From the NCBI GenBank assembly GCA_017416465.1, contig JAFQCK010000058.1:1-43190 (forward strand): a stretch of DNA of 43,190 nucleotides, written 5' to 3'. Of this stretch, positions 1 through 43,190 are shown in pieces. The notes beneath the pieces are model-generated. The model saw nothing but the letters and a program-made list of their open reading frames with translations, was not told the origin of the DNA and did no database searches. The stretch comes from Lachnospiraceae bacterium (GTDB lineage Bacteria > Bacillota > Clostridia > Lachnospirales > Lachnospiraceae). Position numbers and translations under genes: made by a program. Numbering within the stretch: the stretch's first letter is position 1; each line of letters begins with the position of its first letter.

Positions 1-1
1 C

Positions 2-79
2 AGAGATACGGACCTCAATGATTTAATGCCATGGTCTGAAAAAATCCCTGAAAACTGTAAAAATAAACTGCAAAAATAG
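2..79 (+). CDS. C-terminal end of an upstream gene (partial)
   Basis: A frame open from the left edge gives 25 residues (ending PENCKNKLQK) before TAG. The composition looks protein-like, but there is too little to assign a family. About 137 bases without a gene follow before the next start. Confidence 0.3.
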   Translation, partial: RDTDLNDLMPWSEKIPENCKNKLQK

Positions 80-138
80 TAATTATACTATAATTGCAGT
101 TATATTTTTAGGCGTGCTTGAATTAACTCTTTCAAATA

Positions 139-182
139 AAAAGTCGACTTTTATTGTATATTATTATAAAATGATGTATAAT
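139..182 (+). promoter_or_regulatory. Candidate promoter with adjacent palindrome
   Basis: A perfect 14-bp palindrome, AAAAGTCGACTTTT (139-152), lies directly before a weak -35 (TTGTAT, 154-159). A consensus TATAAT follows at 177-182 with 17-bp spacing. It would transcribe the HD-GYP gene and perhaps the whole surface cluster. The palindrome could be an operator, but this is inferred from position only. Confidence 0.35.
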
Positions 183-216
183 AACAATATTAATTTCGTG
201 AAGGAACAGGTGTTAT

Positions 217-864
217 ATGATAACAGATGACAGAAGTAAAATTAAAGTAATACCTCGTAATGAATTTTTGACGGTTGAAGCTGTTTACGGAATGATTCCA
301 CATGAATTTAGATTACATATGCAACGTGTTGCAGGATATTGTGATATTCTTATGAAAAACATCGAAAGAGATATTAGTTTTATCAATGTTATTGAACGAG
401 AGTTTTATGCTCATGCAAAAGATGTGTTTAAATATCATGACATAGGATATGCGTTTGTTCCGCTTGATTATTTCGGAGAGGATGAGGAGATACCTGAACA
501 TGTCATATATGCTGAAGATGCATTTGAAAAGATTGTTCATAAGAGACTTGATGCACAGATTGTAAAGAGAGCTAAAGAGTGTGCCAAATATCATCACGAG
601 AATTATGATGGAACAGGATATCCGGAAGGGCTTAAAGGAGAAGAGATACCTTTTGTGGCCAGAGTATGTGCAATAGCAGATATGTATGACCATCTTGTTA
701 ATGATAATCCATATTCTATTAATGAGGGTAATGGTGAAATTGTTGATAAGATAGTTAGTTTGTCGGGGAAAAAATTTCATCCGCAACTTGTAAATGTTTT
801 TGTAAGTTGTGCCGAAAAATTCAAGAGACAGGATATTATATATGGAATATATAAAAGATATTAA
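217..864 (+). CDS. HD-GYP domain protein (c-di-GMP phosphodiesterase type)
   Basis: A 215-residue protein made almost entirely of an HD-GYP domain. The metal-binding HD pair is H74-D75 in KYHDIG. A downstream His lies in PEHVIYAED, and the HHE triad is at 126-128, followed by DGTGYPEGLKGEEIP and a conserved ARVCAIADMYD helix. HD-GYP enzymes usually hydrolyse cyclic di-GMP. The core residues look intact, although the usual DAL and RPYR stretches have diverged (YDHL, NPYS). There is no sensory, receiver or membrane domain, so it is a stand-alone cytoplasmic enzyme. It is shorter than most family members. The next gene starts 26 bases later with a good ribosome binding site, which suggests an operon. 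Its position at the head of a surface-protein cluster that ends with an EAL protein suggests c-di-GMP control of that cluster. The domain call is firm and the role is inferred. Confidence 0.75.
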   Translation: MITDDRSKIKVIPRNEFLTVEAVYGMIPHEFRLHMQRVAGYCDILMKNIERDISFINVIEREFYAHAKDVFKYHDIGYAFVPLDYFGEDEEIPEHVIYAEDAFEKIVHKRLDAQIVKRAKECAKYHHENYDGTGYPEGLKGEEIPFVARVCAIADMYDHLVNDNPYSINEGNGEIVDKIVSLSGKKFHPQLVNVFVSCAEKFKRQDIIYGIYKRY

Positions 865-890
865 TATGAATGGATGAAAGGAGATAATGT

Positions 891-1775
891 ATGTCAAAGC
901 TTGATCTTAAATCCATTCTGTGGCGAATTAAGTATTGGTTGGAAGAGGTTTCGCTAGGTATAAGGAATGTATTCAGGAAAAACAGTGTACGTAAGATTAG
1001 AAATTTATGTTTGTTTTTACTGGGTGTTTTGTTTGTAGTAGCGATATTCTATCACAATATGGGAAGGTTTACAGTTACATTAGACCCCAAACTTCAAAAA
1101 AGAGGAATTTATCTTTTTAATAATAAAGAGTTTGAGAAACCTAGAACCAGATTATTCAGTTCAGCATTAGAAGAATGTGATAATACAAATCTGAATGATT
1201 TGCCACTGGATTTGAATGAAACTGACGGAAGTCATAATGGTAAAACATATATAGCATATACATTTTATTTAAAAAATGGTGGTATAGAAACTGTTGATTA
1301 CCAATATAGTCTTAATATAGGCGATTCTACTAAGAACGTTGATGAGGCAATTTGGATACTTCTATATAAGAACGGTGAATATGAGATGTTTGCGAAAGCA
1401 AGAGCTGATGGAACATTTGAAAGACAGTATACATATGATGAGTATCAGATAATGTCACAGGCAAAGAGTGGTAATGAATATACATATACTTTAAATGATA
1501 GTGATAAAGGATTGTTAACTGAGACAGATATTGAACGATTGGGAGTATATGATTTTAATGGTTTGCTGGAATTAAGACCTCAAAAGTTTAAATCTGATAA
1601 AGTAATTACAGAAGGTTTGGTTATGGGCTTAAAGCCAAAGGAATACGACAAGTATACAGTTGTAGCCTGGTTAGAAGGTGAAGATCCGGAATGTATAGAT
1701 GACATTAAAGGTGGTTACATAGAGATGAATATGAGATTTGATATATTGGAGGAAGAAGAGGAAGATAAAAAATAA
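891..1775 (+). CDS. Membrane-anchored extracellular protein related to the TasA-like subunit
   Basis: A 294-residue protein with a basic cytoplasmic N-terminus and one membrane helix at about residues 36-57 (IRNLCLFLLGVLFVVAIFY). An extracellular domain follows, then a very acidic tail (EEEEEDKK). The start ATG at 891 has AAAGGAG seven bases upstream; the earlier ATG at 887 runs quickly into a stop. The segment near its C-terminus (VAWLEGEDPECIDDI) matches the equivalent segment of the next gene product (YIWLEGADKECVNKI). The two are therefore probably divergent paralogues with a TasA/camelysin-like fold. Unlike that neighbour it lacks an AWF signature after the helix, so it may stay membrane-bound as an anchor or minor subunit. 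No enzymatic motif is visible. Family membership rests on this one motif and on context. Confidence 0.55.
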   Translation: MSKLDLKSILWRIKYWLEEVSLGIRNVFRKNSVRKIRNLCLFLLGVLFVVAIFYHNMGRFTVTLDPKLQKRGIYLFNNKEFEKPRTRLFSSALEECDNTNLNDLPLDLNETDGSHNGKTYIAYTFYLKNGGIETVDYQYSLNIGDSTKNVDEAIWILLYKNGEYEMFAKARADGTFERQYTYDEYQIMSQAKSGNEYTYTLNDSDKGLLTETDIERLGVYDFNGLLELRPQKFKSDKVITEGLVMGLKPKEYDKYTVVAWLEGEDPECIDDIKGGYIEMNMRFDILEEEEEDKK

Positions 1776-1868
1776 GAGAATATTATAAGTAGAATAATAA
1801 CAATGTATTTATGAAACTAAAAGTAATATTAATGGGATTGAAAGAATTATATTAATGAAGAAAGGATA

Positions 1869-1931
1869 ATGCATACACCCGGCTTTCAATCTGAAAAAGG
1901 GTTTTTATGTAATTTGATTTACAGTATGCAT
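1869..1931 (+). promoter_or_regulatory. Structured leader upstream of the TasA-like gene
   Basis: A perfect 8-bp pair, ATGCATAC (1869-1876) with GTATGCAT (1924-1931), encloses a smaller hairpin. The smaller hairpin is CCC (1878-1880)/GGG (1899-1901) plus TTTCA (1884-1888)/TGAAA (1892-1896), and TTTTT follows directly. The inner part looks like a weak intrinsic terminator and the outer pairing could compete with it, so attenuation is possible. It matches no riboswitch class I recognise. Confidence 0.35.
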
Positions 1932-1955
1932 GGTATAAAATATGAAAAAGAATAA
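1869..1955 (+). CDS. Possible 28-residue leader peptide overlapping the TasA-like start
   Basis: ATG at 1869 is preceded by AAAGG with short spacing. It opens 28 codons (begins MHTPGFQSEK) that end at TAA 1953-1955, overlapping the fibre-subunit ATG at 1942 in another frame. The fibre gene has no ribosome binding site of its own and has a stop codon immediately upstream in frame. Coupled re-initiation from this leader is one way it could be translated. There is no family support, so treat this as a candidate. Confidence 0.22.
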   Translation: MHTPGFQSEKGFLCNLIYSMHGIKYEKE

Positions 1956-2844
1956 TGAAAAAGTTACAAGACAGAAAAGGAACAAGAGACAAAGAATTAT
2001 GGCAACAGTTGTTGCTTCAATTTCAAGTGTAGCATTACTTACAACAGCTACATATGCATGGTTTTCATTGACTAATGCAGCACAGGTTAATCAGCTTACA
2101 TTAAAGGCTGGTACAACAGGAAGTCTTTTGATTTCTAATTCAGCAACAGATGGATTTTCAGAAGCAATAGATTTGGAATTACCTTCTGATTGTTGTTTAA
2201 GACCACTTTCAACATTGAATGGTACAAGTTTCCATAAACCAATATATGGAACTGATGGTGTGGTAGAAAGTGTTAATACTACTGCTATTACAAACACAGA
2301 AATGGATAAGATGGTTAATAAGTCAGAAGCTAATGGTGGTTGGATTATTAAAAAGACATTCTATTTGAAAGCTAATACAAAGAGTGAACTTACACAAGTT
2401 GGTATTAAATTGTTAGCTCCAAAGAACACAGAATCATGAACAACTATTACTAATGGTAAAGATGCTAATGATAAGCCTACAAAAGGTGCAGAGGCAATAA
2501 GAATAAGTTTTACATGTAATGATGTTAACAATGGTATTACCACTAAAATTTTTGAGCCGAATGCAGATGCAACATTTGCAGAAGCAGATGCTGATCAGGC
2601 TGAACTTAGTGGTTGGTCAGGTATTTCAACAATTAAACAGAGTGCAAATCATTTATTTATGCCTAAAAATGGTTCAACATATACAGATTATGTTTCAGAA
2701 GAACTATTCAGAATTCCTACTAATCAGGCTGTAGAAGTTACAATGTATATTTGGCTTGAAGGTGCTGATAAAGAATGTGTAAATAAAATTGTTGGAAACG
2801 CAATCAATGCACAGATTAGATTTATTAGTGAGGATATGAACTAA
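1942..2844 (+). pseudogene. TasA-like SipW-dependent fibre subunit interrupted by an in-frame TGA
   Basis: Codons 1-165 encode a basic N-terminus and a hydrophobic segment ending in TATYAWFSLTNAA. That is the classic signal of SipW-processed TasA/camelysin-type proteins. A TGA at 2437-2439 stops the frame. The same frame then stays open for 134 more codons to TAA at 2842-2844 and carries the family C-terminus (EVTMYIWLEGADKECVNKI). Composition does not change across the stop and there is no frameshift, so one substitution in a 300-codon gene explains it (TGG to TGA is the simplest). TGA ends another gene in this window (20578-20580), so codon reassignment is unlikely. ATG 1942 lacks a visible ribosome binding site. 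The natural product would be an exported subunit cleaved by the SipW encoded 3 kb downstream. Alternatives to decay are a sequencing error, suppression or readthrough. Confidence 0.65.
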
Positions 2845-2870
2845 AAAACAAGAAAGCAGGATAGATAGGT

Positions 2871-4445
2871 ATGAATGCATTTTTTAATTATTTTTACGAT
2901 TTTATATGTGCTATTGCCGGTAATATATGGTCTATCATTAAGAATCTGTTTTTAGGATTAGTAAGTTTGTTTGATTTTTCGTTTTATAACAAAATACTTA
3001 ATTCATATAGAGCTAAATTTGGTGTAGCCGGCTGGGTATTGTGTGTTTTTGCATATATATTATTATTTATAGTAGTTGTAGCAATTGTATTCCTTTTATA
3101 CAGAGCGATTAAGAGATTTATTACTTTTAAGCAGCCTATAAAAGAAAATGAGGAACTTAAGGATGAGATAACCAGACTTAAACATGAAATGTACAAGTTG
3201 AGTTATGAAAGAGATAAAATTCTTGCTATGCAGGTATCTAATCTTGGAATGGAAGTTGAAGAATCATTATTAAATGTTAATGAAGATGAAGAATTAGAAG
3301 AGGGAGAAGAAGCGGAAGATGATCCACTTAGAGTATTAGTGGAAACAGCTGATGACCCTAATGCAAGATTTAACAGACTTATGTATGTTGACAGATATTA
3401 TAAGTCAGATGCATATGTAAGACCTGATTATAATGATGATATAACACTTGAAGATATCTGTAAGGATTTCAGAAACTTTGCAGCATCACAGTTAGGACTT
3501 TATTACGACCTGGATTTGATTAAGTTATTTATAGCTGCACTTGGTGCAACAAAGATGATTATCCTTCAGGGTATTTCAGGTACAGGTAAAACATCTTTGG
3601 CATATGCTTTTGGTCAGTATATTAACAGACCATCAATAATTTGTCCTGTACAGCCTGCATGGAGAGACAGAACAGAGCTTTTTGGATATTTTAATGAATT
3701 TACCAAGAAATTCAATGAGACGGATTTCTTAAAGACTATATATGAAGCAAGTTATTATGAAGATATGCAGTTGATTGTACTCGACGAAATGAATATTGCC
3801 AGAGTTGAGTACTATTTCGCAGAGATGCTTTCAATTCTTGAAATGCCAAGAATTGAAGAACGTAAAATTTCAATAGTATCTGCTGTATGGGATAATGATC
3901 CGGTAAAACTTGATGAAGGAAAGTTATTTATTTCTCCAAATGTATGGTATGTTGGAACAATCAATAACGATGATTCTACATTTGCAGTAGCTGATAAGGT
4001 ATATGATAGAGCTATTCAGCTTGACTTAGACACAAAGGCTGCAAGATTTGATGCACCTAATCCGGGTTCTTTATATGTAAGATATGAACATGTTAATGAA
4101 ATGTTTGAGAAAGCAAAAGAAACCTATGCTTTATCTGAGTTGTACAGAGCAAAACTTGAAGAAGTTGATAATTATATTATTAAGCATTTTAGAATTACAT
4201 TTGGTAATCGTATCTTGAAACAGATATATGATTTTGTGCCTTGCTATGTTGCTTGTGGCGGAACAGAAGTAGATGGTATAGATTTCATGATTGAAAAGAA
4301 GATTTTAAGAAAGTTCACATCGTTAAATCTTGGCTATATAAGAGATGAAATTGATGGATTTATTGCATATCTCAATGAAATATTTGGATATGAAAATATG
4401 AATATGTGTAAAGAATTCTTATTAAGATTAAAGAAAATGGTATAA
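2871..4445 (+). CDS. Membrane-anchored McrB-like AAA+ ATPase
   Basis: A 524-residue protein. The N-terminal ~85 residues contain an amphipathic stretch and a strong membrane helix (WVLCVFAYILLFIVVVAIVF), then a coiled coil (ENEELKDEITRLKHEMYKL) and an acidic linker. The AAA+ core begins near residue 210. Walker A is GISGTGKT (234-241) and Walker B is LIVLDEMN (301-308). A sensor-1 segment reads VGTINNDD (361 on), and a candidate arginine finger is R380 in KVYDRAIQLDL. The LDEMN and GTIN style is that of McrB and related GTPase/ATPase rings, which normally drive the McrC nuclease in restriction. Here a membrane anchor replaces the DNA-recognition domain, and the gene lies between two surface-protein genes. 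That argues for a motor working at the cytoplasmic face of the membrane. The next gene, 41 bases downstream, encodes the probable partner. ATPase identity is firm; the role is inferred. Confidence 0.75.
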   Translation: MNAFFNYFYDFICAIAGNIWSIIKNLFLGLVSLFDFSFYNKILNSYRAKFGVAGWVLCVFAYILLFIVVVAIVFLLYRAIKRFITFKQPIKENEELKDEITRLKHEMYKLSYERDKILAMQVSNLGMEVEESLLNVNEDEELEEGEEAEDDPLRVLVETADDPNARFNRLMYVDRYYKSDAYVRPDYNDDITLEDICKDFRNFAASQLGLYYDLDLIKLFIAALGATKMIILQGISGTGKTSLAYAFGQYINRPSIICPVQPAWRDRTELFGYFNEFTKKFNETDFLKTIYEASYYEDMQLIVLDEMNIARVEYYFAEMLSILEMPRIEERKISIVSAVWDNDPVKLDEGKLFISPNVWYVGTINNDDSTFAVADKVYDRAIQLDLDTKAARFDAPNPGSLYVRYEHVNEMFEKAKETYALSELYRAKLEEVDNYIIKHFRITFGNRILKQIYDFVPCYVACGGTEVDGIDFMIEKKILRKFTSLNLGYIRDEIDGFIAYLNEIFGYENMNMCKEFLLRLKKMV

Positions 4446-4486
4446 AAGTTTAGCTAAGACTAAACTACAAGGAAGGAAGTGAGTGT

Positions 4487-5953
4487 GTGGAAGACGTAAC
4501 TCATGACATATATGAGCTGTATCATGAAGATTTTATTAAAAAAATTAAAGAAGATAAGTTCTATAAATATTATTATAATTTATTGGAAACAGGAACAATT
4601 TATTCAAAGTTTCAAAATAGAAAATTGATTAAAGATATAGATGAAGAGTGGGTAGAAGCAATTGAAAAAGCACTTCCGCATATTCATTATGTTGCAGAGA
4701 ATCCAAGAACATTTATTGAGGATGATAAGCAGATTGTAAACGTATCTATTGCAAGAAAGTTTACTGTGGAATCAATAAAGCATCTTGCTCAACATTCTGA
4801 GATGATTGATAGAGTAAAAGAAGACGGTTCTGTTGAACCTAACAGAATTTTGAATGTTCTAAAAGAAGAAAGTTATAATACATATGAAAACAGATTTATT
4901 AATACTTTGATTAGAGATTTAAAATTCTTTGTAAATGAAAGAGCGGATGTTATCTTGGAAAGAAATAAAGATGAAGATGGTGTACTTCTTGAGGTTGATT
5001 CTAACATTGATAATTATTCAGAATTTATAAGTTATAAAATTGAGATGAGAATCAGAGAAAAACAGACAGATATGGCTGCTGATGAGGAAAATCTCAATAT
5101 GTACAGTAGAGTTTCCGTACTTCATAAGGAGATTAATTCGTTGGCATGCTCTAAGTTTTCGGTTATTATGTCGGATTATCCGTTAGTAAAACATCCGGTT
5201 GTAAAAACTAATGCAATTGCTAAGAATGTTCATTATAAAGCGTGTTATGATTTATGGAACTTTATACGTTCTTATAATCGTGTTGGTTATAGAGTAGAAA
5301 TAATAGAACAGGATCCTGTTATTAACAGAAAGTTTGAAGAAGACATTTATCATTCTTTACTTATGAATTTTGTAATGTTAAGAGAGCATATGTATTATAA
5401 GGATATTATTAATATTTCAAGAGGATTAAGAGATAAAGAAGTAAGTGTTGCATCTATCAGACAATTTATGGAAGAAGTTGTTAATGAGTATAATATGCCT
5501 GAAGCAGATTTGAAACAATTGATTCTTAAAGAATTTGCCAAGGCGCAGAGAGAAAAAAATCTTATCGTCAATAAAGCTAATAAGCTCCTTGATAAGAAAA
5601 AAGGTAAAGAAGATAAAAAAGCTAAGATTGAAAATGCTGTAAGTTGGGATGAGTTTGTAAAGGCTGCAACAGCTGAAGACAGAGCGTTAAAAGAAGAACA
5701 GGATAAGAGCAAATCTTCAGGTAAGTTAACAAGACGTGAAAAAGATAAGCTGAAGAAAGAAAAGAATATTAGAAAACAACAGGAAGCTAAGCGTATCGAA
5801 CAGGAATTAGAAAAGAAACGTAAGGAAAGACGACTTGAAGAACAAAAGAAGAATGAAGAAGAACAAAGAAGAATGATGGCTGAAGCAAAAGCTTTGGAAG
5901 AAGTTAAGTCAAAGAAGACATTATTTGGAAAATTTAGAAAAAAGGATAAATAA
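4487..5953 (+). CDS. McrC/DUF2357-like partner of the AAA+ ATPase with charged coiled-coil tail
   Basis: A 488-residue cytoplasmic protein without signal or membrane segment. It starts at GTG 4487, seven bases after GGAAGGAAG. Residues near 131-141 read TYENRFINTL, resembling the ENRF segment of DUF2357 proteins that accompany McrB-like ATPases. A later YKACYDLWNFIRSYNRV stretch also fits that group. I see no clear PD-(D/E)XK nuclease motif, so any nuclease function may be lost. From about residue 370 the protein becomes a long Lys/Glu-rich coiled coil that ends in GKFRKKDK. The tail could bind membrane, nucleic acid or another protein. Its stop overlaps the sipW start by one base (TAATG), implying coupled translation. 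Family assignment is tentative; pairing with the ATPase by position is the stronger argument. Confidence 0.45.
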   Translation: MEDVTHDIYELYHEDFIKKIKEDKFYKYYYNLLETGTIYSKFQNRKLIKDIDEEWVEAIEKALPHIHYVAENPRTFIEDDKQIVNVSIARKFTVESIKHLAQHSEMIDRVKEDGSVEPNRILNVLKEESYNTYENRFINTLIRDLKFFVNERADVILERNKDEDGVLLEVDSNIDNYSEFISYKIEMRIREKQTDMAADEENLNMYSRVSVLHKEINSLACSKFSVIMSDYPLVKHPVVKTNAIAKNVHYKACYDLWNFIRSYNRVGYRVEIIEQDPVINRKFEEDIYHSLLMNFVMLREHMYYKDIINISRGLRDKEVSVASIRQFMEEVVNEYNMPEADLKQLILKEFAKAQREKNLIVNKANKLLDKKKGKEDKKAKIENAVSWDEFVKAATAEDRALKEEQDKSKSSGKLTRREKDKLKKEKNIRKQQEAKRIEQELEKKRKERRLEEQKKNEEEQRRMMAEAKALEEVKSKKTLFGKFRKKDK

Positions 5954-6537
5954 TGTTAAAAAAAGGTTTAAAAAACATAGTTATAAAAACTGCAAGATTA
6001 TTATTTGATATGGTAGTTGTACTCTTCATTATATTTTTTGCATATGTTTTTTTTGCTACATATACTGGAAGAATACCTAATATATTTGGATATCACTTTT
6101 TTAGAGTTGTGAGTTCAAGTATGGAGCCGGATATAATTGATGGTGATTGTATAATTTCAAAAACAACTCCAGTTGATGAAATAAAAGTTGGAGATATAAT
6201 TACTTTTTATTCAGAAGATCCTGCAATTTATAATTTTTTGAATACACATAGAGTGGTAGGTATTATTGAGAACCAATATGGTGAAAAAGAATTTGTTACA
6301 AAAGGTGATTCTAATCCCGGTGAAGATGTGTATACAGCAAAAAGTAATAAAATAATAGGAGTATATCAGGGAGATATATTTATAGGTGTTATTATTTCAA
6401 AGGGGTTTGAAATATTATCGAACAGAGTGATTTATTTTATATTCATTATGTTACCAATAATAATGTGTTTTATATCAAGTATAGTAGATATTATTCATAT
6501 TGTGATGGATTATGAGGAAGACGAAGAATATGAATAA
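5953..6537 (+). CDS. sipW: SipW-type signal peptidase I
   Basis: A 194-residue membrane protease of the ER/SipW type that removes signal peptides from TasA-like substrates. It has an N-terminal helix (VVLFIIFFAYVFFA). The nucleophile Ser56 is in VSSSMEPDI. His99 in NTHRVV takes the place of the Lys found in classical bacterial signal peptidases. The conserved TKGDSNPGED segment follows, then a C-terminal helix (VIYFIFIMLPIIMCF) and an acidic end. Length and two-helix layout are typical of SipW. The gene is translationally coupled to the McrC-like gene by TAATG and is followed 32 bases later by a putative substrate. This makes it the dedicated peptidase of the cluster. Confidence 0.9.
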   Translation: MLKKGLKNIVIKTARLLFDMVVVLFIIFFAYVFFATYTGRIPNIFGYHFFRVVSSSMEPDIIDGDCIISKTTPVDEIKVGDIITFYSEDPAIYNFLNTHRVVGIIENQYGEKEFVTKGDSNPGEDVYTAKSNKIIGVYQGDIFIGVIISKGFEILSNRVIYFIFIMLPIIMCFISSIVDIIHIVMDYEEDEEYE

Positions 6538-6569
6538 CTATTAATAAAATGAAAGGTAAGTAAGCAGTT

Positions 6570-7367
6570 ATGGTTATGAGATTGAAAAAATTAAAAAACA
6601 TAATAAATAGCAAAAATGCCATGATTATTATTTCAGCAATAATTATGCTTATTTTACTTATTTCAGCAACGATTGCGTGGTTTGTGTTATCAAGAGATGC
6701 AAGGATTAATTTGTTTAGTAATAAAATTTCAGAATGGGATTTTGTTGTATCAGATACTCCGGGTGGACCTCCTATTTCTGAGGATACGGTTCTAAACTTT
6801 AATGTTGATGAATTTATTAATGTGACAAGTGGTGTAATGGCACCGGGAACAAGTGGTTCAATCGATTTATATGTAAGAACATCGACAGATGTAGTAACTG
6901 AGTATGCGTTATTTCTTGATAATTCAGGTTTAAGGCTTGATGCTTATTCTGATAATGCAGTTACTGATGAAGAGATACAAGCTGAAAAAGATGCTAATTC
7001 GGAGATGTTACGTAATCATATAAGATTTTATCAGGATGCTGAACATACTAAGGAGTTAAGCATGACGGAGGCTATCAAAGGTGAACTTAAACCAAATGAA
7101 GAAGTAAAGGTGTCAATTTACTGGTATTGGTTATACGATGGTAATGAAGCTATTTCATCGGAGATGACAGATGAAGATGAAAGACAGGCATTTTTAAAAC
7201 AGTGGGATTTAGATGATAATTTTATTAGTGATAACCAGGATAAAATATCAGGAACAATAGATATATCAGTGTTTGCATCACAGCAAAGACCTGTTAATGC
7301 ATCAAATGGTCAAATTTCATCAAATGGTCAGATTTCATCGGATGGTCAGATTACAAGTGGTGAATAA
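6570..7367 (+). CDS. SipW-dependent TasA/camelysin-like surface subunit
   Basis: A 265-residue exported protein. The N-terminus is basic, then comes a helix ending LLISATIAWFVLSRDA, which repeats the AWF signature of SipW substrates. The mature part contains VMAPGTSGSIDLYV, the Pro-Gly-Thr-Ser-Gly strand usual in TasA/camelysin-like beta sandwiches. The C-terminus is a low-complexity run of the pentapeptide-like unit NGQIS/DGQIT, repeated about three times. That run could be a flexible spacer and is prone to length change. It lies directly behind sipW. With the upstream TasA-like gene broken, this may be the main intact fibre subunit. The start at 6570 has AAGGTAAG upstream; ATG 6576 is an alternative. 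Confidence 0.65.
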   Translation: MVMRLKKLKNIINSKNAMIIISAIIMLILLISATIAWFVLSRDARINLFSNKISEWDFVVSDTPGGPPISEDTVLNFNVDEFINVTSGVMAPGTSGSIDLYVRTSTDVVTEYALFLDNSGLRLDAYSDNAVTDEEIQAEKDANSEMLRNHIRFYQDAEHTKELSMTEAIKGELKPNEEVKVSIYWYWLYDGNEAISSEMTDEDERQAFLKQWDLDDNFISDNQDKISGTIDISVFASQQRPVNASNGQISSNGQISSDGQITSGE

Positions 7368-7449
7368 TTTATTCGATTGTTGATATATGGTAATTATTTT
7401 AAGATTATATATAGTTATAAATATATAATTTATTGAAAAGAGTGTGGAT

Positions 7450-8103
7450 ATGAAAGCAAAGAAGATTTCAAATAACCAAAAAGAAAAACTTAATATATAT
7501 AAAGCAAAAGTTATAGCCATTATAGCGATGATTAGCTATATGGCTATTACTGTGGTTGTTTGGGCAAAGTTTGTGAAAGAAGAGTACATTAAGGCAAATG
7601 TATTTGACCAAAATATTGCTACATATTATATGGATGTTTTGGGGGAAGACCAGACAAAAACGCTTTCCGAGCAGATTTTAGTAGATGAATTAAATCCGGG
7701 AGAAACCAGAGAAGTTGAGTTCTATGTTAGAAATGGAAATGATTCAAAGGTTTCACAAGTTGATATGGATTATGAGATTGAATTGATTCATACCGATAAT
7801 ATGCCTCTTACATATGAATTATATGATTCGGAAGGTAATCTTCTTACCGGTACAGTACTTACTGATAATGTGAATTTGTATGAGAATGATGGGACAAGAG
7901 TGAAATATAATCAGTCGAATAATAATGAAAAGTTTGTTTTACATATTGATAAAAATGATGAAACTAAAATTGATTCACAGAAATATACGCTTAAGATTTC
8001 TTGGGGAGAAGATATTGGAACAGCAGATTTTAAATATGTAAAAGAAATTGATTTTTTGTATGTAAATGTATATGCATATGAAAGTAATCCGTTAAAGAGT
8101 TAG
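7450..8103 (+). CDS. TasA-like surface protein with VWAKFV-type signal
   Basis: A 217-residue protein. ATG 7450 is preferred because AAAAGAG lies seven bases upstream, whereas the GTG at 7444 has no spacing. A helix (VIAIIAMISYMAITVVVWAKFV) is followed by an extracellular domain with DELNPGETREVEFYVRNG. That resembles the ELNPGE strand common in SipW-substrate families. No enzymatic residues are visible. It belongs to the run of three short surface proteins between sipW and the giant gene and shares the W-A-K-F/Y-V post-helix motif with the next one, so these two are probably related. Likely a minor subunit or anchor; whether SipW cleaves it is not shown. Confidence 0.55.
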   Translation: MKAKKISNNQKEKLNIYKAKVIAIIAMISYMAITVVVWAKFVKEEYIKANVFDQNIATYYMDVLGEDQTKTLSEQILVDELNPGETREVEFYVRNGNDSKVSQVDMDYEIELIHTDNMPLTYELYDSEGNLLTGTVLTDNVNLYENDGTRVKYNQSNNNEKFVLHIDKNDETKIDSQKYTLKISWGEDIGTADFKYVKEIDFLYVNVYAYESNPLKS

Positions 8104-8123
8104 AAAACGGAGGTAATAAGATA

Positions 8124-9260
8124 ATGAGAAAAGCAAGAGGTTTTAGAAAATTAGTGTTAACTAAAAAGAATAATATATCAGGTCAGCTTATGCAACATAA
8201 AGAAAAGATAGTGGATGTTGTGTTCAAGGTGACCTTAATGTTGTTTTGTGGATTTGGAATAATATTTGCATCAAAATATTATGATGTATGGGCAAAATAT
8301 GTAGTAAACGACAGTAGCGAAGAAGTTGTTAATGCTAACAGTTTCTATTTTACGAGTAATTATTTAAATCCAATAGGAGCAGATAATTCGGTTTCAGAAT
8401 ATATTTTGTTTGGATGGGATGGAAAATCAAAAAAGAGTTTTCCGTTTAATATAAGAAACTATGATAATCCCTTATTATATAACAATGAAAGTCAGGATGT
8501 TGAGTATGAGATTTCATATGAAATATTAAATGGTGATGAGGAGTGTGTAGACGCAAAGGTATATAGAATAGAGAATGGCTCTGAAACAGAGACATTGGGT
8601 GGAATATTATTAGGTGGAAGTGATTCATATACTGCACATGAGTATAAATTATCAATTACAAGTAAAGATGCTTTAGAAACAATAGACCATGATGTAACTA
8701 TCTTATTGACAGCAAAGACAAAAAATGCACCTTATTATGCAGAACTTCAGACAAAGATAACTTTACAGTATACTTCTTTTAAAAATTTTATTGCACATCA
8801 GGGATTTAGTACAGAAGAAAATAATGAAAGTGTAAAAGCACTTAGATTTGATATAAATACAGCTAATCAGATAGATGAATCAGAGATGGAGAATACTGAT
8901 ATTACAATTGCAACTGAAACAATACATCTATCTTGGAATAATGCGTTAGTTGAACTTAACGGTTTTGATAAAAAAATCACAGACAGACTTGCATCTAAGA
9001 AATTAGCAGATGTTTTGAATGAATATGAAAAAGTATATCAGTGTAAAAATACAATAATTATAGATGAAACAACAAATGTTGGACATATTTATTTTGATGC
9101 ATTAGCTTATTCGGCATATGAAGTTATTTTTTATAAGAGAAAAAATACCGAAGGCAATGAAAGCATTTGGAAAAATGCAGAAGGTAATTACTTATGGGAT
9201 TTGGAGCCGGTTAATGTAAGTGAAGGCGGATTAGTATATGCAGAAAAAGTTGATAAATAA
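8124..9260 (+). CDS. Membrane-anchored surface protein with VWAKYV motif
   Basis: A 378-residue protein. A basic N-terminus of about 35 residues precedes a helix (VVFKVTLMLFCGFGIIFA), then YYDVWAKYVVND, matching the VWAKFV of the preceding gene. The rest is predicted extracellular and beta-rich, with no recognised catalytic motif. ACGGAGG lies upstream of ATG 8124, only 20 bases after the previous stop, so the two genes are co-transcribed. It is larger than usual TasA-like subunits. It may be an adaptor between the short subunits and the giant protein encoded next. That role is inferred from order and shared motif only. Confidence 0.5.
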   Translation: MRKARGFRKLVLTKKNNISGQLMQHKEKIVDVVFKVTLMLFCGFGIIFASKYYDVWAKYVVNDSSEEVVNANSFYFTSNYLNPIGADNSVSEYILFGWDGKSKKSFPFNIRNYDNPLLYNNESQDVEYEISYEILNGDEECVDAKVYRIENGSETETLGGILLGGSDSYTAHEYKLSITSKDALETIDHDVTILLTAKTKNAPYYAELQTKITLQYTSFKNFIAHQGFSTEENNESVKALRFDINTANQIDESEMENTDITIATETIHLSWNNALVELNGFDKKITDRLASKKLADVLNEYEKVYQCKNTIIIDETTNVGHIYFDALAYSAYEVIFYKRKNTEGNESIWKNAEGNYLWDLEPVNVSEGGLVYAEKVDK

Positions 9261-9283
9261 ATTGAACGGAAATGAGGATTAAT

Positions 9284-12200
9284 ATGTCAAAGAAAAATAA
9301 AAAGAGAGGCTATTGGAGCTTTATATTGACACATAAGAAATTTTTAGTGTTATTTGTTATAATAGCACTTTCTTTTGTGTGCGTTCCACATATATATGAG
9401 CAGATTAAGGGTGAAGATGCACCAATAGCGCTTCAATTAAAGGACCCGAATAATGCTGTTAATTCAGAAGAAAATCCGTATATATTGGATAGTGTGGATG
9501 ATTTTATTATTCTTCAGGAATATTCCAAAAATAATGATTGTTATGGAATGTATTTTGAGGTAGGAAATACTTTAAAGAATAATAAGCTTACTTACTCAGA
9601 AGAAGAGGAAGATGAAGAAGGTTCAGAACTCGGTGGAGTTGTGTATAACCTTAATCTTGTAGGAACTTTAGTATTAGAAGATGAATCTAAATCTGAATTT
9701 ATAGGAATTGGACAAAATTATCTTAAACCTTTTAGGGGGAATATTATGTTTAGTGGTATTACCATTAGACTTGATACCCCTTTGTTTTGTTTTTTGGGCT
9801 CGGGTGCTTCAATAGAAGAATTAAATATGTTTGGAAAAATTGTTCCTGATAAAATGAATACTGTTGTAGAAAAAAATGCTACAGTAGGTACACTTGCCGG
9901 TATGGCAATTCTGGATAGTGCAGTGGATAGTCTTAATATATCTACTGTAAGTGTATCTAATAAGACTACAGTATATGGAGCAACAAAACCGGCGGGTGGT
10001 TTGATAGGAACTGTTATAGGAGATCCAAGACAGAGTAGAAAAGACAGGTTGGGAACAACCGTTTCAAAACCACAAGAATACAATATTAATTTAGATGGAA
10101 TTACTATTACGGATGACACACATGTTATGTGTATTGGTACAGGAACAGCTAATTATACAAGTTTTTCAAATCATACAATTGGAACTTTGAATGATAATTT
10201 TGTGGCAGATGCGGGTGGAGTTATAGGAGTTGTTTCAACTACACATGTGAATTTAAATGTTAATTTCACCGGAACAACTTTGGTTAAAGGAAGTGTAGAA
10301 AATAATAAAAATTCTGTAGGTGGAGTAATTGGAACAATAAATTTAAACGTTTGTGTTAAATTTGATGGAGATGTAGATGTACAAGGTCTTACTGCGCTTA
10401 CACTTAATGGTACGGGAAATTATGCAAGAAGCGGATATGTAATCGGTTCAATGATGTTTCAGACTTTAGCGTATATGACCGAAGGTAATGAAATAAAAAA
10501 ACCTGTAAATGATGAACTTGCAAAAGCGTTGGAAGTTGGTCTTACTGTTAATGGAGTTAGTGGGCAGATTTTCAAAAATACATCAGAAGAGGTTTTTGCT
10601 AAAAATAATGCAATAGTAAATGGAAAAGGAACGGATGCAGAACCTTATATTATTGACAGTATAGATGATATTGAAAGATTATCTGCATTACTATGTTCAA
10701 CAGGCTCTTTTGGTTGTTGGTATAATGCAGACACTAAAAAATATGATACATGGTTTGAGTTGCCTGATAGTGTGAATACTTCAAATACAACATACATATG
10801 GAACCACCTTCGTAAAGCAACATATCAGATAGCGACGGATTTGGATTTATCGACAAGGGGAATTGAAAAGATTAACAGACGCGCTTATGATGCGTTTCAA
10901 GGCTCGATTATAGGACTTGCAGGTACATATAAGGATGGTAATGCATATCCTACAATTTATCAAAATGTTGATTCGTATAATTCGACGTTAGCACTGATAC
11001 CGTATGCATATGGCAATTTAGTTGCTGCCACTGCTACAGAGCCGGCATACTCTAAACCTTTAGTATTTAAAGATTTTAGAATGGAAGGTAAGGTTTCAGG
11101 TGCATATAGTGTACATGGTCTTATTTATGATTACATAAATTCAAATACAAATTATTCAGGTATAGAGTTTAATAATATTGAGATGAATCTGGATTTGGAA
11201 TCAAAAGAGCTTAATAATTCTATGATGGCAGGATTTGTATGCTATATTAGATATTATGACGTTACTAATGCAATAGACTGCGAGCTTAATGTTAACTTTA
11301 ATAATATTAAGTATAATGGTAAATTTATTACTAATAGTAATGATTGTTCTTATGGTTCGGGTCTGATTGGGTATTTATATGGTCCACATAATAATATGAC
11401 AAGTACAGTGCAGGGGAATAAATTAAAGTTAAATATTAATGATTATGATTTTACATCTGAAGAGATAAAGTCAACAGGTAACGGAACACATAGAATATGT
11501 TCAACAATTAATCAGGTTTTATTCCAAGGAAATCGTGGTTATATTAGTAAAGATATTGCAGGTTTGGCTTCTACTATTTATCATAGACCGGTTATAAATA
11601 TGAATAATATAAATATTCACGATATTGTTTATACAAATGGAGCTAACGACTATGACCAAATGGGTGGAGTGTTAGCTTATAGCTTAGCAAGTGCAGAAGT
11701 AAATCTGAATAATATAAACGTAACTAATATAGATTATAATTTAAGAACAGGCTTTGGATTTTTATTTATAAATAATTTAAATGGTAGTTTTGTTGAAATG
11801 GATAAGGTTACATTTGAAAACGTAAATATCTATAAAGAAAAGAATACTGCTAATGAAAATTATAATATGGGAGCATTTGTAAATGAGGCATTAGGTGGAA
11901 TAGTAACTGTAAAGGATTATATCGTAAATAATTCAAATATATATTTATTTGGAGGAAAAGAAAGAGTATCAGAAACTGTTTTTGATACATATTCATATAA
12001 TAATTCTACACAGTGGATTAATCATAAAGGTCTGTTTAGCTTTGAAGGAAATGATAAGGAAGGAAACAGATATACAGCTGTTAATACCTATAATCCTCAG
12101 TTTAAATATACTAATAAAGATGATACCACACAAGATTATTATTCATCATCCTGGACTGCATATGAAAGTGGAGTTTCTTATAATACTATTTCAAATATGG

Positions 12201-15200
12201 AAGGGAAACATATATCAGGAATAGGTTCAAAAGATGACCCGTTTGTAATTGATGATGAAGCAAAGCTTACATTATTTTCTGCTTATATGTGTAGTTATTA
12301 TAGTTCACTGGATTACTATCTTAAATATTTTTCGGATATAGAAGAAATGTTAACTGAAGATGAAAAAAATACACTTAGTTGGGTAGAAAAGTATGAGATG
12401 TATTTTCATAGGATTGTTACAGGATATTATGTTTTTGCAAGTGATATGGATTTGACAGAGCATGCATATTATCCGGCAATGAAGTGTGCAGGTAAATATT
12501 ATGGCTTTGATGTGTATGAATTTACCGGAAAGACAACACTTACAGATGAAGAACTTAAGATGTACTCAGCAAGTGCCATTTCTGCTATTGAAGATGGTGC
12601 ATCATCTAATGGAATTAGTCCTGAAAATGTATTACAGTATAAGCCGGAGATACATTTTGCAGCAGATAAGGTTGCAGAAGGTATAAGAGGAACTGCGGTA
12701 TCTAATACTGCTCATGGAACTTCTCCTACAGCTTCAAGGGGTATGCATTTAAAGCTACATGGCGGCTTGTTTGGAGAAATTACAGGTGCACAAGGGAAAT
12801 ATAAGGGTGAAACGTTTAAAAGAGGAAATGTAACTATAAGTAATCTTAAGTTATCAGGAGTTGCCTGTGGAAGTACCATGTATGGAAGGGGTGGTGGATT
12901 CCTTATATCAGGTTATGATGTCAATTCAGTAAAAAATGCAAAATTAAATATTAGTAATATTGATTTCCAGAATGCTATGATAATTCAGGGATATAATGTA
13001 GGTACTAATGATACAGTCAGAGCAGACGGATTATTAATCGAAACAATTGATAACAGTGAAGTAAATATTACAGGAATTAAGATTCTTGCTGATAGTGAAG
13101 GTAATGCTAATATAAGAGCGAGTGCATTAATTGGATATCAGACGGGTACAAACAGTAAGGTAATATTTAGAGATATTGATTTAAATGCAGTTATTGACCA
13201 AGGTACAATTACTCCAAAAGACCCGACAAATACAGAAGAATATCTTCCAATTGAGGAAGTGGATTTTGAAACTACTGAAAAAGAAGCATATTTTAGAAGT
13301 GCTCCTGCTAATATTGATGAAGCTACAATGACTGAGGCTGAAAAAGAGCAACTGGAAGCATTTAATAAATACGGATATGGTTTCAGATATGGATATTTTT
13401 ATTATAATTTAGCTGCGGGAGCTGCAATTTATTATTATGATGTAGGAACGGATATTGTAACACCGGGAAGAACAGCTGAATCGATTGATATTGATACAAA
13501 GATTTTATCAAATGATATACTTTTAAGACAGGTTCAGAAATATGCATATAGAACTATAAATGTAGATGTAAACCCTGAGTCAGCGAACATAATTCATGGT
13601 ACAGGAACTAAAACTGACCCATACATCATTGAAAATTTAGGACAGCTTGTAACACTTTCTAACTTCATAAGATATAAGGGAGATATTATAGATTACAAGA
13701 CTTGGTATGTTGGTGAATCTACCGGAACAGGATATGATGAAACAGACCCTGATACTTGGGTCAATGATTCTAACCTTATATATAGAAACAGACTTGAAAG
13801 TGATGAGATTGATAATAGAATTAAGTCAGTTGAGTATCTTACAAAAGCACACTATAAGATTACAGCAGATATTGATTTTTCTAATCCGAATTCATATTTT
13901 GCACAGGCAGCACAGAATTTTAACGGAATAGGTATAGAAGATTATCCGTTTGCCGGAAGTTTTGTGGGTGAGGTTAAATCTGATGGAACATATCCTAAGA
14001 TATTAATTGGTAATTCAAGTGAAACATATGTTAGCAATTTTAGTATAATACAGTATGCTAAGGGAGCTAAAATATCTAATATTGATATTGTCGCTGGAAA
14101 AAGATATGAAGAAAATGTAAGTGTAATAAAAGGCTCATATTCATATGTTGAAGGAATCGGAGCAGCAAAAATATATTTGAATAATAGCAACTCTCAAGCA
14201 GGTATGCTTATTAATAATATAGTAGGTGGAGATAATATTATTGATAATGTAAGTATTGGAGCAAATGTTCAGTTAAAAGCTACACAAAATGCTTATTGTT
14301 ACATTGGTGGATACGTAGGTATCATGAAAAATGGAACACTTACTATTGGAAATATGAAAAAATCAACTTTTGAAGATTTCCAAGTAAATTATCTCAATAA
14401 TGGTAAAATATATCAAAGTAATTATGAAAGTAACTCATATGCAAAATATACTTCTGCTATAGTGGGTGATTATTATAATGGTTGTATTATTATAAAAGAT
14501 GAAGATTTAAATGCTGATAAGTTGGATGTTGATACAAGTCCGGTCGTTACTGTAGAAGAAATTGAAGAAGTGGTAGATGGAACACCGGTTACAACTAAGT
14601 ATAATACAATAAGAGTAGATGATATAAATTATTATAATAAATATAAAATACCTTGTTCGTTTGAATATAATCCTATCAATTATAATTATATTGAGAAAAT
14701 GAATACTAAAGAAAACAGAATCAAGGTAATAAAAGATGAAAGAGCTGATGGCGAAAAGTCAGGTTCATTTATCTGTCAGATTGATAATGCTGACCAATTG
14801 TTTTTACTATCGCTTATTGTTAATTCGGGTTCACTTTCGCCCGTAAATTCTACTGCTATAGAAATACCTTATACTTTAAGGGCTTCAACACAGAAATATG
14901 ATGAAGATTTTGCAGACTGGATTGCTAATGAAAATGCAGGAAAAGATATAGATATAAAACTTACTGAAAGCTATGATATGCCGATGTTCTTTAAATTCTT
15001 TGATTTTACGGCACTTGATAACGGTTATAGAGATGTATATGAGACAGGACACAGTTTATTGAGTACCGGTGTCCCTACAAATCTCACTAAAGATAGTGTA
15101 AAAAGAACAACATATATGCTTACTAATCCTGATAAAAACTATGTATATAATATGGCTGCATATGGTCCAGCTTTTACAGGAATCGGGCCAAAAGGAGAAT

Positions 15201-18200
15201 TACATACATGGGAAACAGGCAACAATTACCATTTCAGTCCGTCACTTTGTTTTAATGCTAATTTTGATGGTAATGGACATACAATTTATCTTGATATGTA
15301 TAAAGCCGGATATACAGGTCTTTTTACAATTTTAAAAAGTAGTGGTGATAACAATAGTAATGCACCGTATGAGATTGGTAATTTTACAATTAGAGGTAGT
15401 GTAAAACAAAATAAGAAAATGTCATCTACCCCAACAGGAGCGGTTGCCGGAACTGTTTGGAGTGTATATGTTAATTTTAAGGATATAACACTTGCAGGCT
15501 TAGAAGTATCGGCAGAAAATGGTGGTAATGTTTCAGGAGTATTAGGAAATTGTGCAAACTATGGTTATCAGGTCAAATTTGAAAACATTAATATTGGTTT
15601 AAAGAATGGAACTGATGAAAATGGTGATGAAATTAATAATAGTGTTTTAGTTGATGGAACAAAAAATTCTTCGGCAGTAGTTATAGGCGGCTTAGTTTCA
15701 CAACCTAGTCAGGTGAAAGCAAATAATATTAATATGACTAATACTAAAATAATTGGAAAAGGAAGTGTTGGTGGAGTTGTAGGAACTATGAATCTATGGA
15801 ATTGGTCATGGGATTCATATATCAATGATGTTACTATTACAGATACAGTAATAGAAACAACAGGAACAGATAATAGAGGTATAGGTCTGATTCTTGGTTA
15901 TACAACGACTAATAATATAGCATCTATTAATTATCCGCTTGCTATTCATAACATAAAAGCTGAGAATTGTAAATTGATTGCACCGACAGGGTCAGTAGCA
16001 GGAATTATTGAAGGTTATCATACAAACTGTGCACTTAGAGAAGTTCTTAAATTTGAGCATAAGAATATTAAAGATAAAGATGATAAAGAGATAACAACAG
16101 TATGGGAGTGTCGTGCAACAGATGATACATGTACATATATATACCATAATGAATTCTACGAACTTGAAAATGCAGAAGAATTATTTGGAGTTGACAGAGA
16201 GGCAGTAGATATTAATGGAAAACTTATTGCAAAATATTCAGAATGTCTTGAGACAAATTTTCTCTCAAATATTGATGCTAACAATGATGGAAAGCCTGAT
16301 GATATTGACTTGATACCATCTACTGACAGAATGGATAATGTAATTCTTAAGTGGTCGAGTGATAATGGTACAATGGAAAGTGTAATAAACAGTTTGTTGA
16401 GTTCGTTGACAGGTGGAACCGGATTATTGAACGATATTAATAATTCAAGAATGACAGTAACTGTTACACCTATGCAGGTTAAAGATGGTGTTGTTTCTGA
16501 AAGAACGGATGGTGCTACGATTCTTACAATTATAAAAAATGGTGGTAAATTTATCATAAGTAATAATAATAAGTTTGATTCGTTTGAAAAAGATGATTCG
16601 CCTGCAACGTATTCGATTGTAACAATTTCTTATACTGTAGTAGGTCAGGATGGACATACTAATCTTACAAGATTTACGGAAACAATTGAGATTCCGATGT
16701 TTATCAGTAACATGGTAAATGTAGATATTTATTCTAAAGTAATGATTGGTCAGGAATATGATAAGGATATAATGAGAGCGATAACTCTTACATCAAATGA
16801 TGCTCAGGTTACTACAAAAGACAGTTCTTATACTGTATATACGGAATATTTATACAGTGCAAACAGAATTGATTTTGATGAAGAACTTTATATGAATAAA
16901 GGTTTCAGATTATATGATGCACCGGATCCTTGGATTAAGAAAGGTACAAAACTAACACTTATAGATTTGACATTTGAAGATAATCCTATAACATATTATT
17001 ATGATGTTAAGGAACAGACAGAATTTGTACCACTATCTTATTTTACAGATGAGGCAGGTAATCATTACGCAGAAAGAGATATTAATAAATTGTCAGAACT
17101 TCCTGTAACTAATTCTTATACGACAATGTATGTAAATGGAAGAACATGGAAGAAATATGATAGAGGTGTTGAGAAGTATTTATTGTTTGTTGATTGTACA
17201 AAATCAGAAATTCCGATTGATGCAAATCAAAGTAATCTTTCACCGTTTATTATAGATGGTGTACCAAATGGTCAGACAGAAATAATTAATAAAGAAGTAT
17301 TTTATATAAAATACAGAACATTTAATACTCTTTCAACTTTTGCAGGAAGAAAGATAGAATTTATTGATGACTCTCTTGTAACAGAAGGTGAGATTAATAA
17401 AGAAAAACAGTTAAATGTTAAAGTTAGTTATTCGGATATCGCTTCGGATTATTATTGGAGTGATATTAAACAATATGACTATAATAATCAGGGAAAATAT
17501 CTTGAGGTTGCAGTGTATCTTAAGAATGATAAAGATGAAAAAGTAATGCTTCCTTCAGGAACAAGAATTATGTACCCGGGTTCGACAACTGTTTATGAAA
17601 GTGTTAAAAATACATCAGCAATATTCTATTATAAAGATGGTGTAAAAAAAGAAGGTTATGCTTTAATGGATAAGACTGAAAATACAATAGAAGATGTTGA
17701 ATTTACACTTGATTTTACATATGCTAAGATGGATAAGTTGCCAAGTGGTCAGTATAAGATATGTTTTGATTTGGTTAGAAATACAAATAAAGATTTTCCA
17801 ATGGGTGATGATTTGATTGATACAATTGAAAGTGAGGACATAAGTGTATCAGCAGGAGCTGAATATGGCTTCAGACTTGATACAAACGGAAAAGATACAT
17901 TAGCATTTAACATTGCAGATGTAGCAGATGGAACTGTATCAGAGGTTAATTTTGGTTTAATGATAAATTCAACATTACCGGTAGATATTGCAGAAAATAA
18001 AAAAGCAGTTATTAAGTTCAATCTTTACAAGAAAGATGAGGATTCAGGAAATTTTGTATCGTATAAGGATGATATTGATACGGAACTGACAGATATTGAA
18101 TTGGAAGTTGAATATAATAGTATACCTGAGTCGGTAATGCTTAATGAGGTTGATTATGAGTATAAATTTGAAGGGATTTCGGGAATAAATGAAGAAGCAA

Positions 18201-18337
18201 CAAGAGCTGAATGTAAGCTTAGATTACCATATGATGCAGATATAAATAACTATAAGTTACAGGCAGAACTTTATATTGATGGCTATAAACAGGCAAGTGA
18301 TTTCTTCGTTGTAAATTTGTCTGATATACGTCATTAA
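9284..18337 (+). CDS. Giant N-terminally anchored beta-repeat surface protein
   Basis: About 3,017 residues. ATG 9284 is preferred over 9272 because GAGGA lies five bases before it. A basic start and one helix (KFLVLFVIIALSFVCV) lead into a very long Asn/Thr/Tyr-rich extracellular region. Four copies of an edge motif of the form G-x-G-x3-D/E-P-Y-I-I-D-S mark module borders, at nucleotides near 9467, 10621, 12218 and 13597. Between them are many GGVIGT/GGLIG-type strands like those of GLUG or beta-helix adhesins. The last ~700 residues differ and look like Ig-like or beta-sandwich modules. There is no LPXTG motif, no cell-wall repeat and no C-terminal membrane helix. Retention must therefore depend on the N-terminal helix or on the neighbouring subunits. 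It is the terminal and dominant cargo of the sipW cluster. Adhesin or fibre-backbone function is inferred. Confidence 0.7.
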   Translation: MSKKNKKRGYWSFILTHKKFLVLFVIIALSFVCVPHIYEQIKGEDAPIALQLKDPNNAVNSEENPYILDSVDDFIILQEYSKNNDCYGMYFEVGNTLKNNKLTYSEEEEDEEGSELGGVVYNLNLVGTLVLEDESKSEFIGIGQNYLKPFRGNIMFSGITIRLDTPLFCFLGSGASIEELNMFGKIVPDKMNTVVEKNATVGTLAGMAILDSAVDSLNISTVSVSNKTTVYGATKPAGGLIGTVIGDPRQSRKDRLGTTVSKPQEYNINLDGITITDDTHVMCIGTGTANYTSFSNHTIGTLNDNFVADAGGVIGVVSTTHVNLNVNFTGTTLVKGSVENNKNSVGGVIGTINLNVCVKFDGDVDVQGLTALTLNGTGNYARSGYVIGSMMFQTLAYMTEGNEIKKPVNDELAKALEVGLTVNGVSGQIFKNTSEEVFAKNNAIVNGKGTDAEPYIIDSIDDIERLSALLCSTGSFGCWYNADTKKYDTWFELPDSVNTSNTTYIWNHLRKATYQIATDLDLSTRGIEKINRRAYDAFQGSIIGLAGTYKDGNAYPTIYQNVDSYNSTLALIPYAYGNLVAATATEPAYSKPLVFKDFRMEGKVSGAYSVHGLIYDYINSNTNYSGIEFNNIEMNLDLESKELNNSMMAGFVCYIRYYDVTNAIDCELNVNFNNIKYNGKFITNSNDCSYGSGLIGYLYGPHNNMTSTVQGNKLKLNINDYDFTSEEIKSTGNGTHRICSTINQVLFQGNRGYISKDIAGLASTIYHRPVINMNNINIHDIVYTNGANDYDQMGGVLAYSLASAEVNLNNINVTNIDYNLRTGFGFLFINNLNGSFVEMDKVTFENVNIYKEKNTANENYNMGAFVNEALGGIVTVKDYIVNNSNIYLFGGKERVSETVFDTYSYNNSTQWINHKGLFSFEGNDKEGNRYTAVNTYNPQFKYTNKDDTTQDYYSSSWTAYESGVSYNTISNMEGKHISGIGSKDDPFVIDDEAKLTLFSAYMCSYYSSLDYYLKYFSDIEEMLTEDEKNTLSWVEKYEMYFHRIVTGYYVFASDMDLTEHAYYPAMKCAGKYYGFDVYEFTGKTTLTDEELKMYSASAISAIEDGASSNGISPENVLQYKPEIHFAADKVAEGIRGTAVSNTAHGTSPTASRGMHLKLHGGLFGEITGAQGKYKGETFKRGNVTISNLKLSGVACGSTMYGRGGGFLISGYDVNSVKNAKLNISNIDFQNAMIIQGYNVGTNDTVRADGLLIETIDNSEVNITGIKILADSEGNANIRASALIGYQTGTNSKVIFRDIDLNAVIDQGTITPKDPTNTEEYLPIEEVDFETTEKEAYFRSAPANIDEATMTEAEKEQLEAFNKYGYGFRYGYFYYNLAAGAAIYYYDVGTDIVTPGRTAESIDIDTKILSNDILLRQVQKYAYRTINVDVNPESANIIHGTGTKTDPYIIENLGQLVTLSNFIRYKGDIIDYKTWYVGESTGTGYDETDPDTWVNDSNLIYRNRLESDEIDNRIKSVEYLTKAHYKITADIDFSNPNSYFAQAAQNFNGIGIEDYPFAGSFVGEVKSDGTYPKILIGNSSETYVSNFSIIQYAKGAKISNIDIVAGKRYEENVSVIKGSYSYVEGIGAAKIYLNNSNSQAGMLINNIVGGDNIIDNVSIGANVQLKATQNAYCYIGGYVGIMKNGTLTIGNMKKSTFEDFQVNYLNNGKIYQSNYESNSYAKYTSAIVGDYYNGCIIIKDEDLNADKLDVDTSPVVTVEEIEEVVDGTPVTTKYNTIRVDDINYYNKYKIPCSFEYNPINYNYIEKMNTKENRIKVIKDERADGEKSGSFICQIDNADQLFLLSLIVNSGSLSPVNSTAIEIPYTLRASTQKYDEDFADWIANENAGKDIDIKLTESYDMPMFFKFFDFTALDNGYRDVYETGHSLLSTGVPTNLTKDSVKRTTYMLTNPDKNYVYNMAAYGPAFTGIGPKGELHTWETGNNYHFSPSLCFNANFDGNGHTIYLDMYKAGYTGLFTILKSSGDNNSNAPYEIGNFTIRGSVKQNKKMSSTPTGAVAGTVWSVYVNFKDITLAGLEVSAENGGNVSGVLGNCANYGYQVKFENINIGLKNGTDENGDEINNSVLVDGTKNSSAVVIGGLVSQPSQVKANNINMTNTKIIGKGSVGGVVGTMNLWNWSWDSYINDVTITDTVIETTGTDNRGIGLILGYTTTNNIASINYPLAIHNIKAENCKLIAPTGSVAGIIEGYHTNCALREVLKFEHKNIKDKDDKEITTVWECRATDDTCTYIYHNEFYELENAEELFGVDREAVDINGKLIAKYSECLETNFLSNIDANNDGKPDDIDLIPSTDRMDNVILKWSSDNGTMESVINSLLSSLTGGTGLLNDINNSRMTVTVTPMQVKDGVVSERTDGATILTIIKNGGKFIISNNNKFDSFEKDDSPATYSIVTISYTVVGQDGHTNLTRFTETIEIPMFISNMVNVDIYSKVMIGQEYDKDIMRAITLTSNDAQVTTKDSSYTVYTEYLYSANRIDFDEELYMNKGFRLYDAPDPWIKKGTKLTLIDLTFEDNPITYYYDVKEQTEFVPLSYFTDEAGNHYAERDINKLSELPVTNSYTTMYVNGRTWKKYDRGVEKYLLFVDCTKSEIPIDANQSNLSPFIIDGVPNGQTEIINKEVFYIKYRTFNTLSTFAGRKIEFIDDSLVTEGEINKEKQLNVKVSYSDIASDYYWSDIKQYDYNNQGKYLEVAVYLKNDKDEKVMLPSGTRIMYPGSTTVYESVKNTSAIFYYKDGVKKEGYALMDKTENTIEDVEFTLDFTYAKMDKLPSGQYKICFDLVRNTNKDFPMGDDLIDTIESEDISVSAGAEYGFRLDTNGKDTLAFNIADVADGTVSEVNFGLMINSTLPVDIAENKKAVIKFNLYKKDEDSGNFVSYKDDIDTELTDIELEVEYNSIPESVMLNEVDYEYKFEGISGINEEATRAECKLRLPYDADINNYKLQAELYIDGYKQASDFFVVNLSDIRH

Positions 18338-18351
18338 AGTTATGGATGATA

Positions 18352-18600
18352 GTGATAATAATCACACTGATGTGCTGATTATTATCACAAGAATTTGTGA
18401 CGGAGCAAAAATTCTGTTGATTGCAGTTGCAAATTTGAAATTTGCAACGCAGTGCCTTCGCAAAAAGCTCCGGCATGGAGGATAACGAACCGAAGTTCGT
18501 AGCTATTTGTTTCTGGGCGAAAACAAATAGCATATCCGACACTGGAAACTCATTAGAGTTTCCGGTGCAGTTCTTCGCGATAATATCGCTCAGAAACGAG
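18352..18600 (+). ncRNA. Highly structured intergenic RNA element upstream of the EAL gene
   Basis: Six strong pairings occur within 250 bases. (1) GTGATAATAATCA (18352-18364) with 18376-18388. (2) GTTGCAAATTT (18426-18436) with 18438-18448. (3) CGGAGC (18401-18406) with GCTCCG (18467-18472). (4) A three-way junction closed by GGATA (18480-18484)/TATCC (18533-18537). It holds ACGAAC-cgaa-GTTCGT and GCTATTTGTTT (18502-18512)/18521-18531. (5) A 12-bp stem, 18540-18551 with 18556-18567. (6) A possible pseudoknot between loop CTGGGCGA (18513-18520) and TCGCTCAG (18586-18593), ending just before the ribosome binding site of the next gene. There is no U-run, so it is not a simple terminator. It matches no class known to me. 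It could be a cis-regulator, a stable small RNA or a dispersed repeat. Confidence 0.6.
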
Positions 18601-18607
18601 GAATGGT

Positions 18608-20143
18608 ATGATTACTGAATTAGTAACAGGTGCTGTTGCGGCGGCAGCAGCAACCGGAATAACGTATAATGTATGTTTGAAGAAAAACAAAGTAAAAGAA
18701 GTCAACGTTACAAAAGAAAAAAAGACAGAAGAAAATCAGGTAAAAGAAAATGAGCCGGAAGAGGTAGCACCTGGATATACTGAAGAGCAAATTAAAGAGC
18801 TTGAAAAAAATGCTTATTATGATATGGTAACAGGTCTTATGAATATGACCAAGTTCTCAATGGAATGTGACAGATTTATTAACACAATGCCTGGAGCATT
18901 TTTTGGTATAATCGTTTTTGAGGTTGAGAATCTTGATAGAATAAGGCTTTTGTATGGTTTGGCAGAATGTGATAAGGTAAGAAAATATATCGCGGATTCT
19001 CTTAACGAGATTCTTAACTATGCCTATATTTATGGTAGAGTACATGAGGATTTATTTGCGGTATTTGCTTGTTATGACGAAGAGGATGAATTACCAAATA
19101 TTGTAAGTCTTTTGACTGAGAATATTCATTCTTATGCAAAGAACGTTAATCTGACACTGCATTTTGGAATATATAACATGGATGATAATATAATTCCAAC
19201 ATCACAGGCAATTTATATGGCAGAGTTGGCAAAACGTACTGTTGCAAAAAATAATTCAGGTGAGAATTATGCATTTTTTACAGAAGCTTTGGAAGAACGA
19301 CTTGTTGAAGATAACCAAATGAGTGAGGAAATGAATAATGCATTGGATCGTAAACAATTCGTAATGTATATGCAACCAATGGTAAATCTTAGAACACATG
19401 AAATTATCGGAGCAGAAGCACTTGTTAGATGGGAACATCCTACAAAAGGTGTGCTTTCACCATTTAGATTTCTTCCTCTTTTTGAGGCTAATAATTTCAT
19501 TATTAAGATGGACCATTACATTTGGAGAGAAGCATTTAAAACAATACGACACTGGATTGATAATAAGATAGATCCTATTCCTATTTCAATCAATATTTCT
19601 CCGATTCATTTTGAACATCCAAGATTTATAGAGACATTATGTAATTATGCAGAGCAGTTTCGTATTCCTAAAAATATGATAGAGCTTGAGATACCCGAAA
19701 GAATATTTGCTGATGCAACGGAAAATATTGATAGGATTTTAAAAGAATTGCATGAAGAGGGATTTATACTGTGTATAGATAACTTCGGAAGTTATCATTC
19801 ACCAATTAACGCGCTCAAAGAAGCACCGGTTTCAGTTATCAAGCTTGATAGAAAATTTTTGAATAATAACTTATCAACTACGGAAGGTCTTACTCTTGTA
19901 AGATACTTATATGCGATGGCAAAAGAGTTGGGAATGCAGATTGTTGCGGAAGGTGTTGAGAATATTGAACAAGCGAATGACTTAAATGAATTAGGTTGCG
20001 ACTATGCTCAAGGTTTCTTCTTTGCTAAACCAATGACACTAAGAGATTTTGATGCATTTCATAAAGAGATTATGAAAAATAAATATATGCCTGCGGTGGT
20101 ATATCCTTCATTTGATGATGTTAATAAGGACTTATTACCTTAG
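18608..20143 (+). CDS. Degenerate GGDEF-EAL protein
   Basis: A 511-residue protein. An Ala-rich hydrophobic start (AVAAAAATGITY) may be a weak anchor and is followed by a charged linker. Residues ~70-235 form a GGDEF fold whose signature is replaced by GRVHEDLF, so no cyclase activity is expected. Residues ~245-500 form an EAL domain. E270-A271-L272 is intact, as are the NIS, ELEIPE, KLDRKF and VAEGVEN blocks. The DDFG motif reads DNFG (391-394), losing one of two acidic residues normally needed for metal binding and catalysis. It may be a weak phosphodiesterase or a c-di-GMP effector. GAGG lies six bases before ATG 18608, immediately after the structured RNA. Its placement at the end of the surface cluster fits signal-dependent control of that cluster. 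Confidence 0.75.
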   Translation: MITELVTGAVAAAAATGITYNVCLKKNKVKEVNVTKEKKTEENQVKENEPEEVAPGYTEEQIKELEKNAYYDMVTGLMNMTKFSMECDRFINTMPGAFFGIIVFEVENLDRIRLLYGLAECDKVRKYIADSLNEILNYAYIYGRVHEDLFAVFACYDEEDELPNIVSLLTENIHSYAKNVNLTLHFGIYNMDDNIIPTSQAIYMAELAKRTVAKNNSGENYAFFTEALEERLVEDNQMSEEMNNALDRKQFVMYMQPMVNLRTHEIIGAEALVRWEHPTKGVLSPFRFLPLFEANNFIIKMDHYIWREAFKTIRHWIDNKIDPIPISINISPIHFEHPRFIETLCNYAEQFRIPKNMIELEIPERIFADATENIDRILKELHEEGFILCIDNFGSYHSPINALKEAPVSVIKLDRKFLNNNLSTTEGLTLVRYLYAMAKELGMQIVAEGVENIEQANDLNELGCDYAQGFFFAKPMTLRDFDAFHKEIMKNKYMPAVVYPSFDDVNKDLLP

Positions 20144-20165
20144 GATATTAAATAATGTTTATAAG

Positions 20166-20190
20166 AGGACACTTTTTTGGTGTCCTTTTA
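20166..20190 (+). terminator. Intrinsic terminator after the EAL gene
   Basis: AGGACAC (20166-20172) pairs with GTGTCCT (20180-20186) over a T-rich loop and is followed by TTTA. It closes the surface-protein cluster. Confidence 0.75.
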
Positions 20191-20225
20191 TAAATGGAAA
20201 AGTAATGTTCGTCCAAAGTCGTAAT

Positions 20226-20253
20226 TTGCTATGACAAAAATTGTTATTATAAT
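20226..20253 (+). promoter_or_regulatory. Promoter of the DUF1294 gene
   Basis: TTGCTA (20226-20231) and TATAAT (20248-20253) are 16 bp apart, about 43 bases before the start codon. Confidence 0.4.
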
Positions 20254-20295
20254 TAAATGAATATATATAATAAAAGGAATGAGGAGTGACAAGAT

Positions 20296-20580
20296 ATGGA
20301 AAGAATTTTGATGATGATTTTAATAGTATATCTGGTAATTGTAAATGTTGTAGCTTTTGCACTTATGGGAATTGATAAGAGAAAAGCTATTAAAAATAAG
20401 TACAGAATACCTGAGAAGGTGTTGTTTATGTCTGCAATTTTGTTAGGGAGTATTGGGGCAAATCTTGGAATGCAGGTGTTTAGACATAAAACAAAGCATA
20501 TGTCCTTTGTGATTGGGATGCCGATAATATTCTTAGCTCAGGTTGCGATTTTTATGTTTATTGGTATGAGGATGATTTGA
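20296..20580 (+). CDS. DUF1294 small membrane protein
   Basis: A 94-residue membrane protein with three hydrophobic segments. The pattern GIDKRKAIKNKYRIPEKVL, then LLGSIGANLGMQVFRHKTKH, is diagnostic of DUF1294. No biochemical function is established for the family. GAGGAG lies ten bases before ATG 20296. It stands alone between the terminator of the EAL gene and a convergent hairpin, and it ends in TGA. The family call is confident; the role is unknown. Confidence 0.8.
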   Translation: MERILMMILIVYLVIVNVVAFALMGIDKRKAIKNKYRIPEKVLFMSAILLGSIGANLGMQVFRHKTKHMSFVIGMPIIFLAQVAIFMFIGMRMI

Positions 20581-20616
20581 TAAAAAAGAAGGTATCTTTT
20601 CGGCTATACTATATAT

Positions 20617-20645
20617 GGAAAGCATCTCATGAAGAGATGCCTTCC
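20617..20645. terminator. Hairpin between convergent genes
   Basis: GGAA-GCATCTC (20617-20628) pairs with GAGATGC-TTCC (20634-20645) apart from one A/C mismatch, over a five-base loop. No T-run follows on either strand, so termination is only a guess. Confidence 0.35.
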
Positions 20646-20679
20646 AACTGTTATATAATATTGACTATCTACAATTTTG

Positions 20680-21632
20680 TCAGAAGTTGCTTATCTCAGC
20701 CTTAATACATACTTTCTTTCCTGAGAAGGCAATTCCGTATTTTAAAACTTCTTTCACATCATAACCATTCATTTCTGTATGATACATACGCTTATTTATT
20801 TGATTCAAAGCATTTTTGGCGAGTTGTTCTAATTTCTCGTCATTGAATTCTTTTCCTGTTTTTAATTCTATCAGAATTCCCGGTAACTTATTAGTTGAAT
20901 TGTTCAATGGTAACATCAGAATGTCAAAACGTCCATTACCAGCCTCTCTATTAGATGTGATACGATATCTGTTGTTCATCATCGCACATAATCCCAAAAT
21001 TAAGCCATGATAAAATGTTTCGTTAGTTGCATCATGAAAACTGATTGTTTGCAACAGAAAATTTTCTAAACGTAATTGCAATGCTTGAATATCCATGGTA
21101 TAAATCGCTTCTTGTTTCGAAATTGCTACAGAAATAGGAATAACATTTTCAAACTGTGAAATAATCTCTTTACTGTATACATAAGAAATTTCTTTATTTG
21201 GCAAGGAAACTTCACAAATATAATCGCCTCCAAAAGTATGGTATTGTATTATCGCCTTAAGATATCCTGTTAGCAAAAGGAAACTATAGATGGTAGAGGG
21301 ATTATTCTGAACTTGCGGATAAATAACACTAGTATCAATATGAGTAGCATATCCATATTCAGAGTTTTGCCAAATCTACGTGGACGTGTAAATAAAGAAA
21401 CTTGTGGTTTTTCATCAATAAAATCTCTAATTAATAAAGTCTTATCTACATAATAATATTCACTGGAAGCTTTTCGATAATCAGAAATACCAATAGGTAA
21501 TGGTAACTTCTTTTCTTGCTTAGGTCGTATAATTAATTCAGCGGATTCTCTTTTTAAACGTTTATCTGCAGGTTTTAAAGCATCTATAGGAATATACCAT
21601 TGATTATTTTCTTTATATGCACCAGGTATCCT
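20680..21632 (-). pseudogene. Decayed AAA-ATPase-like / PD-(D/E)XK protein with internal deletion
   Basis: Reading from 21632 downward, one frame gives RIPGAYKENNQWYIP, then LPIGISDYRKASSEYYYVDK, then VSLFTRPRRFGKTLNMDML. This is the start of the AAA-ATPase-like family (PF09820 type). Soon after the Walker A region the sequence jumps, in another frame, to IDTSVIYPQVQNNPSTIYSF and LLLTGYLK, and continues through 198 codons to TGA at 20680. That part holds the PD-(D/E)XK block (GNGRFDILMLP, LIELKTG; PF08011 type). Intact members are around 500-600 residues, so most of the ATPase domain is missing. The N-terminal helix-turn-helix-like segment is cut too, by a TGA directly before RIPGAYKE. Such genes form large, often silenced families in Clostridia and Bacteroidetes. 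The C-terminal fragment could still be translated but is probably inert. Confidence 0.75.
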
Positions 21633-21889
21633 TCATGTTTTACATAAAACATTAATTCTTCGTGTGGAGATATAATGAAAATGATTTAACGATTTATCAC
21701 ACTAAAAAATGTATGGAAAAAAATACAATATGGTGGTATACTGGTATCAGTTTGATGAACTGAAAAATATTACGTGATTGTGTGTGTGGGCTAATATGAT
21801 ATTTTCACACATTTCAAAATATGTAAAGGGATGGAGATGATATTTGAAAGAAAATTTAAGTAAATAATTTGAAGAAAGGAAAAAAGGTT

Positions 21890-24800
21890 ATGGATAAGAA
21901 AAGAAGAACAAAAAATGAGATGTGGAGAAGAATTGTTGGAATGATGTTAGCATTTGCAATGGTTCTTTCGAGTTTGCCTATTGTAGGCTATGAGACTTCA
22001 GTTGATGCATATGCTGAAGAGATTGTAGAAGATGATTCTACAAGTGCTGAGGATGGAGAAGTTATAGAAGATGATTCTACAACTAGTGATGATACGGAGG
22101 TTGTAGAACAATTTACTGAAGAAGATTGTGCTAGTGGTGAAGTTTATTATACTTTAGCAGGTGGAGTAAATGATTGGAATCCAAAGAATAAAGCTAATCA
22201 GATGACTGAAACAATATGGGATGGAGTATATTTGATAAATATTGATGTTCCTGCATTTAATGAAGAAGAAGAATGGTTGAACAAATTTAAGATTTGTAAG
22301 ATTGATGATGTTACTGTATCAGGTAGTGGTTGGAATGGTTGTATTTGTTTGGGGACAACAGTTGCAGATGACAATCAGACATATTTTAGAATTGAAAATG
22401 AAGAAGCTCTTACAGATGTTAGCGTATATTTTGATTCTAATACAGGTGCTGTAGTAATGAAAGATTCCTTTTATGGTGATACGATTGACTATAAATTCAG
22501 TTGGGTAGGATATGAAGCTGAAGCAGGTTATACAACAGTATCAGAATTTGCAACATGTGGAATTACATGGCCAGCTGATAAAATTAAAGTTGATAAAATT
22601 CCTAAAATAGCAGAAGGACATAGCAAATTATATGCAAAAATAACAGGACAGGATTTAGCAGATGAATCATTATATACTAATGGTAAAGTTAAGTATACTA
22701 TAGCAGGAGGATGCTCTCCGTTTGCATGGGGAACTACATCTTCAGCAAATGAAATGAAAGAAAGTTATATTCCGGGTATATATGAAATTAAACTTCAGGT
22801 TCCTGCGTATGATGAAGCAGCAGAATGGAATAACAGATTTAAAATCTTACGTCTTGATGATATAACATATTGTAATGGATGGCTTGGTAGTCTTTGTCTT
22901 GGAACTGATGTATATGATGACAATCAGACAACCTTCAGAATAGAGAACGAAGAAGCTATGGAAGTGACTGTGTATTTAGATTCGTTAACAGGAGCAGTAG
23001 TTATGATGGATTCTAATGATAAAGAAGTAGATTATAAATTCAGCTGGGTAGGATATGATAATGAAGTACAATATACAACAGTATCAGGATTTGCAACATG
23101 TGGATATACATGGCCGGAAGATAAGCTTAAAGTTGATGAAGAGCCGAGCATAGAAGAAGTATATGAAGATTTATTATATAAGCTTTCATGTAAAGATTTA
23201 TCGGATGAATTATTATATAAAGATGGAACAGTATTTTATACAGTAGCAGGCGGATGCACACCTGTAGCATGGGATACTACATCTGTATATAACAAAATGT
23301 ATGAAACAGCTATGGAAGGTGTATATAAAATAAAACTTTCTGTGTCTGCATATGATGAAACAGCAGAATGGAATAACAGATTCAAAATTCTTTGTCTTGA
23401 TTATATGACATGTATGAATGGTTGGATGGGAAATATTTGTCTTGGTACAAATACATATGCTGATAACCAGACAATGTTTAGAATTGAAAATGAAAAAGCT
23501 ATGGATGTAACAGTATATTTTGAACCTGCTACTGGAGCTGTTGTAATGTTAGATTCAAATTGGAAAGAGGTAAATTATAAGTTTAGTTGGGTAGGATATG
23601 ATAGCGAAGTACAGTATACAACAGTATCAGAGTTTGCAACATGTGGATATACATGGCCTTCATATTATGTATTTGTAGATGAAATTCCTGATATAAAAGG
23701 AAGTTATGATAATTTGCTTGAAAAATTATTATATGATTATGATTTAGAAACAGATACAGCTAATCAAAAAGTAACGTACCATTTTTATAATGTAAAGGGC
23801 TGGGATAATGTTGGAGCTTGGGTAAAACAAAGTATTGATTGGTCGCAGGATTGTATGCCGTTAGATAAGTGTGTATTAAAAGATACAACAGATGGTTCAA
23901 GACCTAATGAACCTATTTATCCGGGAGCAAAGATGGAAGCAGAAGGTGGAGGATGGTACAAGATTACATGTAGTTATTCAGCACCTGAAAAAGGTAGTAT
24001 GATGATATTTAATAACTATGTAGGTGATTCAAGACCGGGAGATACAACATCAGAAGCTGATATTCAGAAATTAAGAGATGCAGGAATTGTGTTAAATGAT
24101 GTGGCTATTAAAGAACAGACGCCAAATATAATGATTAAAAAGAATGGTATTACATCAAATGAATATTGGATTACTTGGGATGGAAATTCTAACGGTGCTC
24201 AGATAGTTTTAGGTAGAAGTGATATGATTAAAGATACAGCACCATCTAATTACAAACCGGGATTTGGATGCAGTTTAACAGTTAATGGTAGTAAGGATGA
24301 GCAGGCTGTATTAAAGGATGATTTTGTTATTCTTGAGCCAAGTGTATTAAATGCTACAGGACAGTGTACATACAAATATGTAATGGAAGATGTATTAACA
24401 GGCGAGATAAAGGTATTAAAGAACTACAGTACATCACCTATGTATATCTATAAGGTTACAACATTAGGAACAAAGAAATTTATGGTATATGTAAAAGATG
24501 AGAATGGTATGATATATGAGTCTAATGCGGTAACAGTTGTTGCAGGCGGACTTGTAGGAAATCTTGTGGTTAACAGAAGCTTAGAAGGTATGAAACATGT
24601 TGTAGGTGATTATGCATTATTAGAAGTATCAGCTACAGGTGGAAGTGGTGAATATACATACAAGTATGTAATGGAAGATGTTGCAACAGGTAAAATCGAA
24701 GTATTGAAAAACTACAGCAGTATTACAAGACATATAGCAATGCTTTCTTCAGCCGGAGTTAAAAATCTTAAAGCATATGTAAAAGATTCATCAGGAACAG

Positions 24801-25777
24801 AGGTATTAACAAATGTAGTTACAATAGAAGTAGAAGAAGTACTTTCAGCAGCATTAAAGGTAAACGGAAGCACAAGTAAGGTAACAACAAAAGAAGGCGA
24901 TACAATAAAACTTAATGCAGAAGCTAACGGTGGTTCAGGGGGATATTTATATAAATTCGAAGAATTAAATGTTGAAACCGGTGAAGTTACACTTTTAAGT
25001 GATTTTTCAGTAGAAGCAGAATACAGTTATGTTACAAAGGGTGAGGGAACATATCATCTTATGGTGACAGTGGAAGACAGTAACGGAAACATTGCGGAAG
25101 CAATCATTATGGTTAGCATATATGGAACAGGCTGGAAGCAAATCGGTGACAAGATGTATTACATCAATGATAAGGGTGTAATGGTAACAAAATGGAAGCA
25201 GATAGATGGAGACTGGTATTATTTCGATACAAACGGAGTGATGCAGACATCAAGATGGATAGCAGGAAGAAATTATGTAAAAGCTGATGGAAAGATGGCA
25301 GTTTCAGAGATAGTAGAAGGAAAATACTACGTAGGAGCAGACGGATTGTGGGAGAAGACAACAGGCTGGAAAGAAGTAGACGGAAACTGGTATTATTTCA
25401 CACTTGGAATTATGCAGAAGTCAAAATGGATTGGAAATAAATACTATGTAAAAGCAGATGGAACAATGGCTACATCAGAATTTGTAGATAACGGAAATTA
25501 TTATGTGAATGAAGATGGTGTATGGGTATCTACAACAAGATGGTTACAGATTGATGGAAGTTGGTATTATTTAAAAGCAGGTACTGTGCAGAAATCAAAA
25601 TGGGTAAAAGTAGGAACAGATTACTACTATTTTGATGCAAACGGAGTAATGCAGACATCAAGATGGGTATCAGGAAAGTACTATGTAAAAGAAGATGGAA
25701 AGATGGCAGTATCAGAGTGGGTTGACGGTGGTAAATATTATGTAGGAGAAGATGGAGTTTGGGTTCAGGGAGCTTAG
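21890..25777 (+). CDS. Secreted cell-wall-bound protein with three X25-like repeats and a starch-binding-like module
   Basis: 1,295 residues from ATG 21890 (GAAAGGA nine bases upstream; TTG 21869 is less likely). A signal peptide (IVGMMLAFAMVLSSLPIVG) precedes an acidic linker. Three tandem ~181-residue repeats follow, each starting with YT-x-AGG and containing FKI, ICLGT, DNQT-x-FRIENE, FSWVGY and FATCG. They resemble pullulanase X25-type or carbohydrate-binding sandwiches. Next comes a module beginning VTYHFYNVKGWDNVGAWVKQ, similar to CBM26 starch-binding domains. Three ~90-residue SGGSGEYTYKY-type domains follow, then choline-binding-type wall repeats. No glycosidase catalytic domain is present, so it probably holds glycans at the surface rather than cutting them. 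Binding specificity is inferred. The 257 bases between the upstream pseudogene and this start show no clear promoter. Confidence 0.7.
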   Translation: MDKKRRTKNEMWRRIVGMMLAFAMVLSSLPIVGYETSVDAYAEEIVEDDSTSAEDGEVIEDDSTTSDDTEVVEQFTEEDCASGEVYYTLAGGVNDWNPKNKANQMTETIWDGVYLINIDVPAFNEEEEWLNKFKICKIDDVTVSGSGWNGCICLGTTVADDNQTYFRIENEEALTDVSVYFDSNTGAVVMKDSFYGDTIDYKFSWVGYEAEAGYTTVSEFATCGITWPADKIKVDKIPKIAEGHSKLYAKITGQDLADESLYTNGKVKYTIAGGCSPFAWGTTSSANEMKESYIPGIYEIKLQVPAYDEAAEWNNRFKILRLDDITYCNGWLGSLCLGTDVYDDNQTTFRIENEEAMEVTVYLDSLTGAVVMMDSNDKEVDYKFSWVGYDNEVQYTTVSGFATCGYTWPEDKLKVDEEPSIEEVYEDLLYKLSCKDLSDELLYKDGTVFYTVAGGCTPVAWDTTSVYNKMYETAMEGVYKIKLSVSAYDETAEWNNRFKILCLDYMTCMNGWMGNICLGTNTYADNQTMFRIENEKAMDVTVYFEPATGAVVMLDSNWKEVNYKFSWVGYDSEVQYTTVSEFATCGYTWPSYYVFVDEIPDIKGSYDNLLEKLLYDYDLETDTANQKVTYHFYNVKGWDNVGAWVKQSIDWSQDCMPLDKCVLKDTTDGSRPNEPIYPGAKMEAEGGGWYKITCSYSAPEKGSMMIFNNYVGDSRPGDTTSEADIQKLRDAGIVLNDVAIKEQTPNIMIKKNGITSNEYWITWDGNSNGAQIVLGRSDMIKDTAPSNYKPGFGCSLTVNGSKDEQAVLKDDFVILEPSVLNATGQCTYKYVMEDVLTGEIKVLKNYSTSPMYIYKVTTLGTKKFMVYVKDENGMIYESNAVTVVAGGLVGNLVVNRSLEGMKHVVGDYALLEVSATGGSGEYTYKYVMEDVATGKIEVLKNYSSITRHIAMLSSAGVKNLKAYVKDSSGTEVLTNVVTIEVEEVLSAALKVNGSTSKVTTKEGDTIKLNAEANGGSGGYLYKFEELNVETGEVTLLSDFSVEAEYSYVTKGEGTYHLMVTVEDSNGNIAEAIIMVSIYGTGWKQIGDKMYYINDKGVMVTKWKQIDGDWYYFDTNGVMQTSRWIAGRNYVKADGKMAVSEIVEGKYYVGADGLWEKTTGWKEVDGNWYYFTLGIMQKSKWIGNKYYVKADGTMATSEFVDNGNYYVNEDGVWVSTTRWLQIDGSWYYLKAGTVQKSKWVKVGTDYYYFDANGVMQTSRWVSGKYYVKEDGKMAVSEWVDGGKYYVGEDGVWVQGA
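22136..23695 (+). repeat. Three tandem 543-546-bp coding repeats
   Basis: Units start at 22136, 22682 and 23225, each with the YYT/KYT/FYT-x-AGG start. Repeats 2 and 3 are closer to each other than to repeat 1, which suggests stepwise duplication. Confidence 0.85.
25130..25771 (+). repeat. Cell-wall-binding (choline-binding-type) repeat array
   Basis: About eleven ~20-residue units such as GWKQIDGDWYYFDTNGVMQT and KYYVKADGTMATSEF. They resemble the array at the end of the wall hydrolase gene at 37889-38713. Confidence 0.85.
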
Positions 25778-25830
25778 AACAAGATTGTAACCTAAAACTA
25801 CAGTAAAGATATTTGTCATAAGAATTAAAT

Positions 25831-25885
25831 AAAGATGCCTTCAAAACAATATAAGTAAAATTGCTTTGGAGGTATCTTTATTTTA
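25831..25885. terminator. Bidirectional terminator
   Basis: AAAGATGCCTTCAAA (25831-25845) pairs with TTTGGAGGTATCTTT (25865-25879) with few mismatches. T-rich ends on both strands suit the convergent neighbours. Confidence 0.7.
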
Positions 25886-25891
25886 TATAAG

Positions 25892-26290
25892 TTATTTTAA
25901 GATTTTCTCAAATAATAACCCGGCTCCAAACCATGCAGGAGCGTAATCAAGACGAATAATTCCCTTTATATTAAATTTACTTTTACTGTAATCCCATGGG
26001 CACATATTGTGTTTTTTAAGAAGTGTTCCACTTATATATTCACCTGAAAAAATAAGAATAGAATATACTGTGCCCCTAAATATGAAATTTTTATTTTTAA
26101 TTAGTGAGTGTATAGGTTTAATTAAAAAAGCCAGTCCATAAATTGGAAACATAAGAAGAGAGGTATTAGATGATAGCTTTTTATCATGTTTAAGTATATT
26201 AGAAATTCCGGTCCAAATAACTTCAAGACACCATCCTGTTATACCACATTTTAGAAAGTCACGTTCACAATTTTTAATCAGATTAAACAT
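25892..26290 (-). CDS. CmpB-type putative ABC-transporter membrane protein
   Basis: 132 residues from ATG at 26290 with GAGG five bases upstream. Motifs are GITGWCLEVIWTGI, LLMFPIYGLAFLI, GEYISGTLL, MCPWDYSKSKFNIKG and IRLDYAPAWFGAGLLFE. These match the PF06541 group, annotated as putative ABC-transporter type IV or CmpB, whose function is not established. At least three membrane segments are likely. The terminator before it and the divergent toxin-antitoxin promoter behind it suggest a single-gene unit. Confidence 0.7.
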   Translation of the reverse strand: MFNLIKNCERDFLKCGITGWCLEVIWTGISNILKHDKKLSSNTSLLMFPIYGLAFLIKPIHSLIKNKNFIFRGTVYSILIFSGEYISGTLLKKHNMCPWDYSKSKFNIKGIIRLDYAPAWFGAGLLFEKILK

Positions 26291-26397
26291 ATACACCTCG
26301 CTAAATATTTAGTAATGTACAGATAGTTTTTACAGATGTAAGTAAAAATATACATTGAGAATGAATGGGAATATTAATAAAAGGTTACGAAAAATAC

Positions 26398-26425
26398 TTG
26401 ACAAAAATATCATATATGATAAAAT
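26398..26425 (+). promoter_or_regulatory. Promoter of the toxin-antitoxin pair
   Basis: A consensus TTGACA (26398-26403) and TAAAAT (26420-26425) are 16 bp apart. The spacer contains the palindrome-like ATCATATATGAT, a possible site for antitoxin autorepression. Confidence 0.65.
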
Positions 26426-26479
26426 GAGATAAATTAAAACAAATTCAGCGAAGTTATTATATTAAAGGAGGAGTGTGTA

Positions 26480-26623
26480 ATGGACTTGCAACTATTAGAA
26501 AAAAAGGAATTTAATGAGATTTCTAAGAGATTTTTCCAAATGTTAGATGAAGGGATTGAGGATATGGAAAATGGTAGAGTAGAAACGATTGAAGAAGCAT
26601 GGAAAGAGATAGATAGAATATAA
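26480..26623 (+). CDS. Antitoxin of a type II toxin-antitoxin pair
   Basis: 47 residues from ATG 26480 with AAAGGAGG eight bases upstream. The acidic sequence ends in MENGRVETIEEAWKEIDRI, the usual toxin-wrapping tail of small antitoxins paired with ParE/RelE toxins. The N-terminus is too short for a recognisable DNA-binding fold. Its TAA forms part of the AAGGAGG site of the toxin gene, so translation of the two is linked. Identity rests on size, tail and position. Confidence 0.65.
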   Translation: MDLQLLEKKEFNEISKRFFQMLDEGIEDMENGRVETIEEAWKEIDRI

Positions 26624-26635
26624 GGAGGAATTACA

Positions 26636-26971
26636 ATAGATAAATATAGGGTTATAATTACTAAGACTGCCAGATATGATATACAGGATATTAAGAGGCA
26701 TATTAGGGAAGTTTATAAGAACTACCAATTGGCAGAAGATTTTTCGAAAAAGATAAAAAAGGCGATATTAGGTTTGGAGTTATTTCCGAAGAGAAATAGT
26801 AAAACAGAATTTACATATAGAGAATATAATATTTACTTAAGGATTTCCAATGCTTATCTGATTTTTTACATTATTGAAGAATTAAATAATGAGATAATAG
26901 TTCTTAAGGTAATACAGAATAGAATGAATTGGAAGTATTATTTTAAACAATGGCTTATTACAAATGAATAG
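26636..26971 (+). CDS. ParE/RelE-family toxin with apparent ATA start
   Basis: The frame reads DKYRVIITKTARYDIQDI then KKAILGLELFPKR and EYNIYLRISNAYLIFYIIE, a full ParE/RelE fold of about 111 residues. The start must lie between the in-frame stop at 26621 and this block. AGGAGG (26623-26628) is seven bases before ATA 26636, exactly where related toxins have ATG (MDKYRV). No ATG, GTG or TTG is available before TTG 26729, which would lose the first 31 residues and has no ribosome binding site. ATT 26630 sits almost on the site and is less likely. The toxin may therefore be weakly translated or silenced by an ATG to ATA change. Confidence 0.7.
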   Translation: MDKYRVIITKTARYDIQDIKRHIREVYKNYQLAEDFSKKIKKAILGLELFPKRNSKTEFTYREYNIYLRISNAYLIFYIIEELNNEIIVLKVIQNRMNWKYYFKQWLITNE

Positions 26972-26980
26972 TATTGACTG

Positions 26981-27006
26981 AAAAAGTGTCCCAAGGACAC
27001 TTTTTT
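26981..27006 (+). terminator. Intrinsic terminator after the toxin gene
   Basis: AAAAAGTGTCC (26981-26991) pairs perfectly with GGACACTTTTT (26995-27005) over loop CAA, with a T-run. Confidence 0.85.
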
Positions 27007-27109
27007 AGTTGTAAACAAGTAAAAAATAAGATATACTAGTACAGTATTTGTCTAAAGGTAATGATAGATAGGCCTTGATATAAAATTAAGAAAGGTTTAT
27101 GTAGTAAAT

Positions 27110-28252
27110 ATGAGTGAAAATTATAGAATTATTAATACAGATGGAAAAGCTAAACGTGGAGAGTTAAAAACTGTTCATGGCACAATTCAAACACCTGTGT
27201 TTATGAATGTAGGTACTGCTGCAGCGATTAAAGGTGCAGTATCTACAGAAGATTTACAGGGAATTAAGACACAGGTAGAATTGTCTAATACTTATCATCT
27301 TCATGTAAGACCAGGGGATGAAGTGGTTAAAAAGCTTGGAGGCCTTCATAAGTTTATGGTATGGGATAAGCCTATACTTACAGATTCGGGTGGATTTCAG
27401 GTGTTTTCACTTGCAGGTCTTAGAAAGATTAAAGAAGAAGGTGTATACTTCAATTCTCATGTTGATGGAAGAAAGATTTTCATGGGACCTGAACAGAGTA
27501 TGCAGATTCAGTCTAATTTAGCATCTACTATTGCGATGGCATTTGATGAATGTCCACCAAGTACGGCAGATGAGAAGTATATAAGAAATTCTGTTGAACG
27601 TACAACAAGATGGTTGCACAGATGTAAAGCAGAGATGGCAAGACTTAATAGTCTTGAGGATACAATTAATAAAAATCAGATGCTTTTTGGTATAAATCAG
27701 GGTGGTGTGTTTGAAAATATCAGAAAAGAGCATGCAGATATTATTTCGGAACTGGATTTAGACGGATATGCTCTTGGTGGTCTTGCAGTTGGTGAGAGTC
27801 ATGAAGAGATGTATAGAATTCTTGATGAAACTGTTCCACATTTACCAAAAGATAAGCCGACATATCTTATGGGTGTAGGTACACCGGCTAATATATTAGA
27901 AGCAGTTGATAGAGGTGTGGATTTCTTTGATTGTGTATATCCAAGTAGAAATGGAAGACATGGTCATGTATATACTAATAAAGGTAAGCTTAATCTTTTT
28001 AATGCAAAATATGAATTAGATTCTAAACCTATTGAAGAAGGTTGTGGATGTCCTGCTTGTAGAAAGTATAGCAGAGCATATATCAGACATCTTCTTAAAG
28101 CAAAAGAAATGCTTGGTATGAGATTATGTGTATTGCATAATTTGTATTTTTATAATACAATGATGGAGGAAATCAGAGATGCTATTGAAAATAACAGATA
28201 CTCTGATTATAAGAAACAAAAATTAGAGGGATTTTTAGAAAATGATAAGTAA
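27110..28252 (+). CDS. tgt: tRNA-guanine transglycosylase
   Basis: A 380-residue enzyme exchanging guanine 34 of GUN-anticodon tRNAs for the queuosine precursor preQ1. DSGGFQVFSL carries the active-site Asp. VDFFDCVYPSRNGRHGHVYT contains the nucleophile Asp and tRNA-binding residues. GCGCPACRKYSRAYIRHLL with the later His forms the zinc site. Length is normal. yajC follows 28 bases later, a common pairing with tgt in Firmicutes. The ribosome binding site is modest (GAAAGG about 14 bases upstream). Confidence 0.97.
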   Translation: MSENYRIINTDGKAKRGELKTVHGTIQTPVFMNVGTAAAIKGAVSTEDLQGIKTQVELSNTYHLHVRPGDEVVKKLGGLHKFMVWDKPILTDSGGFQVFSLAGLRKIKEEGVYFNSHVDGRKIFMGPEQSMQIQSNLASTIAMAFDECPPSTADEKYIRNSVERTTRWLHRCKAEMARLNSLEDTINKNQMLFGINQGGVFENIRKEHADIISELDLDGYALGGLAVGESHEEMYRILDETVPHLPKDKPTYLMGVGTPANILEAVDRGVDFFDCVYPSRNGRHGHVYTNKGKLNLFNAKYELDSKPIEEGCGCPACRKYSRAYIRHLLKAKEMLGMRLCVLHNLYFYNTMMEEIRDAIENNRYSDYKKQKLEGFLENDK

Positions 28253-28280
28253 TAGTAATATGTTTTTATAGGAGGAAAAA

Positions 28281-28568
28281 ATGGAATCAACTTTAATTAT
28301 GATTGGATACTTAGCTGTGATTTTCTTATTTATGTATTTTGTTATGATAAGACCACAGAAGAAACAGCAGGCACAGCATGATGCACTTTTATCAAGTCTT
28401 GAGACAGGTGATAGTATTTTAACAACAAGCGGTTTTTATGGTGTTGTTATTGATATCAATGATGATGTTGTAATCGTTGAATTTGGTAATAATAAGAATT
28501 GTAGAATTCCAATGCAGAAGTCAGCAATCGTAGATGTTGAAAAAGCAGAAGATGGAATTGAAAAATAG
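28281..28568 (+). CDS. yajC: Preprotein translocase subunit YajC
   Basis: 95 residues: one N-terminal membrane helix (MIGYLAVIFLFMYFVMIRP), then PQKKQQAQHDALLSSLETGD and the ILTTSGFYGVVIDI beta domain typical of YajC, an accessory subunit of the Sec translocon. AGGAGG precedes the ATG. It is co-transcribed with tgt. No secD/secF is visible downstream; the riboflavin unit follows instead. Confidence 0.95.
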   Translation: MESTLIMIGYLAVIFLFMYFVMIRPQKKQQAQHDALLSSLETGDSILTTSGFYGVVIDINDDVVIVEFGNNKNCRIPMQKSAIVDVEKAEDGIEK

Positions 28569-28599
28569 AATTAGTATAAAATAGTAATAATTGTTAAAG

Positions 28600-28765
28600 T
28601 CTTCAGGGCATGGTGAAATTCCATACCGGCGGTAAAGCCCGCGAGCGAGATGTTTTAATGAATAGTATTTAAAAATATTATTTGTTAAAGAATTAAGCAT
28701 GATTCGGTGATGAAGAGAGATTTTCAGATTCCGAAGCCGACAGTAAAGTCTGGATGAGAGAAGCG
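28600..28765 (+). promoter_or_regulatory. FMN riboswitch (RFN element)
   Basis: The conserved blocks occur in order: CTTCAGGGCATGGTGAAATT, CCATACCGGCGGTAAAGCCC, GATTCGGTGA, CCGAAGCCGACAGTAAAGTC and TGGATGAGAGAAG. One variable arm is lengthened by an AT-rich insert (about 28655-28700). It controls the rib genes downstream in response to FMN. Confidence 0.95.
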
Positions 28766-28788
28766 TTTAATGTTTTTTGTAATTATTT

Positions 28789-28829
28789 CCTGATGGCAGT
28801 ATATTTTGTCATCAGGTTTATTTTTTTAC
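28789..28829 (+). terminator. Riboswitch expression-platform terminator
   Basis: CCTGATG (28789-28795) pairs with CATCAGG (28810-28816), followed by TTTATTTTTTT. It lies between the FMN aptamer and ribD, giving transcriptional attenuation. Confidence 0.85.
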
Positions 28830-28897
28830 AAGGACTGTATGAATTTTAGTGATTGAGTCTGACAAGTTCTGAAATAATTTATATATATGAGGTGTTT

Positions 28898-30013
28898 ATG
28901 ACAGAAAAAGAAATGTATATGAAAAGAGCAATTGAGCTTGCAAAAACTGCTATAGGTCGTACTTCGCCTAATCCAATGGTTGGTTGTGTTGTTGTAAAAG
29001 ATGGTAAAATTATTAGTGAAGCCTGTCATGAAAGATATGGTGAATTTCATGCTGAAAGAAATGCTCTTACAAGATGTAAGGAAGACACTACAGGTGCAGA
29101 ACTTTATGTTACATTAGAGCCATGTTGTCATTATGGTAAAACTCCTCCATGTACAGAGATTATTATAGAAAAAGGAATAAGTAAAGTATATATTGGAAGT
29201 CTTGACAGTAATCCATTAGTCGCAGGTCAGGGTGTAGAAATTCTTAAGAATGCAGGAATACAGGTTGAAACAGGAATTCTTGAAGAAGAATGTATAAATA
29301 TGAATGAAGTATTCTTTCATTTTATAAAAGAAAAGAAACCATTTGTAGTTATGAAATATGCAATGACTCTTGATGGAAAGATATCGACTGTTACAGGGGA
29401 CTCTAAATGGATAACAAATGAATATTCAAGAAATCACGCACATTATCTTAGAAAGATATATTCAGGTATAATGGTAGGAATTAACACTGTACTTTTAGAT
29501 GACCCGATGTTAAATTGTAGAATTGAAGAAGGTGTTAATCCGGTAAGAATAATTCTTGATTCTAAACTTCGTATTCCAATGGACAGTAATATTGTAAAAA
29601 CAGCAAAGGAAATTAGAACAATTGTTGCATATAATAGTAATAAATTAGGCAATAATTTACAAAGAGTAAATGAGCTTGCAGATAAAGGTATTGAACTTAT
29701 TGATATTCCCAGTGATGATAGAATAGATATGAATATTCTTATGGAAAAACTAGGTGAGTTAAAGATAGACAGTGTATTAGTTGAAGGTGGAGCTGAAGTT
29801 AATTCGGCAGTTTTAAAGGCAGGAGTAGTAAATAAGGTATATGCGTATATTGCACCAAAGCTTATTACGGGTGCATTAGCAAAAACACCGATAGGCGGAG
29901 AAGGAATTGAACTTATGAAGGATGCTATAAATCTTTGTAATGTATCAGTTAATACCCTTGAAGGTGGAGATATTCTTGTGGAAGGATATGTGAATAAATG
30001 TTTACAGGATTAA
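28898..30013 (+). CDS. ribD: Bifunctional riboflavin deaminase/reductase RibD
   Basis: 371 residues. ATG 28898 has TGAGG five bases upstream and is preferred over the TTG at 28853. The N-terminal zinc deaminase has HAERNAL and EPCCHYGKTPPCT. The C-terminal reductase has MKYAMTLDGKIST and LVEGGAEVNSAVL. Together they carry out the second and third steps of riboflavin synthesis. The first gene after the FMN riboswitch. Its end overlaps ribE by 16 bases, so the two are translated together. Confidence 0.96.
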   Translation: MTEKEMYMKRAIELAKTAIGRTSPNPMVGCVVVKDGKIISEACHERYGEFHAERNALTRCKEDTTGAELYVTLEPCCHYGKTPPCTEIIIEKGISKVYIGSLDSNPLVAGQGVEILKNAGIQVETGILEEECINMNEVFFHFIKEKKPFVVMKYAMTLDGKISTVTGDSKWITNEYSRNHAHYLRKIYSGIMVGINTVLLDDPMLNCRIEEGVNPVRIILDSKLRIPMDSNIVKTAKEIRTIVAYNSNKLGNNLQRVNELADKGIELIDIPSDDRIDMNILMEKLGELKIDSVLVEGGAEVNSAVLKAGVVNKVYAYIAPKLITGALAKTPIGGEGIELMKDAINLCNVSVNTLEGGDILVEGYVNKCLQD

Positions 30014-30663
30014 TAGAAGAAGTTGGAAAAGTTGTAAAAATAAATATGGGAAGCAGTTCAGGAACTATTGAGATTCAGGCAAAAAAAGTTCTTAAAGATT
30101 CTAAGATTGGTGACAGTATCGCTGTAAATGGTGTATGTCTTACAGCTACTAAAATAAATGGAAATGTATTTACGGCAGATGTAATGGCAGAAACATTTAG
30201 AAGAAGTTCTCTTGGAAGTCTTTCATCAGGTTCATATGTCAATCTTGAAAGAGCAATGAATGCGGATGGTAGATTTGGTGGTCACATTGTTTCAGGACAT
30301 ATTGATGGAACTGGAAATGTAATTGATATTCAGGTGGAAGAAAATGCAATTTGGTACACAATTAGTGCTTCATCTGACTTACTTAAATATATTGTGGAAA
30401 AAGGTTCTGTTGCACTTGATGGAATAAGTCTTACAGTTGCATATGTTGATAGTGAATGTTTTAAGGTATCAATTATTCCACATACAAAAGCAGAAACTAT
30501 TTTACAATACAAAAAACGTGGAGATATAATAAATATTGAGTGTGATGTCATAGGAAAATATGTAGAAAAACTTTTAGGCTATAAAGATAATTCTACATCA
30601 TGTAATAGTACAAGTAAGAAAAGTAATATTACCATGGAATTTCTTGCTGAACATGGATTTTAG
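29998..30663 (+). CDS. ribE: Riboflavin synthase alpha chain
   Basis: 221 residues in the usual two-lobe duplicated fold. It starts MFTGLIEEVGKV. The first lobe has SIAVNGVCLTAT and the second VALDGISLTVAYV, with FGGHIVSGHIDGTG between them. It converts two lumazine molecules into riboflavin and a pyrimidine that is recycled by RibH. It starts inside ribD. A short Ser/Thr/Lys-rich tail follows the second lobe. Confidence 0.96.
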   Translation: MFTGLIEEVGKVVKINMGSSSGTIEIQAKKVLKDSKIGDSIAVNGVCLTATKINGNVFTADVMAETFRRSSLGSLSSGSYVNLERAMNADGRFGGHIVSGHIDGTGNVIDIQVEENAIWYTISASSDLLKYIVEKGSVALDGISLTVAYVDSECFKVSIIPHTKAETILQYKKRGDIINIECDVIGKYVEKLLGYKDNSTSCNSTSKKSNITMEFLAEHGF

Positions 30664-30721
30664 GAAAATAAACAGTTTACAAATAGATTAGAATTAGTAA
30701 GAAATGGAGGTTTATTTATAA

Positions 30722-31921
30722 ATGAAAGAAATTGGAACAGTTAATCAGGCTCTTGAAGATTTAAGAAATGGAAAAGTAATTTTAGTTATTGATGATCCTG
30801 ACCGAGAAAATGAAGGAGACTTGATTTGCGCAGGTGAGTTTGCTACACCTGAAAATGTTAATTTTATGGCATCAGATGCTAAAGGTCTTATATGTATGCC
30901 TATGAGCAGAGAGTGGTGTGAAAAATTAGGTTTAAATCAGATGGTTACAGAAAATACAGATAATCATTCGACAGCATTTACAGTATCAATTGACCATGTA
31001 GAGACAACAACAGGTATTTCTGCATTTGAACGTTCTGTTACAGCGATTAAGTCTACTGAGGATGATGCTAAGCCTGAAGATTTCAGAAGACCTGGACATA
31101 TGTTTCCGCTTGAGGCAAGAGATGGTGGTGTTCTAAAAAGAGCAGGTCATACTGAAGCAACAGTTGATTTAATGGTGCTTGCAGGACTTAAGCCGGTTGG
31201 ACTTTGCTGTGAGATTATGAGAGAAGACGGAACAATGATGAGAACAACTGAGCTTCTTGAATTTGCTGAAAAGAAGAATCTTACAGTAATTACAATAGAA
31301 GATTTGATTAAGTTCAGACTTGAAAAAGAAAGCCTTGTTAGAAAATCAGCAGTGGCTAAATTACCTACAAAGTATGGTGAATTTGAGATTCATGGTTACG
31401 AAAATGTTTTAAATGGTGAGCATCATGTAGCACTTACTATGGGGGATATTTCGAATGGAGAGCCTGTACTTTGCAGAGTTCATTCGGAATGTCTTACAGG
31501 TGATGTATTTGGTTCTGCAAGATGTGACTGTGGCGAACAGTTGGATGCTGCTATGAAAGCAATTGCTAAGGAAGGCAGAGGAATACTTCTTTATATGCGT
31601 CAGGAAGGCAGAGGTATTGGTCTTATTAATAAGTTAAAAGCATATGAACTTCAGGAACAGGGATATGATACTGTTGAAGCAAATGTAAAATTAGGTTTTG
31701 CACCTGATTTAAGAGATTATGGAATTGGTGCTCAGATTTTATATGATTTAGGCGCTAAGAAATTAAGATTATTAACCAATAATCCTAAAAAAATCTCAGG
31801 GCTTGCAGGGTATGGAATTACTATAGAAGAAAGAGTTCCAATTCAGATTGAAGCAGGTAAATATGATTTATTCTATCTTAAGACAAAACAGGATAAGATG
31901 GAACACATGACAAATTATTAG
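30722..31921 (+). CDS. ribBA: Bifunctional DHBP synthase / GTP cyclohydrolase II
   Basis: 399 residues. The N-terminal ~200 form dihydroxybutanone-phosphate synthase ([39 protein letters not shown]). The C-terminal half is GTP cyclohydrolase II with zinc cysteines in [20 protein letters not shown] and the RQEGRGIGL loop. Both supply precursors of riboflavin. TGGAGG precedes ATG 30722. Catalytic motifs of both halves are intact. Confidence 0.97.
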
Positions 31922-32041
31922 ATAGGCAGTTTATTAACAGTATCATATGTTAAAATATAAAGATTAGTTGGATTTTTAATTAGGCATATGAGAAAAAAGT
32001 TATTTATAGAAAAATACAAATAATAGAAAGGAATTAGAATT

Positions 32042-32503
32042 ATGAAAGTTATTGAAGGAAATGTAGTATCAGCAGGAGCAAGAATAGGAATTGTAGCATC
32101 AAGATTTAACGAGTTTATCGTTTCAAAGCTTGTAGGTGGAGCAGAGGATGCACTTATAAGACATGGTGTTGAAAGTGACAGTATAACACTTGCATGGGTA
32201 CCGGGAGCATTCGAGATTCCTATGGTTGCACAGAAGATGGCACAGAGTGGAAGATTTGACGCAGTAATATGCCTCGGTGCAGTAATTAAAGGAGCAACAA
32301 CTCATTATGATTATGTTTGTGCAGAAGTAAGCAAAGGAATTGCGCAAGTTGGAATGAATACAGGAGTACCTACAATATTTGGAATTGTTACAACCGACAA
32401 TATTGAGCAGGCTATTGAAAGAGCCGGAACAAAAGCAGGAAATAAAGGTTATGATGCTGCTTGTACAGCTATAGAAATGGTTAACCTTATGAAATCATTT
32501 TAA
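32042..32503 (+). CDS. ribH: 6,7-dimethyl-8-ribityllumazine synthase
   Basis: 153 residues, normal length. Motifs are [19 protein letters not shown] and [15 protein letters not shown], containing the active-site His, and [16 protein letters not shown]. It joins the products of RibA/RibD and RibB to make lumazine. AAAGGAATT lies before ATG 32042. It is separated from ribBA by 120 AT-rich bases in which no clear promoter or terminator is seen. Last gene of the rib unit. Confidence 0.97.
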
Positions 32504-32544
32504 GTATTAAATAATATAAAAATATTTGCTAAATTACTTCAAAT

Positions 32545-32665
32545 ATAGCCTTGGGCCTTGCGTATTACGACTTTGGGCGAACAATTTTACAATTTTGTCC
32601 GTAGAATACGAACAAAATTGATGAAATTGTACGAACAACGGAGTGATAGCAAGCATAAGGCGTAT
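32545..32665 (+). ncRNA. Structured intergenic element after ribH
   Basis: Nested pairs build one long arm: GCCTT (32548-32552)/AAGGC (32657-32661), CTTGC (32557-32561)/GCAAG (32649-32653), ACAATTT (32581-32587)/AAATTGT (32624-32630), CAATTTTGT (32590-32598)/ACAAAATTG (32612-32620). The apical loop contains AATAC (32605-32609), which can pair with GTATT (32562-32566), a pseudoknot. No T-run follows. It shares the heptamer GGGCGAA with the 18.4-kb element but is otherwise not obviously homologous. Confidence 0.5.
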
Positions 32666-32717
32666 GAGTTTGAGATTAGTAATTCTTTAAATAATATTTT
32701 ATAAGGAAGGAAATGTT

Positions 32718-34319
32718 GTGAAAAACGATTCTATTATTAATAAAAAAATATTTTTATATATGACAGAGTTTTTTGCAGGAATGTCAGTTATGGCAGTTGA
32801 ACTTGGTGCGAGCAGATTGCTTGCACCTTATTTCAGTTCATCTCAAATTGTTTGGACAATTATTATTGGAACAATCATGATTGCAATGGCTCTTGGAAAT
32901 ATTTATGGAGGAAGGACCGCAGATAAAAACCCAAATCCTGACAAGTTGTATGGAAGAATTATAATTGCAGCTATTTGGATAGCACTAATTCCGGTCCTTG
33001 GAAAATATATAATTCTTCTTATTTCAGGAGTATTAATTGTAGCTGTAAATACAAATTTTCTTATATGGGCAGCTTTCTTTGCGTGTATGGTTATATTTGT
33101 TTTTCCACTTTTTTTACTCGGAACAGTAACACCTTCACTTGCAAAATATACAGTTGACAGTCTTGAAGATAATGGAAAGATTGTTGGTAACCTTGGAGCA
33201 TTTAATACAATTGGAAGTATTATAGGTACATTTGTGCCTACATTTGTCACTATCCCGACTGTAGGAACGTCAATTACGTTCTATATTTTTGCAGGAATAC
33301 TTTTATTGCTTGCTATCATTTATTTTGTATCAGTAAAAAGAGGTAAAGTAAAATGTATAGTGGCAAGCGCGTTATTTGTGATTTGTTGTATGTTAAATAT
33401 AAATGACAGCTTTGCATTTTGGAATAAAGACTTAGTATATGAAGGCGAATCAATTTACAATTATCTCCAGGTTAGTGAGGATGAGGATAGTGTGATTTTA
33501 TCAACAAATGTATTATTTGGAGTTCAGTCTGTATATATGAAAGAAGAGGGGCTTACAGGTATGTATTATGACTACGCTATGATGGCACCTTTGATTGCAG
33601 GAGTGAATGAAAAAGATGAAACAGATATGCTTATTCTTGGAATGGGTTCAGGGACTTTTGCGACCCAATGTGAAAGGTATTTTGATGGAGTAAATGTAGA
33701 AGGAGTTGAAATTGATGAGAAAATTACTGATTTGGCAACAGAGTATTTTGAACTTCCAAATGAAGTAAAGGTTACAACTTATGATGGAAGGGCATATTTA
33801 TCAGCTAATGATAAAAAATATGATGTAATTATGGTTGATGCATATCAGGATATTACTATACCATTTCAAATGTCTACAGTAGAATTTTTCACAATGGTTA
33901 AAGAGCATTTAACCGAGAATGGTGTAATGGTTGTAAATATGAATATGCATGGTGATAAAAAAGGAAGTATTAATGAGTATCTTAGTGATACAATTTCTAA
34001 AGTGTTTGAAAATGTATATATTATTGATGTGGATGGTTCGTCTAACAGGGAATTATATGCATTTGAAAATAAAGATGCACTTGAAACTTTTAAAAGAAAT
34101 ATTGAGCTTACAAAAGATTATGAATTAAAAAATCTTGCAATTGGTATTGAAGAAAATATGATAGAATATGAGGGGGATAACAATATAATGACTGATGATA
34201 AAGCACCTGTTGAATTGCTTGGTATGGAAGTGATTGATGATTTGATTAAGGGTGAGCTTAGTTATTATAAAAAGGTTTTTAAAGAAGAGGGAATAAAGGG
34301 GGTACTTAATGAATTTTAG
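32718..34319 (+). CDS. Membrane-fused spermidine-synthase-like protein
   Basis: 533 residues from GTG 32718 (AAGGAAGGA about six bases upstream). About the first 230 residues hold seven or so membrane helices with MFS-like character (FAGMSVMAVELGASRLLAPYF, FPLFLLGTVTPSLAKYT). The C-terminal part is a spermidine-synthase-type fold: LILGMGSGTFATQ is the Gly-rich loop, VEGVEIDEKI the acidic cofactor-binding strand, and IMVDAYQDITIPFQMSTVEF the region around the catalytic Asp. The Gly-rich loop differs from the GGGDGG of true spermidine synthases, so the substrate is uncertain. No decarboxylase gene is nearby. Fusions of this kind are widespread, with poorly known function. Confidence 0.75.
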   Translation: MKNDSIINKKIFLYMTEFFAGMSVMAVELGASRLLAPYFSSSQIVWTIIIGTIMIAMALGNIYGGRTADKNPNPDKLYGRIIIAAIWIALIPVLGKYIILLISGVLIVAVNTNFLIWAAFFACMVIFVFPLFLLGTVTPSLAKYTVDSLEDNGKIVGNLGAFNTIGSIIGTFVPTFVTIPTVGTSITFYIFAGILLLLAIIYFVSVKRGKVKCIVASALFVICCMLNINDSFAFWNKDLVYEGESIYNYLQVSEDEDSVILSTNVLFGVQSVYMKEEGLTGMYYDYAMMAPLIAGVNEKDETDMLILGMGSGTFATQCERYFDGVNVEGVEIDEKITDLATEYFELPNEVKVTTYDGRAYLSANDKKYDVIMVDAYQDITIPFQMSTVEFFTMVKEHLTENGVMVVNMNMHGDKKGSINEYLSDTISKVFENVYIIDVDGSSNRELYAFENKDALETFKRNIELTKDYELKNLAIGIEENMIEYEGDNNIMTDDKAPVELLGMEVIDDLIKGELSYYKKVFKEEGIKGVLNEF

Positions 34320-34377
34320 GTAATTGTTAATTATATACAATGATTGAAGGGTAATAAAAACAAAGGAGAATATAAAA

Positions 34378-34433
34378 ACACTCTAATATTATTCTGACTA
34401 AAAAAGTTTAATATTAGAGTGTATTTTTATTTT
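34378..34433 (+). terminator. Strong intrinsic terminator
   Basis: ACACTCTAATATTA (34378-34391) pairs perfectly over 14 bp with 34409-34422, followed by ATTTTTATTTT. It separates two convergent genes. Confidence 0.85.
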
Positions 34434-34445
34434 GGTTAATAATAT

Positions 34446-34904
34446 TTACGTCATTTTATTTATTTCTTTATATTTATGAATCATTTCTGCATGTTTTTGT
34501 TCGTCGGTCTGAATATTGTTTAATAAATCACGTACATTAGATTCACCGAATTGAAATAAATCATCATTATATGCGGTAGAAATATATTTTTCAGTTGTAA
34601 TACTGTCAGTACACAGATATTGGTCGTGTGCTTTATCTTCTGTGTTACAATTTCCGGCATAAGCCGCAACAGGATTGTATTCAAGTTTTGCATGGTTTTT
34701 GTCATTAAGTTCAGGACACTTACCTTCAAGAAGATGCTGAAGAGAACTATAATGTTGTTCTTCATCTTCACGCATTTTTCCGAAAAGATTTTTTAATTCT
34801 TCATCTTTTGCCAGATTTTTGTACTGAGAATATTTTTCAATACATAATTCTTCCTGGGACATTAAGTCTTCTACCAGAGATTTTTGTTTTTCACTTAATT
34901 GCAT
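34446..34904 (-). CDS. Ferritin-like / CotF-type protein
   Basis: 152 residues from the ATG at 34904 with GAAAGGA nine bases upstream; an in-frame TTG at 34922 is less likely. It is a four-helix protein. Candidate metal ligands occur in two helix pairs: SQEELCIEKYSQY with REDEEQHYSSL, and DSITTEKYISTAYN with QTDEQKHAEMIHKY. The Glu-x2-His spacing suits a di-iron ferritin-like fold. It resembles the spore-coat CotF and rubrerythrin-like groups without the rubredoxin Cys pair. A role in coat, oxygen or iron handling is possible but not shown. It is a single-gene unit, divergent from the wall hydrolase. Confidence 0.65.
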   Translation of the reverse strand: MQLSEKQKSLVEDLMSQEELCIEKYSQYKNLAKDEELKNLFGKMREDEEQHYSSLQHLLEGKCPELNDKNHAKLEYNPVAAYAGNCNTEDKAHDQYLCTDSITTEKYISTAYNDDLFQFGESNVRDLLNNIQTDEQKHAEMIHKYKEINKMT

Positions 34905-34980
34905 ATTATTATTTCCTTTCAAAGAGATTAATTATACATTTATTTATAGTATTGATATAAGTGAAGAAAAATATGCAACT

Positions 34981-35069
34981 AATTTGTTGTAATAATTTGT
35001 TGAATTGCGACAAAAATAATGTCGAATCCGTAAAAAAATTGTTGAAAGTCACAGTTATAGTGATATAAT
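34981..35069 (+). promoter_or_regulatory. Promoter and possible operators of the wall hydrolase gene
   Basis: TTGAAA (35042-35047) and TATAAT (35064-35069) have a 16-bp spacer. Upstream are AATTTGTTG twice (34981-34989, 34994-35002; 13-bp offset) and an inverted repeat CGAC-N9-GTCG (35008-35024). These could bind a regulator of either divergent gene. Confidence 0.5.
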
Positions 35070-35102
35070 GTTAGTATATGAAATTCGTTTTAAAATAAAA
35101 AG

Positions 35103-35134
35103 AAAAGGAGGTAATGATATAGCAAAGCTATATC
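35103..35134 (+). promoter_or_regulatory. Ribosome binding site followed by hairpin
   Basis: AAAAGGAGG (35103-35111) is 35 bases before ATG 35147. Between them GATATAGC (35116-35123) pairs perfectly with GCTATATC (35127-35134). Folding would shorten the effective spacing to about 16 bases. The only nearer site is a weak GAGAG at 35139. Confidence 0.5.
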
Positions 35135-35146
35135 AAATGAGAGTTT

Positions 35147-38100
35147 ATGGAAAAGAAAGGATTAAAAAGAATTTTTAGTCTGTTTCTTAGTTTACTTATG
35201 ATTGTTCAGATGTTTGTTGGTTTTACGGCAGCAAAAGAGATTCCGGTATATGCTGCAACAGCTTCTCAGAATAACATAGTAGCAAGAGCAGATTATATGT
35301 ATGATATAACTTGGGTATGTCAACAGAATGTTTCGGGTTGGAATTATAATTACACTTTTTATGCAGGTAATACATATCATATTCCTTATGGTCAGCCTAT
35401 TAATTCGGGATACTATATTGGATATGGAGTGTCCGTCGATAGTTTTGTATCGTCAGCAAATACTTATGGTAGTGTATTTTACAGTTCAAGATCGACATAC
35501 GGAACTACATCATCAGTGTATTATGCAAATGATTGTTCAGCTTTTGTATCGTGGTGTTGGGGTGTAGATAGAAAAACAACATATTCTATTCCACAGATAT
35601 CTACATATATAGGAATGGCAACAGCGTCTAATGCGTATAATTTACAACTTGGAGATTGTTTGAATTCTAATGATGTTGGACATGTTGTATTAGTAACAGG
35701 TCTTACATATGATAGCAGTGGTAACTTAACTCAGATTGAGATTACCGAGCAGACTCCGCCACAGCTTAAGAGATCATATTATACACCATCTTCTTTAGGA
35801 GCAAAATATGGAACATATTATGGCATTTACAGATATTATGGAACAGTTCCTGCAGCTCCTGATGGATACGTTAATGATGATACATCAAGTGGAACAATAA
35901 CAGAGATTACATCAAAATATTATCCTGCTTGTGATTCATCTTATACAAGTTTGATTCCGGCTATGGCATCTATTGGAGTAACTCTTGACTGGGAACTTCA
36001 GTGTGAAGTTGCAGAATTGAATGGTATTACAGACTTTTCAGGAACAGTAGAACAGAATACCACACTTTTGAATTTGTTAAAAGCAGGTAAGTTATTGAAT
36101 CCTAACTATGTACCGGTAACTTACTATCCTGCTTGTGATTCATCTTACACAAGTTTCTATCCCGCAATGGAATCGCTTGGATATACAGTAGATTGGGAAC
36201 TTCACTGTGATATTGCGGTTGCAAACGGAATATCAGATTTTTCGGGAACAGTAGAACAGAACACTACATTGTTAAATCTTTTAAAAGCTGGAAAGTTGAT
36301 TGTTCCGGGAACAGGTTCAGAAGAAGATGAAGGTGGAACTGAATCCGGTGGAACAAGTTCAGGTGTTACAGACGGAAAGACCGGTTATGACAGAGGATTT
36401 GCAGGAGGTATGGCAGGTACAGGTGATTATGAAGCCTTCGGTCTTGACCTTTCTTCATGGAATGCAGGAGCAGTTAATTTTGCAAGTATTAAAGCTGCCG
36501 GATATGATTATGTAATCTTAAGAGCAGGAACAACAAAAGGAAGAGATACTTATTTTGATACATTCTATACACAAGCAAAAGCGGCAGGACTTGATGTAGG
36601 TGCTTATTATTATTCTTATGCAACTGATGTAGCTACAGCAGAGAATGATGCAGAAAATATGCTTGAATATATTGCAGGAAAGAAATATGAATATCCAATA
36701 TATTTTGATTATGAAGACTCTACACAACAGTCATTAAGCAGTTCGCTTTCACAGAAAATTTGTTTAGCATTTATGGATAAAGTAGCTGCAGAGGGTTATT
36801 TGGTAGGTATGTATACAGGACAATATTTTTCAACACAACTACCAATGGATACAATTTGTGCAAAATATGAGGTTTGGATTGCTCATTATTTAGGAAGTGG
36901 AACAGGTTATGATGGTACTGATGATTACTATAAGTATGGACCTACATATGCAAGTAAGTACGGAATGTATCAATTTACAGATTCAGTAAGATTTACAAGT
37001 GGTGGAAGTTCATGGGGTCCTTATGATGGGGATGTTGCATTCAAGGATTATCCAACAATCTGTAAGACATATGGTTTTAATGGATATGCATCATCAATAG
37101 AAGAGGAAGAAGAAACATATGTTTCTCAATGTGAATTTTATTCTTCACATAGTGAGATTAAGATAAAAACAGCAACAGATATATATAGTGAACCAAGAAG
37201 TGCAAAGGATACAAATACATCTGTTGCCTTGGAAGAAGCTCCGTTAGATACAGTTTATACAGCTACCGGATTGTATAAAAATACAGGAGGTAATCTCTGG
37301 TATCAGGTTGAGACAAGTACAGGCGAGACAGGATATATTTACTCAGGAAGAACTACATATGTTGGAGAAGTAACTTCTGATATTACTCTTACAGGAGCAG
37401 ATGTGCCAAATGGACATGTAAAAGGAAATGTATTTATAGTTTCAGGAAATATTAGTTCAAAATATAATAAATTAAACGAAGCACAGGTTTATATTTATTC
37501 AGGATTTGGAACTAAAGGAGAAAAAGTGACAGGTGGTTCCGGTAGCATTACTAATAATTCATACACATTAGCAAATAGTGCTGTAGATGATGCTACATCT
37601 TTTGGAACAATTGATAATGGAAAATATACTTATGTAATTCAAGCAACATATACAAACAACTATGCTAAAACAACAAAAGAAGTTGAAACTATTAATTCTA
37701 CAAAAGTATTAGCAGAAGAATATTTTGTTGTAATTCCAAGTAGCGTGAGCCAGAGTAGTTGTTCACATAATAATACAACTACGGTAGTAAAAGAAGCTAC
37801 AACTACTGAAAAGGGAATATCTGTTACATCATGTTCTAAATGTGGAAAAGTGTCTGTAGAAGAGATTGAAAAAGAAGAGAAAAATGTTGGTTGGATACAA
37901 GTAGATGGTAAATGGTATTACTATGATAACAATGGTAATTTAATGAAATCTACATGGATAAATAATAAGTATTATGTAAAAGATGATGGTGTTATGGCAA
38001 CATCAGAATTTGTAAGTAATGGTAATTACTATGTGGATGAAGATGGTGTATGGATATCAACTTCAAAATGGTTACAGGTGGATAATAACTGGTATTATAT

Positions 38101-38716
38101 AAAATCAGGAGTTGTACAAAAGTCAAAATGGTTAAAAGTTGGAAACTATTATTACTATTTTGATTCTAAAGGTATGATGCAAGCTGATAGATGGATAAAT
38201 AATAAGTATTACATTAAATCTAATGGTATTATGGCAACATCGGAATTTGTAAGTAATGGTAACTATTATGTAGATGAAGATGGTGTATGGGTATCGACTA
38301 CAAGATGGTTACAAGTAGACGGAAAATGGTATTACTTGAAATTAGGAGTTGTACAGAAATCTAAATGGGTAAAAGTAGATAATTATTATTACTATTTTGA
38401 TTCTAATGGAGTGATGCAGGTTAATAAATGGATATCTAATAAATACTATGTTAAATCTAATGGAACTATGGCAACGTCAGAATTTGTGTGTGATGGAAAT
38501 TATTATGTAGATGATAATGGTGCATGGGTATCAACTACAGGATGGTTACAGGTAGAAGGAAAGTGGTATTACTTGAAATCAGGGAAAGTACAAAAGTCAA
38601 AATGGATTAATGGAACATATTATGTGAAAGCAGATGGTTCTATGGCAGTATCAGAATGGGTTGATAATGGTAAATATTATGTAGGAACTGATGGAAAGTG
38701 GATTGAAAATCCTTAA
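35147..38716 (+). CDS. Secreted wall hydrolase: NlpC-like peptidase, GH25 muramidase, SH3, cell-wall repeats
   Basis: 1,189 residues. The signal peptide contains IFSLFLSLLMIVQMFVGF. A cysteine peptidase-like domain follows, with Cys130 in NDCSAFVSWCW and His179 in GHVVLVTG, NlpC/P60 or amidase-like. Next are two 68-residue repeats starting YYPACDSSYTS, then a GH25 lysozyme domain from about residue 430. That domain has GLDLSSW with D434 and the catalytic DYE at 521-523. An SH3-like domain (TATDIYSEPRSA ... GETGYIYSG), a beta domain, a CSHNNTTT/CSKCGK segment and choline-binding-type repeats close the protein. Two separate bond-cutting domains suggest it cleaves both peptide and glycan parts of peptidoglycan. 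It may act in growth, division or competition. It is not next to phage genes, so it is probably a host autolysin. Confidence 0.8.
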   Translation: MEKKGLKRIFSLFLSLLMIVQMFVGFTAAKEIPVYAATASQNNIVARADYMYDITWVCQQNVSGWNYNYTFYAGNTYHIPYGQPINSGYYIGYGVSVDSFVSSANTYGSVFYSSRSTYGTTSSVYYANDCSAFVSWCWGVDRKTTYSIPQISTYIGMATASNAYNLQLGDCLNSNDVGHVVLVTGLTYDSSGNLTQIEITEQTPPQLKRSYYTPSSLGAKYGTYYGIYRYYGTVPAAPDGYVNDDTSSGTITEITSKYYPACDSSYTSLIPAMASIGVTLDWELQCEVAELNGITDFSGTVEQNTTLLNLLKAGKLLNPNYVPVTYYPACDSSYTSFYPAMESLGYTVDWELHCDIAVANGISDFSGTVEQNTTLLNLLKAGKLIVPGTGSEEDEGGTESGGTSSGVTDGKTGYDRGFAGGMAGTGDYEAFGLDLSSWNAGAVNFASIKAAGYDYVILRAGTTKGRDTYFDTFYTQAKAAGLDVGAYYYSYATDVATAENDAENMLEYIAGKKYEYPIYFDYEDSTQQSLSSSLSQKICLAFMDKVAAEGYLVGMYTGQYFSTQLPMDTICAKYEVWIAHYLGSGTGYDGTDDYYKYGPTYASKYGMYQFTDSVRFTSGGSSWGPYDGDVAFKDYPTICKTYGFNGYASSIEEEEETYVSQCEFYSSHSEIKIKTATDIYSEPRSAKDTNTSVALEEAPLDTVYTATGLYKNTGGNLWYQVETSTGETGYIYSGRTTYVGEVTSDITLTGADVPNGHVKGNVFIVSGNISSKYNKLNEAQVYIYSGFGTKGEKVTGGSGSITNNSYTLANSAVDDATSFGTIDNGKYTYVIQATYTNNYAKTTKEVETINSTKVLAEEYFVVIPSSVSQSSCSHNNTTTVVKEATTTEKGISVTSCSKCGKVSVEEIEKEEKNVGWIQVDGKWYYYDNNGNLMKSTWINNKYYVKDDGVMATSEFVSNGNYYVDEDGVWISTSKWLQVDNNWYYIKSGVVQKSKWLKVGNYYYYFDSKGMMQADRWINNKYYIKSNGIMATSEFVSNGNYYVDEDGVWVSTTRWLQVDGKWYYLKLGVVQKSKWVKVDNYYYYFDSNGVMQVNKWISNKYYVKSNGTMATSEFVCDGNYYVDDNGAWVSTTGWLQVEGKWYYLKSGKVQKSKWINGTYYVKADGSMAVSEWVDNGKYYVGTDGKWIENP
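35918..36304 (+). repeat. Two tandem 68-codon repeats
   Basis: Units begin at 35918 and 36122 with YYPACDSSYTS and end NTTLLNLLKAGKL. Similar repeats are common in clostridial wall hydrolases and are thought to bind wall polymers. Confidence 0.8.
37889..38713 (+). repeat. Cell-wall-binding repeat array
   Basis: About thirteen ~20-residue units such as GWIQVDGKWYYYDNNGNLMK and YYVKSNGTMATSEFV. Three near-identical longer blocks (ATSEFVSNGNYYVDEDGVW type) suggest recent internal duplication. Confidence 0.85.
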
Positions 38717-38780
38717 TCTGAAACGTTTAATTAAGTGTAAAAATGTACTTTGTTATTAATTAAAGTATATAGTAGTAGTG

Positions 38781-38833
38781 AAAAATAACCTTCATAAGTT
38801 AGATTTTATTTCTAGCTTTTGAAGGTTATTTTA
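38781..38833. terminator. Long bidirectional terminator
   Basis: AAAATAACCTTCA pairs with TGAAGGTTATTTT, and inside it AAGTTAGA pairs with TCTAGCTT. The total is over 20 bp with T-runs on both strands, between convergent genes. Confidence 0.85.
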
Positions 38834-38872
38834 ATGTAATAGTTGTAATATTATAGGGTGAGTTTTTGAATT

Positions 38873-40297
38873 TTAGTGTAAGTTCTTTCTTAATCCTTTA
38901 GGATAATGATTTTTCATAACATCTCCTGCAAGTTTTCCAAAACCTATGCTGATGCCTTCAACTGTTATAAGATACCAACCTTTTGTACCTGAATATTCAA
39001 AAGTTTCACCATTAATGTACTTATATATTGTTTCATCGTTTAAGGATAAATCAATATGATTTTTAACTTCGTTCGGTCGTAATGCCATAGCAAGTGAATG
39101 GGATGGTTCAAATCTGTTCTTTAAAAATGTTCCGAGATTAAGTCCTGCACGTAATACTTTTATTTTATCAAGTGGAGGACAAGATTCGGGTAAAAGATTT
39201 AATTGATTACCAAACATTACATGGATTCCTTTAAGTTTTTTTGTTAAAAACAAGTCGCAAAAATCAATATAGTCCTTTATAGATTTTTCCGAAACACCTT
39301 TAATGGTTTTATTCTTACTTTTTTGATTATCTATATTTTCTGAAACATTTTTCTCAAAAATAGCTACAAAGTGTCCCTCACCGTTTAATTTATGTGGTAA
39401 TAACCTTATAGTATTATTTAAGTCATTAATAAAGTTTTGGTTAAGTTCTGAAAAATCCAAGTTATAATCAATGTTGTCACATATTTTAATGTAATCAGGA
39501 TTTCCGGTGGACATACCTTCATATAATTTTGGTTTAACTATGTGAAATTCAGGGTGTTTGCTTAAAAATCTTAAAATGTTTAATTCATTTTCTTCAGGGG
39601 CAAATGTACAGGTTGAATAAACCATTCTTCCTCCCGGTTTTAACATAGAAGCAGCATAGTTAAGTATCTCTTCCTGTCTGTCACTACATATTTTTACATT
39701 TTCCATACTCCATTCATTACAAGCATCATTATTTTTTCTGAACATTCCTTCGCCGGAGCATGGAGCATCTACCATAATTTTATCAAAAAATTCTACGAAG
39801 AAATTACTTAATCTTTCAGGAGATTCATTTGTTACAATTGCATTTCTTATACCAAGTCGTTCGATATTTTCAGCTAATATTTTAGCTCGTGACGGTATTA
39901 TTTCATTACTTATAAGAAGTCCTTCATTTTCCATCGAGCAAGCTATCTGAGTACTTTTTCCACCGGGAGCAGCACATAAGTCAAGTACAATATCACCGGG
40001 TCCGGCATTTAAATAAGTGGCGGGAGACATTGCACTTGGTTCCTGAATATAATAAGCACCGGCTTCGTGAAGAGGATTTTTACCCGGACGGATATTATCA
40101 CTATAGTAAAATCCTGTATCACACCATTTAACTTTATCTAGTGAGTTATCTGTAAGTGAAGAAAGTATATTAGTATTACATTTTAAAGTGTTAATTCTAA
40201 GTGCTTGAAATTTTGGTTTTTCATAGCTTAAAAGAAAATCATCATATTCATCTTTTAGAAGATTTTTCATTCTATTAGTAAATTCTATCGGTAACAT
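38873..40297 (-). CDS. RsmF/NOL1-NOP2-Sun-type rRNA cytosine-C5 methyltransferase
   Basis: 474 residues. The SAM-binding block is VLDLCAAPGGKSTQIA. The two catalytic cysteines are in VDAPCSGEGMF and VYSTCTFAPEENE. The first ~100 residues carry the family N-terminal domain ending HEAGAYYIQEPSAM. The C-terminal ~150 residues match the PUA-like extension of RsmF (SLAMALRPNEVKN, GWYLITVEGISIGFGK). It methylates cytosine in 16S rRNA or possibly tRNA; the exact site cannot be read from sequence. It is a single-gene unit, convergent with the wall hydrolase gene. Confidence 0.88.
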   Translation of the reverse strand: MLPIEFTNRMKNLLKDEYDDFLLSYEKPKFQALRINTLKCNTNILSSLTDNSLDKVKWCDTGFYYSDNIRPGKNPLHEAGAYYIQEPSAMSPATYLNAGPGDIVLDLCAAPGGKSTQIACSMENEGLLISNEIIPSRAKILAENIERLGIRNAIVTNESPERLSNFFVEFFDKIMVDAPCSGEGMFRKNNDACNEWSMENVKICSDRQEEILNYAASMLKPGGRMVYSTCTFAPEENELNILRFLSKHPEFHIVKPKLYEGMSTGNPDYIKICDNIDYNLDFSELNQNFINDLNNTIRLLPHKLNGEGHFVAIFEKNVSENIDNQKSKNKTIKGVSEKSIKDYIDFCDLFLTKKLKGIHVMFGNQLNLLPESCPPLDKIKVLRAGLNLGTFLKNRFEPSHSLAMALRPNEVKNHIDLSLNDETIYKYINGETFEYSGTKGWYLITVEGISIGFGKLAGDVMKNHYPKGLRKNLH

Positions 40298-40389
40298 AAT
40301 TTTTCTATAACCTTTCGTGGTGATATCTAATAGAATACATTATAACATTAAAAAAACTGTTTTAAAATAGAAAAAAATGTGATAAATAT

Positions 40390-40419
40390 TTGACACTATA
40401 TACAATAATGTAGTATAAT
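40390..40419 (+). promoter_or_regulatory. Strong sigma-A-type promoter
   Basis: Perfect TTGACA (40390-40395) and TATAAT (40414-40419) with an 18-bp spacer, ~160 bases before the DHH gene start. Confidence 0.8.
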
Positions 40420-40451
40420 TTCTAATGTATTTAGTTAAAGTGCATAAAAGG

Positions 40452-40531
40452 AATGTGCGTGGTAAATTGATTACCTAAACATAAAATAATGTAATGGTTA
40501 AGAGCACATTTTCTAAAATATACATAGCTCT
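40452..40531 (+). promoter_or_regulatory. Structured 5' leader of the DHH gene
   Basis: AATGTGC (40452-40458) pairs with GCACATT (40504-40510) around an inner hairpin GGTAA (40461-40465)/TTACC (40471-40475). AGAGC (40501-40505) can instead pair with GCTCT (40527-40531), so the two folds exclude each other. No T-run and no known riboswitch match. Confidence 0.3.
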
Positions 40532-40578
40532 GAACGGTTACAAATTAATTGAAAAATTAAAAAGGATGGTGTAGAAAA

Positions 40579-41499
40579 ATGAGACTAATAACCAGATCGG
40601 ATTTTGACGGACTTGCATGTGGGGTTTTACTTAAGGAAGCAGGAGTAATTGACAGTTACAAATTTGCGCATCCAAAGGATTTACAGGATGGAATAATTGA
40701 AGTAACAAAAGATGACTGTCTTGCTAATGTACCTTTTGTAGAAGGATGTGGACTTTGGTTCGATCATCATTCAAGCGAACAGGAGAGAAATGCATATAAA
40801 GGTAAGTATGAAGGATGTTCAAAGTCAAGTCCTAGTGCTGCACATGTAGTGTATGATTATTATGGAGGAAAAGAAAGATTTCCTGGATTTGATGATTTAC
40901 TTGCAGCAGTTGATAAAGTGGATTCAGCTAACTTGACAAAGGAAGATATTCTTAATCCTTCACCTTGGATATTGTTAGGTTTTATTATGGATCCAAGAAC
41001 AGGCCTTGGAAGATTCAGAAACTTTACAATCAGTAACTATCAGCTTATGGAGAAGTTGATTGACTGGTGTAGAGAGATGACAATTGATGAGATTATGCAA
41101 CTTCCTGATATTGTAGAAAGAAAAGAACTCTATTATGAACAGACAGATAAGTTTATTGAGATGGTAAAAGCTCATACAGAGGTTAGAGATAATGTAATTA
41201 TCAGTGATTTAAGAGGTCTCGAGACAATTTACACAGGAAACAGATTTGTAATCTATAGTCTTTATCCGGAAGCTAATATTTCTTGTTGGATAGTTTCAGG
41301 AAAAGGCGGCGAAGGATGTTCGTGTGCGGTAGGTTACAGTGTGCTCAACAGAACATGTAAGATAAATGTAGGTAAATTAATGCTTGAGTATGGTGGCGGT
41401 GGTCATGAAGTTGTTGGAACATGTCAGTTTAGTACAGAGAAGATGGATGAAATGATTCCTAAGTTACTTGAAGATTTGACTACAATGAATAAACAGTAA
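40579..41499 (+). CDS. DHH-family phosphoesterase
   Basis: 306 residues. The N-terminal DHH domain shows ITRSDFDGLACGVLL, then WFDHHSSEQ for metal binding, and a later AAVDKVDSANL. The C-terminal DHHA1-type domain ends GGGGHEVVGTCQF. Relatives include nano-RNases, cyclic di-AMP phosphodiesterases and exopolyphosphatases. The first DHH motif reads SDFDG, as in exopolyphosphatase-like members, and no GGDEF or PAS part is present. The substrate is unknown. It has its own strong promoter and a long leader. Confidence 0.82.
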   Translation: MRLITRSDFDGLACGVLLKEAGVIDSYKFAHPKDLQDGIIEVTKDDCLANVPFVEGCGLWFDHHSSEQERNAYKGKYEGCSKSSPSAAHVVYDYYGGKERFPGFDDLLAAVDKVDSANLTKEDILNPSPWILLGFIMDPRTGLGRFRNFTISNYQLMEKLIDWCREMTIDEIMQLPDIVERKELYYEQTDKFIEMVKAHTEVRDNVIISDLRGLETIYTGNRFVIYSLYPEANISCWIVSGKGGEGCSCAVGYSVLNRTCKINVGKLMLEYGGGGHEVVGTCQFSTEKMDEMIPKLLEDLTTMNKQ

Positions 41500-41531
41500 A
41501 AATACATAAATATTTATAGAACAACATATAA

Positions 41532-41584
41532 AAGGCTACATAGTAAATTTTTTATTTCTTTGCTATGTAGCCTTCTTCTGTTTG
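41532..41584 (+). terminator. Intrinsic terminator after the DHH gene
   Basis: AAGGCTACATAG (41532-41543) pairs perfectly with CTATGTAGCCTT (41563-41574), followed by CTTCTGTTTG. Confidence 0.75.
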
Positions 41585-41603
41585 TAATATATTTTGAAAC
41601 ATA

Positions 41604-41655
41604 TTCAACACCACTTTACATATTACATATTGCGACTATGTAAAGTGATGTTGAA
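41604..41655. repeat. Imperfect inverted repeat between convergent genes
   Basis: TTCAACA-cc-ACTTTACATA (41604-41622) pairs with TATGTAAAGT-ga-TGTTGAA (41637-41655): 17 bp with one 2x2 mismatch. No T-run follows on either strand. It may be a remnant of a small mobile repeat or a second, non-classical terminator. Confidence 0.5.
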
Positions 41656-41670
41656 AGAGAGTTTTGAAAA

Positions 41671-42336
41671 TTATTTATTAATATATCGTGCAACGGTATA
41701 AGAAACAAAACTATGTACAATATCTGTTAAAATTAAAATGCAAGTAACCTCTGTTTTATGTTTAAATAGATAAGAAATTTTACCAACAAGGTCAGGTGAA
41801 GTCTTTGTTTTAACAAGTAAAGCAAGAGCAACAATAATAGTTATAAAAAATAATCCTATAATCATTACTGCAGCTACAGTCTGACCAAAACGCATTGTTA
41901 ATGGAAGTTCTAAATTAGTAAATAATAAAATTAATGAAAAAACTATAAAACAAATAAATAATGCATTTTTTCCGGGTTTATAGTTAGATATAAAATGATT
42001 AATAACTCCAAATAATGCAATTACAAAATAGCTTAACAAAAGTAATGTATATGTTATGATGTATTTTTCTTTTACAAGAACATTAGTGTTAATAGGTAGT
42101 GTTTTTGAAAAGAAAGAAGTTTTTGAATTACGGTCGCTGTTAATTATAAAACAACTGCATGATGTCATAAAACAAGGAATTAATCCACACATAACATACA
42201 TTACGATATCAATCTCACTGTTAGTTGACTCTGTTGAACCTAGTATTAAAATAATAAAAAAATACATACACGCAAAAGAGGAAATAATAAGATTTTTTTT
42301 CATTAAATAATAATCTTGTAAAATTAGACCTTTCAT
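41671..42336 (-). CDS. ABC-2-type permease subunit
   Basis: 221 residues with about six membrane helices. The start MKGLILQDYYLMKKNLI is typical of the PF13346-type ABC-2 permeases found in small Firmicutes export operons. AAAAGGAGGG lies seven bases upstream. The ATG overlaps the stop of the previous permease gene by one base (TAATG). Two different permeases with an ATPase gene expected upstream, beyond the window, would form a heterodimeric exporter, often of peptides or bacteriocins. The substrate is unknown. Confidence 0.7.
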   Translation of the reverse strand: MKGLILQDYYLMKKNLIISSFACMYFFIILILGSTESTNSEIDIVMYVMCGLIPCFMTSCSCFIINSDRNSKTSFFSKTLPINTNVLVKEKYIITYTLLLLSYFVIALFGVINHFISNYKPGKNALFICFIVFSLILLFTNLELPLTMRFGQTVAAVMIIGLFFITIIVALALLVKTKTSPDLVGKISYLFKHKTEVTCILILTDIVHSFVSYTVARYINK

Positions 42337-43034
42337 TAAAATTCCCTCCTTTTATATATTTTGTAAGATACTAAAAACGATATGAATAAAATAATACATA
42401 ATATACCGGATAGTATTAGTATAATATCCGAGTAGCTAAGATTGTGTTCTGATACCCATTTTAAAATATTAGTAATAAATTCATTTATATCCATTTTCCT
42501 AAAAAAACAGAAAATTGCAATTGGAGTAAATATACATGTTGCAGGTATTAGTAATGAAATAACTTCATTGCCGTTATATATTAGTAATGGTAATTGAAAA
42601 GCAATAAAAAATACTACGAATAAAAAAGCAATAAAAATCTTTTGAAATGACTTTACATAAAAATCAGCATTATCTGATATTGTAAAGCAGTATAAGCTAA
42701 AGTAGGACATTAAAAGCCCAAGAAATGAAAATGCAATACTGCTTATGAATTTTGATAAAGTAATCTGAAATCTGGATACAGGTAAAATGTTGAAATATTT
42801 TTCTGTTGCAGACATTTCAAACTCATTTTTAAATAATTTACAATTAAATTCACTCACTATTGTTAATGGTATAAAAGATAAAATAGTTCGGCCATATTCA
42901 TCATCTTTTATTATGGATTCAAATATAATTTCTTTTATGAACAGATACATACCTACATATAATAATGAACATACAATAAAAAATATTGTATAGGTACGTT
43001 CGGCATAAAAATTTTTCTTTAATAATCCTATCAT
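42336..43034 (-). CDS. ABC-2-type permease subunit
   Basis: 232 residues with about six membrane helices. MIGLLKKNFYAERTYTIFF opens it, and YFNILPVSRFQITLSKFI is the characteristic cytoplasmic loop (LP-x-S-R/T). A basic tail (YKIYKRREF) ends it. AGGAAAGG lies ahead of ATG 43034. It is translationally coupled to the second permease gene. No ATPase gene is visible within the window; it should lie beyond the right edge if the operon is complete. Confidence 0.7.
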   Translation of the reverse strand: MIGLLKKNFYAERTYTIFFIVCSLLYVGMYLFIKEIIFESIIKDDEYGRTILSFIPLTIVSEFNCKLFKNEFEMSATEKYFNILPVSRFQITLSKFISSIAFSFLGLLMSYFSLYCFTISDNADFYVKSFQKIFIAFLFVVFFIAFQLPLLIYNGNEVISLLIPATCIFTPIAIFCFFRKMDINEFITNILKWVSEHNLSYSDIILILSGILCIILFISFLVSYKIYKRREF

Positions 43035-43037
43035 AAT

Positions 43038-43175
43038 TTAAAAATCCTTTCCTACTACAATATATTTATGGTTAATAACCCTTACAGCCAGTAAGGAATT
43101 ATCCATCTTGTTGCTTAAGCTGTTAGAATGTAGGTAGCAATCGGATATCGTTCCTTTCCTTGGACTTCGCGTCCG
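43038..43175 (-). other. Uncertain open frame upstream of the ABC permease genes
   Basis: On the minus strand a frame of 45 codons ends in NHKYIVVGKDF and TAA (43038-43040), three bases before the permease ATG, and it contains that gene's ribosome binding site. This is how an upstream operon gene would end. The frame is closed by a stop at 43176-43178, however, and no family is recognisable. The stretch also holds hairpins CCTTAC-agcca-GTAAGG and GGAC-ttcgc-GTCC, so it may be non-coding. Confidence 0.2.
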
Positions 43176-43190
43176 TTAATTAGACTGATA

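Follow-up and report, generated by a model that had tools for sequence, protein, structure and literature searches.

The closest described relatives of the locus analysed here are the CoCoPALM systems, named in one paragraph by Bell et al. (2024), who deferred their study (PMC11090510). The locus, proposed as a new system in a preliminary description, is a member of this already named group, sharing with it an NxD McrB-type AAA+ protein with a predicted N-terminal membrane region, an McrC-type DUF2357 partner and an adjoining signal peptidase; the CoCoPALM text is silent on SipW-type substrates, SP2, giant proteins, c-di-GMP genes and a tandem form without SipW, some of which its supplements may cover (PMC11090510). 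McrC homologues of the coiled-coil clade are described there as often devoid of a nuclease, thus this trait is not new either (PMC11090510). McrBC type IV restriction systems similarly consist of an McrB-family AAA+ protein adjoining a DUF2357/McrC N-terminal domain, with McrC activating McrB (PMC6624300, PMC7680126) and DUF2357 forming a stalk (PMC11090510).

On the other hand, the locus resembles tapA-sipW-tasA of Bacillus and sipW-bsaABCRSD of Clostridium perfringens, which combine a SipW-type peptidase with short secreted proteins. The substrates of both probably carry the A-x-[FY] motif. As described, neither includes an AAA+ protein, and accounts of TasA-type fibre formation make no mention of an ATPase; the present locus has an AAA+ pair, SP2 and a giant protein in addition. 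The MoxR-type and McrB-type AAA+ groups are probably kin. In bifidobacteria, one operon encodes a MoxR-family AAA+, DUF58, a transglutaminase and a large FN3 protein that is secreted; these PFNA clusters are alike in layout, an AAA+ and a partner beside large surface proteins, with a transglutaminase core recurring in a tandem sister of our system, but use MoxR-type AAA+ and DUF58 in place of McrB-type AAA+ and DUF2357 (PMC8430577). PcdA of Staphylococcus aureus is an McrB-family AAA+ moved from restriction to the envelope, a division protein with decayed catalytic (Walker) motifs and no McrC partner, while here both motifs and partner are kept (PMC10602043).

The gene cluster and its surface proteins

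The window, i.e. the whole stretch of 43,190 nucleotides analysed from contig JAFQCK010000058.1 of a Lachnospiraceae bacterium, starts with the first base of the contig and carries the cluster at 217-20143, all on the plus strand, with the genes, short gaps and overlap of the preliminary description in place. Between 217 and 18337 genes are separated by as little as 26 bases (864 to 891) or 11 bases (9260 to 9272), and the DUF2357 and SipW genes overlap by one base (5953). In this part, the gap that precedes 1942 (166 bases) and the one between 2439 and 2871 (431 bases) are the widest, the latter shrinking to 27 when the interrupted TasA-like frame up to 2843 is counted.

The cluster includes two c-di-GMP genes. 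The HD-GYP protein (217..864; HD_5, 5.8e-16) keeps HHENYDGTGYP with HDxGK altered to HDIGY; among 12 further Lachnospiraceae loci, 7 likewise have an HD-GYP gene next to SP2. In the GGDEF-EAL protein (18608..20143; EAL, 7.5e-68) EALVR is kept and DNFG replaces DDFG, while a pattern search found no GGDEF-type motif. A lone PDDEXK_9 gene lies 3' of the cluster on the minus strand (20680-21276).

SP2 (891..1775), a membrane-anchored beta-sandwich protein and recurrent part of such loci, gave no convincing match among PDB sequences; the rule for the SipW-type motif does not fire in the SP2 of the window, but of 11 further Lachnospiraceae loci having SP2, it does so in 5. The adjoining gene, previously called TasA-like and encoding an anchored protein, is present (1942..2843), yet its open reading frame (1942-2439) is cut by a single in-frame TGA at 2437-2439, beyond which the frame continues to 2843 and ends in a C-terminus resembling those of its longer, uninterrupted relatives.

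The SipW-type signal peptidase (5953..6537) possesses the Ser-Met and Thr-His-Arg motifs and matches the archaeal/ER-type signal peptidase model TIGR02228 with 89.3 bits (2.3e-25), over the cut-off of 51.85, and the SipW model NF046067 with 74.4 bits (8.3e-21), under the cut-off of 190. A strict pattern had implied a 'dead' SipW copy with a lost serine just upstream of the AAA+ gene in many loci; this candidate was ruled out by alignment, in which every listed copy keeps Ser-Met and nearly every one the His. Downstream of SipW follow three short anchored surface proteins (6570..7367, 7444..8103 and 8124..9260), each with a SipW-type motif, at the membrane helix in the first. An assignment of such proteins to TasA or camelysin finds no backing, as curated models gave neither name to the short surface proteins of the locus, unlike the products of tapA-sipW-tasA; among 41 surface proteins a single one matches the SipW-dependent model TIGR04088, at 0.0055, and none the camelysin model at E up to 0.01. 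The giant anchored protein (9272..18337), with homologues in loci L021-L023, indeed spans 3,021 residues and shows no domain over cut-off; nine short [AGS]-G-x-[VILF]-[GVCN] motifs render the beta-repeat nature ascribed to it plausible.

The McrB-type AAA+ protein and its DUF2357 partner

The AAA+ protein of 524 aa (2871..4445) has a hydrophobic segment (aa 47-86), followed by the AAA+ domain with GISGTGKT, LDEMN and NNDD (NxD). Alone, it matches an McrB model weakly (1.3e-4, far below cut-off); at E up to 0.01, the only PDB sequences retrieved with a profile of 37 rows, across which the catalytic motifs are invariant, were three of McrB (2.8e-6 to 6.3e-6). GT[AIV]NNDDST is present in 79/79 clustered AAA+ proteins, but NxD does not separate these from distant McrB-type loci, as it also occurs in those with a profile match (L115-L125). 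In CoCoPALM, an FtsB-like membrane and coiled-coil region is fused to the AAA+; here, aa 56-130 give an FtsL-type match under cut-off (1.9e-4), with 21.3 bits against the 42.45 demanded by FtsL_broad.

The McrC-type partner (4487..5953) consists of DUF2357 (PF09823, 6.8e-8) and a Lys/Glu-rich tail. Over 79 loci, a median of 34 bases separates the two genes, and the clusters read on a single strand throughout. PF09823 is detected in 36 of 47 partner proteins, and the partner profile aligns with nine partners of distant McrB (hhalign probability 94.8, E 4.8e-8). A search of PDB sequences did not find the McrC likeness. As to the coiled coil that marks the McrC homologue of CoCoPALM, the PDB matches include coiled-coil proteins, one alignment being Lys/Glu-rich, and each coiled-coil Pfam model matches at most 7/47 partners.

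In contrast to McrBC restriction systems, the locus combines the hydrophobic N-terminal segment of its AAA+ with surface-protein neighbours, and no model for a DNA-reading domain matched at the locus. The McrC-type protein of the window gave no nuclease match at E up to 1, and no PD-(D/E)XK nuclease was found in the 47 partners among the families listed (25 of 56), a sequence search that may miss a decayed fold; PDDEXK_7 is present in 5 of 10 scanned partners of distant McrB. The motor appears to be membrane-tied and lacks a detectable nuclease.

Conservation of the neighbourhood

Even draws, whose family and class we take to be Lachnospiraceae and Clostridia, contributed 26 single-AAA+ loci, 12 from 200 family and 14 from 391 class genomes. 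SipW is encoded near the AAA+ gene in 25 of these, far beyond the one strain, DUF2357 likewise in 25 and SP2 in 22 (E<1e-20). The one locus without SipW (L110) and the one without DUF2357 (L136) are each on a contig that ends there. A 27th, divergent single-AAA+ locus (L148) has no SipW. By contrast, 21 tandem or distant McrB-type loci have neither SipW (0/21) nor SP2 (0/21). With L148 counted as a miss, the SipW link reaches a Fisher p of 1.1e-11, and 1.1e-10 when the three distant loci lacking an AAA+ profile match are removed, in a test that ignores shared descent. These three (L126-L128) belong to 14 distant loci, some on short stretches (L124, 5,077 bases). From the class draw, 18 of the 20 genomes with a match contributed 20 loci; G688 and G929, with matches at contig ends, are not included, nor is the second copy of G789. 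A weak extra match in G073 was likewise left out. From a phylum-wide draw of 398 genomes with at most three candidates scored each, only the window was recovered, a result on which no weight is put.

A second, uneven set comprises the best 80 by score of 449 stretches encoding a relative; these come from named Lachnospiraceae, Oscillospiraceae/Ruminococcus and Bacilli records, with L021-L023 being also part of the even draw. DUF2357 is present in 80/80 and SipW in 78/80 of these, while SP2 is found in 41/80 and c-di-GMP genes in 9/80 (17/26 in the even draws), so that the latter two are lineage-bound. Within 9 kb of clustered loci, 225 of 935 genes encode a SipW-type motif, with at least one such gene in 76/81 loci, against 4 of 174 at distant McrB-type loci. 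The AAA+ gene tree largely follows kinship, as far as a quick tree with long branches among distant rows can be read; L111 and L112, from family genomes, are placed apart from other Lachnospiraceae, and the split of SipW-linked rows from two tandem rows has a support of only 13.

These counts, together with the distant McrB-type loci without SipW, support well the association, already proposed, of an McrBC-derived pair at the membrane with SipW and surface proteins. As far as neighbours were scanned, restriction-type adjacency does not speak against it, as the distant McrB-type loci, with PDDEXK_7 in half of the partners scanned, are those that lack SipW. What is added to CoCoPALM is the SipW-type identity of the signal peptidase, beside anchored proteins with SipW-type motifs, furthermore the recurrence of SP2 and c-di-GMP genes and a SipW-free sister system.

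This sister system, represented by seven loci of the order AAA+-DUF2357-AAA+ without SipW, precedes large N-anchored surface proteins, a transglutaminase core being present in two of the three that were scanned. AAA+, DUF2357 and N-anchored surface proteins are common to both systems; SipW, lacking in a sister lineage, is therefore not the common denominator.

Possible roles of the AAA+ machine

The locus, of the CoCoPALM type, may be regarded as a surface-protein operon with its own AAA+ machine, in which the AAA+, its McrC-type partner, SipW and single-pass proteins, several with a SipW-type motif, are co-encoded. We consider it somewhat more probable than the opposite that this cytoplasmic, membrane-tethered machine drives or gates the maturation of N-anchored surface proteins, by a mechanism which we infer as follows. 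AAA+ subunits would form a ring tethered at the inner face of the membrane, into which the DUF2357 protein docks to trigger NTP hydrolysis, in the way McrC acts on McrB. Gripping the cytoplasmic tails of anchored precursors, i.e. the pilin-like proteins, SP2 and the giant protein, the ring would spend NTP on releasing them, ordering them or passing them on, whereupon SipW cleavage and strand-exchange polymerisation could begin at a site in the membrane that SP2 may mark. Neighbouring c-di-GMP proteins might tune the process in some lineages. The motor would then act as a chaperone by which membrane proteins mature or assemble, and not as a DNA translocase.

Inclusion of the sister system leads to a broader, tentative view that falls a little short of even probability: an McrBC-derived membrane motor of Clostridia and Bacilli may be a general maturation or assembly machine for N-anchored surface proteins in at least two lineages, one SipW-linked with pilin-like structures, SP2 and in part c-di-GMP control, the other SipW-free with two AAA+ around one DUF2357 and large anchored cargo, some with a transglutaminase core. 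The common trait would be the topology of the cargo and not the signal peptidase; the SipW-free sister predicts recognition of anchored precursors by the motor instead of recognition of the peptidase. An AAA+ pair descended from a restriction enzyme is retained next to SipW in genomes of Lachnospiraceae, of Ruminococcus (including R. bromii, L025) and of Bacilli type, which suggests NTP use in some systems of the TasA-fibre kind and supplies genes for testing this; if true, a defence machine would have been turned into an envelope machine with its activator retained.

The same genes would fit a ring dedicated to quality control, which extracts or unfolds failed anchored precursors and would resemble a MoxR-type chaperone more closely than a pilus motor. 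Both the bifidobacterial operon of MoxR AAA+, FN3 protein, DUF58 and transglutaminase (PMC8430577) and the transglutaminase cores of the sister system are in line with such a role, but no ATP-dependent protease domain matched in the proteins of the window, and such a role would not account for the close pairing of the single form with SipW. This reading is unlikely.

A role of CoCoPALM in defence, with a type IV restriction or abortive-infection function retained and the anchor and signal peptidase as parts of an envelope sensor or effector, is quite improbable. The AAA+ is of the McrB family and matches the defence candidate PDC-M26A, its clade is termed CoCoNuT-like (Bell et al., 2024; PMC11090510), and distant relatives occur in 2 phage and 263 plasmid records. 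Coverage of the AAA+ stays below 80% in all phage and plasmid records, however, and the gene tree mostly groups by kin, which disfavours a mobile defence island; the failure to detect a nuclease in the partner of the window or, among the families listed, in the 47 partners, as opposed to those of distant McrB, and the SipW-motif genes near almost all loci equally argue against defence.

Even less probably, an FtsB/FtsL-like anchor merely positions the SipW machine at a cellular site, with hydrolysis controlling the scaffold alone. The FtsL-type match under cut-off and the precedent of PcdA would agree with this, but PcdA has decayed Walker motifs and no McrC partner, whereas motifs and partner are kept here (PMC10602043).

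Chance proximity of the AAA+ pair to unrelated surface genes is barely credible. SipW-type genes are frequent in the family (78/200 genomes), but SipW accompanies 25/26 single-AAA+ loci against 0/21 of the others in the even draws, and 78/80 loci in the uneven set of named records.

A neighbourhood of AAA+, DUF2357 and SipW genes

The window forms the opening 43,190 bases of contig C29 in a genome of 3.7 Mb and 172 contigs and carries ten same-direction genes at 217-18337, followed by a GGDEF-EAL gene ending at 20143, while proteins of other kinds are encoded beyond (ten further proteins scanned from 18608 onward). The gene list of the preliminary description was borne out with one change: an in-frame TGA at 2437-2439, either a mutation or an assembly error, breaks up the TasA-like gene. 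Its frame continues to 2843, and relatives are free of the interruption. Further downstream, a lone PDDEXK_9 gene lies on the minus strand (20680-21276) and two large choline-binding-repeat proteins are encoded at 21869-25777 and 35147-38716, the second with a GH25 domain.

In a search of genome contigs, a relative of the AAA+ protein was encoded in 449 stretches. Among the best 80 of these 449, the DUF2357 protein is encoded in 80 and the signal peptidase SipW (5953-6537 in the window) in 78; in the other two, L034 and L042, only 39 and 586 bases precede the AAA+ gene, too little DNA for an upstream SipW copy to appear. Every clustered AAA+ (79), DUF2357 (79) and SipW (112) member is encoded on the plus strand of its own locus. 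The anchored beta-sandwich protein SP2 (891-1775) and c-di-GMP genes occur in 41 and 9 loci, respectively, of this uneven set.

Even draws of genomes provide the fairer sample. Within the family, 28 of 200 genomes including that of the window matched the AAA+ protein, with 12 strong loci of the single form (one AAA+), 2 of the tandem form (AAA+-DUF2357-AAA+) and 13 distant McrB-type loci, and stretches were taken for all 27 matching genomes other than the window's. Within the class (391 genomes), 20 others matched strongly, and 20 loci from 18 of those comprise 14 single loci with SipW, 5 tandem loci and L148, a third arrangement in which a lone AAA+ with an 834-residue DUF2357-type partner lacks SipW. 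The proposed AAA+/McrC-like/SipW neighbourhood is thus conserved beyond the strain, as SipW accompanies 25/26 single loci versus none of the 21 tandem (7) and distant (14) loci, from which SP2 and c-di-GMP genes are equally absent; single loci carry DUF2357 in 25/26, SP2 in 22/26 and a c-di-GMP gene in 17/26. The one SipW miss (L110) and the one DUF2357 miss (L136) lie where their contigs stop. All 25 SipW genes are located within 3.6 kb of the AAA+ gene (1,315 bases in locus L102). Fisher tests, which ignore shared descent, gave p values of 1.1e-11 for SipW, 3.2e-9 for SP2 and 2.1e-6 for c-di-GMP genes with L148 taken as a miss, and 1.1e-10, 2.4e-8 and 7.9e-6 without loci L126-L128.

In 25 loci (e.g. 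L053:2311-3357), a roughly 350-residue protein of no assigned kind sits directly before the AAA+; the window has no member. A SipW-like paralogue family, perhaps a non-catalytic signal peptidase relative, occurs in 19/81 loci (e.g. L055:4911-5483); 20 of its 21 members are devoid of any Ser-Met, and ten match the window's SipW. One family genome, G084, has ten SipW-model matches and none to the AAA+.

The McrB-type motor pair and its putative role

Against 177,635 distinct PDB sequences, a profile of 37 AAA+ rows found three matches at E <=0.01, all McrB, and by sequence the window protein is of the McrB family. All 37 rows share the same Walker A, Walker B (LDEMN) and NNDDST motifs, and GT[AIV]NNDDST is carried by 79/79 clustered members. 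A hydrophobic segment (residues 47-86) is followed by a Lys-rich and then a charged stretch which, by the positive-inside rule for membrane segments, would place the AAA+ domain on the cytoplasmic side. A quick tree of 103 AAA+ rows has a starred branch between 92 SipW-linked and tandem rows and 11 distant McrB; among the 92, Oscillospiraceae, Lachnospiraceae and Bacilli-type rows group mostly by kin (L111 and L112 are misplaced), which fits an old, mostly vertical descent. No record in the phage or plasmid searches reached 80% coverage of the AAA+.

The DUF2357 gene directly follows the AAA+ gene (median gap 34 bases, 79 loci). Pfam DUF2357, the McrC N-terminal domain, is matched by 36/47 partner members, and the partner profile aligns over 153 columns with nine partners of distant McrB (probability 94.8, E 4.8e-8). 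No nuclease was seen in a domain scan of the window protein, nor among the 25 of 56 families listed for the 47 members; PDDEXK_7 is matched by 5/10 partners of distant McrB, one of the five below its cut-off. That members of the wider coiled-coil clade have lost the nuclease is already described in PMC11090510.

The DUF2357 stalk of McrC activates McrB hexamers, according to PMC11090510, PMC6624300 and PMC7680126. With no detectable nuclease and an apparent membrane anchor, the role left to the pair would be regulated, NTP-driven remodelling at the inner face of the membrane. Single-pass proteins with cytoplasmic tails are the neighbours common to the single and tandem forms, so that these tails would be the likeliest substrate of the motor.

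The HD-GYP gene adjoins SP2 in 7/12 family loci, as in the window. In eight family loci, the window's among them, the HD-GYP protein keeps HHExxDGxGYP and has an altered HDxGK (HD[IL]GR, or HDIGY in the window). As a pattern search found no GGDEF-type motif in the window's GGDEF-EAL protein and its EAL part has DNFG, this protein may sense c-di-GMP instead of making or breaking it.

Relation to CoCoPALM and a SipW-free sister system

The cluster is a real, conserved and little-studied system. The preliminary description, which had proposed a candidate new surface-assembly system with an McrBC-derived motor for SipW-processed fibres, was right in kind, but it was not the first, since the group had been named CoCoPALM (Bell et al., 2024; PMC11090510). 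A literature search, with most subscription journals outside its reach, found this name only there and in the preprint. The word 'ATPase' occurs 0 times in the available text of PMC13082335; papers on PcdA of S. aureus (PMC10602043), MoxR/PFNA of bifidobacteria (PMC8430577) and TasA-type fibres and SipW operons (PMC7395162; PMC9674648) served for comparison.

The most promising lead is the SipW-free sister system, which goes unmentioned in the accessible part of PMC11090510. Its order AAA+-DUF2357-AAA+ is found in seven loci (L113, L114 and L143-L147), of which 0/7 carry SipW, and genome G919 holds both forms (L131 and L145). A pattern search recovered Walker A and NNDD in 14/14 AAA+ copies and Walker B in 12/14, the exceptions being both copies of L145. 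Five of six scanned DUF2357 proteins match DUF2357 (E <=0.0019) and none of the six matches a nuclease. Downstream, 7/7 loci encode one or two N-anchored proteins of 379 to 1,383 residues (one of L144 cut off by the end of the stretch), which are interlinked by BLASTP at 1e-4 and of which two of three scanned contain a transglutaminase core. A GH63/trehalase-type gene also lies downstream in L143.
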